Assembly (NCBI GenBank): GCA_021108215.1
Contig: JAIORK010000012.1
Coordinates: 1-64,000, forward strand
Origin: a bacterium
GTDB lineage: Bacteria > Oederibacteriota > JAAXVQ01 > JAUVAV01
Length of the DNA stretch: 64,000 nucleotides
Direction of reading: 5' to 3'
The notes under the pieces are model-generated. The model had not been told where the DNA came from. It saw nothing but the letters and a program-made list of their open reading frames with translations, and made no database searches. How positions within the stretch are numbered: position 1 is the first letter of the stretch; each line of letters starts with the position of its first letter. Positions 1 to 64,000 of the stretch are shown here, in pieces. The position numbers and the translations under genes were made by a program.

Positions 1-15
1 ATTATCAGTTTTCTT

Positions 16-35
16 GAGTCGAGGGACTCTTTTTT
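16..35 (+). terminator. Possible short intrinsic terminator of a gene upstream of the window
   Basis: A 5-bp stem (GAGTC 16-20, GACTC 25-29) with a 4-base loop is followed by six T residues. It could end transcription of a gene lying before the window. The stem is short, so this is only a candidate. Confidence 0.35.
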
Positions 36-98
36 ATCCCAATTTGTCGCACTTGTAATTACAATTCACAGTATTCATCATTGGCATAAAAGAAAAGA

Positions 99-283
99 TT
101 TCACCGCAGAGACGCTGAGACCGCAGAGAAAGGAATGATAGGGCCTAAAAGCCTAAAAGCCTAAAAGCCTAAAAGCCTAAAAGCCTAAAAGCCTAAAAGC
201 CTTAAAGCCTTAAATGCCTTAAATGCCTTAAATGCCTTAAAATTAAATTTCTCAGCGAACTCAGCGTCTCTGCGGTGAAAATG
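99..283. repeat. Palindromic intergenic repeat, copy 1, with octamer tandem array in its loop
   Basis: The 18-mer CACCGCAGAGACGCTGAG lies at 102-119 and its exact reverse complement at 260-277. The arms extend to about 35 bases with few mismatches. Between them, 143-198 holds seven copies of GCCTAAAA, followed by GCCTTAAA and four GCCTTAAAT-type units to about 242. The same 18-mer pair occurs again at 2591-2720. The arrangement looks like a mobile palindromic element whose loop has expanded by slippage. No gene is visible in 1-400 apart from this element and the weak terminator. Confidence 0.85.
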
Positions 284-400
284 GATATTTTCTTTGCGTA
301 AAGGCAGGCTTTGCGGTATATTTCTGGGATTAATATTCCGGGGCGATACATGGGATCGTTGCGGAGAGTTATTCAATTTTCCGTATGAACAGGAAATTTC

Positions 401-1999
401 ATGGCCAAAGATAAACAAGTTGCCAAAACAGCGGGTATAATTTCAGGTTTCACCATGATTTCACGCATTTTTGGATATGTGCGTGATGGTCTTGGGGGCG
501 CGATCCTGGGTGCCGGATTTGCCAATGATGCCTATCTGGCGGCTTTTCGAATCCCCAATTTACTGCGCGATCTTTTTGCCGAGGGTGCGCTTTCTTCCGC
601 TTTTATCCCTACATTTACATCCACAGCAGAGAAAGAAGGGGCCAAGCGGGCATGGCAACTGGTTTCCATTGTCATCAATGTGATTGTTTTGATCATGCTC
701 GGTTTGGTGCTTTTGGGGGAATTGGGAGCGCCGCTATTGGTACGCGCGATTGTACCGGGATTTGCCGCTATTCCCGAAAAAATGGAATTGACCGTCCACT
801 TAACCCGTATATTACTCCCGTTTCTTTCATTTATCAGTATGGCGGCTGTGTTCATGGGTGTCCTCAATTCCAGGGAACGCTTTGGGGTTCCGGCTTTTGC
901 GCCGGTCATGCTTAATTTGACCATGATATTTTTTGGTTTTATTCTTTGTCCCTTGTTCGGAGATTTGCCGGAAGAACAGGTTGTGGGCTGGGCTTGGGGT
1001 GCGCTGGCCGGTGGATTGATGCAGATGGTGATCCAAATTCCAGCCGTGTTTAAACAGGGGTTTCGTTGGCAGCCATTGATCCGTTGGAGAGATCCTGGAT
1101 TGCGCCGGATTATTAAATTGATGATACCTGCGATTGCGGGTCTTTCAGTGACCCAGATTAATTTATTTATCAATACCATCATTGCATCTTTTTTAATGGA
1201 AGGTGCAGTAACCTATTTATATTATGGGAACCGAATTATGCAATTGCCGCTGGGTGTTTTCGGTGTGGCCATTGCCACAGCCCTGTTGCCATTGACATCC
1301 AAGCATATTGCCCGGGGAGAAAAAGACCAATTCATAGAGACCCTTTCGTTTGGTATGCGGCTATTGTTCATTATCACGATTCCGGCTGCCGCAGGGATTA
1401 TCGTATTGGCCGAGCCGATCAACCGGCTTTTGTTTGAGTACGGCCGCTTTGATCCTTTGGCAATTAAAGCGGTGGCCAAGGTCTCGATCTTTTATACTTG
1501 CGGCTTGGTCGCGTTTGCCGGCGTAAAAGTTATCGTGCCGACATTTTATGCACTCAATGATGCCAAGACACCGGTGATTGCGGCGGCAATCGCGGTGGGT
1601 GTGAATATTGGATTGAATCTATTATTGATGAAACCCATGGGATATACCGGGCTGGCGCTGGCGACCACCGTGGCGGCATTTGTGAATTTTGCGATACTTG
1701 TCATAAAATTACGCAAACATACCGGACAGCTGGATGCGAAAAGAATATTAAACTCTTTTATCCGGGTTTTTCTGGCAGGTGCCATGATGGGTTTTTTGGT
1801 TTGGTCGGGTGCACAGGGATGGCTGCCGGATGGCGGTGCCGGTATCGCGCGTTGGGAATTGGCTTGGAAGGTTTTTACACTGATTTTTACCGGGGTTTTT
1901 GCCTATGCAGCATTTTGCTGGTTTTTTCAGGTTCCGGAGCAAGAACGTGTATGGGGAATGGTGAGAAGCAAAATCGGCCTGGGGGATACCGGGAAATAA
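401..1999 (+). CDS. murJ: MurJ/MviN lipid II flippase
   Basis: This is a 532-residue polytopic inner-membrane protein of the MVF/MATE-like family. It flips the peptidoglycan precursor lipid II across the cytoplasmic membrane. The N-terminus has the typical MurJ pattern: SRIFGYVRD, then NDAYLAAFRIPNLLRDLFAEG and SSAFIP at about residues 42-70. Hydrophobic segments run through to the C-terminus, and the length is normal for the family. The ATG at 401 is preceded by CAGGAA at a suitable distance. It stands alone between two palindromic repeat elements, so nothing indicates an operon. The family call is secure; substrate specificity is inferred from the family. Confidence 0.95.
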   Translation: MAKDKQVAKTAGIISGFTMISRIFGYVRDGLGGAILGAGFANDAYLAAFRIPNLLRDLFAEGALSSAFIPTFTSTAEKEGAKRAWQLVSIVINVIVLIMLGLVLLGELGAPLLVRAIVPGFAAIPEKMELTVHLTRILLPFLSFISMAAVFMGVLNSRERFGVPAFAPVMLNLTMIFFGFILCPLFGDLPEEQVVGWAWGALAGGLMQMVIQIPAVFKQGFRWQPLIRWRDPGLRRIIKLMIPAIAGLSVTQINLFINTIIASFLMEGAVTYLYYGNRIMQLPLGVFGVAIATALLPLTSKHIARGEKDQFIETLSFGMRLLFIITIPAAAGIIVLAEPINRLLFEYGRFDPLAIKAVAKVSIFYTCGLVAFAGVKVIVPTFYALNDAKTPVIAAAIAVGVNIGLNLLLMKPMGYTGLALATTVAAFVNFAILVIKLRKHTGQLDAKRILNSFIRVFLAGAMMGFLVWSGAQGWLPDGGAGIARWELAWKVFTLIFTGVFAYAAFCWFFQVPEQERVWGMVRSKIGLGDTGK

Positions 2000-2007
2000 T
2001 TTATGTA

Positions 2008-2050
2008 GGGGCGAATCCACTTGTCCGGCGCATGCCGGATGTATTCGCCC
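2008..2050. repeat. Palindromic intergenic repeat (GGGCGAAT...ATTCGCCC family)
   Basis: Outer arms GGGCGAAT (2009-2016) and ATTCGCCC (2043-2050) enclose inner arms TCCGGC (2024-2029) and GCCGGA (2034-2039). It fills the gap between murJ and the ogt-like gene and ends just before that gene's start. It differs in sequence from the CACCGCAGAG elements on either side. Confidence 0.7.
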
Positions 2051-2063
2051 AATGGGGTTAAAA

Positions 2064-2582
2064 ATGGAAAAATTACGTTTTAATATCATTCAAACTGACT
2101 GGGGTTTTGTCGCGGCGGCGATTAGCAAACACGGACTGCGTCATTTGCTCCTGCCGAAGGAAACCAAAGAGAAAGCATTTGAATCACTCTGTGCCAAAGT
2201 CAAGGATGAGAAATTGGTGCCGGATAACAAGGACCTGATTTTAAAAAAACTCACCGGTCAATTAAAAAATTATTTTATGGGACGGCTGGTGGAATTCACG
2301 TACAAGCTGGATTACAATACTGCTACGATTTTTCAACGTCAGGTCTGGTGTGTGACCCGGACAATCCCCTATGGTGCGACTCAAACCTATGGGTGGATTG
2401 CTGAAAAAATCGGTGATCCGGAATCCAAACGGGCGGTAGGACAGGCGCTCAATGCCAATCCCATTCCGATTTTAGTGCCCTGTCACCGGGTGATTGCCGC
2501 TCGCGGCAGACTGGGCGGTTTCGGCGGCGGGACGGAGATGAAAAGCCGTCTGCTCAAGCTGGAAGGTACTATTTTGGCATGA
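2064..2582 (+). CDS. ogt: Methylated-DNA--[protein]-cysteine S-methyltransferase
   Basis: A DNA repair protein that transfers alkyl groups from O6-alkylguanine to its own cysteine. The active-site motif PCHRVI is 28 residues from the C-terminus. A winged-helix DNA-binding region precedes it (TIPYGATQTYGWIAE) and GRLGGFGGG follows, as in Ogt/AGT proteins. The frame is open from an ATG at 2052, but that ATG touches the upstream palindrome. The ATG at 2064, giving MEKLRF (172 residues), has GGGG a few bases upstream and is preferred. Ogt versus Ada C-terminal domain cannot be separated by sequence alone; no Ada regulatory domain is present. Confidence 0.92.
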   Translation: MEKLRFNIIQTDWGFVAAAISKHGLRHLLLPKETKEKAFESLCAKVKDEKLVPDNKDLILKKLTGQLKNYFMGRLVEFTYKLDYNTATIFQRQVWCVTRTIPYGATQTYGWIAEKIGDPESKRAVGQALNANPIPILVPCHRVIAARGRLGGFGGGTEMKSRLLKLEGTILA

Positions 2583-2586
2583 AGCG

Positions 2587-2722
2587 TTTTCACCGCAGAG
2601 ACGCTGAGGACGCAGAGGAAGATTCAAAAACTATAAAAAATCAGGATATAAGGAAAAGGAAATACTGAAAGCATTAAACTATAAAAAGATTTTTTCTGCG
2701 TACTCAGCGTCTCTGCGGTGCC
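2587..2722. repeat. Palindromic intergenic repeat, copy 2 (CACCGCAGAG family)
   Basis: The 18-mer CACCGCAGAGACGCTGAG at 2591-2608 is matched by its reverse complement at 2703-2720. The arms also share GACGCAGA / TCTGCGTA. The loop (about 2620-2690) is AT-rich, has no octamer array and is unrelated to the loop of copy 1. The element fills the gap between the ogt-like and DUF374 genes. Confidence 0.85.
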
Positions 2723-2772
2723 CGCTTTTTGGGTGTGCGGTGAAATGAATTTAATGAAAGTGTGATAATGAT

Positions 2773-3444
2773 TTGAAACATAAAATAATTTTAAGGTTAA
2801 TTCCGCTCGCCGCTTTTGTAATCCGTCTAATCGGGTGGAGTATGCGGATTCGACTGATAGACCCGAACAAAGTTTCCCCACAAGCGCGAACTGAGGAAAA
2901 ATTCATCTATGCGTTTTGGCACAATCAGCAGATTTTGTCGGCTTTTTTTTTCCGCAATTTCGGTATCCGCGTATTGGTATCCCGCTCTAAAGACGGCGAT
3001 TATATTACCGGGGTTTTAAAACAATTCGGGTTTGGTGCGGTGCGCTCCTCGTCGAGCAGCGGAAAAATAAACGCGTTGCGCGGATTGGTTAAGGAATTAC
3101 GTAAAGGCGCGCATACCGCCATCACCCCCGATGGCCCCCGGGGTCCGGTTTATCAGGCGCAGCCGGGGGTGGTTTTTTTAGCAGCACTTTCCGGTCATCG
3201 GGTCGTACCTTTTGGGTGTGCTGTTAACCGGGTCTGGTCGCTGCGGCGTGCCTGGGACCGGTTCGAGATTCCCAAACCGTTTAGTCGCGCGGTGATTTTT
3301 TACGGCGACCCGATCAGTGTTCCCAAGAAACTTACGGATGAAGCGGCAAAAAAAATAGTGCAACACGTGGAAAACGAAATGAACCGTTTGCGCACGGCCG
3401 CGCAGCAACAGGTTGAAAACCCGGATGAAAGCAGGCATGGCTAA
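2773..3444 (+). CDS. DUF374 lysophospholipid acyltransferase family protein
   Basis: 223 residues, normal length for DUF374 (COG2121), a branch of the glycerolipid acyltransferase superfamily. The N-terminus has a hydrophobic anchor (about residues 5-27). FWHNQQ supplies the usual histidine region, SRSKDGDYI follows, and TPDGPRGP is the family's signature loop. Known members are thought to acylate lipid precursors of the envelope, sometimes a lipid A-like molecule; the substrate here is unknown. The start is TTG at 2773 without a clear ribosome site, so it is uncertain. Its stop overlaps the relA/spoT start (TAATG), which suggests translational coupling. Confidence 0.85.
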   Translation: MKHKIILRLIPLAAFVIRLIGWSMRIRLIDPNKVSPQARTEEKFIYAFWHNQQILSAFFFRNFGIRVLVSRSKDGDYITGVLKQFGFGAVRSSSSSGKINALRGLVKELRKGAHTAITPDGPRGPVYQAQPGVVFLAALSGHRVVPFGCAVNRVWSLRRAWDRFEIPKPFSRAVIFYGDPISVPKKLTDEAAKKIVQHVENEMNRLRTAAQQQVENPDESRHG

Positions 3445-5579
3445 TGGTGTGGAAGGATGTGCGCAGTAAAATTAAAAAGACATTTGGTGAACAAGAAGTC
3501 GCTAAATTGGAGAAAGCCTACCAGTTTACGGAGAAATGTCATTTTGGGCAGAAACGTTTGTCCGGCGATCCTTATGTGACCCATAGTATTGAAACTGCGG
3601 CGATTTTGTTTGAATTGCATTCGGATTCCGATGCGATTGCAGCCGGATTGCTGCACGATTGTATCGAAGACACAGACGCCACTTATGAAGAAATCGAGAA
3701 GGTATTCGGCAAAGAGGTTGCGGACCTTGTTGACGGGGTTACCAAAATCGGGACCCGGGTTTTTCGCGATTCGGAAGAACAAAAAGCGGAAAACCTGCGG
3801 AAGATCATGTTGGCCATGGTTCGGGATATTCGGGTCCTGGTGATCAAGCTGGCCGACCGCTTGCATAACATGCGCACCCTGGAATATTTGCCGGATGATA
3901 AGAGAATGCGTCTGGCCCGTGAGACCATTGAAATTTATGCCCCCCTGGCACACCGGCTCGGTATGGCCAAGATTAAAAATGAACTGGAGGATTTGGGTTT
4001 TAAACATCTTCATTTTAGCGAGTATACCGAGCTGATTTTGCAGGTGAAGTCTTTTGAAAAGCAGCGGGAGGCGGATATCGCCTCGGCGCAGGAACAGATT
4101 GTGAAGCTGCTGAGTGATATTAAAATTAAAGCCTCGGTAAGCGGGCGTATGAAACATTTATACAGTCTTTGGAATAAAATGCGTTTTCAGAATAAAAACC
4201 TGGATCAGATTTTTGATCTGATGGCTTTGCGTATTATTGTTCCGGCCATCAAAGATTGTTACGCTGCATTGGGCATTGTGCACGCCCACTGGAAGCCCAT
4301 GCCCGGACGATTTAAAGATTTCATTGCCATGCCCCGTTCCAATATGTATCAGTCATTGCACACCACGGTGATTGGTCCTTCCGGCGAGCCTTTGGAAATT
4401 CAGATCAGAACCATTGAAATGCATAAGACCGCCGAAGAGGGGATTGCCGCCCACTGGTCTTACAAAGAGGGTGTGAGTGCCGGCGAGGCCTATACTGCCA
4501 AGCTGTCCTGGTTTGGACAATTCCTTGACTGGCAGAACGATCTGCGTGATTCCAGGGAATTTATGGAAGCGTTGAAAATTGATCTTTTTGAGGATGAGGT
4601 GTATGTCTTTACTCCTAAAGGAGAGGTCAAATCATTGCGCCGCAATGCCAATCCCATTGATTATGCCTATCTCATTCATTCGAAGCTGGGGGATACATTG
4701 GTAGGCGCCAAAGTAAACGGCCGGTTGGTCCCTTTAAGATATGAATTAAAAAACGGCGACATTGTAGAGGTCATCACGCGTGCGGACGGGAAGCCTTCCC
4801 GCGACTGGATCAAGGTGGTCAAGACGACCAAAGCGAAGAACCGTATCCGGCATTATTTCCGGCAAATCGAAAAGGATGATAAGGTCAAACACGGCAAAGC
4901 ATTGCTGACCGTGGAGCTGGAGCGCTGCGGCACCACACTCAATGAGATGATGAAAAAGGAACGTTTGCTGGAAGTCGCGCAAGGGATGAATCTGAAAAGC
5001 GTGGAAGAGTTGCTGCTGCAAATTGGGGATGCGAATATCGGGAGCCGGACGATTGCCGGACGATTGGGACTGGATCTTCCCAGCACACAGGCACCGGCAA
5101 CAGCGCAGCCGGCGGCATCCAAAGCCGACAAAGCTGAAGCGAGCGGCGTACGGGTCAGCGGATTGGCCGGGATGGTCATTCGCTACGCACAATGTTGTCA
5201 TCCCATTCCCGGAGATGCAATCACCGGATATATTACCCAGGGTCGGGGTGTCTCGATTCACCGGCAGGATTGTTCCAATGTAAAAACATTTTTAAACGAA
5301 CCGGACCGCTATGTGCAGGTTAGCTGGGATGACATGAAAGATGCGGTGCATGATATGCAGATTTTTTTACGAGCTGCCGGACGTGAACGTTTGCAGACCG
5401 ACCTGCTGCGTGTTTTTGATGACATCCGTGTGCATGTCAAGGAAAGCACAACGCGCATCACACAGCAAAATCATTTTGAAGCAATTTTTACGATTCAAAT
5501 CAAGGGGAAGGACCATCTGCGCGAAATTATCACTGCCTTGCAAAAAGTTAAGAGCGTGATTTCAGTTTCCCGCCGATGA
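3444..5579 (+). CDS. relA: Bifunctional (p)ppGpp synthetase/hydrolase RelA/SpoT
   Basis: 711 residues with the full long-RSH domain order. The HD hydrolase domain has an intact HDCIED motif at 71-76, so hydrolysis is expected. The synthetase domain follows at about 235-350 (FKDFIAMPRSNMYQSLHTTV, then EIQIRT). A TGS domain lies at about 385-450 (VYVFTPKGEVKSL). The Cys-rich region near 575 (RYAQCCHPIPGD) and a C-terminal ACT-like domain complete the protein. It makes and degrades the stringent-response alarmone. The ATG overlaps the stop of the DUF374 gene, so the two are probably one transcript. The ridA gene follows after 22 bases. Confidence 0.96.
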   Translation: MVWKDVRSKIKKTFGEQEVAKLEKAYQFTEKCHFGQKRLSGDPYVTHSIETAAILFELHSDSDAIAAGLLHDCIEDTDATYEEIEKVFGKEVADLVDGVTKIGTRVFRDSEEQKAENLRKIMLAMVRDIRVLVIKLADRLHNMRTLEYLPDDKRMRLARETIEIYAPLAHRLGMAKIKNELEDLGFKHLHFSEYTELILQVKSFEKQREADIASAQEQIVKLLSDIKIKASVSGRMKHLYSLWNKMRFQNKNLDQIFDLMALRIIVPAIKDCYAALGIVHAHWKPMPGRFKDFIAMPRSNMYQSLHTTVIGPSGEPLEIQIRTIEMHKTAEEGIAAHWSYKEGVSAGEAYTAKLSWFGQFLDWQNDLRDSREFMEALKIDLFEDEVYVFTPKGEVKSLRRNANPIDYAYLIHSKLGDTLVGAKVNGRLVPLRYELKNGDIVEVITRADGKPSRDWIKVVKTTKAKNRIRHYFRQIEKDDKVKHGKALLTVELERCGTTLNEMMKKERLLEVAQGMNLKSVEELLLQIGDANIGSRTIAGRLGLDLPSTQAPATAQPAASKADKAEASGVRVSGLAGMVIRYAQCCHPIPGDAITGYITQGRGVSIHRQDCSNVKTFLNEPDRYVQVSWDDMKDAVHDMQIFLRAAGRERLQTDLLRVFDDIRVHVKESTTRITQQNHFEAIFTIQIKGKDHLREIITALQKVKSVISVSRR

Positions 5580-5601
5580 AGGAAAAATAGGAGGTACACC
5601 G

Positions 5602-5988
5602 ATGCAATCAGTCATGAGCGGACGTGCGCCCAAACCCATTGGGCCTTATTCACAAGCGATTAAAACTGAAAAATGGCTTTATCTCTCCGGGCAGATATCG
5701 CTGGACCCGATTTCCGGAACCGTGGTAGGAGATAATATTAAGGAGCAGACCCGGCAGGTTTTTGAAAATCTCAAAGCGGTTTTGGCTGCCGGCGGTGCTA
5801 ATTTTTCCCAGGTTGTGAAGATGACAATATATATGGCGGATCTCAAGGAATTTACTGATTTAAATGAGGTCTATGCCGAGTACTTTACCAAACCGTATCC
5901 TGCCCGGTCAACGGTCCAGGTGGCAGGGCTGCCCAAAGGTGCGCGGGTGGAAATGGATGCCGTCGCCTGGGTGGGGAAAGTAGAATAA
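5602..5988 (+). CDS. ridA: RidA family reactive intermediate deaminase
   Basis: 128 residues, normal for the YjgF/YER057c/UK114 family, which hydrolyses reactive enamine/imine products of PLP enzymes. The family pattern is complete: GPYSQA near the start, YLSGQI, and PARSTVQVAGLPKGARVEMDA at the C-terminus, where the arginine in PARS is the substrate-binding residue. AGGAGGT at 5589-5595 is a strong ribosome site for the ATG at 5602. It follows relA/spoT at 22 bases and is probably co-transcribed with it. Confidence 0.95.
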   Translation: MQSVMSGRAPKPIGPYSQAIKTEKWLYLSGQISLDPISGTVVGDNIKEQTRQVFENLKAVLAAGGANFSQVVKMTIYMADLKEFTDLNEVYAEYFTKPYPARSTVQVAGLPKGARVEMDAVAWVGKVE

Positions 5989-6030
5989 TGTTCACCGGGT
6001 GGATACGCGTCGATGTTTTTGCTTTTTACG

Positions 6031-6058
6031 GTAGGGAACGGTCGCGACCGCTCCCTAC
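6031..6058. repeat. Short palindromic repeat (GTAGGG...CGGTCGCGACCG...CCCTAC)
   Basis: Outer arms GTAGGG and CCCTAC flank a perfect 12-bp palindrome CGGTCGCGACCG at 6039-6050, with two unpaired bases on each side. It lies between ridA and the rpmB terminator. There is no T-tract, so it is not an obvious terminator; it resembles a REP-type element. Confidence 0.65.
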
Positions 6059-6072
6059 TACAATGTGGTGAA

Positions 6073-6104
6073 TAAAAAAAAGCCCTGGGATGAAATCCCA
6101 GGGC
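6073..6104 (-). terminator. Intrinsic terminator of rpmB
   Basis: Read on the minus strand, a perfect 10-bp stem (GCCCTGGGAT at 6082-6091 against ATCCCAGGGC at 6095-6104, 3-base loop) is followed by a run of U (A-run 6073-6081 on +). It lies 20 bases past the rpmB stop codon. Confidence 0.88.
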
Positions 6105-6123
6105 CATACAGCATGCGGTCGGA

Positions 6124-6318
6124 TTAAGAGACCACCTTTTTCACCTTGTTGGAACGCAAACAACGCGTACAGACATTGATGCGCCGGATCGTGCCGTCAA
6201 TATTGGCACGGACTTTTTGAAGGTTAGGTTCCCAGCGACGCTTGGTATGCCGCATCGAGTGGGAAACTTTAAATCCGACTTGGGATGTTTTACTGCAAAT
6301 TTCACATTTTATTGACAT
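6124..6318 (-). CDS. rpmB: 50S ribosomal protein L28
   Basis: 64 residues beginning MSIKCEICSK. It is a structural protein of the large ribosomal subunit. Two CxxC pairs (C5/C8 and C50/C53) form the zinc-binding site of the C+ type of L28. SHSMRHTKRRWEPNLQ is the conserved core. The frame is open 16 codons further upstream, but the ATG at 6318 has AGAGGTG (6333-6327) eight bases before it, so this start is chosen. It is transcribed away from recG and is the only minus-strand gene in the first 48 kb. Confidence 0.95.
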   Translation of the reverse strand: MSIKCEICSKTSQVGFKVSHSMRHTKRRWEPNLQKVRANIDGTIRRINVCTRCLRSNKVKKVVS

Positions 6319-6350
6319 GTTGGTTTCACCTCTATAAAAAATCAGGGGTA

Positions 6351-6379
6351 AATTTATCATGTTCATTGACTCTTGACAA
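6351..6379 (-). promoter_or_regulatory. Probable sigma-70 promoter of rpmB
   Basis: On the minus strand, TTGTCA (6379-6374) and TAAATT (6356-6351) are separated by 17 bases. Predicted transcription starts about 25 bases before the L28 start codon. The -35 box overlaps the region just before the recG start, so the two genes would share this space. Confidence 0.5.
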
Positions 6380-6387
6380 GGAAAAAA

Positions 6388-8811
6388 ATGAAAAAAAACG
6401 AAAAAAATAATAAAAAATTATCCAATCCGGAAGCAATATTGTGGCTGCTTAAACCGCTCCGCCTGGAGATGAAGCAGGGGTGTACTGACCGGGCAGTTGC
6501 CGGAGGTATCGGGAAATGGCTTCCGCTGGTACAGGAAAAGCTGATTGCACAGGCTTTTCTTCCGGAAAAGGAGAGTGCCGCGCTTTTAAAACCTTTGCAA
6601 GGGTATGTGACAGATTCGCCGGAGGAGCGGAAGGTTAAAATTTCAGCGATTTTTTCAAGTGTGGAAAAATTGGGGACCCCGACGGCGCAAAGCCCATCTG
6701 AGGCAGCGCCGGCGGTAGAGGAACAGCCTAAAGAGGATGAGCGCGTGACTGAGTTGGGCATGCCGGTACAGTATCTCAAGGGGGTAGGTCCCAAACGGGC
6801 GGGGTATCTTAGAAAAATTAATATTGATTCAGTTATGGATTTACTTTGTCATTATCCCCGGGAGTGGCAGGACAGGACCCAACTGAGTAAAATTCATCAG
6901 GTGAAAGAGGATGAGCATGTCACCATCTGCGGGAAAGTACGCGCCAAACAAACGTTTACCATCCGCCGGGGACTGAATATCACCAAGGTTATTTTAGATG
7001 ATCAAACCGGTCAGATTGCCGCGACATGGTTCAACCAGCCTTATATGCGGGAGCGATTTGAAGAAGGGCAATGGGTGTTGGCCTATGGCAAGGTCAGCTT
7101 CTCCCGCAGCTGGCAGATTATGAATCCGGATTTTGAGATTTTAGAAGGTTCCAGTGAGGACCAGATACATACCGGCCGCATTGCTCCCATGTATCCGCTG
7201 ACAGAGCGGATTTCGCAGCGCGTGATGCGCAGCATGTTGTATTCACTGGTTCAGCATTTGCCAACACACTTTCCTGATGTTCTGCCGGATGCAGTTGTAA
7301 AAGATCAGGCTTTTCCTGCAGCGAAGGTAGCCTATCAGGATATTCATTTTCCACCGGATTTTCCGGCATTGGATCAGGCGCGTCGCCGCTTGGTTTTTGA
7401 AGAACTGTTTTTACAGCAAATTGCCGTCGCGCGTATGCGGGTTACTTATGGACGTGTTTTGGCCAAAGCATTGCAGACCCAAGGAGCGAAGGTGACCGCC
7501 TTTTTGGAAGCGCTGCCGTTTTCACTGACAGAGGCACAGGACAAGGCACTTAAGAAAATTTTTGAGGATCTCGGGAAGCCGCATCCCATGCACCGGCTGC
7601 TGCAAGGTGATGTGGGATCAGGGAAAACCGTGGTAGGGGCTGCCGCCATGTTGGCGGCAGTGGATAGCGGTGTGCAAGCTGCTTTGATGGCGCCGACTGA
7701 AATTTTGGCAACGCAGCACTATCTTGTGTTGAAAAAGTATTTTGAACCGCTCGGCATAACCCTGGAACTTTTAACCTCCGGTGTCAAGGCGGTGGAAAAA
7801 AAACGAATCCATGCAGGACTGGCGGACGGCACAGTGGCCGTTTTGATCGGCACCCATGCATTGACCCAGGAAATAGTTGCTTTTAAAACATTGGGATTGG
7901 TGGTTGTGGATGAGCAGCATCGCTTTGGGGTTGAGCAGCGGGCGCTGTTGCGCGCCAAAGGTGAGCAGCCGCACACACTGGTTATGACCGCCACGCCGAT
8001 TCCGCGCACCCTGGCACTGACTGCCTATGGTGATCTGGATGTTACCGTATTGGATGAATCACCGCCAGGCCGGATGCCTATTTCGACTCAGGCATTGGCG
8101 CATGGTCAAAGCCGTATGGCCTACGAAAAAATGAATCAAGCGGCGCAGGCCGGACGTCAGGGATATATTATTTTTCCACTGATTGATGAGTCGGAAAAAC
8201 TGGATCTCAAAGCATTAACCAGGGAATATGCCCGGCTGGAAAAGCATGTTTTTACAGACAAGTCTCTCGGCCTGTTACACGGCAGGATGACAACGCCGGA
8301 AAAAGAAATAATTATGGCGGCGTTCAAATCCGGCAAGATTCAAATACTCGCGTCTACCACTGTGGTGGAGGTCGGGGTGGATATTCCCAATGCTACGGTG
8401 ATGATTATTGAAAATGCCGACCGTTTTGGACTCGCAACTTTGCATCAGCTCCGCGGGCGAATCGGCAGGGGGCGTCACGCATCCTATTGTTATTTAATTG
8501 CGGACCCTTCAACTGAGGAGGGCAGGGCCAGATTGCGTATTATGTGTGCGGTGAAGGATGGATTTCAACTGGCTGAGGAGGATCTGGCATTGCGCGGTCC
8601 GGGAGAATTTTTTGGTTTGCGGCAGCACGGGCTGCCTGATTTAAAACTGGCGAATTTGATTCGTGATGCCGCTCAAATTGAGATCGCCAAGGAACATGCT
8701 GATCGTATTATTGCCAAAGACCGTGAGCTTGAACTGGATGAAAATCAGGCTTTACGTGAAGCTTATTTTGCGCTTTATCAAGATAGGGAATCACGCGCAA
8801 GGGTTGGGTAG
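6388..8811 (+). CDS. recG: ATP-dependent DNA helicase RecG
   Basis: About 807 residues. RecG remodels stalled replication forks and Holliday junctions. The order is as expected: a variable N-terminal extension rich in lysine, the OB-fold wedge domain (about 115-300), then superfamily 2 helicase domains. Walker A is GSGKT near residue 413. The DEQH box (508-511) is the RecG-specific motif II. TATPIPRTL and QLRGRIGRG are also typical. An in-frame TTG lies at 6373, but the ATG at 6388 has AAGG at 6378-6381, so it is preferred. It diverges from rpmB, and the two starts are only 69 bases apart. Confidence 0.96.
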   Translation: MKKNEKNNKKLSNPEAILWLLKPLRLEMKQGCTDRAVAGGIGKWLPLVQEKLIAQAFLPEKESAALLKPLQGYVTDSPEERKVKISAIFSSVEKLGTPTAQSPSEAAPAVEEQPKEDERVTELGMPVQYLKGVGPKRAGYLRKINIDSVMDLLCHYPREWQDRTQLSKIHQVKEDEHVTICGKVRAKQTFTIRRGLNITKVILDDQTGQIAATWFNQPYMRERFEEGQWVLAYGKVSFSRSWQIMNPDFEILEGSSEDQIHTGRIAPMYPLTERISQRVMRSMLYSLVQHLPTHFPDVLPDAVVKDQAFPAAKVAYQDIHFPPDFPALDQARRRLVFEELFLQQIAVARMRVTYGRVLAKALQTQGAKVTAFLEALPFSLTEAQDKALKKIFEDLGKPHPMHRLLQGDVGSGKTVVGAAAMLAAVDSGVQAALMAPTEILATQHYLVLKKYFEPLGITLELLTSGVKAVEKKRIHAGLADGTVAVLIGTHALTQEIVAFKTLGLVVVDEQHRFGVEQRALLRAKGEQPHTLVMTATPIPRTLALTAYGDLDVTVLDESPPGRMPISTQALAHGQSRMAYEKMNQAAQAGRQGYIIFPLIDESEKLDLKALTREYARLEKHVFTDKSLGLLHGRMTTPEKEIIMAAFKSGKIQILASTTVVEVGVDIPNATVMIIENADRFGLATLHQLRGRIGRGRHASYCYLIADPSTEEGRARLRIMCAVKDGFQLAEEDLALRGPGEFFGLRQHGLPDLKLANLIRDAAQIEIAKEHADRIIAKDRELELDENQALREAYFALYQDRESRARVG

Positions 8812-9063
8812 TCAGCTTTCTTTAATAGTCGTTATTCTAATTATTTTGTGATATATTTTTCTGTTTATTTATAAGCTTTTTTCAAAAATCCACGTATAAA
8901 TAAAAAATTATGCCATCCATAGCTTCAAATTGAAACGAACTCGATTTTATCTTTAAAATTAAAGAGTATTATTGGATAATGAATTTGATATCATTCTGTG
9001 AATATGCTATATTAATTGTAAATTAGTTCCAGTCATATAATATAGAAAATATTTTTAGAATTC
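8812..9063. other. AT-rich intergenic region before the giant gene
   Basis: This 252-base gap has no open frame worth calling, no hairpin terminator after recG and no RNA gene that I can recognise. It is clearly more AT-rich than its flanks. The only promoter-like signal is a TATAAT near its end. Confidence 0.6.
9012..9041 (+). promoter_or_regulatory. Candidate promoter of the giant gene
   Basis: A perfect TATAAT at 9036-9041 lies 22 bases before the start codon of the giant frame. The best -35 at 18-base spacing is TTAATT, a poor match. In AT-rich DNA such a -10 can occur by chance. Confidence 0.3.
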
Positions 9064-12000
9064 ATGGTGGCTTACGTGATTAAACATAAAAAAGCCAAAT
9101 ACACTCAAAGCGGTTCAAAGCAACAAACGCTGCTATCCAGTTGGTATTGTCCGGCGCGGCTTGCTTTAGGTAAAGTGATTAGTCTGCTTATCTCTTTGAC
9201 ATTTATTCTTCCCTCCATTTCCTGGGCATTTGAGACCCAGACGTTTATCAACCGCAATGCCATTCAGTTTAAAAACCATTCCATTGCTGTACCGGTATCC
9301 AATGGGAAAATTGTCCAATCTTTTCAAGGTGAGAAACAGCTGGTGATTCATATCCAGGATTTGCACTGTCATCACGAAGTGCAAAAAAATATTGCTGAGA
9401 TCATTGATCACTTTTCAGATAGTTTGAATTTGAAATTGGTTGCGCTCGAAGGTGCAAGCCGGCCTGTCAATGTAACCAAACTCTCCACATTTCCTGATGT
9501 TAAAACAAAAAGATTTACCGGTGATCAGTATATGCGCCAGGGGAAAATATCCGGCGCCGAATACTATGCCGCGACCGGACGGTTTCCCGTGGTGCTGGAA
9601 GGGATTGAAAATGCCGAACATTACCGGCAGGGGCGTGAGCATGTTCTTTCTTTTCTTTCTGATGAGAGTCAGGGGTATGTCTGGGACATCCGGGATACTC
9701 TCCAGCAGTTAAAACCGAAAATTTATAATGAAGCCCTCAGGGCATTTGACCGCAAGCGCTCCGCTTTCCGCGAGGGGAAGCTCTCTTTATTTCAATACTG
9801 CCGTTTTCTTTACAAAGATGCCCGCGAAAACCGCTATGATCTGGATTCTTGTCCACAGTTGGCCGGCTATGCCAAGGGGCAGTCCGACGTTTTTTCGCAT
9901 ACAATTGATTCAGACCGGCTTTACCGCGAAATGGACCGCGTGGATGCGGACCTGCGTGAGCTGCGTTATACACATACTGATCAGCGTAATTTGGACCAGC
10001 TTTTTCACCGGTTGGATATCATGGAAAAAATGCTTTCCATCTCGGTCTCTACCGGAGAATTTGCCGAGTACCGTTCCCAACCGTATCTTTTTAAGATCAA
10101 TACATTTCAGAAATTTATTGAGCGGCATGATTCGCAGGGCGATCTTGCTCTGGAACCGGCGGTATATCAGATTGAGGGATATTTAAAAAAAGTTGAGTTG
10201 TTTTATGCCAATGCCGATGTACGCAGCCAGGATTTTGTAGAAAATGTTTTAACTAAAATGGACCGTCACAGCACGTCAGCTGCGATTCTGATCACCGGCG
10301 GCTATCATACGCAACATATTCTTGATTTGTTAAAGATGCAGAATATTTCTTTTGTTTCGATCAAACCAAAATTGACCCGGGCGGATGTGGTGAATCCTTA
10401 TTTTAGCTTGCTGCGCAAGCGCCGCACACCGCTGGAAAAATTACTTGCAAAGAATCAGACGATTTTTGCCTTGGAACCTTTCTTTGCACAGTTTGATCAA
10501 GCCAACGCTTTGGTGAGTGAGACCAACCTGCCCGAAGATGTTCGTATCGGCTATCGCATGCTGGAACTAAGTCTTAAACTCAATACGATTCATTTCATGC
10601 GCCAACAAGGTATTTCGAATCTGGATAATTTACAGGAACAGTATCAAACCCTGCTGGACAAGTATGCAGCGGACAGCCGCACCGTGCAGCCGGATTTTTC
10701 GAGAGCGATCCAATCCGGGAAAACGTTTATGGTTCCGGTGAACAATGATTTCTTTGCCGCCATCTATCCGCGCAATCAGGCGCGGATGCTCGGCGGTACT
10801 GTGCTCCAGAGTTTTCTTTTACAAAATTTTGAAATAGGTTTTTTTGATCAAAGCGAGTGGACACGTATGGCAGGGATGCTTCAAAAGCGTGGTCCGGTGG
10901 CAACTGTGGGAGGGTTGGTCCGGGCCCAATTGGTTCAGGCATTGTTGCCCGGGGGCGCTGTGATTATGAACGGTGCACTGATTTTGACCGCACGTCCGGC
11001 CGGTGCGCTTGTTTTGCAAGTGGGTTTGGGACGGCAGTTGCGTACGCGCTGGCGGAATTCGGGCAGTGCATTGAAAAAGGCGGTTGTCAATCTGAACGCG
11101 CGTATTCGTACGATTGATTTGAATACAATGATTGCGGATCTGCAATTGCGCCGTGCCTGGATGGTGCCATTGGGATTCGGTATGGTGGTGATCGGAGTTG
11201 CTCTGGGCTGGGGTGCGGAGGCTTATTTCCGCATCAATGTGCTGACCCACATTTTTCAGGGAACCGGCACATTCGCCATGGCAGCCGGTATGTTCGGCAT
11301 GATTAAAACGCCGAAATGGAATTTGGATAATACGGGCCGGGTCCAGGTTATGGAGCACCACCACTATATTCTTGATGTTTTGCGTGGGATCGCCAAACGC
11401 GGTCCGCCCGCTTTGGTGGTTAATTTTGACGCCCATCGCGATGCCGACGGTGCCGCACCCGAAGGCCGGTGGATCAATGACGCAAAAAAAGAAAATATTG
11501 TCGATAAGGTCGCGACATGCCCTTTGCGGCCCCGGCATTGGTCTTTGCAAAAGGATGTTATCAGCCAGGTGCTGATGCAGGCAAAAAAACAGGGCAGGCC
11601 CGTTGTGCTCTCCTTTTGTCTCGATTATTTCTCCTTGGGAAACAGATATCCCATGGGGGATCAAAATCCCTACCATCTTTCTCCCAACCAAGTCCGCGAG
11701 GAAATTTTGGAAATTTTGCAGTTTTTTCAAAAAAACGGCATTACACCGGAACAATTGGTTATCGCCCGTTCGCGGGATTATTTAAATGCTCAAGCTGATG
11801 AAGCGTATATTGCCATGTTGGAACAAAATTTGCGTAAACATCTGGCGCAGGCAATGCCGGCACCTGCGGAAGATGTTGATCGGGCTGATTCGGCAATTAT
11901 GCGGAGTATTCGCGCGATGACCATGGCTGCCGGGCACAAGGGGCTGTGGTACCGGTTTAAAAAAATGCAGGACAAAAAAGCCAAAACGGAATTGATTAAA

Positions 12001-15000
12001 ATTTATCAGGTACGCATTCGGAAAAACGCAATTGTCTGGAAGGCGCGAAGGAAAATCACGCTTACTGAAGCCAACCGCGACAAGTTAACGAATGAAAAAT
12101 TTATTGCTGTGGGCATGCAGGCCCTGACGGCATTTATCAATGCATTTGATCCCTGGCAGGAGACGAATTTTTTCCCGGCATTGGATGAAGCGGTGCGAAA
12201 AGCCCTGGAAAAATACATTGCCGAGTTTGAAGGTGCAGGTCGTTCTACAGTTGCGGACAGCCGGGATGTTTTGGCAGTTGAACCGTTACGGCCGTCTCAG
12301 GGACTGAAAATTTATGACAGTTTGAAAAAAACGGGAGATGTGAAATTAATCGGCGGGCACAAGAATTTATGGCTGCGTTACAAAGGAAAGGGCGATGTGG
12401 CGGCCCGTGATTTACTGGCGGAAAAATATCAATACCGTGTCAATCGCCTGGCAGACAACTGGTTGACCTGGCTGGATACGCAAGCTGCCAAGACCGAAGG
12501 ATTGATCAGCCATGAAGAACTCATCCAGGTAGGTCAATTGGCCTTATTGGAAGCGCTTGAGAGTGTGGATCCGCTCAAGGTAGTGAATGCCTATGAAAAG
12601 ATGGATACAATGATTTACCGGGCCATTGAAAGTTATTTGGAACAGTATACAAAACTGGATATTCAATTTTGGGGCGCCGTCAGTACACCTGAGCATGATA
12701 TTTTACAAAGTGAAAAAGGGAGGCAGATCCAATCAGTACTGGATAAATATCTCGATGCGCGCGAGCAGGAGATGTTGGCCATGTATCTCATAGATGGGAT
12801 GACCATGGAACAGATCGGCGACGCCTATGGGATGAAAAGCGGCCGCAGCCGGCCGCATCAAATTATTACGAAAGCTTTGCGAAATTACGGCGGGAGGATT
12901 CGCAAGGAACTTAATACCATAGGAATCGATCTGGATGCCTTGTTGCGCGGGCCGGTTACAGGCGGTATCATGCCCTGGTTGAAAACCGGGCTGGTTCGTC
13001 TTGGGTTGCGGCCGCAGACGTATGATCGCTGGGTGGCAGGTGGTTTGGAAAACGGCTTGGCAATGCTGGGAGGATATGCGCTGGCACCTTTGGCGATTTT
13101 TGCCGCAGCCGGTTTGGGATTGGATGCAAATGTACTGACAACCGCGCACGCGGGCTGGGTGGTGTTTTTCGGTCTGCATTTTGTACAAATGCTTGCCGGT
13201 CTGACGTATAAATTCCGGGGGTTGACTATACCGGAAAGTTTACGCGCTCCTCATTGGTCAACCGGCGTTTTGGCCGGTTTGATGGCTTTGCTTGGGATTT
13301 CGTTTGGGTTTTCTCCACTGACCTGGCAGGGGTTGTTGGTTCATTATGGCATTAACTGGACCGCGGCGGTTATTCAAAGCGGTGTGGCGGATCGATTCCT
13401 GGCATGGGCGGGGATGGATAGTCATGCCGCGTTGCGGCGTGAAATTCAACAGCGGTTTCAATTGGTGTTTTCAGACAAGCAGCGTTTATCCCGCACGGTG
13501 CTGCAGGCCTTTGCACGGGGGGTAACATCCGGCAGTCTTAGTCTGACACATATCAGCCGCAAATTCACTTATGACCTGACAGTTCATCGTAATCCGGATA
13601 CATACACCCGGGAGGAAGTGGAACAATTTACCTTTAAAGGGGCACTTTTTGATTATATGGATACCTGGCCCAATCGGCTGCGCCGTTCGGATATCTTGGT
13701 GGGTGATATGCTGGATCAGATTGCGAAGAATAATCCCGGCCGCCGGCTGCGTTTCCTGGAAGTGGGCGTGGGTATGGTGCCGGTGACTTTGAAGCAGACG
13801 TATAAAAATTTAAAAAAACGCATGGATGTTTCCGGACATGAGATTGATCTGATCGGTGTTGATCGGGCGGAACCAGGTGCTGTTGTCATGCTGGAGGACT
13901 GGGATTTAATTGGTATTTTTGACAAACAAGGCGAATTGCTTTCCTTGATGCGGATGGATGATACGGTCCCGATAGACCAACTGGTCGGAAATATGGGGAG
14001 GGTCTTGGGACGGCTCCGCGAAAAACGGCAGCGCTTGATAGATCAAGCCGGGCAGGCAGGCCGCACACAACATGAGTATTATACCAGGGAGGGAAGTGAA
14101 TTCCTCAACCCCTGGGAAGAGATTGCGCGTGATTTTGAAAATATGACTATGCTTCGCGCCGATGCCCGTCACCTGGTATTGCCGGAACCGGTGGATGTCA
14201 TCCGCGCCCCCAACATTCAGATTCACTTTTCGCCCCAAGACTGGGAACAGGTGCGCCTGCAGATGACCTCCAATTTGCGCGAGGATGGATTTTTTCTCGA
14301 ACTTTCCAACAATGTTGCCGGGGACATGGATATGTATGCGGTTTATCAGAAACGCAACAACCAGCTTGTCCAGTTGACACCGGTTGAAGTTTACAGAGCG
14401 GGATTGCTGCAAGGAACTGCTTTGCAATCGGTTTCTATGGCGGTCTATGATCGGATGATTGCGGCACAACCCGGGGTCTTGAATGTGATACGGCATCTTG
14501 CCGAGGCATATGGGGCGGGTTTTACGGAATGCTTTATCCTCGGACAATGGGGACGTGCTGATTTGGGTGCGATCCACGCCGATGCAGCGATTGAGATCGG
14601 CATTGCCAACCGTTCCCTGCCCAGTGCTGAAGTACTGGCGCGATGGAAAGAACAATTTAATATTAGTGTTAAACGGATTGATGATCCGGTTGCTGCCAAC
14701 CGCCGGGGAATTTCCATTCCGGTAGCCTACTTTTCCGTGCGCGGTGGATCGTTTATTGGCCCATTAATTTTGAAATACCATCAATTGTTGAAAAAACGCA
14801 ATCAAGCGCAACAGGTTCTTTTTACGCCCGCCACCGGTTTGCAACAGACAGTACGCGCGGTTGAGGGAAAATCTGTTCGACCTATTGATACCGGCGGCGC
14901 GCTGGGGAAATTTGAATTCAAGGAAATATCCGTCATCACGCCTGAGTCGGTTACGATTTCCCGGGCGGAGCGCGACATGCTCTTGGGAAAAGAGAGCGCC

Positions 15001-18000
15001 GATGAGACCGTGATCAGTGTGCTGGCATCTCCTCGAATCAGGATTGTGGCCTATCCCATTGATGCGCAAGGCAAGGTTAACCGCAATGAGGAACTGGAAT
15101 TCCATGTTACGTTGCGCGAATTAAACCAAACACAGATTTCAAAAGTCGAGCAGTCGCTGCGAAGATTCCGTCATATCAGGGACACCAAGATCGGCTGGTA
15201 CGGGCGGGACCGCCGGGCACTGAATGCCATGAGTACACAGGCGGAAACATTACTCCAGGCTAGTGGGGATGCGGTCAACCTTACCTCCGGCTTGAATGGA
15301 TTTTATATTATCAGCCATGTGGAAGTAAAACGCGGGCCGCCGGATGCCGTGTTTAACGGCATGGCAACTGCACAGGCGGTTTTGCTGGATGCAAAACTGT
15401 TTGACACGTTGAAGGTTTTTGACGCTGCTTTGATTCATGAACTGGGCGAGTCTCTTGGTTACAAGCATACCTTCTTACGCGGTCTGGGCCACAAGGCGAG
15501 GATTGCCAAAGGCCGCCTGCTCAAACCCAAAGAAAAAGGGTTCGTGGGCCGCATCTTGGGGAACTGGACACAAAACCGGCTTACTCAATGGCTAGCTGTT
15601 AACCGGCCGCAATCCAAAGCTGCCGGCTTGACAACACCGCTGCTGTCGCAAGGCGAGCTTGATGCGCTGAATCAGATGCTGCAGTCGGAAAAAGCGGACA
15701 CGGGATTGGATGTCCTGGAAAGTATGACAGAAGACCTGCGGCTTTATCCCAAGGAACTTTATCATAAACGTGAATTAGGAGCGCATCTCGATGCGTTTGA
15801 CAAAGTGCATTATGAATTTGTGGAGACTGATTCCCAAATGAAAGAGGGCTACTGGCGTTTCAAAGATTCCCGCGCGGTCGGGGTTGGTCAGGTTGAACTC
15901 GTTCTCGGAAGTTGGCAGGATGTTCAAAAAAAATCACCGGTCAATCATCAGAAAATGGATGTACATGTTGTCGAACGATTCAAACATCCCGATGGTTCGA
16001 TAGTGAGCTGTTATTATTTTGATGATCACGCTTTTTCAGTTCCCTATGCAATGGAAGCGGTTGCCAGAGGGGAAATGCCCCGTAACGGTAACACGCAGTT
16101 GTTTCTTGATGAGCATTATGATTTTATGGATATACTGACAGCATCGGGATTTCCGGATGAACAAAAATTTTTCCGAGCGTCCAGGACGCTAAGAGAATGG
16201 TTTGCGGGAATCAAAAAATATATTTTCATGAATAATTTGAATTGGATTTTAGGTTCTGCGGGATTTTTAAAACGTCATATTTGGATTTTTGATTCCGAAT
16301 CCCGCTATTTTATCGAGCAAAACGAACCGGATGATGTTGTTGCCATGGAAAAACAAGTGAATGATCACCGTGTTGAGTATATTGCAACCGGTTTCCTGAA
16401 GTATTTCCAGATGAAAAACCGTCCCAAAAATGAAAAGGTATTATTCAACATTGATACCGATGTGGTGGGTGACCGTTTAGGTGTTGGAGATGTTCGCCAG
16501 TCGGCCCTGATTGGCAGAGGCCAGGCATTGCGTTTGCTGGCGGAATTTTTATTCCGAGTTGCCAAAAACGATGGTGTCACGCCGCTGTCATTCCAAGCCA
16601 ACACAACAGCGGATCTGAAAACCTATGGCGATGTGGCGATTGTGCGATTCCTGGCAAGGATTGCGCCGGTAATTCTCCTGGGGACAGGTAAACTGACTGC
16701 CGAACAGTTTGCGCAGATTCTTGAGAATTCCATACAAACGCATAAAGCATCAGTGCAAATTAATCCTAAGAGGTCTGATGAATTTGTCGGTGCCATCGGC
16801 AAACTGGATATCCGTGAGGTCCGGGTGATTGCCAAAGACAAGCTGCGCATCTCGGGTCATCCGCTGGATGCCAAGGGCAAACCGATAACAGATGAGACGG
16901 TTGAATTCGAGGTCTCGGTCCGTGCTTTAACAGCACCGGAAAGATCGCTGGTCGATGCAGCCCGGGATCGTATTAAAAAAATTAATACTGAGAAAAAAGA
17001 TTGGCATCAAAACGACCAGGATGTGCTGGATGCCTGTCTGCGTCAGGCTGGAAAAATGGATCGCCTGACCCGGCATGAAATAAATCTTTTGCAGCGAATC
17101 CAGGGGGTCTATGTAATTACTGAGGCGAAGGTGATTCGCGGTTCACCGGATGCGGTTTTTGCGGGGATGGGTTTTTCAGAAGCTGTGTTACTGGATGAGA
17201 GTTTATTCCGTGACGGCAATGAACAGGCGTTTAGCGCTGCCTATCTGCATGAATTGGGCGAAGCACTGGAGTTATCGCGGGTAACGCATGTTTTTTTACG
17301 CGGTTTGGGTAAAAAGCAGCGGGTCGCACGGCGGCGGGCATTGAACTGGGCTGAGCTGGGCTTTGTTGCCCGCGTTTTAGGAAATGAATTCCAGGCGAAG
17401 CTGACCTCGTTATTAGAAATACAGAAACGGCACAAAAGTGTTCTTTGGGAAGCTGAGTTGGCGCGCCAGGAAGCCATGCGGGAAGCATATCCTGCGGGCT
17501 GGGAATCTGAATATGCGTCTGAGCTTGCAGCGATTGAGGCAGAAGCGGACGCAGCGTATCAGGAAGTCAAGGGGGAGCGGCCTCGACAAAATCGCGTGAT
17601 GGACCCGCAGGTTCGGCGTGAAAGGTATCTCAATCAAATTCCCGACGGTTTTGATCCGACAGCCAAGGTGCAAATCAAGGGCATGGTCATGGACATTGAT
17701 CTGACCATCACACCTGGATCGAAGTTGCCGATTGCCGCCAAGGCCTTGCAACAGATAAAGCGGGCGCTTAAGGCCGGAGTGCCGGTATTGCTCAACAGCG
17801 GGAGCCCGGGCCGGGTGGCGCAGACCGGAAAACTTTATACCAATCTTCGCGGGGAGTTTGAAACAGAGACGATATTGCATGAAGAACAGGCACTGGAAGT
17901 ACGCATTATCAAACAAATTGTTGATGAGATGAAACGCACACAGGATCAGCGTTATCTGGTTAATCTTGAGATACAGGGTGACAGCGGAAAAGAACATTTT

Positions 18001-21000
18001 AATTTTAACCGGCGGGGTGAAGCAATTTTCCGTAAAACGGAAGCGGCTGAAGCGACACCGGTTGAACAGATTACCCTTGGGCGTGCCCTTGCTATTGCTT
18101 ATTTGCAGGTGTTGGCAAGGCAGGGTCATGATTTTTCGAAACCGATTGAAGCACTGGGAGCGAGCGATAATTTTGTTGAGATGCGCTCGATTTTTGAATC
18201 AGCGGTGCAAGGTAAGACCAGTGCGTTTTTCCTTCGTTATAATAGTGAAATTAATATTTCCTCCCATGATTTTATTGTGGACGGCCGCGATGTCTTAAAA
18301 ACTGCACAACGAAATTTAAAAGAGCAGGGGTATGTCCTGGATACTGAAAAATTTAGAGCTTCTGCCGGACGTGATTATCTTAAATACAGCTGTATTCGCA
18401 AGATTGATTCGGTCCGGCAATGGGCCGGACGCAACTCGCGTGAGGGCGTTTTGCTGGCGATGGGTGATTCGCGTACCGATGATTTTCTTTTTGAAGCAGT
18501 TCCCGGTGAAATTGTTTTTCCGGTTTTTTTAAGTCATGCAGCGGTGATTGCCGACAAACCCGGTGTTATAGTGGCGCGCCGTGAAAGCGGGTATTCCAAT
18601 GTGGGGCATGTGGCTTCTGCCTTGGCCATGCAAAATTTTCTGGATGCACAGGAAGCCGGCGCGACATACAGCGAGCTTCGATTCCTGGATAACCGCTACT
18701 CGGTGATGGCGATGTTTGGGGAATTAATTTTTACGACCGGAGATATTACCGCCATTCGCAGCAAACCGGCGGTAACAAAAGCGGTTGTTGCTGAAGTTAT
18801 TGAAGAACAGACGCAGGATACCGGTCAAAACCGGGATTTGAAAAAATTAAAAGGGAGCGGCGGTTTTGCTCTGAAGGGTCGGAAAAACGAGATTTTGCAT
18901 CTGGCCAAGGGTACCTTTGAGACGCTGGCTGCTGAAAATTTACCGCGTGTCGCAGCGCAATCAATTCTCACGGAAGCCCGGTTGGATGAGGCTGACATGA
19001 TTCCGGTCAGCCGGCAGTTCGTGACACTCTCACCAGCTGTGGTGCGGGATATCCGGCAACGGTTGCGCAAGGTCCGTGAACGGATTTTGGACGAAAAAAG
19101 TTTTAGTGAGGCGGAGTTTGATCTGGATGTTTTTATTACCCGGGCATCCTTTGTTTCAGCCAGTATGTTTAAGTCGCCCACGCGGCAGCGGCATCAGCTC
19201 TATTTGGATTGGCGTATCCTGCAAAACGAAGATTGGTTGTATATGTCGGTTAAGCGGGAACTTACCAAACTTCGCCTGCAAAGCCTTTTGCCCGACAGCG
19301 AGCCGGGTTTGGTTGAGTTGGCCGCCCTGGTATTTGTTAATCTTCGGGAATTTATTAAATTGAAAAATTGGAACCGCCGGCGGGCCGAGCAGTTGGCGGC
19401 GGAATGCCGGCGTACGACCGCAGAGCAGGCGGGCTTGACTCCGCTGTATCAGAGTATTTTAGCGGACAATAATTTAACTGATGAGTATGCCTTGCTTCCG
19501 GAAGTGATGACGTTTATGGCGGGGCGGAACATCTATACTGCAGAAGCAAGCAATCAGTTTCGCCGGGAAATTTGGCAACCGGGAACCAAGTTGCGGGACA
19601 AACTGATGAGTCTGCGGATGAATTCGCTGGACCGTTTTCTGGAGGATTCGCGGCTGATTATTGGCGAGACAGAGATGATTTCTTTAACTGAATTGCAGGC
19701 TGAAAAGGATCTTGCTCCGGTTCTACAACGTTTTTTGCCGTTTGCTGAGGATGTTTGGGTAAAACAAATTGGAGAAAATTATTTTATACGCGTCCGTTTG
19801 GAGGATGAACCCGGTCGCACGGAATTTGCTTATCTCTATTTTGGAGATAAGGATGATCCGAAAAAAGTATTGAGCGAAAGAGGCACTTTGGCCGGGTTGC
19901 GTTTCAATGAGTGGGTCAGGACGGCCAGGTCTCATTTTACTGATCCCTATGAAGGTTATGGTGTGGCGCGTGAAGAGAACTGGCAGCGTCTCCTTGATCT
20001 GCCGATTACGAAGTTGATCCAGAAATTAAATGATTATAACCTTCAGCATGGCAAGCGTGATATTACAAAATCACTACGGCGTCTGTTCCGCCGTTTGTTC
20101 GGCAATCTGGGTTTGAATGAAAACCGGTTAAGTGCACAAACCTGGAGATCCTTAACAAATAAATTGAGACGCAAGTCTAAACCAAGCGAATATAATATAT
20201 TGTTAAATAAGTATCTGCTTTATTATTTAAACATGCTTTATCCGAAGCAGTTCCTGGGAAAGATCAATGTCCGGGACAAGGCAGTGGAGTTTCTCCCGCT
20301 CTGGGTTATTAATCAGAATCCGGCTATGAAGCCTGCCGCCTTAGACTGGATGTTTAAGCTTCGGTCGCCGGCGCCTCCCGGGTATTACTATCAAACCAAT
20401 AAAGTCGATCTGCGCACAGTACTGGATCGTTTGGGTGCCAAGCATTTGCGGGAAGCAGAACAGTCTGCAGCCCAAATCACCGGAATTCAATTAGAGCTTC
20501 CTTTCACCGAGCGGGACGCGGCCGGCTTCAAGGTCGCTCCCAAAAAACCCAAACGCCCTATTTTCAATCTTGGCCTGGCCGGCGTTTTGAGCGGGCTGGT
20601 GCTGGACTTGATTTTTATGGCCTCGGGGGTGACTAATAACCTTGGTTTCGGCATCGGGCTCTCGTTCTTCCTGTTCGGGTATTTTGCTTATCGCTTACCG
20701 GACGTTTGGGGCTATTTGACAAAAGCGGACCGTGCCTACGAACTCCGCGACCTGCGCGAGGATCTGAAAAAACTCCAGGGCGTGCGCCTCAAGGTGCCGG
20801 TGCCTGCGGACTGGCTGCCGTGGATCAACGGCCACACCGAGACCGTTCCCGGGGACCTGCAAAAAATTCAAATTAAATCTCTGAAAATATCGCCCTGGCG
20901 CTTGCTGTTCCTGTTTGGTGTCAGTTCCTATTTCAACCCCGGAACTAAAACACTGGCGTTCCACCAAAACCTCAGGGCTTTGCCCCAAAGCCGCCGTTTG

Positions 21001-24000
21001 CGCGTGGTGGCGCATGAAATTACGCATTATCTGACCGATCAACAAGCGCAGGCCGAACAGAGATGGTGGCAACGCATCTCGGTTCTTGTTTGGGTCGTGG
21101 CGGAGTGGAAGTCCCTGGGCGCGGAGATGCAGCAAGCACGTGGGTCAAGGCGGGAACAACAGGCTGCCAGGACAGCAGCGCGTCTCCTCCAACAGAAGCA
21201 AAAAGCAAGTGCGACGGATCAGATGGAAAAAACCGGTCAGTTGGCCGCCCGGTCTGCGCAGGCTGAGTACTTCCCGGCTTGGAAATTTGCAACCCTAAGT
21301 TTGATGGTCTGGAGTACCTTAAATTTGCTGGGAGTGATTGCGTTTGCCCCCGGGGATGAAAACGCGCTGGGATTAATTTTTGGCGGTTTTTGGCAGAAGT
21401 TGGATTTGAAGGGTAAGCCCCGGCAGCCTGAAGTTGCGTCTGAGCGAAATACTTTGTACGTTAAGCAAGGATCGCGATGGGTTTATAAAGAAATGTTGGG
21501 CAAGAAAAAAAGAATAAATATAGATGAAGATTTTAAAAATGCGGGAAACGTTCTTGTCAAAAATGTTTATACCGATGCAGGAGGTGGGTTATCATTTGGC
21601 GGGAAAAAATTTTGGCGGACGTACGGTGTTGTGAAGAATAAAAAAGATATTACACTGGAATTTTCGGCGGGAGAATTGATTCGTGTCTGGTCTGGAGATC
21701 CATATCCTGAACATGAAATCAATAAACGAGACAGGGCTGTTTCTTTGGTTTGGGTTAAAAGCATGGGTGATTTTTTAGAACAGGATGTTTCCTTTTTAGG
21801 TCTGCGTGTGCAAGAGGTTGACCAAAAGAAATTGGCTAAGGCGATTCTTGAGAAAGTCCAGAGCGGGCTTGAAGTTGGAGACCGAGAAAAATTTATTGAA
21901 AAAGCTGCTGTTCTTGATCTGACCAATGATTCTGAATTGATTCGTCTGATTTTGGAAGTCATTGGCGGAAAAAAAGAGTTGTTGTCAACCTTGATTGAAC
22001 GATTCCAAGAAAAAATATCTATGGTGCGGATTTTAGCGGATATGGATAAATTGTTGGCAATGTATAGCTTGCGAAAAAAATATAATAAGCCGATTGATTT
22101 TTTTGTTATTTTGGCAAGTCTGCAAAGACGCGGCAATTGGAATGAAAACCTGAAGCTTTTGGATGAATACCTTCCCACTGGCACTCAGGTGTTCCTGACT
22201 GCAGTAGTTCGTTATAAAAAAGATCCCAAACTGATCCGTGAAATGATTGAAATGCTTCGTGTTGAAAATATTAATGATAAAAATATTACCGTGATACTTA
22301 AAAATGTTGATTCAATGGAAAAAATATCCCGCTGTCTGGAATTGGTAAGGCCGGTTGGAAAAACACAGCAAAGTGTCCTGGTTCGGTTTTTGATGAAAAA
22401 AGGAACCTTGGACGATTTAATGTATGTTTTTGAAATTTGGCGCGCGAAAATTCGGCCGGTTGACTTAGGAACACTAAATGACATTATTCAAAATTATTTA
22501 TCGGCAAGTGTGAAAAAAGAACTTATAGCGGAAGTTCGATCACTTCATGCTTTTCAAGCCGGTCTGCCGGACTTGACAGATGCTGCGGTTCGGTCTCAGC
22601 GTTCTTATTTGGCATTCAGAAGCCGGGTTCGCAAATTACGTTTCGATGAAATTGATCTGCTGATCCGGACAGTAGCACCGGAAAAGGCTTTGGAAACGGC
22701 CGGTTTTATCAAAGCAAGGAATCGCGCCGACCTTCAATTGTTGGGAGTGTATCTTGGGAAATATTCAAACTGTCGTTCTTACAAGCAGGTACGTGTTCTT
22801 GCCGGTGAACTCGACTACAAGGTTTTTTGGGAGGATATGGGGAAACTTTTGTACAGTTTGGATGCGGAGGTGTGCAGTAAGACACGGAACTTGATCACTA
22901 AACTTTATTTCACCCGATTAGCATATTTTGAGAAGCGTGGTTCAGCGGAATATGATGCTGCCATTGACAGCCTCATGCAGGCGCTCCGGAATTATGATGT
23001 TTATTATGGTTTTTTAAACGGTTGGAAGAAAGTGATTGTTTTTCCGCAATATGTGAAAAGTTATTTCAATCTGACGGGCGTCAAGGCTAAATACAGCGAT
23101 GTACCTCGGCCTTTGTGGGCAATTATGATTGAAGCCAATAAAAATATTGGCCGCGCTATCCGCTTGGGTCAGGATATGGATAATGAAATATTGACCCGGG
23201 CGTTGCAGGAAAAAAAATATTCAGCGGCAAAAATTGCGCAATATTTTGAATATGTGGTTGACTATCGAAGTCAAGTGCGGACCGATAGTGAGGTTGTTTA
23301 TCAAAATAAAAGAGTTGATATTTATGAGACAATCGGAACCATTCCCGAAGAATTTAAGGACGAGTTTCCGGACTGGGAAAGGGAGCGTTTTAATGGTGAT
23401 TCCGTCTGGCAGGAAGCCGGCGCTATTGGTAAAATCAAACCGCATCAAATTGATGTGGTGGATAAAGATACAATCAATATTAAAGGCGTTGCTATAAATG
23501 AACAAGGTCTGCCGGATCAAAATCAACCAATTGAATTAAATGTAAAACTGCGTTGGTTTTCCGATATTGAATTAAAAAAAACGGTTGATGTCCGCGATTT
23601 GATTTTACAGGTTCAACAATTAAAAAAACACAAACTCAGCAAAAAAGATCAGCAATTAATGGAAGCAGTTTTAAATGTATTAGATAAACATCTAAGTATT
23701 CATCGTAGTGGTTCGATGGATTTACTAAAATCGTTTGATGGATTATTTATCATCGAAAGGGTGGATGTTGTTCAAGGACCTAAGGATATGGTGTTTAAAG
23801 GTTTGGGACTTAGCAAAGCATTGTTATTTGATGAGGTTTATTTTCAAGGACTTCCAGCAACGTCCTTACTCGGTGCGTTATTACATGAAGCCGGTGAGGC
23901 AACAGATCTTTCATGGGCAAATCACCGATATTTAAGAGGAATAGGTAAAAAGGCAAGAGCGGAAAAGCAAGGTGATTTAACAGATGATGAGAAAGGTTTT

Positions 24001-27000
24001 GTAGCAAGGATTTTTGGTAATATTGCTCAGGATAAGCTTACTGAGTTGAGTTTGAAAAATAGTGCAGTTACAGATGAAGCTGAGTTGGCGCGCCAGGAAG
24101 CCATGCGGGAAGCATATCCTGCGGGCTGGGAATCTGAATATGCGTCTGAGCTTGCAGCGATTGAGGCAGAAGCGGACGCAGCGTATCAGGAAGTCAAGGG
24201 GGAGCGGCCTCGACAAAATCGCGTGATGGACCCGCAGGTTCGGCGTGAAAGGTATCTCAATCAAATTCCCGACGGTTTTGATCCGACAGCCAAGGTGCAA
24301 ATCAAGGGCATGGTCATGGACATTGATCTGACCATCACACCTGGATCGAAGTTGCCGATTGCCGCCAAGGCCTTGCAACAGATAAAGCGGGCGCTTAAGG
24401 CCGGAGTGCCGGTATTGCTCAACAGCGGGAGCCCGGGCCGGGTGGCGCAGACCGGAAAACTTTATACCAATCTTCGCGGGGAGTTTGAAACAGAGACGAT
24501 ATTGCATGAAGAACAGGCACTGGAAGTACGCATTATCAAACAAATTGTTGATGAGATGAAACGCACACAGGATCAGCGTTATCTGGTTAATCTTGAGATA
24601 CAGGGTGACAGCGGAAAAGAACATTTTAATTTTAACCGGCGGGGTGAAGCAATTTTCCGTAAAACGGAAGCGGCTGAAGCGACACCGGTTGAACAGATTA
24701 CCCTTGGGCGTGCCCTTGCTATTGCTTATTTGCAGGTGTTGGCAAGGCAGGGTCATGATTTTTCGAAACCGATTGAAGCACTGGGAGCGAGCGATAATTT
24801 TGTTGAGATGCGCTCGATTTTTGAATCAGCGGTGCAAGGTAAGACCAGTGCGTTTTTCCTTCGTTATAATAGTGAAATTAATATTTCCTCCCATGATTTT
24901 ATTGTGGACGGCCGCGATGTCTTAAAAACTGCACAACGAAATTTAAAAGAGCAGGGGTATGTCCTGGATACTGAAAAATTTAGAGCTTCTGCCGGACGTG
25001 ATTATCTTAAATACAGCTGTATTCGCAAGATTGATTCGGTCCGGCAATGGGCCGGACGCAACTCGCGTGAGGGCGTTTTGCTGGCGATGGGTGATTCGCG
25101 TACCGATGATTTTCTTTTTGAAGCAGTTCCCGGTGAAATTGTTTTTCCGGTTTTTTTAAGTCATGCAGCGGTGATTGCCGACAAACCCGGTGTTATAGTG
25201 GCGCGCCGTGAAAGCGGGTATTCCAATGTGGGGCATGTGGCTTCTGCCTTGGCCATGCAAAATTTTCTGGATGCACAGGAAGCCGGCGCGACATACAGCG
25301 AGCTTCGATTCCTGGATAACCGCTACTCGGTGATGGCGATGTTCGGGGAATTGGTTTTTACGACCGGAGATATTACCGCTATTCGTGCCAAAAAAGATAC
25401 AGTTGCTGCCATATCCGACGTAGAAAAAATAAAAGCACTCTTGGATAAGTTGCAGACTTTACGCGCCGGAATTGCCGGCAAACAATTTAAACGAGCGGCC
25501 CATGTTTTCGACGTACATTCCGAGCCAAAGATATTGGAAGAAATCATGTCCCGTGTTGAATTAGGCATGATTGACGAAGTCATTATTCACGGAGACAGCT
25601 TTGATCGCGCTCGTAACAATCGGGCAACGTTTGCTTTGTTGAAAAAGCTAAAAGAACAATTGGGAGACAATTGCATCATCCTCTTAGGCAACCATGATGT
25701 GGCCATGCTTCGAGCATTACTTTTGAATGACGTCGCGGCATTGGTGGAATGGTACAGAATCGGCGGCAAAGAATTCATGAAAGAAATAGGTGTTAAATCG
25801 GATATTTTAAAAGAGATCAGCAAAGCTGCGGCTGCTGTCCGCCAAAACAGACCTGTTGACAAAGGGATGGAGCACCGCCTTTATTTTGTGCTGGAGGAAG
25901 AAAGAAGCTTTTCGCAAGCCAGACAAGTGGCGCACTGGATGCTGCAAAATGCCGGGATATATAATGTTGATGAGCGGGGTGCTTTGAATGTTCATGCCGG
26001 TATTCCTTTGGATGATGATGCTCAACCACTGATTGATTTTACCACCTTAAATAGTCTGCAAAAGGAATTGACGGAACTGCAGGCGGAATTCAATAAAAAG
26101 CCATCTTTAGACGAACAGCAACATGCTACTCTGGCTCGGATTTTAACAGAAGCCAATGAAATATTTGAAGTGCGTGATGAAGACTGGTTGGGAAAACTTG
26201 TGGATAGCTCTAAAACGCTTGATGAGAAAAAGCTCCAGAGTTTATTAGACGCGTTTGGTGTACAAATTATTATTTTTGGACATATGTATTATAAAGAATT
26301 TCGTGATGTTGCTAAGCGTCTGTTCGGCGGAGATACGTGGAAACAACGCGCGCTCATTCATGATTATGAAGGTATAAAATCAACTTATGCCGAAACACCG
26401 CAAAAATTCGAGTTGATACTGGATAATAAACAGTATATTAAGCGGATCGACAGACAAATTGAACAATTGCAAGCATTGCTCCCGGATTCGGAAATGGATG
26501 GAGTAACGACAGGGAAAGTGTTAGGCGGCGGGATTATGCCCTGGTTCAGGGCTGTTTTTGTCAAACTTGGCATACAACCTGAAACCTATGATCGTTGGGT
26601 GGCCGGAATAGCGGAGAATTATATTTCCGCCCGGGTGGGCACAGTAGTGCTGGCTCCTTTGGTAATTTGGGCAGCTGCGAGTCTGGGATTTGATGCCAGT
26701 GGAATAACTGCTGACCAGACCGGTTGGCTGGCGTTTGTAGGCATGCATTTTATTCAGATGCTGGGCGGTTTGGTTTATAAAATATTAGGACGCGAGGTTC
26801 CTGTAGGGCTGCGTGCGCCACCCCTGGGTGATGGAATACTGGCAGGTATTATTGCTTTGGCGGGCATGGGATTAGGAATTTCGCCGCTTAGCCTTGGCGG
26901 AGTTGCCCTGCATTATACAGTCAACTGGCTGGCTCCATATTTAAAAAATCAACTACAACTTAGTAATCAGTTAAGTGTTTTAGGTGCGCTAACCGGCATT

Positions 27001-30000
27001 AGTTTAGCAGCAGCGATTGTTACCGGCAATCCCCTGGTTGTGGGAACAGTATTGTTAATTGCTACCGGGATAATAACTAATTGGGATAATTATTTAACAC
27101 AGCGTTTTGCGCAAGTAATGCCTGGAATACGTGTTGTATTTCCGGATTGGTTATGGCAGCCGTCCATTGTGATGATGGCCAAAGGGAAGCGCCGGGGCGG
27201 CGGGAAGACCGTCACAACTGAGGACAGACGTTTAAGGAATCAGGCCTATCAGGCCAGGCAGTTCCGGAAGGCTTTGCAGCCCGGGCAGGTATGGGTGGAT
27301 TTTGATGAAACAATAGAGTCGTCTGTGCGTTTGAACAGTGAAGAAGCCGGTCAATTGATCAAAAATGGGGAGTGGAGCTGGCGCCTTTTGAATGACCGGG
27401 TAGTGGTTCAGCCCAAAAAAGGCAGTGTACAGGATTTTATCAATCGTTTTGAAGATGATCGGGCAGCCAAGGCTGCGGAACTCTATGATTGGATGTCTGA
27501 TCAAGGCATTCACCTGGCGGCACTGGAAGGATTGGCGGACGAAGTATCGCTGTTGAATATGGATGAAATTATTGAGGGGATTGAAAACGGCGGCATTACA
27601 ACGGTCTATGATCCTGAAAGCGGGCGGATAGAACTTCGTGCTGTAGGTATTTCTGCGGAAATCTATATGGAAACCATTCTTAAGCAGCGCATTCGTCTGG
27701 CCCAGGATTTCCTGGATGAATTCAGGGAAGATGAAGTGATTCAGATGGGCTTTGATATGACCGAATCGGAAGCAGCGGCGATTCCTGAATTTTTCCGACT
27801 GGGTCTTCCCAATACAGCGGAGGTGGCGCAAGGGATACGCGCGGGACACTTGACATACCGCCTGCAGGCCGATGGTGAGATCCGACTTCGTTTAACCGGC
27901 ATGACTGTACAGGACTATTATGCTGCTTTGCAAAAATCGCGGACTGAGTTGGTGGCGGCTTTTGAAAAAGCACTCCCCGCTAATCCACTTTATATTGATT
28001 TGGAGAGTGATACCGGACGTGAAGTTTTTACGGGTTTTAATCGTCCCAATATTGTTGAAACCATTGCCGGATTGACGCAAGGTAAACTTAATTGGCGGAT
28101 GAATGAAAAAACCAATCGGCTAGAGGTTTATGTGGTTGATATGGGTACTGCTGAATATATGGCCGAAGTGACGGCTGCCCGAAGTCAGGCGGCGGATGAC
28201 TATGCTAAAACCGTGCAACCCGGTCAGATATACCTGGTCCGGAGCACTGCGCAGGAAAAACAGATTTCCGACAATGTATGGCCGACGGTGGAAGAGGTGG
28301 ACCGGTATCTGCGCGAGGGCCGGCTGGTGTTTTCGGAACAAAACGGTGTAAAAAAAGCCGGGGTGGTGGGCAAACCGCAATTGTTTTTTAGCTTAATTGA
28401 GAAAAACCGGAAAGCCCTCGAACGCTTGCTGCTAAGTCCGCTGCCGGAGACCGGTGTCATATTTATTGATTTGATGGACAAAGACGGTCAAGTGATTCAA
28501 TCAGAAACACGTCCGAATGCTTTTGAGACGGTCCGGCATATAAGGTCCGGTCGTCTGGTCCCGGTCATTACCGACAGCGGTTATGGTGTGCGTGTGGCGG
28601 GGATGGATGCCAAAGACTATGCCGAAGAGATCAGACAAACCCGGTTGGCAAGTGCGGATGAATTTTTAAAGACATTTACGGAATCACCTTTGGAAGATAT
28701 TCGCAACGGCAGCATCCGCGGATCAGTGAGTGAAGATGCGGCCCTCGTGAGGGCGGCAATTGCGCCCTTTGGGTTTGCCAATCACCGCCGGGAATCTTAT
28801 CGCGCTATTGCGCAAGGGCGGATGGTCTGGAGTTTTGAAAATAAAGTGCTGGCCCGTCATGTGGTGGGATTGAGCATTGTCGATTTTGTGGAAGACATGA
28901 TTGATGAGCGTCAGACCATGGCGGATGAGGTGCTGGCATTTATGCGGGAGAATGCTTTGGAGCGCATTGCGGTGGCTGAGGCGATACAGCCGGCCGGGGA
29001 AAAAGGTGTTCAGAAAAAAGTATTGCCCAAAAAGAAAAAAGGGAAAAAAGTTAAAGTCAGCAAGAGTGAGCGGGAACGGCGCAAACTTGCCCGGCAGGCT
29101 GAGATGCTTACGCTGTTTGAAGCTTACCGCAGTATTGTGATGGGACAGGTCGTGCCCAAGCGTTTGCGTGACGGGCGGCTGGAATTAGAACCGGTCGATT
29201 TGGAGAAAAAGGAACTTATCTTTGCAGTTAAAACAGGCAGGAAAGGCAAACAGATACCTGCCATCGCCGCTATTTTGGAAGATGATACAAAGCTTGCGAT
29301 GGGCGGTGTGACGCTGACCAAAGACGAGATTATCCGCGGGCTTGCGATGAATGCTTTGGAACTGGATCACAGTGTTGAACCTTCAGGTTTGAAAATAATG
29401 GCCGGATTTCCGGAATCTGCTTTTGTCTCAGCAGTTTTAGCGGAACGTGAGGCCCGGGAACAAGCGGGGAAGGAACCTTTTGGCACGAATAAGACGATTG
29501 CGGTTTTGGGCCTGCTGCCGACAGCGTTGGCAGTTGTGCTGGAAATTTTACTGGTGGCAGGCGGCAGTCATTTTGATATCGCATGGGGCGCCGGTCTGTT
29601 TTTAATGACAGTTGCCTATTTCGCCTACCGTTTGCCCATGGTCTGGGGTTATTTCCGTCAGGCGGTGCAACCGTACGCTCTGCGGGATTTGCGCGACGAT
29701 TTGCGTAAATTGCAGGGTGTACGCCTCAAGGTGCCGTTGCCGGATGAGTGGTCCGGGTGGTTGGATGGCCGTACCGCAGAAGTGCCGGCTGTTTTGCAGC
29801 AATTAAAAATCCGCAGTCTGAAAATCACACCCTGGCGTCTGCTCTTGTTGGGGGGGATTTCTTCATATTATAATCCTCGAAATCATGAAATGGGATTGCA
29901 TGAAAATCTACTCGCGCTTTCCACCCCGGCCCGCCTGCGGGTGGTGGCACATGAAGTGACCCATCTGCTTATTTCAGAAACACAACCGGTTGCGCGTACC

Positions 30001-33000
30001 TGGTGGACTGCCATTCCCGGAATGGCATGGCTGGTGGAGGAAGTGCGTGTTGTACTGGCCGAACCGCGCAGACTGTCTGTATCGGTTTGGGAAGAAGACA
30101 AACCGAGCAGTTTGCCTGATTATGATGTGATGATTGCCGATGCCTTTCAGGCAAATCAACCGGGCCGGGCCTTGGAGCAGGTGCAAGCAGCCTGGGCACA
30201 GGATGAGGGAGCGCTTGATCTGACATCACTGATGATCGCCCGGAGTTCTTTGCAACAAGTCTTGAAAAATCCGGAACTGTTTCCAGCCGAGGAGGTGGCC
30301 CGGTTGCTGCGTGTGATACCTCAAGCAGTTGAAGATCCCACGCTGACAGAGGCTTATGGCAGAATCACACAGGCGGGGCTTGACTATCTGGCAATGAATC
30401 GCGCCCGGATGCTGCTAACCGGTCTGCTAAGTGATGAGACCATTGCCATTGCGAAAAAAGTCAACTGGCTTAATTATTTACTGGCAGATCCGGATAAATA
30501 TCAGAGCGCTTCCCTGATTCTTGACTGGTTCCGGAAATCAGTACGTCAGGGTTTGGTGAGTATGGACACTTCGTGGATCACAACAGGCGATGTTGTCCAG
30601 TTGGTCCCGGCGCTGCTGCGGGCAACCGGCATGAAACTCAAATTGAATCTTTACGAAACCGCTTCGGCGCATGCTTTTCAGGGCTTGGTGCGTGCGCTGC
30701 ATCTTCTGCCTAAAGACGGCATTGTCGGCATTAATGAGGAACGCGAATCAGGTATGCGTGGTTTGGCTGCGCGTGAATTGCCGCAATGGCAAAAAGAAGC
30801 GCAGGCGGTTGTGGATAAACAGACAATCGCTTTGACATTCCGCGACAATCAGTTTGTAGCCACACCTTTTGAAAAAGGCGATGCCCGCTGTTTGACCATG
30901 GATTATACGCCATTGAAATACGGTGTTTCCGAAGAAGTGCCGACAGCGGTGATTGATAAAATCCGGGCGGATATGCGGCTGGATGGCAGGCAGGTAATTG
31001 TGCTTGGGTCGCCCGCACGCCGTGAACTTGATGTATTTATGGCTGAATATAATACACTCTATGGCGATCTGCCGATTGCTGAACGTCCGGTGGTTATCGC
31101 AGGGCTGCGCCATGATTCAGTGGATTATCCTGAGACTCCGCTGGATATTCTGGAAGGTCACCAAGGCCTGGTCAGACGGTCTGCTGATGAGGCTTTTCCG
31201 GATATGACCGGGAAAAATATTTTGGTTTTGGAGAGTGTCGGCGAACTACCGGCTTTTTATGGTGCCGGGGATGTTGCCGTTGTCGGTCATGACCGGAATG
31301 TTTTTGAGCCGGCGGTCCAAGGTAAACCGGTGCTGTTTTTTGGAAAACAATGGGAATACAACCGTGATGCCTGGCAGGGATTGCAGGATGCGGATGCAGC
31401 CCGTGTATTTGAGGGTTGGGTTCTTAAGAAATTTTTAGATGATCCGGTGCTTGCCCGTGAAATAGGCGAAAAAGGCCGCATCTATTTTAATACGTTTAAG
31501 GAGACGTATATTCCTCAGGCAGCGCAGAAGAGCGCTCTGCGCATTATCAGCAGTGTGCTGTTACAGGCACAGGTCCGGTCGGCGGATCAGCCGCGTCAAA
31601 CTGTCTGGCAGCGCCTGGTCGGTTTTGCTATCCGTTTTTTATCAGCCAAACAATCAGTTGCAACTGCGCCGATGTCCGGGGAAGATCAGGTTGGGATCAA
31701 TGGCGACCAATTTACCTTTCAAGCGCGGGGACGTCAAATTGAGACAGTACGCGGAAAGCTTCGTCCGGATACCGGTCTGGGTTTGGTGCTGAAAAATAAT
31801 CAGGGTGATGAATGGGTGGATCTTATGGTATACAGCATGCCCCTGCCGGGGATTGCCGGACGGGGTATACGCGGGACCTATATCACACCTGCGCTTCGGG
31901 AACAAGGTTTGTTACGCCCGCTCTTGAATGCCTATTTTACTGAATCCCCGCGTGTTCGACAGACCCATCCAAGCATGATGAATCTCCTTTTACTTGATTT
32001 TCTCCAGCAGGAATATGGTTTTGGTCCGCAAAAGGATACCGCGCAGCCTGCAGCATGGATCAAAGTTGAAACCCGAATGTCAGTGGAAGGAAAACCGGAA
32101 AAAGAGCTGCTGGTTTATATTGAAAACAAATCATTTCTGGAGCAATTTCAAGAACTTGTGACAGAGGATATGGATGTACAGAATACCTATGCAGAACAAA
32201 AAGATGCTTCCTTCCGGCCGGTTTATGTCGGGGAATCGCTGGTGGTCAGGGACCAGGCAAAATTTGATCAGGCCATGGCAAGTGTGCCGGTCATTGATCA
32301 AGCGGAAACAGCCCGGTTGCAATCAGTGGACGTACCGGTTTTGTCCGCAGAAGCGCAGCGCCAAGTTAATGATTTGGAGACGCTGCGTGACCGTATTGCC
32401 AATAAACGGTTTGCCCGCGTCGGGCACGTCTTTGATCTGCACAGTGATCCGGCTGCTTTGGAGCTTGCGGACGCCAAGGTGAAGGCAGGGGAACTGGATG
32501 AAATTATTTTTCACGGGGACGCCTTTGATCGCGGCAGGCGCAATCAGGAGACATTGCGTACCCTGCAGCGCCTGAAACGGGAATTGGGTGACCGCTTTGT
32601 CATGATCCTGGGTAATCATGAATTTATGCTCATCCGGGCGTTGCTCTTGGGCGAGGTTTATTATTTTTTGAAATGGTATGGCAATGGCGGCCGGGAATTT
32701 TTAGAGGAGCTTCAGGTACGTTCCGGTGACTTGGCACAAATTGAGCGGGCCATGCAATACCATGTGGCGGGAAAATCGGTGCCTGAGGAATTGGCAGCTT
32801 ACATTAAAATGATGATGGGTGATAAAGAAATCATGCGTGCTTATCAGGCGGCCCGTTGGGTGCTTATGAACAGCCGCCTGTATCATAAGGATGAACGCGG
32901 TTCGCTTAATGTGCATGCCGGCATGCCGCTGCACCCCAATGGGGAACCGGTTCTCTCACCCCGACAGTTGCAGCAGTCGCAGGAAGTGTTGAGGCGGCTC

Positions 33001-36000
33001 CAGGATTCGCTTAAAGAAAACATCACCTTAAATGCCGATGAACGCGGCGAGCTTTTGGTTCTGCTTACCGAGATGGAGGAATTGGTCTGGGTGCGTGATG
33101 CAGGTTGGATAGATATGCTGCGCGATGATCAGGAAAATATTGATTCTGCGAAATTGCAGACGTTTCTGGATTTTTACGGGGTTCAGACGGTGACGTTTGG
33201 ACACACCACGTATCATGCGCTGAAAAATATAGAGCAACGCTTGTTGGGTGCCGATCTCATGGATGAGAATGCTCTGGTGATTCATGATCATGCCGGTATT
33301 AAACTGGTGACGGATAAACGGGCTGATGTTGCGGAAATGATTCTTAGCAATGATGATTTTGTTGAACGGCTGAACCGGCAGATTGCCCGGCTAATCCGTC
33401 CGGTCAAACAGGCGGAAACCCCGGTCTTTGCCACTGTTTCGGAGGCCATGCGGCAGTCGTTCGATGCCTTTTTGCAGTATCGCTTTGGCAGCCGCAAGAC
33501 CATTCGTATTGTTGATCTGGGGTCCGGCCCCAAGGCGGAATTCGGACAAAATCTTACACAGCGTCTGGCACAACTGGGTATACAGGTGGAAAAAAGCGTT
33601 AGTGTTGATAACGGTATTATTGACCGGGCGGTTTCCGGGCAACTGCGTGTCACGCCGATTGATGCCCAATCGTTAAGTGAATTGGCAAAGGCCGGGATCG
33701 CGGAAGCATCCCTGGATATTGTCAGTATAAATAATATCGTGGACCGCGACCTGCTTGACAACGCATTGCGCCTGCTTAAACCGGGTGGTGTGCTGCTGGT
33801 AACTTTTGCAGCGACCGAAGAAGGAGATTTTGTCGCCAATACAGTGGAGAAACTTTATCAGCTCGTCTCAACCGATGAGACGCTTAGCGTACATCCGGTT
33901 GAAATACCGGATGATTATCCGCAATCAAATGCGTTGGAAAAAGTTTCTTATGCTTCACAAGAAGTTATGACCGTGGTCACCAAAGCCGCAGTACCGGTCA
34001 AAGATACTGCCAAGCGCCCTATTTTTTATTATGGTTTTTTTGTGGTGTTCAGCGGGTTCCTGCTTGATGCCGTTGCCGCTGCAATAGGATTTGACGCAGG
34101 TTTCAGTTTCGGGACCGGCATAAGCTTGGTGTTACTGCCATATTTTCTTTATCGATTGCCGCTTATGCTGGATTACTTCAAACCTGCCGAAAGCGCGTAT
34201 GGACTGGAAGATCTCAGGCAGGATTTACACCTGCTGCAATTATATCCCCGCGGGTTCTCATTGCCCGGTCATTGGATGCCCTGGGTGAATGGCGACACGG
34301 ATGTGGTGCCGGACGATGTCGCCAAAATAAAACTTAAAACATTACATTTGTCTCCGGTGCGCATGGTATTGCTGGGCGGGATCAGCTCTTATTTTAATCC
34401 GGGAAAAAATGAACTGGCATTTCACAAAAACATCAAATCTTTACCGGAAATGCGGCGGCTCAATGTGGTGGCCCACGAAATGAACCATTACTTGTGGGAC
34501 CGCCAAGCGCGTGACTTGGGAAAATGGTGGAAAAAAGTTCCCGGTCTGGCCTGGTTGGTTGAGGAAGTGCAGGTGTTGCGTGCCGAGTTCATTCTTTGGC
34601 TGGAACGGGAGGTGGCGCATGCACGGGTGTCAAAAGTTAAGCCCCTGGACCAAAAAGGAAAGATGCAGTTTGGGAAAATAATAAAAAATACGGCACGCGG
34701 TAAGCTCTTGCTGCTCACGGCAATTGTATTTATTCTGCAAATGACCCTGACCGGATCGCCTTGGTTTAACACCATGATTCTTTCCAGTACCGCCTTGTTT
34801 GAAGCCGGTGCAGTCTGGCAGCTGGTAACCCACATGTTTTTGCATGGCAGTTTGATCCATTTCGCGATTAATATGCTCTTTTTATGGCAGGTGGGTGCGG
34901 AGGTTGAGGAACGGATCGGTCAACGTATGTTTTACCTGCTTTATTTCTTTAGCGGTATCGGAGCCGGACTCGTGGGTGCGCTGATTCCCTGGTTGACCGG
35001 GAATCCCAGTCTGATTGTAGGCGCCTCGGGAGCGCTTTTTGGCCTTTTGGCCGCCTACAGTATTCTTTTTGCCAATCGGGTTGTGAAATTATTTTTGTTT
35101 TTTATTATCCCGGTCAAAGTCAAAGCCAAGTATTTGGGTATGATTTTCGGCGGTATTTCCATTGCCGCCATTGCAACCGGTTTGCTGCCTTTTATCAGCC
35201 ACTGGACCCATCTGGGCGGCCTGTTGTTCGGGACTTTGTTTTTTATTGTGGGGTGGCCTGAATTATTGAAAAAATTTAAATTATGGCGCCGGGCTTCACA
35301 AAGGGACAAAATCCGGGAAGTTTTCCGCAACCGGAATAAACGACCTATTTTTAATCTGGGTGCCGGAATGGCTTTTGCCGGGATTGCCATTGATGCCGTG
35401 TTACTGCTCACCGGGGTTCATACCGGCTTGGGCTGGGGCACCGGGATTTCCATGCTGGCAGTTCCATACTTTGCTTACCGGCTTCCGACTATGCGCAATT
35501 ATTTAAAAAAAGCGGAGGAGCCATATGGGTTGCCGGATTTGCGCAATGACTTGCGCAAGCTGCAGGGTATAAGGCTCAAAGTGCCGCTGCCATCGCAGTG
35601 GCTGCCCTGGATCAATGGGCAAACAAATGAGCTTCCCGAAGATATTCAAAAACTGAAATTGCACACCCTTACGACGTCGCCCTGGCGGATGCTGTTGTGG
35701 GCAGGCACTGGATCTTATTACGATACTGCCAGGCATGAACTGGCATTCCATGAAAATGTTAAATCCTTGACACCCCAACGCCGTCTGCGGGTGGTGGCCC
35801 ATGAAATCAATCATTTGCTGATGGCTAAAAGTGCAAAGTCGCACCGTGTCTGGTGGCAAAAAATCCCGGTACTCGGTCTGGTGGTGGAAGAGATTCAGGT
35901 GTTTTGGTCGGAAGTACAGATGAGCAACCGTCATTTGCGCCGGGTGATACGCACGATGGGTGATCTGCCGGATGTTCTGATTGATCGCGCACCTTTGCGG

Positions 36001-36855
36001 AAAATTGCTGTTGGGAAAATTTGGACTCAAAAACAAATTGAGGCATGGATTGATCACATGCAGGCAAGCGGCAACACACCTGATTGGAGAGCGCTCCAGG
36101 ATGCGGCCGATGCGACCCGCATGGCGGTTTTTTTAAATATGCTGGGTAAACAGCCTGCGCTGGCGTATGCCAATTACCCGGAATTCAGGCTTGATTTAAG
36201 CCGTCTGCCGCAACGTTTGGAAGAATTTGGTCATGATTTTGGAAATATTATTAATCAAAGTATGATTGTGACAATTGCGGAGAAATTGTCACATCTTCCG
36301 AATTATCTAAAAATCAAGCAGTTGATCGATTCAATCCAAATGGCATGGGCGCAGGATTTGGGAATGATTATGGATATTGTTTATGAGGCAAAACGGCAGG
36401 TTTATCAGGAAATTGCCGATACCCAAGGTGAAATAGCGGCCAATGAAGCGGTCAAAGCCGGGCAGGTTGAATTGGTGCGCAAGCATATTGAACTTTTGAA
36501 AGCGGGAGGAAAAAAATATCAGCAAGACTTGATCGAAGTTTATACGACCTTTTTAGAGAAAGACAGGCACTCGCAGGCTGAGTTTCAAGTGCTTACCCAA
36601 GTCGGTTTGGCAATTGCTTTTCGGGAATTGTCACGGACAGTCACTGCGGTGAAGGATGACTATAAAGATTTTTATACAGGCTTACGTGATCCGGTGAGTG
36701 CGGAGCAGGAGCAGACAAAGGATATTCGGGAAGGGTTGCTGCTGCTTTATCCCCGGTATATCTTTTTGGCGGAAAATCTCTCGTCAGCGGAAATTTTCGA
36801 TCTGGATGAGGGCGCATGCTTTATGTGCTGGCCCGGGAACATCTGCATATTGTGA
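9064..36855 (+). CDS. Giant multidomain protein, 9,263 residues
   Basis: One frame of 9,263 codons without a stop. Approximate residue map: signal/anchor 34-55; TIKI/ChaN-like 93-450; UPF0489-like 760-925 and 2296-2500; sigma-70-like 958-1291; TM module A 1303-1450 and B 5819-5966; methyltransferase-like 1510-1780 and 8120-8300; HE(L/A)GE modules 1948-2176, 2573-2779 and 4790-4993; HAD-like 2796-3220 and 5005-5430; TM-zincin modules 3828, 6808, 8314 and 8758; phosphoesterases 5478-5796 and 7778-8113; ~80-residue repeats 6046-6643; Kdo-transferase-like 7180-7500; rhomboid 8533-8738; kinase-like start 9000-9263. Residues 3225-3820 and 4120-4770 are unrecognised. The ATG at 9064 lacks a clear ribosome site. 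The tail after about residue 9249 looks out of frame, and the protein probably continues at 36816-39851. The role is unknown; a membrane-bound regulatory and protease protein is inferred. Confidence 0.9.
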   Translation: MVAYVIKHKKAKYTQSGSKQQTLLSSWYCPARLALGKVISLLISLTFILPSISWAFETQTFINRNAIQFKNHSIAVPVSNGKIVQSFQGEKQLVIHIQDLHCHHEVQKNIAEIIDHFSDSLNLKLVALEGASRPVNVTKLSTFPDVKTKRFTGDQYMRQGKISGAEYYAATGRFPVVLEGIENAEHYRQGREHVLSFLSDESQGYVWDIRDTLQQLKPKIYNEALRAFDRKRSAFREGKLSLFQYCRFLYKDARENRYDLDSCPQLAGYAKGQSDVFSHTIDSDRLYREMDRVDADLRELRYTHTDQRNLDQLFHRLDIMEKMLSISVSTGEFAEYRSQPYLFKINTFQKFIERHDSQGDLALEPAVYQIEGYLKKVELFYANADVRSQDFVENVLTKMDRHSTSAAILITGGYHTQHILDLLKMQNISFVSIKPKLTRADVVNPYFSLLRKRRTPLEKLLAKNQTIFALEPFFAQFDQANALVSETNLPEDVRIGYRMLELSLKLNTIHFMRQQGISNLDNLQEQYQTLLDKYAADSRTVQPDFSRAIQSGKTFMVPVNNDFFAAIYPRNQARMLGGTVLQSFLLQNFEIGFFDQSEWTRMAGMLQKRGPVATVGGLVRAQLVQALLPGGAVIMNGALILTARPAGALVLQVGLGRQLRTRWRNSGSALKKAVVNLNARIRTIDLNTMIADLQLRRAWMVPLGFGMVVIGVALGWGAEAYFRINVLTHIFQGTGTFAMAAGMFGMIKTPKWNLDNTGRVQVMEHHHYILDVLRGIAKRGPPALVVNFDAHRDADGAAPEGRWINDAKKENIVDKVATCPLRPRHWSLQKDVISQVLMQAKKQGRPVVLSFCLDYFSLGNRYPMGDQNPYHLSPNQVREEILEILQFFQKNGITPEQLVIARSRDYLNAQADEAYIAMLEQNLRKHLAQAMPAPAEDVDRADSAIMRSIRAMTMAAGHKGLWYRFKKMQDKKAKTELIKIYQVRIRKNAIVWKARRKITLTEANRDKLTNEKFIAVGMQALTAFINAFDPWQETNFFPALDEAVRKALEKYIAEFEGAGRSTVADSRDVLAVEPLRPSQGLKIYDSLKKTGDVKLIGGHKNLWLRYKGKGDVAARDLLAEKYQYRVNRLADNWLTWLDTQAAKTEGLISHEELIQVGQLALLEALESVDPLKVVNAYEKMDTMIYRAIESYLEQYTKLDIQFWGAVSTPEHDILQSEKGRQIQSVLDKYLDAREQEMLAMYLIDGMTMEQIGDAYGMKSGRSRPHQIITKALRNYGGRIRKELNTIGIDLDALLRGPVTGGIMPWLKTGLVRLGLRPQTYDRWVAGGLENGLAMLGGYALAPLAIFAAAGLGLDANVLTTAHAGWVVFFGLHFVQMLAGLTYKFRGLTIPESLRAPHWSTGVLAGLMALLGISFGFSPLTWQGLLVHYGINWTAAVIQSGVADRFLAWAGMDSHAALRREIQQRFQLVFSDKQRLSRTVLQAFARGVTSGSLSLTHISRKFTYDLTVHRNPDTYTREEVEQFTFKGALFDYMDTWPNRLRRSDILVGDMLDQIAKNNPGRRLRFLEVGVGMVPVTLKQTYKNLKKRMDVSGHEIDLIGVDRAEPGAVVMLEDWDLIGIFDKQGELLSLMRMDDTVPIDQLVGNMGRVLGRLREKRQRLIDQAGQAGRTQHEYYTREGSEFLNPWEEIARDFENMTMLRADARHLVLPEPVDVIRAPNIQIHFSPQDWEQVRLQMTSNLREDGFFLELSNNVAGDMDMYAVYQKRNNQLVQLTPVEVYRAGLLQGTALQSVSMAVYDRMIAAQPGVLNVIRHLAEAYGAGFTECFILGQWGRADLGAIHADAAIEIGIANRSLPSAEVLARWKEQFNISVKRIDDPVAANRRGISIPVAYFSVRGGSFIGPLILKYHQLLKKRNQAQQVLFTPATGLQQTVRAVEGKSVRPIDTGGALGKFEFKEISVITPESVTISRAERDMLLGKESADETVISVLASPRIRIVAYPIDAQGKVNRNEELEFHVTLRELNQTQISKVEQSLRRFRHIRDTKIGWYGRDRRALNAMSTQAETLLQASGDAVNLTSGLNGFYIISHVEVKRGPPDAVFNGMATAQAVLLDAKLFDTLKVFDAALIHELGESLGYKHTFLRGLGHKARIAKGRLLKPKEKGFVGRILGNWTQNRLTQWLAVNRPQSKAAGLTTPLLSQGELDALNQMLQSEKADTGLDVLESMTEDLRLYPKELYHKRELGAHLDAFDKVHYEFVETDSQMKEGYWRFKDSRAVGVGQVELVLGSWQDVQKKSPVNHQKMDVHVVERFKHPDGSIVSCYYFDDHAFSVPYAMEAVARGEMPRNGNTQLFLDEHYDFMDILTASGFPDEQKFFRASRTLREWFAGIKKYIFMNNLNWILGSAGFLKRHIWIFDSESRYFIEQNEPDDVVAMEKQVNDHRVEYIATGFLKYFQMKNRPKNEKVLFNIDTDVVGDRLGVGDVRQSALIGRGQALRLLAEFLFRVAKNDGVTPLSFQANTTADLKTYGDVAIVRFLARIAPVILLGTGKLTAEQFAQILENSIQTHKASVQINPKRSDEFVGAIGKLDIREVRVIAKDKLRISGHPLDAKGKPITDETVEFEVSVRALTAPERSLVDAARDRIKKINTEKKDWHQNDQDVLDACLRQAGKMDRLTRHEINLLQRIQGVYVITEAKVIRGSPDAVFAGMGFSEAVLLDESLFRDGNEQAFSAAYLHELGEALELSRVTHVFLRGLGKKQRVARRRALNWAELGFVARVLGNEFQAKLTSLLEIQKRHKSVLWEAELARQEAMREAYPAGWESEYASELAAIEAEADAAYQEVKGERPRQNRVMDPQVRRERYLNQIPDGFDPTAKVQIKGMVMDIDLTITPGSKLPIAAKALQQIKRALKAGVPVLLNSGSPGRVAQTGKLYTNLRGEFETETILHEEQALEVRIIKQIVDEMKRTQDQRYLVNLEIQGDSGKEHFNFNRRGEAIFRKTEAAEATPVEQITLGRALAIAYLQVLARQGHDFSKPIEALGASDNFVEMRSIFESAVQGKTSAFFLRYNSEINISSHDFIVDGRDVLKTAQRNLKEQGYVLDTEKFRASAGRDYLKYSCIRKIDSVRQWAGRNSREGVLLAMGDSRTDDFLFEAVPGEIVFPVFLSHAAVIADKPGVIVARRESGYSNVGHVASALAMQNFLDAQEAGATYSELRFLDNRYSVMAMFGELIFTTGDITAIRSKPAVTKAVVAEVIEEQTQDTGQNRDLKKLKGSGGFALKGRKNEILHLAKGTFETLAAENLPRVAAQSILTEARLDEADMIPVSRQFVTLSPAVVRDIRQRLRKVRERILDEKSFSEAEFDLDVFITRASFVSASMFKSPTRQRHQLYLDWRILQNEDWLYMSVKRELTKLRLQSLLPDSEPGLVELAALVFVNLREFIKLKNWNRRRAEQLAAECRRTTAEQAGLTPLYQSILADNNLTDEYALLPEVMTFMAGRNIYTAEASNQFRREIWQPGTKLRDKLMSLRMNSLDRFLEDSRLIIGETEMISLTELQAEKDLAPVLQRFLPFAEDVWVKQIGENYFIRVRLEDEPGRTEFAYLYFGDKDDPKKVLSERGTLAGLRFNEWVRTARSHFTDPYEGYGVAREENWQRLLDLPITKLIQKLNDYNLQHGKRDITKSLRRLFRRLFGNLGLNENRLSAQTWRSLTNKLRRKSKPSEYNILLNKYLLYYLNMLYPKQFLGKINVRDKAVEFLPLWVINQNPAMKPAALDWMFKLRSPAPPGYYYQTNKVDLRTVLDRLGAKHLREAEQSAAQITGIQLELPFTERDAAGFKVAPKKPKRPIFNLGLAGVLSGLVLDLIFMASGVTNNLGFGIGLSFFLFGYFAYRLPDVWGYLTKADRAYELRDLREDLKKLQGVRLKVPVPADWLPWINGHTETVPGDLQKIQIKSLKISPWRLLFLFGVSSYFNPGTKTLAFHQNLRALPQSRRLRVVAHEITHYLTDQQAQAEQRWWQRISVLVWVVAEWKSLGAEMQQARGSRREQQAARTAARLLQQKQKASATDQMEKTGQLAARSAQAEYFPAWKFATLSLMVWSTLNLLGVIAFAPGDENALGLIFGGFWQKLDLKGKPRQPEVASERNTLYVKQGSRWVYKEMLGKKKRINIDEDFKNAGNVLVKNVYTDAGGGLSFGGKKFWRTYGVVKNKKDITLEFSAGELIRVWSGDPYPEHEINKRDRAVSLVWVKSMGDFLEQDVSFLGLRVQEVDQKKLAKAILEKVQSGLEVGDREKFIEKAAVLDLTNDSELIRLILEVIGGKKELLSTLIERFQEKISMVRILADMDKLLAMYSLRKKYNKPIDFFVILASLQRRGNWNENLKLLDEYLPTGTQVFLTAVVRYKKDPKLIREMIEMLRVENINDKNITVILKNVDSMEKISRCLELVRPVGKTQQSVLVRFLMKKGTLDDLMYVFEIWRAKIRPVDLGTLNDIIQNYLSASVKKELIAEVRSLHAFQAGLPDLTDAAVRSQRSYLAFRSRVRKLRFDEIDLLIRTVAPEKALETAGFIKARNRADLQLLGVYLGKYSNCRSYKQVRVLAGELDYKVFWEDMGKLLYSLDAEVCSKTRNLITKLYFTRLAYFEKRGSAEYDAAIDSLMQALRNYDVYYGFLNGWKKVIVFPQYVKSYFNLTGVKAKYSDVPRPLWAIMIEANKNIGRAIRLGQDMDNEILTRALQEKKYSAAKIAQYFEYVVDYRSQVRTDSEVVYQNKRVDIYETIGTIPEEFKDEFPDWERERFNGDSVWQEAGAIGKIKPHQIDVVDKDTINIKGVAINEQGLPDQNQPIELNVKLRWFSDIELKKTVDVRDLILQVQQLKKHKLSKKDQQLMEAVLNVLDKHLSIHRSGSMDLLKSFDGLFIIERVDVVQGPKDMVFKGLGLSKALLFDEVYFQGLPATSLLGALLHEAGEATDLSWANHRYLRGIGKKARAEKQGDLTDDEKGFVARIFGNIAQDKLTELSLKNSAVTDEAELARQEAMREAYPAGWESEYASELAAIEAEADAAYQEVKGERPRQNRVMDPQVRRERYLNQIPDGFDPTAKVQIKGMVMDIDLTITPGSKLPIAAKALQQIKRALKAGVPVLLNSGSPGRVAQTGKLYTNLRGEFETETILHEEQALEVRIIKQIVDEMKRTQDQRYLVNLEIQGDSGKEHFNFNRRGEAIFRKTEAAEATPVEQITLGRALAIAYLQVLARQGHDFSKPIEALGASDNFVEMRSIFESAVQGKTSAFFLRYNSEINISSHDFIVDGRDVLKTAQRNLKEQGYVLDTEKFRASAGRDYLKYSCIRKIDSVRQWAGRNSREGVLLAMGDSRTDDFLFEAVPGEIVFPVFLSHAAVIADKPGVIVARRESGYSNVGHVASALAMQNFLDAQEAGATYSELRFLDNRYSVMAMFGELVFTTGDITAIRAKKDTVAAISDVEKIKALLDKLQTLRAGIAGKQFKRAAHVFDVHSEPKILEEIMSRVELGMIDEVIIHGDSFDRARNNRATFALLKKLKEQLGDNCIILLGNHDVAMLRALLLNDVAALVEWYRIGGKEFMKEIGVKSDILKEISKAAAAVRQNRPVDKGMEHRLYFVLEEERSFSQARQVAHWMLQNAGIYNVDERGALNVHAGIPLDDDAQPLIDFTTLNSLQKELTELQAEFNKKPSLDEQQHATLARILTEANEIFEVRDEDWLGKLVDSSKTLDEKKLQSLLDAFGVQIIIFGHMYYKEFRDVAKRLFGGDTWKQRALIHDYEGIKSTYAETPQKFELILDNKQYIKRIDRQIEQLQALLPDSEMDGVTTGKVLGGGIMPWFRAVFVKLGIQPETYDRWVAGIAENYISARVGTVVLAPLVIWAAASLGFDASGITADQTGWLAFVGMHFIQMLGGLVYKILGREVPVGLRAPPLGDGILAGIIALAGMGLGISPLSLGGVALHYTVNWLAPYLKNQLQLSNQLSVLGALTGISLAAAIVTGNPLVVGTVLLIATGIITNWDNYLTQRFAQVMPGIRVVFPDWLWQPSIVMMAKGKRRGGGKTVTTEDRRLRNQAYQARQFRKALQPGQVWVDFDETIESSVRLNSEEAGQLIKNGEWSWRLLNDRVVVQPKKGSVQDFINRFEDDRAAKAAELYDWMSDQGIHLAALEGLADEVSLLNMDEIIEGIENGGITTVYDPESGRIELRAVGISAEIYMETILKQRIRLAQDFLDEFREDEVIQMGFDMTESEAAAIPEFFRLGLPNTAEVAQGIRAGHLTYRLQADGEIRLRLTGMTVQDYYAALQKSRTELVAAFEKALPANPLYIDLESDTGREVFTGFNRPNIVETIAGLTQGKLNWRMNEKTNRLEVYVVDMGTAEYMAEVTAARSQAADDYAKTVQPGQIYLVRSTAQEKQISDNVWPTVEEVDRYLREGRLVFSEQNGVKKAGVVGKPQLFFSLIEKNRKALERLLLSPLPETGVIFIDLMDKDGQVIQSETRPNAFETVRHIRSGRLVPVITDSGYGVRVAGMDAKDYAEEIRQTRLASADEFLKTFTESPLEDIRNGSIRGSVSEDAALVRAAIAPFGFANHRRESYRAIAQGRMVWSFENKVLARHVVGLSIVDFVEDMIDERQTMADEVLAFMRENALERIAVAEAIQPAGEKGVQKKVLPKKKKGKKVKVSKSERERRKLARQAEMLTLFEAYRSIVMGQVVPKRLRDGRLELEPVDLEKKELIFAVKTGRKGKQIPAIAAILEDDTKLAMGGVTLTKDEIIRGLAMNALELDHSVEPSGLKIMAGFPESAFVSAVLAEREAREQAGKEPFGTNKTIAVLGLLPTALAVVLEILLVAGGSHFDIAWGAGLFLMTVAYFAYRLPMVWGYFRQAVQPYALRDLRDDLRKLQGVRLKVPLPDEWSGWLDGRTAEVPAVLQQLKIRSLKITPWRLLLLGGISSYYNPRNHEMGLHENLLALSTPARLRVVAHEVTHLLISETQPVARTWWTAIPGMAWLVEEVRVVLAEPRRLSVSVWEEDKPSSLPDYDVMIADAFQANQPGRALEQVQAAWAQDEGALDLTSLMIARSSLQQVLKNPELFPAEEVARLLRVIPQAVEDPTLTEAYGRITQAGLDYLAMNRARMLLTGLLSDETIAIAKKVNWLNYLLADPDKYQSASLILDWFRKSVRQGLVSMDTSWITTGDVVQLVPALLRATGMKLKLNLYETASAHAFQGLVRALHLLPKDGIVGINEERESGMRGLAARELPQWQKEAQAVVDKQTIALTFRDNQFVATPFEKGDARCLTMDYTPLKYGVSEEVPTAVIDKIRADMRLDGRQVIVLGSPARRELDVFMAEYNTLYGDLPIAERPVVIAGLRHDSVDYPETPLDILEGHQGLVRRSADEAFPDMTGKNILVLESVGELPAFYGAGDVAVVGHDRNVFEPAVQGKPVLFFGKQWEYNRDAWQGLQDADAARVFEGWVLKKFLDDPVLAREIGEKGRIYFNTFKETYIPQAAQKSALRIISSVLLQAQVRSADQPRQTVWQRLVGFAIRFLSAKQSVATAPMSGEDQVGINGDQFTFQARGRQIETVRGKLRPDTGLGLVLKNNQGDEWVDLMVYSMPLPGIAGRGIRGTYITPALREQGLLRPLLNAYFTESPRVRQTHPSMMNLLLLDFLQQEYGFGPQKDTAQPAAWIKVETRMSVEGKPEKELLVYIENKSFLEQFQELVTEDMDVQNTYAEQKDASFRPVYVGESLVVRDQAKFDQAMASVPVIDQAETARLQSVDVPVLSAEAQRQVNDLETLRDRIANKRFARVGHVFDLHSDPAALELADAKVKAGELDEIIFHGDAFDRGRRNQETLRTLQRLKRELGDRFVMILGNHEFMLIRALLLGEVYYFLKWYGNGGREFLEELQVRSGDLAQIERAMQYHVAGKSVPEELAAYIKMMMGDKEIMRAYQAARWVLMNSRLYHKDERGSLNVHAGMPLHPNGEPVLSPRQLQQSQEVLRRLQDSLKENITLNADERGELLVLLTEMEELVWVRDAGWIDMLRDDQENIDSAKLQTFLDFYGVQTVTFGHTTYHALKNIEQRLLGADLMDENALVIHDHAGIKLVTDKRADVAEMILSNDDFVERLNRQIARLIRPVKQAETPVFATVSEAMRQSFDAFLQYRFGSRKTIRIVDLGSGPKAEFGQNLTQRLAQLGIQVEKSVSVDNGIIDRAVSGQLRVTPIDAQSLSELAKAGIAEASLDIVSINNIVDRDLLDNALRLLKPGGVLLVTFAATEEGDFVANTVEKLYQLVSTDETLSVHPVEIPDDYPQSNALEKVSYASQEVMTVVTKAAVPVKDTAKRPIFYYGFFVVFSGFLLDAVAAAIGFDAGFSFGTGISLVLLPYFLYRLPLMLDYFKPAESAYGLEDLRQDLHLLQLYPRGFSLPGHWMPWVNGDTDVVPDDVAKIKLKTLHLSPVRMVLLGGISSYFNPGKNELAFHKNIKSLPEMRRLNVVAHEMNHYLWDRQARDLGKWWKKVPGLAWLVEEVQVLRAEFILWLEREVAHARVSKVKPLDQKGKMQFGKIIKNTARGKLLLLTAIVFILQMTLTGSPWFNTMILSSTALFEAGAVWQLVTHMFLHGSLIHFAINMLFLWQVGAEVEERIGQRMFYLLYFFSGIGAGLVGALIPWLTGNPSLIVGASGALFGLLAAYSILFANRVVKLFLFFIIPVKVKAKYLGMIFGGISIAAIATGLLPFISHWTHLGGLLFGTLFFIVGWPELLKKFKLWRRASQRDKIREVFRNRNKRPIFNLGAGMAFAGIAIDAVLLLTGVHTGLGWGTGISMLAVPYFAYRLPTMRNYLKKAEEPYGLPDLRNDLRKLQGIRLKVPLPSQWLPWINGQTNELPEDIQKLKLHTLTTSPWRMLLWAGTGSYYDTARHELAFHENVKSLTPQRRLRVVAHEINHLLMAKSAKSHRVWWQKIPVLGLVVEEIQVFWSEVQMSNRHLRRVIRTMGDLPDVLIDRAPLRKIAVGKIWTQKQIEAWIDHMQASGNTPDWRALQDAADATRMAVFLNMLGKQPALAYANYPEFRLDLSRLPQRLEEFGHDFGNIINQSMIVTIAEKLSHLPNYLKIKQLIDSIQMAWAQDLGMIMDIVYEAKRQVYQEIADTQGEIAANEAVKAGQVELVRKHIELLKAGGKKYQQDLIEVYTTFLEKDRHSQAEFQVLTQVGLAIAFRELSRTVTAVKDDYKDFYTGLRDPVSAEQEQTKDIREGLLLLYPRYIFLAENLSSAEIFDLDEGACFMCWPGNICIL
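9163..9228 (+). other. N-terminal signal peptide or membrane anchor of the giant protein
   Basis: A basic N-terminus (KHKKAK and others) is followed by a hydrophobic stretch at residues 34-55, ending SISWA before Phe56. That is compatible with a Sec signal peptide or an uncleaved anchor. It implies that the following region faces the periplasm. Confidence 0.7.
9340..10420 (+). other. TIKI/ChaN-like domain of the giant protein
   Basis: IHIQDLHCHHEVQKNI followed by LVALEGAS, and about 310 residues later ILITGGYHTQHI. This spacing of an early His-rich strand, a Glu-containing strand and a late GGxH resembles the TraB/ChaN/TIKI hydrolase superfamily. The match is by pattern only. The putative metal or active-site residues are present, but I cannot align the whole domain. 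Confidence 0.4.
11346..11841 (+). other. UPF0489 (arginase-like) domain 1 of the giant protein
   Basis: VMEHHHYILDVL, VVNFDAHRDADG and SFCLDYFS occur in the order and spacing of the UPF0489 family, a relative of the arginase/deacetylase fold. There the H and D residues would bind metal. Here the FDAHRD motif and the LDYF motif are intact. No function is established for UPF0489 in bacteria. Confidence 0.55.
11935..12936 (+). other. Sigma-70-like segment (regions 2 and 4) inside the giant protein
   Basis: Residues about 1097-1203 read LWLRYKGKGDVAARDLLAEK, then ISHEELIQVGQLALLEALES and YRAIESYLEQY. This closely follows region 2 of FliA/WhiG-type sigma factors. Residues 1220-1291 contain LDAREQEMLAMYLIDGMTME and QIGDAYGM, then ITKALRNY: the helix-turn-helix of region 4. 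An earlier, degenerate region-2-like copy lies at residues 958-1053 (HKGLWYRFKKM, FIAVGMQALTAFINAFDP). Core-binding and DNA-reading helices both seem recognisable. Whether it still binds RNA polymerase is unknown. Confidence 0.75.
12970..13413 (+). other. Membrane module A of the giant protein
   Basis: About 148 residues starting GGIMPWLKTGLVRLG, with QTYDRWVAGG, three or four hydrophobic helices and LLVHYGINW near the end. A homologous module occurs at 26519-26960. I do not recognise the family. Confidence 0.7.
13590..14400 (+). other. Methyltransferase-like region 1 of the giant protein
   Basis: RLRFLEVGVGMVPVTL near residue 1561 resembles motif I of Rossmann-type SAM methyltransferases. 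A strand with an acidic residue (LIGVDRAEPG) and a late LREDGFFLEL, similar to the post-motif strand, follow. The spacing is longer than usual. The call is weaker than for region 2 at 33421-33960. Confidence 0.4.
14905..15591 (+). other. HE(L/A)GE module, copy 1
   Basis: About 230 residues: a strand-rich start (FEFKEISVITPESVTI), then a helical stretch, FYIISHVEVKRGPPDAVFNG, and LIHELGESLGYKHTFLRGLG (His2125). The motif HE(L/A)GE...H(x)(F/Y)LRG(L/I)GxKxR recurs in three modules. HExxE with a downstream His suggests a metal site related to zincins, but this is inference. The rest of the module is unrecognised. Confidence 0.6.
15950..16560 (+). other. UPF0489 (arginase-like) domain 2 of the giant protein
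   Basis: YYFDDHAFSVPYAMEA, LFLDEHYDFMD and LFNIDTDVVGD follow the UPF0489 order of an initial DDH, a DEHxD strand and a late DxD strand. It is diverged from domain 1. Putative metal ligands are present. Confidence 0.5.
16780..17402 (+). other. HE(L/A)GE module, copy 2
   Basis: It has the same architecture as copy 1: FVGAIGKLDIREVRVIAKDK, GVYVITEAKVIRGSPDAVF and YLHELGEALELSRVTHVFLR with His2729. It is followed directly by the first copy of the duplicated HAD module. Confidence 0.6.
17449..18716 (+). repeat. Duplicated 1,268-bp segment, copy 1, encoding a HAD-like domain
   Basis: Every stretch I compared in 17449-18716 matches 24076-25343 base for base (offset 6,627 bases, exactly 2,209 codons). 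The first difference is T/C at 18717/25344, and weaker similarity runs on for about 45 bases. The encoded domain starts EAELARQEAM. It has a HAD-type DxDxT motif (MDIDLTITPG, Asp2877) and a late GDSRTDDFLFEAVPG, as in sugar-phosphate phosphatases of the HAD superfamily. The nucleophile and the acidic motif are intact. Confidence 0.92.
18760..20540 (+). other. Unrecognised region of the giant protein (residues about 3233-3826)
   Basis: No family recognised. It is rich in charged helices, with a strand-rich part around FLPFAEDVWVKQIGENYFIR and YLYFGDKDDP, and a very basic stretch (SLRRLFRRLFGNLG). It lacks the repeats seen elsewhere in the protein. Confidence 0.5.
20545..21110 (+). other. TM-zincin module, copy 1
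   Basis: KRPIFNLGLAGVLSGL begins a pair of hydrophobic helices ending FAYRLP. Then come YELRDLREDLKKLQGVRLKV, SYFNP and the metalloprotease motif AHEITH (His3984), followed by a WW-containing helix. The module is about 185 residues and occurs four times. HExxH on a helix after a conserved strand is typical of zinc peptidases. The third ligand is not identified. Confidence 0.75.
21430..24075 (+). other. AT-rich helical region of the giant protein
   Basis: Residues about 4123-5004. The DNA is visibly richer in A and T than the rest of the gene, with many AAA/AAT/TTT codons. The first two thirds are predicted helical and unrecognised, possibly an alpha-solenoid (for example LLDEYLPTGTQVFLTAVVRY). 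The last part carries HE(L/A)GE module copy 3 (23425-24050). It ends exactly where the second HAD duplication begins. Confidence 0.6.
23425..24050 (+). other. HE(L/A)GE module, copy 3
   Basis: Parallel to copies 1 and 2 but more diverged: GKIKPHQIDVVDKDTINIKG, GLFIIERVDVVQGPKDMVFK, LLHEAGEATDLSWANHRYLR (His4941) and GIGKKARAEK. Like copy 2, it is followed at once by the duplicated HAD segment, so the pair module-HAD occurs twice. Confidence 0.6.
24076..25343 (+). repeat. Duplicated 1,268-bp segment, copy 2, encoding a HAD-like domain
   Basis: Apparently identical to 17449-18716 over 1,268 bases and in the same reading frame. It sits between AT-richer flanks (21430-24075 and about 25380-27100), whereas copy 1 matches its own surroundings better. 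This suggests copy 2 is the derived copy, made by recent duplication or gene conversion. Confidence 0.92.
25495..26460 (+). other. Calcineurin-like phosphoesterase domain 1 of the giant protein
   Basis: HVFDVHSEP (DxH, Asp5483/His5485), IIHGDSFDRARNN, LLGNHDVAM, NVHAGIPL and IIFGHMYY appear in the order of the metallophosphoesterase motifs GDxxDR, GNHD, H and GH. All metal ligands look present. The nearest relatives by motif style are PPP-type and Ap4A-hydrolase-like phosphatases. The substrate is unknown. Confidence 0.8.
26519..26962 (+). other. Membrane module B of the giant protein
   Basis: Homologous to module A: GGGIMPWFRAVFVKLGI, ETYDRWVAGI, matched hydrophobic helices, LRAP, ALHYTVNW. 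In A the preceding domain is the sigma-like segment; in B it is a phosphoesterase. A further hydrophobic segment follows at about 26970-27090. Confidence 0.7.
27200..28990 (+). repeat. Tandem ~80-residue protein repeats (7-8 copies)
   Basis: Residues about 6046-6643 contain seven clear units, with an eighth possible near 29110-29210. Each has a helix of the type PNxxExxxGIxxGxL, a beta hairpin ending in VxGM or similar, then DYxxxxxxxRxxxAxxF. Examples: LPNTAEVAQGIRAGHLTYRL and RPNAFETVRHIRSGRLVP. Units are 70-95 residues and well diverged. The array is followed by a lysine-rich linker (KKKKGKKVKVSKSERERRK). I do not recognise the repeat. Confidence 0.75.
29485..30060 (+). other. TM-zincin module, copy 2
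   Basis: Two hydrophobic helices ending FAYRLP, then YALRDLRDDLRKLQGVRLKV, SYYNP and AHEVTH (His6963). All landmarks of copy 1 are kept except the opening KRPIF, which is KTIAV here. Confidence 0.75.
30600..31560 (+). other. Kdo-transferase-like glycosyltransferase domain of the giant protein
   Basis: The C-terminal half matches the KdtA/WaaA GT-B fold: VIAGLRHDS, then ILVLESVGELPAFYGAGDVA, VVGHDRNVFEPAVQGKPVLF and a final helix typical of this family. In KdtA the parallel motifs are the IGEL strand and the ...EPA..GKPV nucleotide-sugar loop. The N-terminal half is much reduced, so catalysis is uncertain. Confidence 0.6.
31670..32130 (+). other. Possible acyltransferase-like region of the giant protein
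   Basis: IRGTYITPALREQGLLRPLL resembles the acyl-CoA-binding loop of GNAT proteins, and an alternating strand region precedes it. The evidence is a single motif-like stretch. Confidence 0.25.
32395..33400 (+). other. Calcineurin-like phosphoesterase domain 2 of the giant protein
   Basis: HVFDLHSDP (His7788 onward), IIFHGDAFDRGRRNQ, MILGNHEFM, NVHAGMPL and VTFGHTTYH. It is paralogous to domain 1 at 25495, and every motif is conserved between the two. The GDxxDRG and GNHE motifs are closer to classical PPP phosphatases than in domain 1. Confidence 0.82.
33421..33960 (+). other. SAM-dependent methyltransferase domain 2 of the giant protein
   Basis: IRIVDLGSGPKAEFGQNL is motif I, SLDIVSINNIVD the motif II/III region, and LRLLKPGGVLLVTF the classic post-motif strand. 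It looks like a complete class I Rossmann methyltransferase domain of about 170 residues. The substrate is unknown. Confidence 0.75.
34003..34600 (+). other. TM-zincin module, copy 3
   Basis: KRPIFYYGFFVVFSGF starts the helix pair. YGLEDLRQDLHLLQ, SYFNPGKNELAFHKN and AHEMNH (His8471, still HExxH) follow. It is followed at once by the rhomboid domain. Confidence 0.75.
34660..35275 (+). other. Rhomboid intramembrane serine protease domain of the giant protein
   Basis: About 205 residues with six hydrophobic segments. It has the rhomboid motifs HMFLHGSLIHFAINMLFLW (HxxxN), GASGALFG with the catalytic serine (Ser8655), and HWTHLGG with the catalytic histidine (His8716). The Ser-His dyad is intact, so an active intramembrane protease is expected. 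It lies between zincin modules 3 and 4. Confidence 0.92.
35335..35930 (+). other. TM-zincin module, copy 4
   Basis: KRPIFNLGAGMAFAGI, FAYRLP, YGLPDLRNDLRKLQGIRLKV, SYYDTARHELAFHEN and AHEINH (His8913). It is closest in landmarks to copy 1. Confidence 0.75.
36810..36812 (+). other. Probable frameshift site in the giant gene
   Basis: The frame in use up to here ends 43 bases later in unlikely sequence (CFMCWPGNICIL). The next frame is blocked by TGA at 36807-36809 and then open for 1,011 codons. Adding one G to the GGG at 36810-36812 joins them as FDLDEG-RMLYVLAREH and restores a histidine kinase. Sequencing error, real mutation and -1 recoding are all possible. Confidence 0.7.
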
Positions 36856-39851
36856 GCACCACTGCTTTGGAACATTCCGTGGATGTTGAGATTTTGGAAC
36901 CTACTCGAAAAATCCTTACGACAGAACATCTGGTGCAAGGTGATCACGGCCGGATACTGATATTGGTTTTGAAAAATCTGATCACCAATGCGCAGCGCGC
37001 CATTAGCCGCAAAGCCGCCGCCATGCCGGAGGAATTGCGCGAAGCCTATCTGGCTCAGACGCGTGTGGTGGTACGGTTTACTGAAGATGGTTTTGAAGTC
37101 GAAGACCAAGGTGACGGCATTGCGCCGGAAGTGGCGGAACGTCTTTTTGAACGGGGCGTCACTGAAGGTATGGGCCAGGGATTGGGTATGTTCACTCTGC
37201 GCCGGATACTGGATAAATTCGGCATGCATCTTCACGGTGAATCAACGTTCGGTCAGGGAACGGTATTCAAAGTAACCCTGACCCCGGCAGTTGTTACAGA
37301 TATTTCGCCGGTGGCCCAACAGCATCATGCGCGTTTGCAGGAAATTCATTCGGATGTCTTAAAAACCATGTTTGTCGGGGAAACCGCAGCTGAGACCGGG
37401 GAAGCCATGGATAAGGTGCTGGCAGCTGAAAAGGCGGCAATGCTACTTGTAGAAAAAGTCGAACCGCAAGTTGCTGTGCAGCAACGGTTGGATGACCTAT
37501 CAGTTGATTTCGAAGAACTTCAGTTTCAACATCAGAAGGCGGATGAAATCATTACGGCCATGCAGCAGGCATTACGCAGGCACGATATGCAGATTGGGAT
37601 AGAGCGGGGTGAAGTGCAAAATGTATTAGCTGATAATATTTTTTGGCAGTTTCGCACACAGGATTTAACTATCACGGCTTTTAAAGTTAAATATGTTTCA
37701 CACGAGGAGCATATTCTCTCCATTCGTGACCGGAAATCAGGCGAAGTGATAGGCCATGCCAATATCCAGCGCTACAATGAGAAGTCCGAATCGTGTTCAC
37801 TTAAATTTACCGTCTATCCGGCACATCGCCAACCCGAAAGAACGCAAAATGTTTCAGATCTGCTGCTCAAGATAATTAAGGAATCAGGGTTGCTTTATAA
37901 ACAATCTACTGTCCGGGAAGTGAGTTTTATTAAATCTCAGGATCCGGGAATGGCAGAGGAATGGGATCGTACCCAGGCTTTTTTGAAGAAAAATGGGTAT
38001 AATATATTGAATCAAAATGCCGCCCAATTCAGGTTTATTGAAAAAAAGATTGGGAAACGTTTTGATTTGATGACGAATATCCTGGCGTTTACCGGGTGGA
38101 CCGCGCTGACGTTGGGGTATGCCGCGTTATTACTGCAAGGCAATGGCGGTTGGTTTGCCCAGGGATGGCTGGCGATATTCAGCACAGGTGTCCTGCTCTT
38201 TGGGACGCGCAGCATCAGTGGTTTATTAGGTGCTGAAGTGATCAACCTGAGCCGTCGTTTTATTCGACCTGGACGGTTGGTGGTGAATCAGCTGCTGCAA
38301 GAACAAATCAGTCTCCAATTTGATCGGCAGGTTGATTTTGAGATGCTGGATCAGATTGACAGGCGTTTTGCGCAAACCACCTCGGACACGGTTTATTTTG
38401 CCAAGTGGCTGGTTCAGGATATCAACTGGCGAAGCGCGCCCACACGGATGCAACAGATTGGATTGGCCGCGTTGCAGGGTGTGAACCGTTTGCTGCGCAT
38501 GCTGCTGTTGCCGCATGTATTGGCTCAGGAGCAGATGCGGGTTGCGGGCAAAAGTGATCGTGCGATTTATCTTAATCCTTTTATGCCCCTGTATTACTAT
38601 TTTGCCCAGATCCTCGAATCTTTCCGCGTGATGGCTTTCAAACTCCGCATCCGATTTAGTGCTGATTACCGTAAAGTTATTCCAGAACAAAAAAACATCC
38701 CGGAGGGGATAAGTACAAGTACGAAGATAAAAACGCTTCCGGAAGAATTTAGAGAAGAAAATATTTTACACACAAAATCCGGTATTCGTATGAATGAAGG
38801 TCTGTTGATCCGGCCCTCGCGTTTGCTCCAACGCTGGCGTTTACCGCGGTTGATGTGGATGCTGATACTCTCTTTCGGATTTTCTGTGCTGGATCGTATC
38901 GCGCTGGTAATGAAATTAAGAGTCGCTGTGAATCAAATAAATCATGAAAATGCAGGACGTTTTTTTAATACAATGAAACGGCGCTATTTCCCTCACAATG
39001 ATATTGAGTCGCAAGCTTTTCGACCTGACATGATTGTTGAAGAGACCTTTTTGGGTCAAGCCGGTTTGATGGACGTTGTCGCCGGAAAGTACCGGGAATT
39101 ACCGGATGGCCGTGTTGCATTGGCTGTATACCAACCATTGCTGGCGGCACTCACATCTGATAACAAGCAATCCAGACTGATGCAATGGCGGCAGAAAATG
39201 GCTTTTGAATTGCTCCGGCACATGCTGCGTTACCGCAGCGCACAGTATTATCGCACCACACTGGCTCAGCGCATGGCAAACCAGGTGCGTGTCGGATTTT
39301 GGCAATGGGGAGAACGCCAACCGGCCCGCCTCGGCAGATGGCTGCACCGCGGACTACAGATGCTCACTCCAACAGGATATTTGAACCGGGTGCAGGCTGA
39401 ATTGGCTCGGCAGCATGCCGACCTGGACCGCAGTGCACAATTGGCGGAGATGCTGCAAGATCAGACCACGGCAATTGCCCGCGCCTATCATACGATGTCA
39501 CGTAATCCCAACCACCGGACGCGGTTGCATTTTACCAAGACAGTCATTCAATGGATCAGCCGGGTCAACAATGTCCGGCAGAGAAGTGTTGAGTTGCAAT
39601 ACTTCTCACAATTGGTCAGGAATATGCGTGCCATCAAGAGTGCCCCCGTTGCCGAATGGACCGGATTGCGCAGAAAACTGACAGCACCCAATAAACCGGT
39701 GCTTTATGTTCCGGTGGAGGTGCTGAGTTACAGGCACACGGCCGGGACGCTGCTTGATCTGCTCAGGCCCATGCCCTATAAAATTAGAGAAGTGTTTAAA
39801 AAACCATTTGCGCCCAAGCGGATCCGCACATCACCGGCCGGCGCCGCCTAG
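36816..39851 (+). CDS. HATPase/kinase domain and C-terminal membrane region (likely end of the giant protein)
   Basis: 1,011 residues. Residues 42-157 form a GHKL ATPase domain: N box LKNLITNAQRAIS, G1 box VEDQGDGIAPE, and G2 box GQGLGMFTLRR. A helical linker follows, then a possible GNAT-like region (about 285-405, LLLKIIKESGLLY). Two or more hydrophobic helices lie at about 418-470, and there is a long unrecognised C-terminus with a further hydrophobic stretch near 670-690. The histidine box belonging to this kinase (FGHDFGNIIN, His9057) lies in the preceding frame, so this is probably the C-terminal part of the giant protein, about 10,270 residues in all. As a separate gene, its ATG has GAGGG only three bases upstream, which is too close to work well. 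Confidence 0.8.
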   Translation: MLYVLAREHLHIVSTTALEHSVDVEILEPTRKILTTEHLVQGDHGRILILVLKNLITNAQRAISRKAAAMPEELREAYLAQTRVVVRFTEDGFEVEDQGDGIAPEVAERLFERGVTEGMGQGLGMFTLRRILDKFGMHLHGESTFGQGTVFKVTLTPAVVTDISPVAQQHHARLQEIHSDVLKTMFVGETAAETGEAMDKVLAAEKAAMLLVEKVEPQVAVQQRLDDLSVDFEELQFQHQKADEIITAMQQALRRHDMQIGIERGEVQNVLADNIFWQFRTQDLTITAFKVKYVSHEEHILSIRDRKSGEVIGHANIQRYNEKSESCSLKFTVYPAHRQPERTQNVSDLLLKIIKESGLLYKQSTVREVSFIKSQDPGMAEEWDRTQAFLKKNGYNILNQNAAQFRFIEKKIGKRFDLMTNILAFTGWTALTLGYAALLLQGNGGWFAQGWLAIFSTGVLLFGTRSISGLLGAEVINLSRRFIRPGRLVVNQLLQEQISLQFDRQVDFEMLDQIDRRFAQTTSDTVYFAKWLVQDINWRSAPTRMQQIGLAALQGVNRLLRMLLLPHVLAQEQMRVAGKSDRAIYLNPFMPLYYYFAQILESFRVMAFKLRIRFSADYRKVIPEQKNIPEGISTSTKIKTLPEEFREENILHTKSGIRMNEGLLIRPSRLLQRWRLPRLMWMLILSFGFSVLDRIALVMKLRVAVNQINHENAGRFFNTMKRRYFPHNDIESQAFRPDMIVEETFLGQAGLMDVVAGKYRELPDGRVALAVYQPLLAALTSDNKQSRLMQWRQKMAFELLRHMLRYRSAQYYRTTLAQRMANQVRVGFWQWGERQPARLGRWLHRGLQMLTPTGYLNRVQAELARQHADLDRSAQLAEMLQDQTTAIARAYHTMSRNPNHRTRLHFTKTVIQWISRVNNVRQRSVELQYFSQLVRNMRAIKSAPVAEWTGLRRKLTAPNKPVLYVPVEVLSYRHTAGTLLDLLRPMPYKIREVFKKPFAPKRIRTSPAGAA

Positions 39852-39900
39852 TCAATAGTAGGTATCACTTGCACTAAACATGAAAACAGACAGAATAGGC

Positions 39901-39929
39901 TTGCCAGCATAATTCGAACCCCTTATAAT
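39901..39929 (+). promoter_or_regulatory. Promoter of the response regulator gene
   Basis: TTGCCA (39901-39906), 17 bases, TATAAT (39924-39929). The -10 is perfect and the -35 good. The receiver protein can therefore be made independently of the giant gene. Confidence 0.7.
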
Positions 39930-39957
39930 ATTTGATGAATGATGGGGAGGATTGTAC

Positions 39958-40353
39958 ATGGCGGCAATGGGGAGAAAATTTAAAATTTTGATTGTTGAAG
40001 ATGAGCCCGATATTATGGAGTTGATTGACGTGACCCTTGATTCTGATGATTATGAATTGATGAAAGCGACGGACGGAGAGCAAGGGTTGAATATGGGCAT
40101 GACCGCGTCCCCTGATCTGATTGTACTGGACATCATGCTTCCGAAAATGGATGGGTATGAAATATGTCGCCGTTTAAAGGGCGATCGCAGAACAGCTGGA
40201 ATTCCGGTGGTGATGCTTACCGCCTTTGGCCAGAAGCGGGAGATTGAAGAAGGCTATAAAGTCAAGGCGGATGATTATATTGTCAAACCATTTGAACCTG
40301 TAAAACTTCGGCAGCGGATTAAAAAATTTCTTGTTGCCCAACCATCTGCTTGA
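39958..40353 (+). CDS. Single-domain response regulator (receiver domain)
   Basis: 131 residues consisting only of a CheY-like receiver domain. Acidic pocket residues are E14/D15, the phosphoacceptor is Asp58 (LIVLDIMLP), and the switch residues Thr88 and Lys110 are present (MLTAF, IVKPFEP). There is no output domain. GGGGAGG at 39944-39950 supports the ATG at 39958 over the in-frame TTG at 39952. It starts 106 bases after the histidine-kinase-like end of the giant protein. A phosphotransfer partnership is likely but inferred. Its targets are unknown. Confidence 0.93.
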   Translation: MAAMGRKFKILIVEDEPDIMELIDVTLDSDDYELMKATDGEQGLNMGMTASPDLIVLDIMLPKMDGYEICRRLKGDRRTAGIPVVMLTAFGQKREIEEGYKVKADDYIVKPFEPVKLRQRIKKFLVAQPSA

Positions 40354-40370
40354 TTCCACTGAGTCGTCCT

Positions 40371-40949
40371 ATGCGTATTATTGCCGGTCAATATAAAGGG
40401 AAAATATTGCAATCCCCATCCGGTTTGGACAGTCGTCCGACATTGACCAGGATTCGTGAGTCCCTCTTTAATATTTTAATGCCGCGTTTCCCCGGGGGGG
40501 ATTTTCTTGATATGTATGCCGGTACCGGCAGCATCGGTTTGGAAGCTGTCAGCCGGGGCGCTGCAAGCGTTGTTTTGGTTGAACAAGACCACGTGATTGT
40601 GAAAACTCTGGAAAAAAATGCCGGTGCACTTCAGGAATCCCGAACAGTTATTCATGTGCGGCGCAATGATGCGTGGCTGGAAGCCGGCCGGTTGATTGCG
40701 CATCATCGGGAATTTGATATTGTGTTTATGGATCCGCCGTATCAGCAGTCTGAAATTGCCCGCTGGGAAACAGGCATACAGCTTGGCCGGTTGCTCAAAC
40801 CGGACGGTCGGCTGATTCTTCAGCATAGCAGGCATTTGCCGGTTCCGGAACCATGGGCCGGATGTAAACGCCTGCAAACGCGTTTTTACGGGAAAACCGC
40901 GTTAAGTTTTTTTGCGGTGTCAACACCGATTGAAACAAGAGGGGATTAA
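40371..40949 (+). CDS. rsmD: 16S rRNA (guanine(966)-N(2))-methyltransferase RsmD
   Basis: 192 residues, normal length. It methylates G966 of 16S rRNA in the small subunit. MRIIAGQYKGKIL is the typical N-terminus, RPTLTRIRESLFNIL the conserved substrate-side helix, DMYAGTGSIGLEA motif I, and FMDPPYQ the catalytic motif IV. The frame is open to 40350, but the ATG at 40371 matches the family start. It follows the receiver gene by 17 bases. Confidence 0.93.
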   Translation: MRIIAGQYKGKILQSPSGLDSRPTLTRIRESLFNILMPRFPGGDFLDMYAGTGSIGLEAVSRGAASVVLVEQDHVIVKTLEKNAGALQESRTVIHVRRNDAWLEAGRLIAHHREFDIVFMDPPYQQSEIARWETGIQLGRLLKPDGRLILQHSRHLPVPEPWAGCKRLQTRFYGKTALSFFAVSTPIETRGD

Positions 40950-40950
40950 G

Positions 40951-42672
40951 ATGAAGTGTTTAACGATGTTGGTAATGACACTGTTTCTTTTGACAGGGGC
41001 CGGCATGCCGCCCGGATCGGCAGGGGCGTTGGAAAAAAAAATGACTGCGGTTGAAAAGCTCGCCAAGAAAATGAGCAAGAGTGTGGAATATAAACGGATG
41101 CTCCTTTTAGAAAAATTATCCGCCATGAATACCGAGGAATCACGCGGACTGATTATACAGACCATGCTGGAAGATAGATCCAAACCTGTACGGCGTACGG
41201 CACAGCGGCTCTTGTTCGGGTTGGATGATCCGCGTATTGCCGGGCAGATACATGCGGGACTGCGTGCTGAAAAACGCAAGATACGGTTGGCGGCGGTTGA
41301 TGTGGCCGGGATTGTGCGCGATCCTGAAATGGCCAATAAGTTGATTGCGGCGGCAGCGGCCTATCCGAAGGACACGGAATTAATTTTGTTGGTTATGGAG
41401 TCGTTGCGTGAATTGGTTTACCGCATGGAACCTCCCAAGGATTTTGAAGTACAAGTGCATCCTTTTCTGGATCACCGTCATCGGAAAATTCGGCAGACCG
41501 CCGTATTGGTTCTTTCGGTCATGGGCCGGCCGGCCAGCTTGCAGCCTCTCATGGCAGTATGGCCGAAGGCCGGGAAAAAAACCAAAGTTCATTTAATTGA
41601 TGCGTTTTCCAATATGGGGCGCATTGCTCCGGTCCCGCTGCTACTCGGCGTTTTACAGGAAAAGGATAAACGCCTGATGATGCATGCGCTTTATGCACTC
41701 GCGCAGATTCAGTCTTTTTCAACTGTCCCGGATATTCATCGGCTTTTACAGACACACCAGGACCCGCGGGTTCGCATGGCTTGTTTATATGCATTGGTGG
41801 AAATACCGGATCCGAAAAGTATTCCGGTTATACTCGATGTGATGGAGAGTCAGGATCCGACTGTATTGCACTGGGGAACGTATGCGCTGGCCCAACTCGG
41901 CGCAACGTCTGCCGGGCCAAAACTGCTGGAAAAATTGGACCATCCATCCAATCTGGTCCGCGCGACGGCTGTCATGGCACTGGGAGAATTAGGTGTTTTG
42001 CAGGCTAAAGAACCGCTTCGCAGCCTGATTACCAATCAAGATGAGGCGTCTGAAGTCAAGGTTGCTGCGGCGCGTGCACTGATTAAATTGGGAGATTCTC
42101 AGGGTGCGGATGTTTTATGGCAGGAGCTCCAAAGTCTTGAAGTACCGTTGGATTCCCGTCTGGCGTATGCAGTGGCTATTGGTGCCATCGCTAAGCCGGA
42201 GATGAAGGCGGCGGTTTTCAAAGACCTGACATCATCCCAGTTTACGCGGGCATTTACGGCTGCACTGATTTTGGGTGTGATGGGAGATCCGAGTGGTCGG
42301 GTAAAACTTATCACAGCACTGGAACATGGTTATTCCGATATTCGACGCTTTGCGATTATCGGCTTGGAAGGTATTTTGGACGATAAAAGCATTCGCGCGC
42401 TGGCAGATACAGCCAATGATGACCGGGACCCTTTGGTGAGAATTTTATGCGCTGCCGGTTTGGTGAAGGCGGGATACAAAGATTTCCGGCAGGTTTTGTG
42501 GCATACGCTGGATACCCGGGATGAGGATATTCGCTCGGAAGTCATCGCAGGGTTGGGGCGATCTGCGGACGACGAGATTCTCTATCAATTGAAATGGTAT
42601 CTTAAACGCGAACCTTCTATCCCGGTACGTCAAACCATTCAGCGGGTTATTCGGGAAAACCGGGATCGATAG
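40951..42672 (+). CDS. Secreted HEAT-repeat (PBS-lyase type) protein
   Basis: 573 residues. A signal peptide (MKCLTMLVMTLFLLTGAGMP, cleavage near residue 28) is followed by an array of about 14 HEAT-like repeats of roughly 30-38 residues. Examples are VRRTAQRLLFGLDDPRIAGQ and VRMACLYALVEIPDPKSIPV. Such solenoids bind protein partners; no catalytic motif is visible. AAGAGGGG at 40937-40944 marks the start at 40951. The partner is unknown, and an exported scaffold role is inferred. Confidence 0.85.
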   Translation: MKCLTMLVMTLFLLTGAGMPPGSAGALEKKMTAVEKLAKKMSKSVEYKRMLLLEKLSAMNTEESRGLIIQTMLEDRSKPVRRTAQRLLFGLDDPRIAGQIHAGLRAEKRKIRLAAVDVAGIVRDPEMANKLIAAAAAYPKDTELILLVMESLRELVYRMEPPKDFEVQVHPFLDHRHRKIRQTAVLVLSVMGRPASLQPLMAVWPKAGKKTKVHLIDAFSNMGRIAPVPLLLGVLQEKDKRLMMHALYALAQIQSFSTVPDIHRLLQTHQDPRVRMACLYALVEIPDPKSIPVILDVMESQDPTVLHWGTYALAQLGATSAGPKLLEKLDHPSNLVRATAVMALGELGVLQAKEPLRSLITNQDEASEVKVAAARALIKLGDSQGADVLWQELQSLEVPLDSRLAYAVAIGAIAKPEMKAAVFKDLTSSQFTRAFTAALILGVMGDPSGRVKLITALEHGYSDIRRFAIIGLEGILDDKSIRALADTANDDRDPLVRILCAAGLVKAGYKDFRQVLWHTLDTRDEDIRSEVIAGLGRSADDEILYQLKWYLKREPSIPVRQTIQRVIRENRDR

Positions 42673-42715
42673 GAAAAACAGCAGGATGGATGCATTTTAG
42701 GGTACCTATTTGCTA

Positions 42716-42744
42716 TTGACACGGCCCTTCCAATAGTGTATATT
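42716..42744 (+). promoter_or_regulatory. Near-consensus sigma-70 promoter of secD-secF
   Basis: TTGACA (42716-42721), 17 bases, TATATT (42739-42744). Transcription should begin near 42751, giving a leader of about 100 bases. Confidence 0.8.
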
Positions 42745-42787
42745 TTCCCAAATCTGTTTTATTTTCAATCATTTTATTAAAACAATT

Positions 42788-42823
42788 CATTTGCAGGGAA
42801 ATTCATGAATTGTCCTGCAAATG
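42788..42823 (+). promoter_or_regulatory. Hairpin in the secD leader
   Basis: A perfect 10-bp stem (CATTTGCAGG 42788-42797, CCTGCAAATG 42814-42823) encloses AATTCATGAATT, which can extend the stem. The ribosome site AAGGAGGAA (42832-42840) begins nine bases after it. There is no T-tract, so it is not a terminator. Control of translation or mRNA stability is plausible but inferred. Confidence 0.6.
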
Positions 42824-42848
42824 TACCGATGAAGGAGGAATTTTCATT

Positions 42849-44186
42849 ATGCGTTTACGCCAATGGTTAACCGCCCTGACAGTTGTGCTGGTGATTGCCA
42901 GCATCTGGGCTGTTTATCCGCCTTTTGATGTTAAGGATACTGAGGGTGGTTTGGTAAAAAAAGGAAAGATTCATCTTGGTTTGGATCTGCAAGGCGGGAT
43001 GTATCTCAAGATGGAAGTAGATACAAAAGAGCTGCCTGGGGATGTTGATATTAATGAGGCCCGAGACCGTGCTATCGAAGTTTTGCGTAACCGGGTGGAT
43101 GCATTGGGTGTTACGGAACCACTGATTACACGTGAAGGTCAAGACTGGATTGTGGTACAGCTGCCCGGAATCAAAGATCCGGAACGCGCGGTTAAAATTA
43201 TCGGCCAAACTGCATTACTGGAATTCAAACTGGTGGATGACACCCATAGTCTTACGGATATGATGGATGCGGATGGCAATACGGTGGCAGCTAAAGTTCC
43301 TGAGGGGGTCCAGATTATCTCTGGACGGGATGGCGAACTTTTTGTCATGGAATCCAAGCGCTTAATGACAGGCTCGAGTCTGACCGACGCGAAAGTCCAG
43401 ATGGATGGATACGGCCGTCCGATTGTTTCATTCAAAATGGACAACGCGGGTGGAAAGAAATTTGCCGGGATTACCGGCAGCAATGTCAATCGTCGTCTGG
43501 GAATTATTCTTGACAACCGGGTCTATTCGGCGCCTGTGATTAAATCACGCATTGGCGGCGGGAGCGGCATCATTGAAGGTCAATTCCAACTCCAGGAAGC
43601 CAAGGATTTGGCACTGGTACTCCGCGCGGGTGCACTGCCTGCGCCGGTTACGATCATCAATAAATATGTTGTCGGCCCGACGCTTGGCCGCGACTCCATT
43701 GAAAAAGGGAAATTATCCTGGATCGTGGGCGTTATTATGGTTGTGCTGTTTATGATTATTTACTACCGGTCTTCCGGTATTATTGCCGATGTGGCATTGG
43801 TGCTCAACTTTCTTTTTCTATTGGCGCTTCTGGCCGCCATCCAGGCCACACTAACCATGCCGGGCATTGCCGCAATTATTTTAACCATGGGTATGTCCGT
43901 GGATGCGAATGTGCTTATTTTTGAGAGGATTCGTGAAGAACTAAAAGGCGGTAAGACCGTGCGTGCAGCCATTGACTCCGGTTACGCCAAGGCGCTTTGG
44001 ACCATTATCGACGCCAATGTGACAACTTTGATTACAGCGTTTATTTTGTATCAGTTTGGTACCGGACCGATCAAGGGTTTTGGTGTAACCTTGCTTTGCG
44101 GTATTGGTATTTCGTTGTTTACCGCCTTGGTGGTAACCAAGCTTATGTTTGATTCACGTAAGCACTATAAAAAATTATCCATTTAG
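42849..44186 (+). CDS. secD: Protein translocase subunit SecD
   Basis: 445 residues. SecD is part of the SecDF complex, which uses the proton gradient to assist Sec export. An N-terminal TM helix (about 7-24) is followed by GLDLQGG, the typical start of the periplasmic domain. Five further C-terminal TM helices include GMSVDANVLIFERIREEL, the conserved TM4-loop region. AAGGAGGAA eight bases before the ATG at 42849 decides the start; an in-frame TTG upstream lies in the leader hairpin. secF follows after 30 bases. Confidence 0.95.
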   Translation: MRLRQWLTALTVVLVIASIWAVYPPFDVKDTEGGLVKKGKIHLGLDLQGGMYLKMEVDTKELPGDVDINEARDRAIEVLRNRVDALGVTEPLITREGQDWIVVQLPGIKDPERAVKIIGQTALLEFKLVDDTHSLTDMMDADGNTVAAKVPEGVQIISGRDGELFVMESKRLMTGSSLTDAKVQMDGYGRPIVSFKMDNAGGKKFAGITGSNVNRRLGIILDNRVYSAPVIKSRIGGGSGIIEGQFQLQEAKDLALVLRAGALPAPVTIINKYVVGPTLGRDSIEKGKLSWIVGVIMVVLFMIIYYRSSGIIADVALVLNFLFLLALLAAIQATLTMPGIAAIILTMGMSVDANVLIFERIREELKGGKTVRAAIDSGYAKALWTIIDANVTTLITAFILYQFGTGPIKGFGVTLLCGIGISLFTALVVTKLMFDSRKHYKKLSI

Positions 44187-44216
44187 GATTTAATCGCTGA
44201 GGAGGATATAAAGCCG

Positions 44217-45131
44217 ATGTTTCAAATTATTCGAGATACTCATATTGATTTTATGCGCGTACGTCGCAGTGCTTTTTTAATTTCCATTATGTTGTTGGGA
44301 ATTGGTATTTTTGCATTTATTCAAATTTTAGGAAATCGTGCCAATATGGGTGTGGATTTTTCCGGCGGTACCAGCATGGAAATTGAATTTGAGAAAGCCA
44401 TCGGGTCGGAGCGGCTGCGTGAGGCGTTGCGGCATCCGGATTTTCAGGATGTGAATCAGCAATTTATCCGTGAGGCGGGACGGTATAAATATATGTTGCG
44501 CGTTTTTGCTCCCAAGCTGCCAACCGAGCGGGTCAGTACACAGGTGCTGGAGGTTCTCAAGGAGAAAATCTTGGATAATCCTGTGACGCTGCTGGCTTCG
44601 GAAGATGTCGGGCCTTCTATTTCCGCTCATCTTCGTCAGCAGGCGATTTATGCAATTTTTTGGGCAGTGATTATGATTTTGCTCTATATTTGGTGGCGGT
44701 TTGATTTTCGGTTTGCCGTTGCGGCAACCTTTACAACGTTTCATGATGTTATTGGTATTCTGGGTATTTTTGTTCTGATGAAGTATGAGGTGAGCTGGAT
44801 TTTAATTACCGCACTTTTAACGGTGGCAGGGTATTCGCTCAATGACACCATTGTTGTGTTTGATCGTATTCGGGAGAATATGCGTCATCGCCGCAAAGAG
44901 GATATGTTGACGATTATCAATTCCAGTATTAATGAAACTTTGTCACGGACCATTATTACTTCAGGGACCACTTTTTTGGTGGTGCTCTCACTTTTTATTC
45001 TTGGCGGTGAAGTGATACATGCATTTTCTTTGGCCCTGATGATGGGTATTGTTATCGGTACATTTTCCTCGATTTTTGTAGCTTCAAGCATCTTGGCGGA
45101 ATGGCATACGCGAGATCCTTTGCCTCGGTAA
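44217..45131 (+). CDS. secF: Protein translocase subunit SecF
   Basis: 304 residues, six TM helices, partner of SecD in the same operon. NMGVDFSGGTSMEIEF is the conserved periplasmic entry motif, and SLNDTIVVFDRIREN the conserved TM4 region. GAGGAGGA precedes the ATG at 44217. The operon ends at the terminator at 45159. Confidence 0.95.
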   Translation: MFQIIRDTHIDFMRVRRSAFLISIMLLGIGIFAFIQILGNRANMGVDFSGGTSMEIEFEKAIGSERLREALRHPDFQDVNQQFIREAGRYKYMLRVFAPKLPTERVSTQVLEVLKEKILDNPVTLLASEDVGPSISAHLRQQAIYAIFWAVIMILLYIWWRFDFRFAVAATFTTFHDVIGILGIFVLMKYEVSWILITALLTVAGYSLNDTIVVFDRIRENMRHRRKEDMLTIINSSINETLSRTIITSGTTFLVVLSLFILGGEVIHAFSLALMMGIVIGTFSSIFVASSILAEWHTRDPLPR

Positions 45132-45158
45132 TGAATCGGAATAATAGATTGTTTTTGA

Positions 45159-45192
45159 AGCCATCTCTGGGGATTCAGGGATGGCTTTTTTT
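45159..45192 (+). terminator. Intrinsic terminator of secD-secF
   Basis: Stem AGCCATC (45159-45165) against GATGGCT (45180-45186), followed by a T-run to 45192. It lies 28 bases after the secF stop. Confidence 0.85.
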
Positions 45193-45213
45193 GTATAAGA
45201 GAAAAGTTCGTTT

Positions 45214-45242
45214 TTGATTCGGATGAAGAAATAAGGTATACT
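45214..45242 (+). promoter_or_regulatory. Promoter of the lipoprotein gene
   Basis: TTGATT (45214-45219), 17 bases, TATACT (45237-45242), directly after the secF terminator and 47 bases before the next start codon. Confidence 0.7.
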
Positions 45243-45289
45243 CAATAAAGATAATCAATGCGCAAAGTCTGTGTAGGATGTGATTTTTT

Positions 45290-46018
45290 ATGAATCGACT
45301 TTGGATAGTCAGTATAATCGTGCTAATGGCCGTGTTGCCCGCCTGCATGCAGGGGAAAATACCGCAACGAAGTATTGATTATCAAAAACCGCAGGAAGTC
45401 GTGAAGTCTTATTATGATTACCGGCGTTTGGAAAAGGCCGGTGTAGAAACCATCAAAATTAAGACGCGCTATTTTGACCGAACTGTTTCGCTGGCTTATT
45501 ATTTGTATACCATTGCCCGGGCTTTTGAAAGTTTTGGGAGGGAAACCGATGCCAAACGCCTATATCTCCGGCTTTTGATGAATTATCCGCTGCTTTACCA
45601 AGGCGGGCAGTTGGGTATTATGACGGAGAACCGGTTGATCTGGCTCTTGGGGGATAAGAGCTGGGTCGTGACTTCGGTGGATGAATTAATTCTGCGTTTG
45701 GAAAGAGCGGTGATCAAACAGGATGCCCCGGCGCTGCGAAAACTAATTTCACGCGACTTTGGGTTTGGGCGTGATTACAACGAGCGATTTGCCGTAAAAT
45801 ATAAAGACGGGCTGGAAGTGATTGTCTCGGAATTCGGGAATTTGGAGCATCCGCAGGTGGAAATTGTATCCAAAATTGAAGATGATACAATTGTCTTAAA
45901 AACCACTGGTTGGGAATCAGGGAACAAAAACTGGTTTTTTTCACTGCATAAAAATCATCGTCTTCAGGGATGGGAATGGGATCTGGCGTATTGGGAGATG
46001 ACCGTTCAGGCGCAATGA
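45290..46018 (+). CDS. Predicted lipoprotein of unknown function
   Basis: 242 residues. The N-terminus has a hydrophobic signal with lipobox LPAC (Cys19), so a lipid-anchored envelope protein is expected. Residues 60-110 are helical with a TPR-like look (YLYTIARAFESFGRETDAKR). The C-terminal half (about 135-242) alternates strands and resembles an NTF2-like or similar alpha-beta domain, but I do not recognise the family. It has its own promoter. AGGATG about ten bases upstream is the only ribosome-site candidate. The adjacent LolCD genes give the cell a lipoprotein-sorting route. Confidence 0.8.
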   Translation: MNRLWIVSIIVLMAVLPACMQGKIPQRSIDYQKPQEVVKSYYDYRRLEKAGVETIKIKTRYFDRTVSLAYYLYTIARAFESFGRETDAKRLYLRLLMNYPLLYQGGQLGIMTENRLIWLLGDKSWVVTSVDELILRLERAVIKQDAPALRKLISRDFGFGRDYNERFAVKYKDGLEVIVSEFGNLEHPQVEIVSKIEDDTIVLKTTGWESGNKNWFFSLHKNHRLQGWEWDLAYWEMTVQAQ

Positions 46019-46158
46019 TTTTCAGCAAATCAGAAAATAGTTTTTCAGTGGCTATTCTGATGCGAATAAGTTACACTGAATTTAAATGATATCGTGTTTG
46101 GAAAAAACATAGTGATACCTGGACGTAGCATGAATGATCAACCAGCGGAGGGGAACGC

Positions 46159-47613
46159 TTGCTTTTTATAAAAGGATGTATATGGGCAGGACTTTTTTAT
46201 GGTGGACATTTATTGATCAAGAAGAAAATCACCCTTCCTGTTATCAATGAAAAAATTATCCTGGGTTCTTTAGTCGGCATTTATACATTGCTTTATTTTT
46301 TTTACAATTTATTCCGTCACGACAGTTTTAATTCGTTCGCCGTGGATCTTTCCGTCTACCTGCAAGGACTTTCACATGCTGCGCTTTTTGCGCCCATACT
46401 TGGGAAAAGCCTTTTAGCAGATCATTTTTCTCCGATTTTATATATGCTTTTTCCAGTGTTTAAATTTCTTTCGTTTCCCGAATTGCTTTTTTTAATTCAA
46501 GCGATTTTAATTGCAGGTGCGGCAGTGCCGTTGTACCGGATTGCCAGGAAGTTTGAACTCGCCGTCTGGCCGGCATTGATGATGGTGTTTATTTATTTAA
46601 ACTATATTTATACTCAAAATATAGTGTTCTCGGATTTTCATGTAGAAAATTTCATGCCGTTGCTTTTGTTTTTATTGGTCGATTTTTATCTGTCGGGATT
46701 TGGCCGGCCGTATTGGGTCATGTTGGCGCTTTGTTTGACAATCAAGGAGGATATGGGTTTTTATCTTTTTGCCATCGCTTTGGCAGGCGGGATATTGAAG
46801 CGCGGCCAGCGACTGCCGCTGTTGATAACCGCCGGTGTTACATTGCTGGTCGGGATTGTTTCGCTGATGGTTTTATTGCCGGCCCATCATGGCGTTTACC
46901 CCTATTTTTCTCATTGGTCCCAGTTTGGCAAGGGTCTTTTTGGCATTGTGGGGGGCGCCTTTAGCCAGCCGGTCGTATCGCTGGCAGTGTTTTTTAAGGC
47001 CCAGTTTTTTCAGATGATTTTTTCCATGGCACTGCTGCCGTTTTTTTCCGGGTGGGGATTAATAGTGTTGGTTCCGCTCTGGGTCCAATTGGCATCCTCG
47101 CATTTACCCCAGGCTAATTTGGAACTCTATTATGCAGCGCCGATTTTGCCATTCTTGTTTATTGCGATAATTGCCGGTTGGCGTAAAGTGTCGCAATTGT
47201 TTGCCAGCAGCCCGGATCGGAACCGGATTTTGATGGGATTGGGGCTTTTTCTTGTGGTGTTTAATTTTTCCTGGATAACACCGTTGCGTGTGACACCGGA
47301 ACATAAAGCAATTCAGCAATTGTTGGATAAAATTCCTGCCAAAGGGAAGGTGCTGGCACAGGCAAACATCGCGCCGCATATACAGAAACAGAACCGGGTT
47401 AAAGTGCTGGGGGTCAATCCGTTTAACCAGGACCTGCCGCATTTTGTTATTTTTCATATGAAGGGTAATATATGGCCTTTTTCCCGAACCAATTATTTGC
47501 GCGCACTCGACCAAATGCGTATGGATACACGTTATCGCACCTGGAAAGAAGAATCAGGTATTTTGATTTTTCTTAAGAAACCTAAAGATACCCCCCCGGC
47601 AGATTCGAAATAA
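46159..47613 (+). CDS. DUF2079 polytopic membrane protein
   Basis: 484 residues with about ten hydrophobic helices. HFSPIL, FSDFHVENFMP and TIKEDMGFYL are the hallmark motifs of DUF2079 (COG3463), a family resembling GT-C glycosyltransferases. The DFH and KED charged motifs sit at membrane edges, as in GT-C enzymes. The start is TTG at 46159, supported by CGGAGGGG just upstream; no in-frame ATG lies nearby. The substrate is unknown, and a lipid-linked sugar donor is inferred from the fold family. Confidence 0.82.
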   Translation: MLFIKGCIWAGLFYGGHLLIKKKITLPVINEKIILGSLVGIYTLLYFFYNLFRHDSFNSFAVDLSVYLQGLSHAALFAPILGKSLLADHFSPILYMLFPVFKFLSFPELLFLIQAILIAGAAVPLYRIARKFELAVWPALMMVFIYLNYIYTQNIVFSDFHVENFMPLLLFLLVDFYLSGFGRPYWVMLALCLTIKEDMGFYLFAIALAGGILKRGQRLPLLITAGVTLLVGIVSLMVLLPAHHGVYPYFSHWSQFGKGLFGIVGGAFSQPVVSLAVFFKAQFFQMIFSMALLPFFSGWGLIVLVPLWVQLASSHLPQANLELYYAAPILPFLFIAIIAGWRKVSQLFASSPDRNRILMGLGLFLVVFNFSWITPLRVTPEHKAIQQLLDKIPAKGKVLAQANIAPHIQKQNRVKVLGVNPFNQDLPHFVIFHMKGNIWPFSRTNYLRALDQMRMDTRYRTWKEESGILIFLKKPKDTPPADSK

Positions 47614-47648
47614 TCTTTTTTGCGAAAATGGGATAAAAATGCCACGGG

Positions 47649-47676
47649 TTTATCGTGTTCGCGCTGGCACGATAAA
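47649..47676. other. Perfect 9-bp inverted repeat
   Basis: TTTATCGTG (47649-47657) and CACGATAAA (47668-47676) with a 10-base loop, between the DUF2079 and DUF2914 genes. No T-run follows. It could be an operator or a weak hairpin. The rest of the 217-base gap holds nothing I can identify. Confidence 0.5.
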
Positions 47677-47830
47677 GTAGCTGCGCTGCAGGAAATGCGC
47701 TAAGTGTCAGTTGTTTGTCGTCGAAATCTGTGGATGGACCTGCAACCTAAAAATAAAATAATTGTTTTCAAGGACTTTGTTTTGTGGTATTGGTGACAAG
47801 TAATTTAAATCCATTTAAGGGGGACGTAAC

Positions 47831-48346
47831 ATGAAAAAAGGGATGTGGGTAATGGCAGTGGTACTGACAGCTTTGCTGGCTATTAATGCGCAGGCAGTGG
47901 AGACCAAGGCCGTTGGAGCGGAGACCAAGGCCGCCGGAGCGGAGGCCAAGGCCGCCGGAGCGGAGGCCAAGGCCGCCGGAGCGGAGACCAAAGTTACCGG
48001 AGCAATGGAGGCATCCGTGCAATCCGGCATACAGGTGGTTGAAGGCGTGATTGCAACGGGTATTGAAGCGCGTCAACCAGTCGGTGAGAATACATCCTTT
48101 TCCAAGGATGTCGTGAAGGTTTATTGTTGGACAAAAATTTCAGGTGTTACTGATCCGGTCCAGGTTATTCACCGCTGGAAAAAAGGGGAGCAAGTGATGG
48201 CGGAAGTCTCTTTAGGAGTAGGTGGATCGCCATGGCGTATTTATAGCTCAAAAAATATTATGCCTGAATGGACAGGCACCTGGTCCGTCGATGTTGTTGT
48301 GGGCGAGAAAGTGATTAAAACCCTGGAATTTATGATCGCGGAATAA
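47831..48346 (+). CDS. Exported DUF2914 domain protein
   Basis: 171 residues. A signal peptide (MKKGMWVMAVVLTALLAINA) is followed by an Ala/Lys/Glu-rich stretch made of 7-residue repeats (about 23-57), probably a flexible or helical linker. Then comes a DUF2914 domain (about 85-171): VKVYCWTKISGVTDPVQVIH, GGSPWRIYSSKNI, GTWSVDVV. DUF2914 is a small beta-sandwich domain of unknown role in exported proteins. GGGGG ten bases upstream of the ATG serves as ribosome site. Confidence 0.85.
   Translation: MKKGMWVMAVVLTALLAINAQAVETKAVGAETKAAGAEAKAAGAEAKAAGAETKVTGAMEASVQSGIQVVEGVIATGIEARQPVGENTSFSKDVVKVYCWTKISGVTDPVQVIHRWKKGEQVMAEVSLGVGGSPWRIYSSKNIMPEWTGTWSVDVVVGEKVIKTLEFMIAE
47897..48001 (+). repeat. 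21-bp minisatellite inside the DUF2914 gene
   Basis: Five tandem units of 21 bases. The central two (47939-47959 and 47960-47980) are identical, and the outer ones carry a few changes. Each adds seven residues (AEAKAAG type), so copy-number change keeps the frame. Confidence 0.9.
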
Positions 48347-48359
48347 GGTGGATGGTTCC

Positions 48360-48396
48360 AAAAAAAAGGGGGGGCTCAAAAGCCCCTCTTTTTTTT
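48360..48396. terminator. Bidirectional intrinsic terminator
   Basis: Stem GGGGCT (48371-48376) and AGCCCC (48381-48386) with loop CAAA, preceded by an A-run (48360-48367) and followed by a T-run to 48396. It can end both the DUF2914 gene (+) and the convergent PilZ gene (-). Confidence 0.85.
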
Positions 48397-48418
48397 GGTG
48401 GTAGGAATAAAAAAATGT

Positions 48419-48772
48419 CTACGGCTCAACAAGTTCATTAATGATGGCCAGCAATGTCCGGCGGTCATTTACAGAAAGGGCGGAGAACGACATTCCAAAA
48501 TAGAGCATGTTTTCCGCTGTGTTTTTATCCTGCCAGACAATGGCGCCTTGGCCGGTGAGGGTGTGAAACGGTTCTGGAAGCGTGAGGGAGTAAACTAAGG
48601 ATGTGGCGTTGTGCAGTTCAGGCGGGATCGGTACGCGTACTTTCATGCCTCCCAGGCTTAAATCATTGACGTATCCGGTTGCTTTGATGTCTTTGCCCAG
48701 GTCGTTATCCGTAAAAACACAGATAACCGGATAATTCATGTCCACTCTGGCGAATTTTCTTTCAAGACCCAT
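48419..48772 (-). CDS. PilZ domain protein (predicted c-di-GMP receptor)
   Basis: 117 residues, essentially one PilZ domain. The N-terminal RKFAR gives the RxxxR motif, and DLSLGGMKV gives the DxSxxG motif; together these bind cyclic di-GMP. No output domain is attached. The frame extends 13 codons upstream, but the ATG at 48772 has AAGGAG at 48785-48780, seven bases before it, and is preferred. A single-domain PilZ acts by binding a partner, which is unknown here. Confidence 0.9.
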   Translation of the reverse strand: MGLERKFARVDMNYPVICVFTDNDLGKDIKATGYVNDLSLGGMKVRVPIPPELHNATSLVYSLTLPEPFHTLTGQGAIVWQDKNTAENMLYFGMSFSALSVNDRRTLLAIINELVEP

Positions 48773-48817
48773 CGGTTGGCTCCTTTTTTTATCATGTTGA
48801 CGTGAACACAATGGGCA

Positions 48818-48862
48818 GCTTGCCCGGCGGACTTGCCCGGCGAATGCCGGGTGCCGGGTAAG
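48818..48862. repeat. Palindromic intergenic repeat (CTTGCCCGGC family)
   Basis: CTTGCCCGGC occurs at 48820-48829 and 48832-48841. GCCGGGTAAG at 48853-48862 is its inverted partner with one mismatch. It is the fourth short palindrome family seen in the window and lies in the gap between the PilZ and beta-helix genes. Confidence 0.6.
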
Positions 48863-48970
48863 CCTGTGGATTTTTATAATTCTGTTAATAGTATATAATG
48901 AGTGAATGAATAAAAAAATTGAATAATAAAAAATAACCCCAATACGTTGTTGGGAAGCACGTTTGCCAAT

Positions 48971-51481
48971 TTAGTGAATCAGACTGAGTTTGCCTTTTTT
49001 AAGCAGTTTGTTGTTGTGCGAGATGGTAAAAATATAAATACCCGGCGAAAGGGAGGCGGCATTCCAGATTATTTCCGGTTGAAGACCGAAGAGCGTACCG
49101 GATAGGCGGGCAACCGTTTCACCGAGCATGTTATAGATATGAATTGTTGCTGTGCCGGATAAATTGGCTGCGAAGAGGAAATGGACCTGATTCTGTGCAG
49201 GAATGGGGAACACGATCACTTCATTGTTCTCCATTTGTTGCGAATAGACGATGGCAGGGTCTTGCGCCAATACAATGGACCTGGAAAGGGTCTGGTCGAG
49301 TGCCAGCGACATGACCGATGTGAGATAACCGGGCCGGTCGACCGTGATTTGAAAAGGATTGCGTGATTCGGTTTCAATGATTTGCGGATCTGATCCGGTT
49401 TGGGAATAAATCAGGGATGCCAAAGGAATGGCTGCCTGGCCATTTTCATCGGTGCTGCCGGTATAGACAATTGCAGATGAACTGTCTGTGATGTTGATAA
49501 TTGCCTGAGAAAGCGGCAGTGCGGATTGGTCTGCAACCAGCAGGTTAAGCAGCCAGCCGGTAGGAATGTTCTTGAGGCCGCTGCCTGACCAGGCGACCGA
49601 TGTGGCGGCGCTATCATACTGGGTGTCAATCAGACGGATGTCGTGCGCCGCATAAATCCAATAACCGATCTCGATACTTTGGTAAGCCATGACAGCGCCT
49701 TCCGTGCTACGACGAATGGTATTGGAGATGAAATCGGTATCATACGTATCCCCGCCATCGGAATCTAAAATTTTTAGAGAGATATGATTGCTTTCAAAGA
49801 CGTTGTTGCGCAACAGCGCATTGATGTTTTGGGCGGCGCCATCAAGAACAAAAGCTTTTGCAGTATGCGTTACAGCATACGCGACCGCCTTAAAGGTGTT
49901 GTTCTCAATAAGTAGATTGGCGTTATTCATCTGGTTGTTCTGGTTGGTCCAACTAACCCGGCCGCCATAGGCACTTTGGCCCTGGCCGCTTGCGGTTGTG
50001 GCGATAAACGTATTATCGTAAATATGCAGGTTGCGGTGCGGGCCCATGGCATCGACATTATTGCGGATGCGCAATGCCCGGGCAGTGACGATATCAAGGG
50101 TTTCACGGTTGCCAAGTTCCTGGACCGCGACATGGTTGTTGTAGATGCGGCCGTTTTCTGTCGCAGCAGCAGTATAACCGTCGATGCAGATACCGCGACC
50201 ATGTGTGGTAATAATCGTATTATCATGAATATCAAAATTTTGAATTCCCGCCAGACCGATTGCATAGGCATTGAGTGCGACGGCGGTATTGCGGATATCA
50301 TTATTCCGAACGATATAGGTGTGATCCTCGGAGTTGCCGCCGTTGATGCCGGATTGCGGTCCATCGCGGAGTGTATTGTTTTCGATTAAAATATTGCAGT
50401 CGCCGGAAAGTGCAATCACACTGGGTCCGTGCATGCGGTTGGCGACCAGGTCAATTGTGTGATTGAGTGTGCAATTGCGTACGATGGCATCCAGAGTCGA
50501 TGTGCCGGCCAAGCAAGCCAGCGCAGGTGCGCGGAGTGTGGTTGTGTCCGGGCCATTGGCATTGAGCGTGATGTTTTCCACCAACAGGCCGTGGATGCCG
50601 CCAAATTCCAAAGGTGAGCTTTTATAACCCGTGCCATTACCCTGGGTGACAGTGCCGTTTTGCAAAGTGAAATTTTCAATACCGCTGCGGGCGCTGTTAT
50701 AGATCACGGTAAGTGCCGGGTCAAAATTGGACATGGCGGGAATATCGCCGCTCCATTGCTGGGCTGCGATGATGCCGCTGTCATAAGCGGATACCACCCT
50801 GGCATCATCAAGATCCAGTGTGGTCGCGATCTGCGGATCAATTTCTATTTCAAGCCGGATCGGATGGGTTGTCTGGGGTCTGAATTCAGCAACTGCGGAG
50901 AAACCGCGTTCGACATTGTTGCTGACACCATAGGCTAATATGGTATTGGTAATATGGTCAACCACTTTGAGGGTCAATTGTGTCCGGTAATCAGCGCGAT
51001 TGCCGGGCGTGATGACGGCCACATAGGTATGGTCCGTACGCAGGAGGCTGATGGGATCGGAGATGATGGTTTCTGTGGTATTAATATTTGTGAAACGCAG
51101 TACTTGAGAACCAAAAAGATAGGTTGTATTGGTGGCGATCGCTGCGCTGGGTGCAGAGGAAAGGTCCCAGCTGGGAACTGATGTCCCGCTGCCGGTTTCA
51201 AAACTGCCATTGTCAACCACGACCGGTGTGCATTGGTTATAGGTCACGGTATGATTATTTAAATCCAGGATGATATTTTCTTCCAAAACCAGGAAAGCGG
51301 AATTCTCCACCGAAATATCCATTGCCAACGAGTAGGTGGTATTCGCTTGGTCAAGCGGATAAGGAGGCGGCCCCTGGGACGTAATCCAGGCGGCATCAAT
51401 GGTAATCGGGGTTGCTGAAATACCGTTTTTTGCCCAGAGACTCATGAATACCAGCAGGAGGATCAAAAGTGTTTTTTTCAT
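48971..51481 (-). CDS. Large secreted right-handed beta-helix protein with C-terminal sorting-type domain
   Basis: 836 residues. There is a signal peptide (MKKTLLILLLVFMSLW, cleavage near residue 23), then an Ig-like region, and about residues 250-640 rich in NN-containing rungs (for example NIEN/IYNNH patterns such as HDNTIITTHGRGICIDGYTA) typical of pectate-lyase-like beta helices. A carboxypeptidase-regulatory-like stretch (about 680-745) follows. The last 80 residues (VFPIPAQNQVHFLF, YNMLGETVARLSG, LSPGIYIF) match FlgD-Ig/type A sorting domains. Such proteins are surface-exposed or released. No catalytic residues are identified. The ATG at 51481 lacks a clear ribosome site. Confidence 0.85.
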   Translation of the reverse strand: MKKTLLILLLVFMSLWAKNGISATPITIDAAWITSQGPPPYPLDQANTTYSLAMDISVENSAFLVLEENIILDLNNHTVTYNQCTPVVVDNGSFETGSGTSVPSWDLSSAPSAAIATNTTYLFGSQVLRFTNINTTETIISDPISLLRTDHTYVAVITPGNRADYRTQLTLKVVDHITNTILAYGVSNNVERGFSAVAEFRPQTTHPIRLEIEIDPQIATTLDLDDARVVSAYDSGIIAAQQWSGDIPAMSNFDPALTVIYNSARSGIENFTLQNGTVTQGNGTGYKSSPLEFGGIHGLLVENITLNANGPDTTTLRAPALACLAGTSTLDAIVRNCTLNHTIDLVANRMHGPSVIALSGDCNILIENNTLRDGPQSGINGGNSEDHTYIVRNNDIRNTAVALNAYAIGLAGIQNFDIHDNTIITTHGRGICIDGYTAAATENGRIYNNHVAVQELGNRETLDIVTARALRIRNNVDAMGPHRNLHIYDNTFIATTASGQGQSAYGGRVSWTNQNNQMNNANLLIENNTFKAVAYAVTHTAKAFVLDGAAQNINALLRNNVFESNHISLKILDSDGGDTYDTDFISNTIRRSTEGAVMAYQSIEIGYWIYAAHDIRLIDTQYDSAATSVAWSGSGLKNIPTGWLLNLLVADQSALPLSQAIINITDSSSAIVYTGSTDENGQAAIPLASLIYSQTGSDPQIIETESRNPFQITVDRPGYLTSVMSLALDQTLSRSIVLAQDPAIVYSQQMENNEVIVFPIPAQNQVHFLFAANLSGTATIHIYNMLGETVARLSGTLFGLQPEIIWNAASLSPGIYIFTISHNNKLLKKGKLSLIH

Positions 51482-51789
51482 AGTGCCGCGCCTGTAGTTT
51501 GAATAAAATCATATATAGTATACCATGTGGCATTGCCGTAAAAAGAGTTATTTGATAAAACGTTCTTGGTGGATTTGATACTGCAAAATTTATTATAGAG
51601 GAACATTTGGAATATGCAATTTTAATTTGGCGGTAACCGGCGGTGTTTGAATAGATTTTTAAACCTGGGATTGACAAAGCATTCGGCCGTTGATAGACTA
51701 TGCCATTATTTGTTTTATATATAATATAGTAGTGATTTCTTGCGGTTTGGACCAGGAGGGTTGTTTGGTGGCCGCAAAAGGAGAAAATT
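51482..51789. other. Divergent intergenic region between the beta-helix gene and lysS
   Basis: This 308-base AT-rich region holds the lysS promoter and presumably that of the minus-strand beta-helix gene. On the minus strand TATAAT occurs at 51597-51592 and TATACT at 51522-51517, but neither has a convincing -35. I see no RNA gene. Confidence 0.6.
51671..51699 (+). promoter_or_regulatory. Promoter of lysS
   Basis: TTGACA (51671-51676), 17 bases, TAGACT (51694-51699), about 90 bases before the lysS start. Confidence 0.6.
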
Positions 51790-53319
51790 GTGTCGGAAAA
51801 AGAATTGATCCAACAAAGATTGGAAAAAATCCAGTCATTACGTGATTCCGGTGTGGAGCCCTATGCGTATCACTATGCTCGCTCCCACAGTACTCAGGCG
51901 ATCACAGCCACTTTTGAGCGTTTGCAGGGAGAAGACCAATCGGATGTGAAGGTATCATCTGCCGGAAGAATAAAGGCTTTGCGTATGCACGGTAAGACGG
52001 TTTTTGGCCACCTTCAGGATGAGAGTGGACAGGTGCAGATTTATTTACGTACGAATGAACTGGGTGAGGAACTATTTGCAGTTGTGAAGCGTCTGGATGT
52101 CGGCGATTTTCTTGGTGTCAAGGGGCCGGTTTTTAGAACCCGCACCGGCGAGCTCACGATTCGGGTGGAAGAATTCACTTTATTGGCCAAAGCGGTTCGA
52201 GCCATGCCGGAAAAATGGCATGGGGTTAAGGATGTCGAAGTGCGGTACCGGCAGCGTTACCTCGACTTGCTTGCCAATGAAAAATCCCGTTCGGTTTTTC
52301 GGACTCGGTTTCGTATTGTGAAAGAAATCAGAAATTTTCTTGATCAGTTGGGCTTTTTAGAGGTGGAAACACCGATGATGCAGGCGATTCCGGGCGGCGC
52401 GGCAGCCAAACCCTTTATGACCCATCACAATGCCCTTGGTCGTGACTTGTACTTGCGCATTGCGCCTGAATTGTATTTGAAGCGTCTTTTGGTAGGTGGC
52501 TTTGAAAAGGTTTTTGAACTTAATCGTAATTTCCGTAATGAGGGAATCAGTACAATGCATAATCCTGAGTTTACCATGCTGGAGGTCTATCAGGCGTATG
52601 TGGACGGAAAGACCATGATGGAACTGACGGAAAAACTTTTTTCTCATCTGGCTAAAATTATTCACGGCAGTACCACCATTGTTTATCAGGGCAAGGAAAT
52701 TCAACTGGCCGCGCCCTGGCGCCGCTTGGGATATATTGAAGCAGTGAATGAACAGACCGGCGTGGATGTCTGGAACATGACACTGGAAAAATTACAGGCA
52801 CTGTGTAAGGAACATCATTTGGAATCTCCGGAAAAAGCCTCCAAAGCTGAGTATGTTGAGATACTGTTTGAAGGGTTGGTTGAGCCTAAGTTAATTCAAC
52901 CGACATTTGTGATTGATTTTCCCATTGAGCTTTCACCGTTGGCCAAGCAAAAAGAGGGACGGCCGGAATTGGCGGATCGTTTTGAGCCTTACATTGCCGG
53001 GCATGAATACGCCAATGGTTTTTCCGAATTGAATGATCCGGTGGAACAGAAAAATCGGTTTGAACTACAAGGCAAGAAACGCGATAAAGGTGATGAAGAA
53101 GCTCAGATGATGGATGAGGATTATATTCGTGCCTTGGAATATGGATTTCCGCCGGCCGGTGGATTGGGGATTGGGATTGATCGTCTCGTCATGCTCTTGA
53201 CCGATTCGCCCTCGATCCGGGATGTTATTCTTTTCCCTCAACTGCGGCAGATCAAACAGGTAAACCAGGATGATGGTGAGCCGGTGGCGGCTGCGCCGGA
53301 TATCGCAACCCAACCTTAA
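51790..53319 (+). CDS. lysS: Lysyl-tRNA synthetase, class II
   Basis: 509 residues. It charges tRNA-Lys. The N-terminal OB-fold anticodon-binding domain (about 55-160) includes GRIKALRMHGKTVFGHLQDE. The class II catalytic core has motif 2 (FELNRNFRNEGISTMHNPEF) and motif 3 (GLGIGIDRLVMLLTDSPSIR). The start is GTG at 51790 with AAAAGGAG at 51776-51783. The last 15 or so residues are a short unconserved tail. LolC/E follows after 61 bases. Confidence 0.97.
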   Translation: MSEKELIQQRLEKIQSLRDSGVEPYAYHYARSHSTQAITATFERLQGEDQSDVKVSSAGRIKALRMHGKTVFGHLQDESGQVQIYLRTNELGEELFAVVKRLDVGDFLGVKGPVFRTRTGELTIRVEEFTLLAKAVRAMPEKWHGVKDVEVRYRQRYLDLLANEKSRSVFRTRFRIVKEIRNFLDQLGFLEVETPMMQAIPGGAAAKPFMTHHNALGRDLYLRIAPELYLKRLLVGGFEKVFELNRNFRNEGISTMHNPEFTMLEVYQAYVDGKTMMELTEKLFSHLAKIIHGSTTIVYQGKEIQLAAPWRRLGYIEAVNEQTGVDVWNMTLEKLQALCKEHHLESPEKASKAEYVEILFEGLVEPKLIQPTFVIDFPIELSPLAKQKEGRPELADRFEPYIAGHEYANGFSELNDPVEQKNRFELQGKKRDKGDEEAQMMDEDYIRALEYGFPPAGGLGIGIDRLVMLLTDSPSIRDVILFPQLRQIKQVNQDDGEPVAAAPDIATQP

Positions 53320-53380
53320 AGAACTTACCGCAAGGGGATGGGGTCAATGACTGAATCGTTATTTTCCGAGGAGACAAAGC

Positions 53381-54634
53381 GTGGTATTGCCGTTTGAATA
53401 TCAAATAGGGTTGCGTTATTTAAAGGCCAAACAAAAGGAGACTTTTATCTCGCTGATTTCTGTGATCTCGGTTGCCGGGGTTGCATTGGGTGTGATGGCC
53501 CTGATTATTGTCATGTCCGTGATGAATGGATTTCGGGATGATATTCGGCAAAAAATTATCGGCTCGCAGGCGCATGTGATTTTGGCTACCTATGATCAAA
53601 GTGGTATTGATAATTGGGAAACAGTCCTGAAAAAAGCCGAAGCCCATCCGCGCGTTTTGGGTATTTCACCTTATTTGGCCAACCAGATAATGCTGAAAAA
53701 GGATCACCATGTTGAAGGGGCCATGGTCTGGGGAATTGATACAGCCCGAGAGACCAAGGTTACCAGACTTTCTGAGAACATGAAAAGCGGTTCCTTGACG
53801 AATCTGGATGTTAAACCCGATAATGCCGCCAATGCACTGAATGGACGCGGGATTGTCCTGGGAATAGAGATTGCCCGTAAACTGGGTGTGCTCATTGGGG
53901 ATGAAATTATCGTGGTGGCACCGGTCTTTAAAGTGACGGCAGCCGGAACCATGCCCAAAGTGACGAAGCTCAAGGTTGTCGGGATTTTTGAGGCGGGCAT
54001 GTATGAATATGATGCGACGTTTTCCTATATTTCCCTGGAAACCGCCCAGATACTCTTTGAACTTCCCGGCACCGTCAATGGCATGTCCGCCAAAGTAGAT
54101 GATTTGGATGAGGCGCGGCATGTGGCGCAAGATTTGCAAAAACTCGGGAATGATTTTTGGGTAAGGGATTTTATGTCGATGAACAAGAATTTAGCGACTG
54201 CGCTGGAGACGGAAAAACTTGTGATGTTTATTATTCTGATTATGATTGTGACAGTCGCTGCGTTTAATATTGCTTCCACCCTGATCATGGTTGTGATGGA
54301 GAAAAAAAAGGATATCGGTGTCCTCAAGGCTTTGGGTGCCGGCCGCCGGTTTATCCTGCGCCTTTTTCTGGTGGAAGGCGCGGCAATTGGTGTTGGCGGG
54401 ACCTTGCTGGGGCTGGCCGGAGGATTGCTTGCCTGCCTGGCACTGGAATTTTATCCGCTGCATATTCCCGGCGGCGGAAGTGTTTACTATATTGAATACT
54501 TACCCGTGAATATGCAGGGAATGGATGTTTTGATGATTACGTTGTTTTCTATGGTGGTTTGTTTGATTTCTGCGGTCTACCCAGCCTGGCAGGCTTCGAA
54601 ACTTGACCCGGTGGAAGCGATTCGTTATGAGTGA
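53381..54634 (+). CDS. lolC: LolC/LolE family lipoprotein-releasing ABC transporter permease
   Basis: 417 residues. There are four TM helices: one near residues 25-50 (SVISVAGVALGVMALIIVMS), then a large periplasmic domain, then three near the C-terminus (about 275-405). LRYLKAKQKETFISLIS is the family N-terminus, and KKKDIGVLKALGA the coupling region. In proteobacteria LolCDE extracts lipoproteins from the inner membrane. A single LolC/E-type subunit here suggests a homodimer (LolF-like). The start is GTG at 53381 with GAGGAGA upstream. Its stop overlaps lolD by eight bases. Confidence 0.92.
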   Translation: MVLPFEYQIGLRYLKAKQKETFISLISVISVAGVALGVMALIIVMSVMNGFRDDIRQKIIGSQAHVILATYDQSGIDNWETVLKKAEAHPRVLGISPYLANQIMLKKDHHVEGAMVWGIDTARETKVTRLSENMKSGSLTNLDVKPDNAANALNGRGIVLGIEIARKLGVLIGDEIIVVAPVFKVTAAGTMPKVTKLKVVGIFEAGMYEYDATFSYISLETAQILFELPGTVNGMSAKVDDLDEARHVAQDLQKLGNDFWVRDFMSMNKNLATALETEKLVMFIILIMIVTVAAFNIASTLIMVVMEKKKDIGVLKALGAGRRFILRLFLVEGAAIGVGGTLLGLAGGLLACLALEFYPLHIPGGGSVYYIEYLPVNMQGMDVLMITLFSMVVCLISAVYPAWQASKLDPVEAIRYE

Positions 54635-55301
54635 ACAAATTTTGCAGCTGGAAAATATAAAAAAAGAATTTGTCATGGGCAAGAGCCGTCTGCCGGTTTT
54701 ACGCGGAGTGAGTTTGGATGTGACCAAAGGGGAATTGGTATCCATCATGGGTCCGTCGGGTGCAGGTAAAACAACATTGCTCAATATTGCCGGTGGTCTG
54801 ATGCATCCCTCTTCAGGCAGCGTGACGATAGACGGAGATAATCTTTTTGTGAAGTCGGATGAAGGGATTTCACAGAGCCGGAATAAGAACATCGGATTTG
54901 TTTTTCAGATGCATCATCTTTTGCCGGAGTTTACAGCAGAAGAAAATGTGATGATGCCGGCGAGGATTGCCGGTGTTGGGGTATCTGCGGCATTGTCCCG
55001 GGCGCGCGAGTTGCTTCGGGAAGTCGGATTGGGAGAACGCTTGAACCATCGGCCGGGAGAACTCTCCGGTGGTGAGCAGCAACGGGTTGCCATTGCCCGG
55101 GCGTTGATGAATCAGCCCAAATTATTGTTGGCGGATGAACCGACCGGAGATTTGGACGGACCTACGGCCAGAGAAATCCACCATCTGTTTCGACAGATTA
55201 ATGAGCAGCAAGGGCAAACAGTAATCATGGTGACGCATAATCCTGAACTAGGTGCATTGGCCGGCCGGACGATTACAATTGAAGATGGGCGTATTGTCTA
55301 G
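54627..55301 (+). CDS. lolD: LolD-type ABC transporter ATP-binding protein
   Basis: 224 residues. Walker A (GPSGAGKTT), signature LSGGEQQRVAIARAL and Walker B LLLADEPTGDLD are all intact, and length and sequence are of the LolD/MacB group. The ATG at 54627 overlaps the end of the permease gene (ATGAGTGA), indicating coupling and a LolC2-D2 type complex. An in-frame ATG at 54603 lies inside the permease gene and is less likely. Confidence 0.94.
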   Translation: MSEQILQLENIKKEFVMGKSRLPVLRGVSLDVTKGELVSIMGPSGAGKTTLLNIAGGLMHPSSGSVTIDGDNLFVKSDEGISQSRNKNIGFVFQMHHLLPEFTAEENVMMPARIAGVGVSAALSRARELLREVGLGERLNHRPGELSGGEQQRVAIARALMNQPKLLLADEPTGDLDGPTAREIHHLFRQINEQQGQTVIMVTHNPELGALAGRTITIEDGRIV

Positions 55302-55319
55302 GAAAGGGGGATCGCAGCG

Positions 55320-55826
55320 ATGTTGTGTCATTTGTGTCATCAGGAAGAGGCTTCGGTCTACCTGATTGAAACGATTGAAGGCAAGCAAACGACCATGCAT
55401 ATTTGTGAAACGTGTGCGCAAAATAGGCATTTGGGTGAAATGCTTTCCAAACCGGCCATGGTAATTCATGAACTTTTGGCCTCGATTTTAGAGCTGGGAT
55501 CCGCCGCTTTGACCGCGAAAGGGCTGCGGTGTACGCAGTGCGGGATGACATTTACGCGCTTTCGCGAAGTTGGCCGCTTGGGATGTCCGCAGTGTTATGA
55601 TGCTTTTTATGAAAATCTTCTTTCATTGATGCGTCAATTCCATCAGTCTGAGGAACACCGGGGGAGAAAACAATCGTCTGCTGCTGAGAATAAAAAGAAC
55701 CGGCATGAAGAATTAAAAAAATTAAAGGAACAACTGCACGAAGCAGTCACGACGGAAAAATATGAAATGGCGGCCAAGCTTAGAGACCGCATCCAGCAGT
55801 TTGGAAAAGCGGGGGATGCATCATGA
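55320..55826 (+). CDS. mcsA: McsA, activator of protein arginine kinase
   Basis: 168 residues. Two zinc sites of CxxC pairs are visible (CHLC...CETC near the N-terminus, CTQCG...CPQC at about 72-96), followed by a C-terminal UVR motif (LKEQLHEAVTTEKYEMAAKL RDRI). McsA binds and activates McsB and links it to ClpC. GGGGG lies about ten bases before the ATG at 55320. The stop overlaps the mcsB start by four bases. Confidence 0.92.
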   Translation: MLCHLCHQEEASVYLIETIEGKQTTMHICETCAQNRHLGEMLSKPAMVIHELLASILELGSAALTAKGLRCTQCGMTFTRFREVGRLGCPQCYDAFYENLLSLMRQFHQSEEHRGRKQSSAAENKKNRHEELKKLKEQLHEAVTTEKYEMAAKLRDRIQQFGKAGDAS

Positions 55827-56881
55827 AAGGGAAGAAACCGGCATTTCCAGCCTGGTTGAGAGCCAAGACCACAGATGATAATAAAATCGTGATTTCGACG
55901 CGCATCCGGTTGGCGCGTAATCTTGCGCAGCACCGGTTTTTAGTTACCTCGGATAAACCGGAACGCAAAGTGATTCTTGGAGAATTCGAAAATTTTTTTT
56001 CCAATACCACGCTGCGGCCTGCCATGCATTTTTTGAGGTTGCGCGATTTAGACAGTGTTATGCGGGGTGTTTTTGCGGAACGCGGTTTGGTACACATGGA
56101 TTCGGCACGGGAACCGGATTTTACCGGATTGGCGACCGGGCCGGGCCAAACGCTTTCCCTGATCGTTAACGAGGAGGATCATATTCGGATTCAGTCCATC
56201 CAAAGCGGGATGAATCTGGAAAAAGGGCTGCAGTCGGCCCGTCAGCTGGATGAAGTGATTAATAGTACTTTTGAGGTGGCGACGCACAAAGAATTTGGTT
56301 ATTTAAGTGCTTGTCCAACCAATGTAGGCACCGGCTTGCGTGCATCGGTGATGCTTAATCTGCCTGCATTGACCCTCACACGAGGTATTGTTCAGGTTTT
56401 GCAGGCTGTGCTCCATATGGGTCTTGCTGTGCGCGGATTTTACGGAGAAGGGACGGAATTGAAAAGTGTTTTTTTTCAAGTAAGTAACCAAGTGACCCTG
56501 GGACGGACAGAAGAAGAGATTGTTCAGCATCTGGCCGGTGTGACCCGTCAGATTATTGATCGTGAAGAAGAAGCGCGTCGGAAATTGCTTAAGGAAGAAC
56601 GTCACTTACTCGAGGATAAGGTTGGGAGGGCAATTGGTATTCTTGCCCACTGCCATTTACTCGGTTTGGGAGAAGCGCTTGATTTGCTTTCCGCCATCCG
56701 TTTGGGTTCGGAGCTGAAGTTGATAAAAGAAGTGCCTTTGAACAGCATTCATGAACTTCTTTTGTTGATACAACCATCCCATCTTCAAATGACGGCCAAG
56801 CAGTCGTTGGGTACTGCGGAGCAATTAAGGCAACGTGCTGAATTGGTCCGGAAGAGACTTTCAGTCGATTTCTTTAAATAA
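55823..56881 (+). CDS. mcsB: McsB, protein arginine kinase
   Basis: 352 residues of the phosphagen-kinase family. McsB phosphorylates arginines on proteins and marks them for ClpC-ClpP. ISTRIRLARNL is the N-terminal ATP-binding arginine motif, NEEDHIRIQSIQSG the conserved central loop, and CPTNVGTGLRASV carries the active-site Cys164. TEEEIVQHL follows. Residues needed for kinase activity appear intact. It is coupled to mcsA by ATGA overlap, and clpC follows. Confidence 0.94.
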   Translation: MKGKKPAFPAWLRAKTTDDNKIVISTRIRLARNLAQHRFLVTSDKPERKVILGEFENFFSNTTLRPAMHFLRLRDLDSVMRGVFAERGLVHMDSAREPDFTGLATGPGQTLSLIVNEEDHIRIQSIQSGMNLEKGLQSARQLDEVINSTFEVATHKEFGYLSACPTNVGTGLRASVMLNLPALTLTRGIVQVLQAVLHMGLAVRGFYGEGTELKSVFFQVSNQVTLGRTEEEIVQHLAGVTRQIIDREEEARRKLLKEERHLLEDKVGRAIGILAHCHLLGLGEALDLLSAIRLGSELKLIKEVPLNSIHELLLLIQPSHLQMTAKQSLGTAEQLRQRAELVRKRLSVDFFK

Positions 56882-56981
56882 TTGAATACGCAGCAAATTA
56901 ATATTTAGAAAATGGATTAAAAATTGTAAAATGATAGTTTATTTCCTAACGATTCCCTAAGATGTCTAAAGGAGGCGCACA

Positions 56982-59420
56982 ATGGATATGTTTGATAAAT
57001 TTACAGAGCGGGCAAAAAAAATCATTAATCTGGCGCGTGAGGAAGCAGCGCGGTTGGGCCATGATTATATCGGTACGGAGCATTTACTGCTCGGGCTTAT
57101 TAAAGAGGGCGGCGGCGTTGCCTCGGCAGTCCTGGAAAATTTAGGCCTGGATCTGGAGCGGATTAAACTAGAGGTGGAAAAATCCATTAATATGGGCGGC
57201 GGCACCATGACCTTGGGAGAAGTGCCGTTTACACCGCGGGCAAAAAAAGTGCTTGAGTTGGCATTGGAAGAAGCCCAGGCACTGGGGCATAACTATATCG
57301 GTACCGAGCATATTTTGCTGGGTCTGATCCGTGAGGGTGAGGGTGTGGCCTCCCGGGTTTTGGAACGATTTAATCTTCGTATTGAAAAAGCCCGCGAAAT
57401 GACAATTTATCTGCTGGGCGGCAATCTTCCGAAATATATGCAGAGTCAGGCAAGGACCAATACACCGACCTTGGATGCATTCGGCCGTGATCTTACGCAA
57501 TTAAGCCGTGAGGGGAAATTAGATCCGGTGATCGGACGCGAAGAGGAGATTGAACGGGTTATTCAAATTTTATGCCGCCGCACGAAGAATAATCCGGTTT
57601 TGATCGGCGAGCCGGGTGTGGGTAAAACAGCCATTGCCGAAGGATTGGCGCAAAATATCGTGACAGGGAATGTTCCGGAATTGTTGTTGGGCAAGCGGAT
57701 CGTCACACTTGATCTGGCGGCTGTCGTTGCGGGCACGAAATATCGCGGGGAGTTTGAAGAACGGTTAAAAACCGTTATGCAGGAAATCAAAACCGCCGCA
57801 TTCAGCATCGTTCTGTTCATTGATGAGCTGCACACGTTGGTTGGTGCCGGCGCGGCTGAAGGCGCGATTGATGCATCCAACATGCTCAAACCTGCGCTGG
57901 CCAGAGGTGAGGTCCAGTGTATTGGTGCGACAACCATGGATGAATACAGAAAATATATTGAGAAAGACGGCGCTTTGGAGCGGCGGTTTCAGTCAATTAA
58001 GGTAAATGCTCCCAGTGTGGATGAAGCGATTCAAATTTTAAAAGGTCTTCGTGATCGCTATGAAGCACATCACCGTGTGCATTATACGGATGATGCCCTG
58101 GTCGCGGCAGTGAGGCTTTCGGAACGGTATATCTCCGGACGTCTGTTGCCGGACAAAGCCATTGATGTGATGGATGAAGCGGGCGCGCGGGCGCGGTTGT
58201 CTGCTGCGATTCTGCCGCCGGACCTCAAACAGACCGAGGATGAGATTGAGGAGATTAATCAGGAAAAAGAGGCGGCCATCAAGACCCAGGAGTTTGAACG
58301 GGCAGCCAGCCTGCGCGATAAAATTAAGGCATTGCGTCAGAAAAAAGAAGAAAAAAAACGTATTTGGGAGCAGTCGCGTAATCAAAATGTTGTGAATGTG
58401 ACTGAAGAGGATTTGGCAATTATTGTCAGTAAATGGACCGGTGTGCCGGTCTTTAAATTAGAGGAAAAGGAATCGGCCAAGCTGCTGCGCATGGAGGATG
58501 AAATTCATAAACGGATTATTGGACAGGAGGAAGCGATTAGCGCGATTTCCCGGTCCGTACGCCGCTCGCGAGCCGGGGTGGCGGATCCGCGGCGGCCGAT
58601 TGGCTCGTTTATTTTTCTTGGTCCGACCGGTGTGGGTAAAACGGAAATGGCCCGGGCATTGGCGGAATTTCTTTTTGAAGATGAAAATACCCTGATTCGG
58701 ATTGATATGTCGGAGTATATGGAAAAATTCGCAGTTTCACGCTTGGTGGGCGCGCCTCCCGGGTATATTGGACATGACGAAGGCGGTCAGTTGACGGAGA
58801 AGGTTAGACGGAATCCCTATTCAGTGATTTTATTTGATGAGGTGGAAAAAGCCCATCCGGATGTTTTTAATATTCTTTTACAGGTACTGGAAGACGGAAG
58901 GCTGACGGATAACAACGGCCGGATTATCGACTTTAAAAATACCGTGGTCATCATGACCAGTAATATTGGAGCGCGTTTAATTGATAAGGGCGGCGCGAGT
59001 CTGGGCTTCCAACCGGCATCTGAAGACGGCAATCATGTTGGCATGAAAGATAAGGTGATGGCAGAGGTGCGCAAGGTGTTTAATCCCGAATTTTTAAACC
59101 GGGTGGATGAAGTCATTGTGTTTCATAGCCTGGACAAGAAACATTTAGAGAAGATCATTGATTTGCTCATGGGGTATGTCAATAGCAGGCTCAAAGAAAA
59201 AAACGTCAGACTTGAGGTAACGCCGGAAATCAAAGATTTTTTGATTGAACGCGGCTATAATCCGCAAATGGGCGCCAGACCATTGAAACGCGCCATTCAA
59301 CGGCTGGTAGAGGATCCGCTGGCGGAGTTGATTTTAAAGGGTTCTGTTCAGGATGGGTCCGTTGTTTATCCGACGCCGGTCAACGACACGATCAAGTTTG
59401 AGGTGAAAGTTGAGGCTTAA
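56982..59420 (+). CDS. clpC: ClpC ATPase, unfoldase of the Clp protease
   Basis: 812 residues. Order: two Clp-N repeats (about 1-145), AAA1 (Walker [15 protein letters not shown], Walker [11 protein letters not shown]), a middle domain with a UVR-like helix ([19 protein letters not shown]), AAA2 ([26 protein letters not shown]), and the C-terminal D2-small domain. This is ClpC, not ClpB. AAAGGAGG precedes the ATG at 56982. No ctsR repressor lies in the cluster, so control must differ from Bacillus. ClpP is not in the window. Confidence 0.96.
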
Positions 59421-59425
59421 TTCGA

Positions 59426-62266
59426 TTGCGGTCAGTTGGGAAGAAAAAACAGATTAAGAAAAAACAACACCATGCGCACCTTCAGCTGCCGGCGGGGCGT
59501 GTTCAAAAAGCGCGTCATCCTTTATTGACCCTGGCGATCCTATTTGGCGGATTTTTTGTTTTGGTGAGTGGTTTATGGATTGTATCTTCCAGTGGTGTTG
59601 TGGCCAACCGCTTTAAACCTCAGTTGGAGACGGAACTTTCCAAAGCGCTGCAACGCCAAGTGACGATCGGCCGGATCGAAGGCGGTTTGTTTGACCGCGT
59701 GGTGTTGCGGGATATGCTGCTTTCCACCCGCAGGACTAATCCCGAGTCGCTGGATATCACCATCCGGCGCGTGGTCGTGCAATATTCTTTGTGGGACATC
59801 CTTATCCGTAAAAAATCATTGGCAGAGAGCTTACATCACATTCAGCTTATTCATCCCCTAATACGTATTGAAAAATCACCGGATGGCAAATGGCGCGGGC
59901 CGCAATTGTCCGGGAAAGCCTTCGGTCGAATGACGGCCGGGCCTGCCGCACCGGCTCAGATGCTGCCTAAAATTAAGCTGACACTGGTTTCGGGCGAAAT
60001 CAAAATATCGGATGGGATTCATACCGCCAGTATCAAAAAACTTAAAGGCTTGTTGAATTTAAAGGACCCGGCGGCGGCGCGCCTTTTTCTTTCCGGCAGG
60101 ACTGATCGTTGGCGCCGGCAGAATATCAGGATTTCCGGGATCATGGATTTGACAACCAACTCGGTTAAGATTAGATTGAATGCCGGCCGGGTGGAGCTTG
60201 CACCGCTTGACAGTGTTGTCAAACTCTCCGACTATTTCCACATTCAAAAAGGACAGGCGGACCTGGAATTGAAGATTCATTCACGGGAACCCACACCGGA
60301 TGACCTCATCGCAGGGTTTGGCATTGCAGGCAAAATGGTGCTTTATGATGCGACCTTGCAATCTGAGTTAATTGATGATCCGGTGCAGAATATATTTGGT
60401 GTGGCGAATCTACAGGACAACAACATCACCTTAAAGAATATGCAGGCGATTTTAGCGGATATTGCCTGGCAGGCACGCGGGGTGGTGAAAAATATCAAGA
60501 CACCTTATTTGAATATTCGTGTACAAAGTGATGCCTTGGAATTGTCGGAATTGGCTGCACGGCTTCCCAACCTTTCTTCATTAGGGCCGGTTGGTGCAGG
60601 CAAGGCTGCGATTCTTATCAAAGGTAAGGCGCCTGATTTGACGGTGACAGCCAATTTTAGTATGCTGAAAGGGAAAATTGGAAGACTGCAGATCCGGAAA
60701 TTTGAGGTGATCACACGCTACCGTGATCGGGAATTGCGGCTGATGCTGGCACGCGGTATTTTTGCCCGGGGATGGGTTGAGGGACGAGGCCGGATATTAT
60801 TTCCGAGAAACAAAGCGGGTGTGCCGCATTTGAGCTTTCGCGGTGATGCCAAAGATTTGAATTTAGCGGATATCGCGGATTTGTTTCACGTAGAGGCAAT
60901 TGACGGGAAAGTCAGCGGCATGCTCACGGTCGAGGGTTCTTTGGAAAAGCCGACACTCTATGGAAAAATTACATCCCCCAAGGTGAGAGTTTCCGGGATG
61001 CAGTTTGATGCCATCCAAGGTCAATTGGAGTACAACCATGATGCCATCCGGCTTAATTTTAATACAGATTGGGGTGTTCTGCGGTCGGCGAAATTTGATA
61101 TTGAAGCGAAACGCGAGAAAAAAGGCTGGTTACTCACCCGGTTTTTGGTGAGCCGGGGAAAGCGGGAACTGCTTCGGGCCGGCGGCACTTGGAATCGTTT
61201 GGGTCAGGATGTGCTGCATGGAAGCCTTTTCACGAAGAATTTACCCATTCAATTGATTCCTATGCTGCCGCCGGAGGCCAAGCATTTAAACGGGGTGCTT
61301 CATTTTTCAGGTAAAATCAGCGGAACAAGTGAATTGCCGCTTTTGCAGGGAACGTTTAATACCGATAAACTGATAACCTACCCCGGCGGGAAGGTAAGTG
61401 CCTGCGGGGATATTCATTTATCTTCAAAAAAAATGGAACTCAATAACGTCTGGCTGGACCAAAAGCGGATTGGCTTGAAAGGCAGGTTGGTGTATGGGGA
61501 AGAACCCTACCTGCAAAGCGAGATGAAAATGACCCGGCTGCCATTGAAGCATTTCATGATATTAAGTGGCGTGAAAAATGTCGCTTCAATCAGCGGATTG
61601 ATTGAGGGTGTTGTTGAGGCTGTCGGTCCGGTGAGGGAATTAAAATGTAAAGGAGATCTCCGGTTTCATAAACCCCGCTGGGGGGATGTGAAAGGCAAGA
61701 CCGGGGCGTTGAAATTTTCGACCAATGGGAAACGTATTTGGGTAAAAGAAATGGAATTGGTGCAAACGTCCGGGAAGTTTAAGGGTGTTTTGGAGACGGA
61801 GTTGAGCAAGACAGAAGGGTCTTTTCAAATACTCACGTGGATGGAATCTTTTGAAATCAATAAACGGAATTATACCGGGGACCTGAAGATAAAAGGGACC
61901 ACCACCGGGTCGGTATCTGATTCCCGTTATGCTGCACAGTTGAATCTGGATAACATTGAGGTCGATCAGCATCGTTTTCCTCCGGCAACCGGTCAGATGG
62001 CATTTCAGGGGAATCGCTTGACACTGAAGGAATTGAAATGGGGGACGGATCTTTCTTTCTCCGGCGAGGCGGTTTTCGGAAAAAAACTTTTTGCCAAACT
62101 ACAGCTGCAGACGCAGTCCGGGAATGGGTCGCACCTGGAACGGGGGCTTTGTCGGAAAAAATTTCCGGTGCACTCGCGATTCAGGTTGACCATAATAATA
62201 TTGATGCCAATTTGCGCGTACATTCCGGGAAAGATGAGATGCAAGGGGAGTTTGAAGCGCGTCTGA
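59426..62266 (+). CDS. TamB/AsmA-like envelope protein, N-terminal part (frameshifted)
   Basis: The first 900 or so residues of a very long protein. A basic N-terminus is followed by one TM anchor (about 33-55). Then comes a beta-rich periplasmic region with TamB-type signatures: LETELSKALQRQVTIGRIEG, repeated AsmA-like strands, and GVANLQDNNITLKN. TamB links inner and outer membranes and transports phospholipids or assists outer-membrane protein assembly. The TTG start at 59426 is tentative, six bases after clpC. After about residue 898 the frame is wrong (RGLCRKKFPVHS...), and the protein continues at 62119. Confidence 0.8.
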   Translation: MRSVGKKKQIKKKQHHAHLQLPAGRVQKARHPLLTLAILFGGFFVLVSGLWIVSSSGVVANRFKPQLETELSKALQRQVTIGRIEGGLFDRVVLRDMLLSTRRTNPESLDITIRRVVVQYSLWDILIRKKSLAESLHHIQLIHPLIRIEKSPDGKWRGPQLSGKAFGRMTAGPAAPAQMLPKIKLTLVSGEIKISDGIHTASIKKLKGLLNLKDPAAARLFLSGRTDRWRRQNIRISGIMDLTTNSVKIRLNAGRVELAPLDSVVKLSDYFHIQKGQADLELKIHSREPTPDDLIAGFGIAGKMVLYDATLQSELIDDPVQNIFGVANLQDNNITLKNMQAILADIAWQARGVVKNIKTPYLNIRVQSDALELSELAARLPNLSSLGPVGAGKAAILIKGKAPDLTVTANFSMLKGKIGRLQIRKFEVITRYRDRELRLMLARGIFARGWVEGRGRILFPRNKAGVPHLSFRGDAKDLNLADIADLFHVEAIDGKVSGMLTVEGSLEKPTLYGKITSPKVRVSGMQFDAIQGQLEYNHDAIRLNFNTDWGVLRSAKFDIEAKREKKGWLLTRFLVSRGKRELLRAGGTWNRLGQDVLHGSLFTKNLPIQLIPMLPPEAKHLNGVLHFSGKISGTSELPLLQGTFNTDKLITYPGGKVSACGDIHLSSKKMELNNVWLDQKRIGLKGRLVYGEEPYLQSEMKMTRLPLKHFMILSGVKNVASISGLIEGVVEAVGPVRELKCKGDLRFHKPRWGDVKGKTGALKFSTNGKRIWVKEMELVQTSGKFKGVLETELSKTEGSFQILTWMESFEINKRNYTGDLKIKGTTTGSVSDSRYAAQLNLDNIEVDQHRFPPATGQMAFQGNRLTLKELKWGTDLSFSGEAVFGKKLFAKLQLQTQSGNGSHLERGLCRKKFPVHSRFRLTIIILMPICAYIPGKMRCKGSLKRV
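62118..62122 (+). other. Probable frameshift in the TamB-like gene
   Basis: The frame from 59426 loses family-like sequence here. The next frame reads EWVAPGTGALSEKISG and stays open to the window end. One extra G in the GGG run at 62120-62122 would give QSGEWVAPG and one continuous protein. Confidence 0.7.
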
Positions 62267-64000
62267 ATGGAAGGCGGTTGTCGCGATTTCTGGGGCGGCT
62301 GCAAATTCAGGATATCCATACACCCTTGTTGTTTGATTTGTTTATGCTGGCCAAACCGGATCATTCTCCGCAAGGAAGAGTTTCGGGGCGTGTTCTTTTT
62401 GATGGCGAGCAGGGACAATTGGATCGACTCGAGGGTGATTTGCAATTTTCTGATTTTAAATTTGGGGAGTGGCATTTTATTACACTTAAAACCGCCTGGG
62501 AGAAACGTGGTCCGCAATGGAAACTTAAACTGCTTGAAGGCACACAAGCCAGAGGCCGTCTGCAGGCTGAACAAGGCGGCATGCAGGCCAATCCGGATGG
62601 GTCCTTTGCAATTTCCCTTGATTTGCTGACGGATAATTTCAGTTTTTTTTCCAGGAAGTATCACGGGCATTTTGCGGTAGACGGAAGTTTGGATTTGCAA
62701 CCTGCGCCTGATCTCCAGTTGGCGGTGGTGAGTTCTGATTTCCAACTCGATCGATACCCCTTTGGCGATTTTCACGCATCGGTCCGGTTTTGGGATGATA
62801 AAATCAGGATTCGTACGCCGCCGGATATTCCTGTCCAGATTGCCGGGGATCTTGGTTTGTCGCCGGACGGGGCAGTCATTTTTAACCGTCTCTCGATTTA
62901 TGACCGGCACCAAGTATACATAGAATCATCCGGCCGGATTGACGGTACGCGGACTTCTGATCTTCGTATCAAGGTGAAGAACGTTAAGGCGGATTTGCTG
63001 ACCCGCTGTTTGGGGTGGCCCCAACCCTGGACCGGTATTGCGAACGGGACCTTCCATTATACAGATGCTGAAGGAATTCCGAATTTTGATATACAGGTTA
63101 AAGTTGAGAACGGCAGTGTGCTTGATTTGCCGTTTGATGTTTTTCATGGAAACATTGTGATTGATCATCATTGGCTTTATTTCAGGGGACGCGAAGGCCA
63201 TGCGGTTTTAAACCGGCACGGCTGTTACCAGCTGAATCTTAGTGGTAAGCTTCCGGTGCCGCAAAATGCCGAGGCAACGAAACGTCTTCAGGGCGCTGAA
63301 ATGGATATACGGGTGCGGATGCCGGAAGGCGATTTGTCTTATATAACGTTTATTCCGTATTTTTCCAGGGCAACCGGTAAGAGCATGTTGGATTTGAATA
63401 TCAAAGGGACGATGGACTATCCTGCCATCTTCGGCAGAGCTACAATTGACGGGGGCACTTTGTGTCCGCGGGTGTATACCCCTAAAATTGAAAAACTCAA
63501 TGCAGATATTGTCTTTGAAGATAACCGGGTTTATATTAATCAACTTGAGGGCATGATCGGCGGTAGTAAACTGGAAATTACTGCAGGCCCCAAGGCGGAT
63601 TGGGCGAGTGTTTTTCGGAGATTGCAGCCGCATGAACTGAATTTAAAACTGGATACCCGCGCTGGGGCAATCAAAACCGGAAATACCGATGATTATGAAT
63701 TCATGGATGCCAAGGTGAAGATGGATGCGACCCTGGGGGGGACCTATGAAGCGCTGGTTTTAGGCGGTGTTTTTGAAGTGGCAGACGGACAATTTACTTT
63801 TCCGCCGCGGATGCTCACGGAGTTTGCCAAAAAAATGAAGACCGTCAATGTGAGTTACGATAATTTTAAAACCATCACGAAAAACAATTTATGGTTTTAT
63901 AATGATGTGGTAAGGGCTTTGTTGAAACAAAATCAGACCGTTGTTTTCAACGGCGGCAAACATAATTTTTCCGCTGAAGGGCAAATTTCAGTGGTGCGTG
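62119..64000 (+). CDS. TamB/AsmA-like envelope protein, continuation (partial, runs off window)
   Basis: Open in a shifted frame for 627 codons to the end of the window with no stop. It has the same beta-strand-rich style as the upstream part: LSRFLGRLQIQDIHTPLLFD, VSGRVLFDGEQGQL, MLDLNIKGTMDYPAIFGRAT, VFEDNRVYINQLEGMIGG. The last two resemble the TamB C-terminal DUF490 region (G...YP...G and a strand pair). It has no start of its own, so it is the second part of the gene at 59426. The true end is beyond 64000. Confidence 0.8.

Follow-up and report, generated by a model that had tools for sequence, protein, structure and literature searches.

A Giant Mosaic Protein of Enzyme and Membrane Modules at the recG–rsmD Locus and Its Leader-Defined Family

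The Locus and Its Reading Frames

The window, i.e., the whole stretch of 64,000 nucleotides analysed, contains a giant gene on the forward strand between recG (6373–8811, +) and rsmD (40350–40949, +), the latter being followed by the genes of a HEAT protein, secD and secF. The giant open reading frame P1 (9064–36855, +) starts with ATG, has no internal stops and encodes 9,263 aa. According to the ORF listing of the 64-kb window, it is an uninterrupted ORF of 27.8 kb, which is above 20 kb. The longest ORF in another frame inside the giant's interval is 311 aa, so the length of P1 is not a product of chance. Codon-position GC (~0.58/0.38/0.51) is constant along P1 and equal in P2, the continuation ORF of 1,011 aa (36816–39851, +), which lies in a frame other than that of P1, overlaps it by 40 nt and holds a HATPase_c domain together with the C-terminus common for the family. 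An earlier note made from this DNA had proposed a single very long coding frame of 9,263 to 10,270 residues. Both the frame, free of stops and uniform in codon-position GC, and the size, given by P1 and the overlapping P2, proved to be correct.

The frame break (36780–36856, +) falls within a histidine kinase (36181–37283, +), in a short G run where P1 '..AEIFDLDE' meets P2 'MLYVLA..'. The H-box of the kinase is located in P1, and HATPase_c (6.1e-13) with the N, G1 and G2 motifs in P2; a segment of the 'AEIFDLDE' type usually precedes the kinase ATPase domain, and the start of P2 is the continuation that matches it. Either an error in sequencing or a genuine change of recent date could account for the break, and a single chain of 10,270 aa is unproven. 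No relative with this kinase region unbroken was found among those compared. In one relative (G002) a single 6,246-aa ORF spans the leader through the C-terminal domain of P2, and in two others (G003, G004) the C-terminal region of P2 is likewise joined to P1-type modules within single ORFs. Judged from these sequences, one continuous frame is therefore the most likely state of the ancestral gene. Alternatively, the break could be real, with P1 (9,263 aa) and P2 (1,011 aa) being two genes translated separately by re-initiation. P2 has an ATG at position 36816, and GAGGG lies upstream of it at a distance suited to ribosome binding, which is in line with this. However, the break separates 'EIFDLDE' from the ATPase domain of the kinase, and in the three relatives one ORF holds P1-type modules as well as the C-terminal region of P2; separate genes are considered unlikely.

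Several other features of the window were recorded. A gene on the reverse strand (48971–51481, −) encodes a beta-helix protein whose C-terminal sorting domain is of the Por-secretion type, which suggests a type IX secretion system. Tandem 21-bp repeats (47875–48003) are located within the gene of a DUF2914 protein. An intergenic 41-nt repeat occurs at 92–132 and 2581–2621 (85% identical), around CACCGCAGAGACGCTGAG. Two long ORFs in different frames (59426–62266 and 62038–63999) overlap by 228 nt, which could be due to a wrong start or to another frame break.

Modules of the Giant Protein

The protein had been described as a mosaic of modules that usually exist as separate proteins. This is indeed the case: most of the named modules are supported by Pfam/NCBIfam and have intact motifs. 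The sigma-like, phosphoesterase, HAD, rhomboid, HExxH and histidine kinase modules stood, and the methyltransferase and Kdo-transferase assignments turned out to be weak. The combination has no curated name, as the earlier note had supposed. All modules below are on the forward strand.

A sigma-70/ECF-like module (12403–12852) is recognized by TIGR02937 (sigma70-ECF, 8.2e-10) and Sigma70_r4 (8.5e-5). Membrane module A is present at 12721–13380 and, as found by self-comparison, at 26227–26949, the first copy showing 39% to the second. Module B, characterized by the HExGE motif, occupies 14947–15606, 16750–17427 and 23449–24045 (self-comparison, motif). The HAD module (17449–18758; motifs DIDLT, NSGS and GDSRTDD) is repeated directly at 24076–25385. 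The Pfam/NCBIfam E-values of the two HAD modules are 4.7e-5 and 8.2e-5, and the HAD region gave one weak match among PDB sequences, to phosphoglycolate phosphatase (0.013). Metallophosphoesterases with intact metal motifs are found at 25441–26469 (PF00149, 2.3e-7) and 32365–33393 (PF00149, 1.5e-9). Diverged internal repeats, designated F (27334–28968), were revealed by self-comparison and have a counterpart in G002.

Two further assignments are tentative. A Kdo-transferase-like glycosyltransferase module or its remnant could be located at 31168–31413 (PRK05749, 1.5e-3). A methyltransferase-like module (33409–34020), also present in G002, is suggested by the DLGSGP motif only; searches with this region gave no significant match in Pfam/NCBIfam or among PDB sequences. 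The regions of the leader, module D, phosphoesterase, glycosyltransferase and kinase were also compared with PDB sequences, and nothing useful was obtained.

Module D combines a transmembrane (TM) segment with HExxH and is gluzincin-like. Its four copies (20512–21297, 29455–30306, 34000–34638 and 35326–35967) are defined by self-comparison and motif, the first and the fourth also by a structure match. HExxH with the downstream Glu motif is invariant in 11 copies of the module. The fold match of the module D model to gluzincins is weak (E 0.018, probability 0.87–0.93); the resemblance to small gluzincins supports the view that these modules are genuine proteases. Between the third and the fourth copy lies a rhomboid protease (34807–35250; PF01694, 4.5e-28) with GASG and HxxG (HLGG) intact and the GxSG/His dyad present. 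The chain is closed by the C-terminal domain of the family, ending in ..RxxPxGAA (38733–39848), which was delimited by comparison with relatives.

On sequence inspection, the two phosphoesterases and the two HADs were found to retain their metal or catalytic motifs, and the same is true of the rhomboid, all four HExxH modules and the ATPase of the kinase. This argues against decay of the gene. Adhesin, carbohydrate-binding and cell-wall-lytic domains were not detected in the window protein by Pfam and NCBIfam, and discoidin, laminin_G and dockerin gave no Pfam match in it.

Internal Duplication

Growth by internal duplication and shuffling, with modules in several copies, had also been proposed and was confirmed by tiled self-comparison of the protein. 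Module D is present four times, module B three times, and HAD, metallophosphoesterase and membrane module A twice each. The sigma-like stretch also appears twice, the similarity of the second copy being weak. Both HAD copies lie inside a direct 1,310-bp repeat (17449–18758 and 24076–25385) of 99.7% identity. Its first 1,268 bp are identical, and all 4 mismatches fall in the final 42 bp. The repeat is attributed to duplication or gene conversion that took place very recently; an assembly effect is less likely.

Leader and Tail: A Family of Giants

The N-terminus begins with a signal-peptide-like segment (9064–9243, +; ..VISLLISLTFILPSISWAFE), which is conserved as '[T/S]WAF[E/D]' across the family. 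By sequence resemblance, the helix and the 'WAF' motif read like a cleavable signal peptide ('TWA|FE'). It is followed by an EreA/ChaN-like leader domain (9244–11013, +). The first 650 residues are 40–46% conserved in five relatives. In 12 rows across phyla IQD-H-C and EG are invariant, and GG[YF]H is kept wherever a row extends to that point; His and Glu of catalytic type are thus conserved. The leader has no match to a Pfam family. Its structure was predicted with medium confidence (pLDDT 66.6), and the best Foldseek match of the model was erythromycin esterase EreC (E 2.7e-3, probability 0.99), but the TM-scores were low (0.16–0.25). ChaN and HopBA1 were weaker, lower-ranked matches.

In a profile search, this genome gave 10 matches to the leader, most of which open a very long ORF (9269, 9482, 9337, 8763, 8636, at least 8376, 5753, 4517, 3500 and 2270 aa). 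Together, the ten leader ORFs amount to ~72,000 aa, or ~6% of the 3.56-Mb genome. In the order, the leader was detected in all eight of the eight genomes, in ~113 places; 95 of these 113 leaders belong to frames that reach 1,000 aa or more, despite many contigs being cut. Elsewhere in the phylum (45 genomes), the profile search gave only one marginal match.

The opposite end is also shared by most members. An -AA end after a basic stretch is found in 18 of the 25 leader ORFs of the order that are complete at the 3' end, and P2 itself terminates with RTSPAGAA; none of 20 other window genes ends in -AA (0/20). The tail is possibly a degradation tag or a sorting signal. As far as sequence comparison goes, the window protein is thus one of about ten giants of this genome with a common start and, mostly, a common tail.

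Among the other giants of this genome, some contain glucosamine-6-phosphate isomerase and kinases, and glycoside hydrolase modules are also found in paralogues. The paralogue of 9,337 aa (G000:C4:2956-30966; L158, L159) unites three outer-membrane-efflux (TolC-like) stretches with a SecY-like and a SecA-like one in a single chain and exists beside the normal SecA of the genome. It shows a frame break near its 3' end, followed by ~990 aa in another frame.

Cysteine is low in the giants of this genome (0.09–0.31%). The idea that the whole family is marked for export by an extreme lack of cysteine was nevertheless dropped: the contrast across the order is weaker (0.37% vs. 0.68%), so it is not taken as proof of export.

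History of the Locus and Selection

In the sister family (G006, G007) and in two more distant families (G008, G009), recG adjoins rsmD with nothing between them. Within its own family the giant between these flanks comprises 1,514 aa (G001), at least 3,099 aa (G004), 6,246 aa (G002, in which recG is on a separate contig ending 246 bp past the gene) and ~10,270 aa in the window. Since the flanks are adjacent in other families and filled in this one, the leader gene either entered here once or was lost elsewhere. The length of the giant at recG–rsmD has changed several-fold since that event. Conservation of module order in the orthologues of relatives, which had been put forward as a check, was not observed; the order is shuffled between relatives.

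Selection was estimated from two orthologue pairs of the congeneric genomes G001 and G005, the window gene itself being outside the test. The dN/dS value of these close orthologues was 0.19 for the leader, 0.31 for the leader with 350 residues beyond it and 0.51 for those 350 residues alone. Over 1,207 codons of middle sequence dN/dS was 0.37; a swapped stretch lies between the leader and the middle in the orthologues compared. At the protein level, purifying selection also acts on the middle modules, though more weakly than on the leader.

These data bear on the possibility that the giant frame is an assembly artefact or a decaying pseudogene. One near-identical 1.3-kb repeat and the frame break close to the 3' end in two of the ten leader-headed giants of the genome would agree with such an origin. 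However, the same architecture is found in independent MAGs, there are ten paralogues, the congeners show purifying selection, and the active sites are intact. An artefact or a pseudogene, already disfavoured, is very improbable.

The Leader in Other Phyla

The earlier note had pointed to an Omnitrophota-type origin. The nearest genomes are instead MAGs labelled FCPU426, Firestonebacteria and Goldiibacteriota; FCPU426 and Firestonebacteria are the labels within the same family, and Goldiibacteriota within the same order. The cross-phylum search was performed with a wider leader profile (A5). In Omnitrophota, the leader was found in 84 of 145 genomes, with ORFs of up to 35,113, 23,964 and 16,199 aa. 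At the strict cut-off it occurs in 19 of 60 genomes of Elusimicrobiota (ORFs of up to 10,988 aa). The phylum of a 'Chlamydiae'-labelled MAG has it in 9 of 44 genomes (ORFs of up to 24,620 aa).

The leader of the 35,113-aa open frame lies in Omnitrophota genome G103 (C37, near 183534-185159). Omnitrophota also encode the leader domain as a protein by itself, of 531 aa (L110:9851-11443) or 534 aa (L112:9950-11551). A leader-headed ORF of Endomicrobia (3,236 aa; L111:9836-19543) contains phosphorylase, 4-alpha-glucanotransferase and debranching enzyme domains.

The Omnitrophota connection bears on a further explanation, according to which the giant is a secreted or surface weapon or coat acting against other cells in predation or symbiosis, as proposed for the giant protein of Velamenicoccus archaeovorus. 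Omnitrophota, a phylum for which predators and symbionts have been proposed, also have leader-headed giants, and a role of this kind would be borrowed from the literature on that phylum (PMC10066038). The signal-peptide-like leader, the glycoside hydrolase and outer-membrane-efflux modules of paralogues and the low cysteine content of the giants of this genome are consistent with it. On the other hand, Pfam and NCBIfam detect no domain of the adhesin, carbohydrate-binding or cell-wall-lytic kind in the window protein, and many of its modules are cytoplasmic in type. Such a function is possible but rather doubtful.

A polymorphic toxin of the Rhs/CDI type was rejected as well. Pfam and NCBIfam showed none of its defining domains. 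Instead of a variable C-terminal toxin domain with an immunity gene, several members have a conserved C-terminal domain and tail, it is the middle that varies, and the next gene is rsmD.

Proposed Organization of the Protein

The gene encodes a genuine giant mosaic of the leader-defined family, and it is somewhat probable that this acts as an envelope-anchored multi-enzyme polyprotein, maybe cut by its own proteases. The product would be ~10,270 aa long if the break is an error or a recent mutation, and 9,263 plus 1,011 aa if the break is real. The signal-peptide-like segment and the EreA/ChaN-like domain would insert the N-terminus into the inner membrane or carry it to the other side. The middle is an exchangeable array of motif-intact enzyme and membrane modules, altered by duplication, capture and loss, and the conserved C-terminal domain with its basic tail and -AA closes most members. 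The four gluzincin-like proteases and the rhomboid may cut the chain or its neighbours; no cleavage site for self-processing was identified. A role in contact with other cells can be suggested for such a polyprotein.

Alternatively, the protein could be a cytoplasmic or inner-membrane signalling or enzyme scaffold, anchored by a leader helix that is not cleaved off, with most modules on the cytoplasmic side. The histidine kinase, sigma-like, HAD and PPP-type modules have intact motifs. A histidine kinase normally depends on cytoplasmic ATP and a sigma-like module on RNA polymerase, so that both fit awkwardly with full secretion. Positive charge ahead of the module D and rhomboid helices suggests that some modules face the cytoplasm; since charge patterns point to cytoplasmic modules, full secretion is not certain. 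Conversely, with its 'TWA|FE' the leader has the look of a signal peptide that can be cleaved off, and domains of the EreA/ChaN-like and gluzincin kinds are frequently extracytoplasmic. A scaffold of this kind is about as doubtful as a weapon or coat, and the envelope-anchored polyprotein is preferred.

An extension of the envelope-anchored polyprotein can be offered as speculation. The leader and the -AA tail might be the ends of a dedicated multi-phylum system that delivers giant polyproteins of otherwise cytoplasmic enzymes to the envelope, where built-in proteases would release them. The cargo would include kinase, phosphatases and proteases here, SecY/SecA/TolC-like modules in paralogues, and phosphorylase with two glucan-processing enzymes in Endomicrobia. 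This broader scheme is considered improbable.

Comparison with Known Systems

Giant ORFs in these phyla are already known. Seymour et al. (2023) described giant ORFs of Omnitrophota exceeding 20 kb, with several TM helices and few annotated domains, found adhesin-type domains (discoidin, laminin_G, dockerin) in the giants of Omnitrophia and reported most giant ORFs of Velamenicoccia to be poorly conserved (PMC10066038). The genes discussed here are likewise single frames of tens of kb, and their leader also stands at the start of Omnitrophota ORFs, the longest of which has 35,113 aa. In contrast, the window protein belongs to another candidate phylum and consists of enzyme modules instead of adhesin-type domains, and a common leader was found here. 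What appears to be new is that one leader is shared by several phyla, that giants of graded size occupy a single locus and that this order has intact enzyme arrays; for the leader, the claim of novelty is provisional.

In PVC-related candidate phyla, giant ORFs were described as poorly conserved and unclear in function (PMC10066038), and the common leader provides a handle on them: one profile could collect such genes, and export could be tested with a reporter. Growth of a giant can be studied at one fixed locus, from absence of the gene to ~10,270 aa within one order. Giants outside Omnitrophota carry motif-intact enzyme arrays, not adhesive repeats alone.

The leader may be related to the EreC/ChaN superfamily, as the fold match of its model suggests, and its Asp/His/Glu/His positions are conserved among the leader rows. 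It differs in the low TM-score, in having no Pfam match and in heading giant chains instead of forming a small esterase or haem-binding lipoprotein. Module D shares HExxH, the downstream Glu and a weak fold match with minigluzincins/selecase and SprT-like zincins; unlike minigluzincins, it bears one or more N-terminal TM segments and occurs in four copies per chain.

Megasynthases (NRPS/PKS) also have many catalytic modules per chain, but this identity was rejected, since Pfam and NCBIfam found no adenylation (A), ketosynthase (KS) or carrier domains. The Giant1–5 proteins of Apilactobacillus are very large surface proteins, and their genome resembles the present one in having several giant genes that make up ~6% of it (PMC12863079). 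The window protein differs from these described surface proteins in being an array of different enzyme modules.
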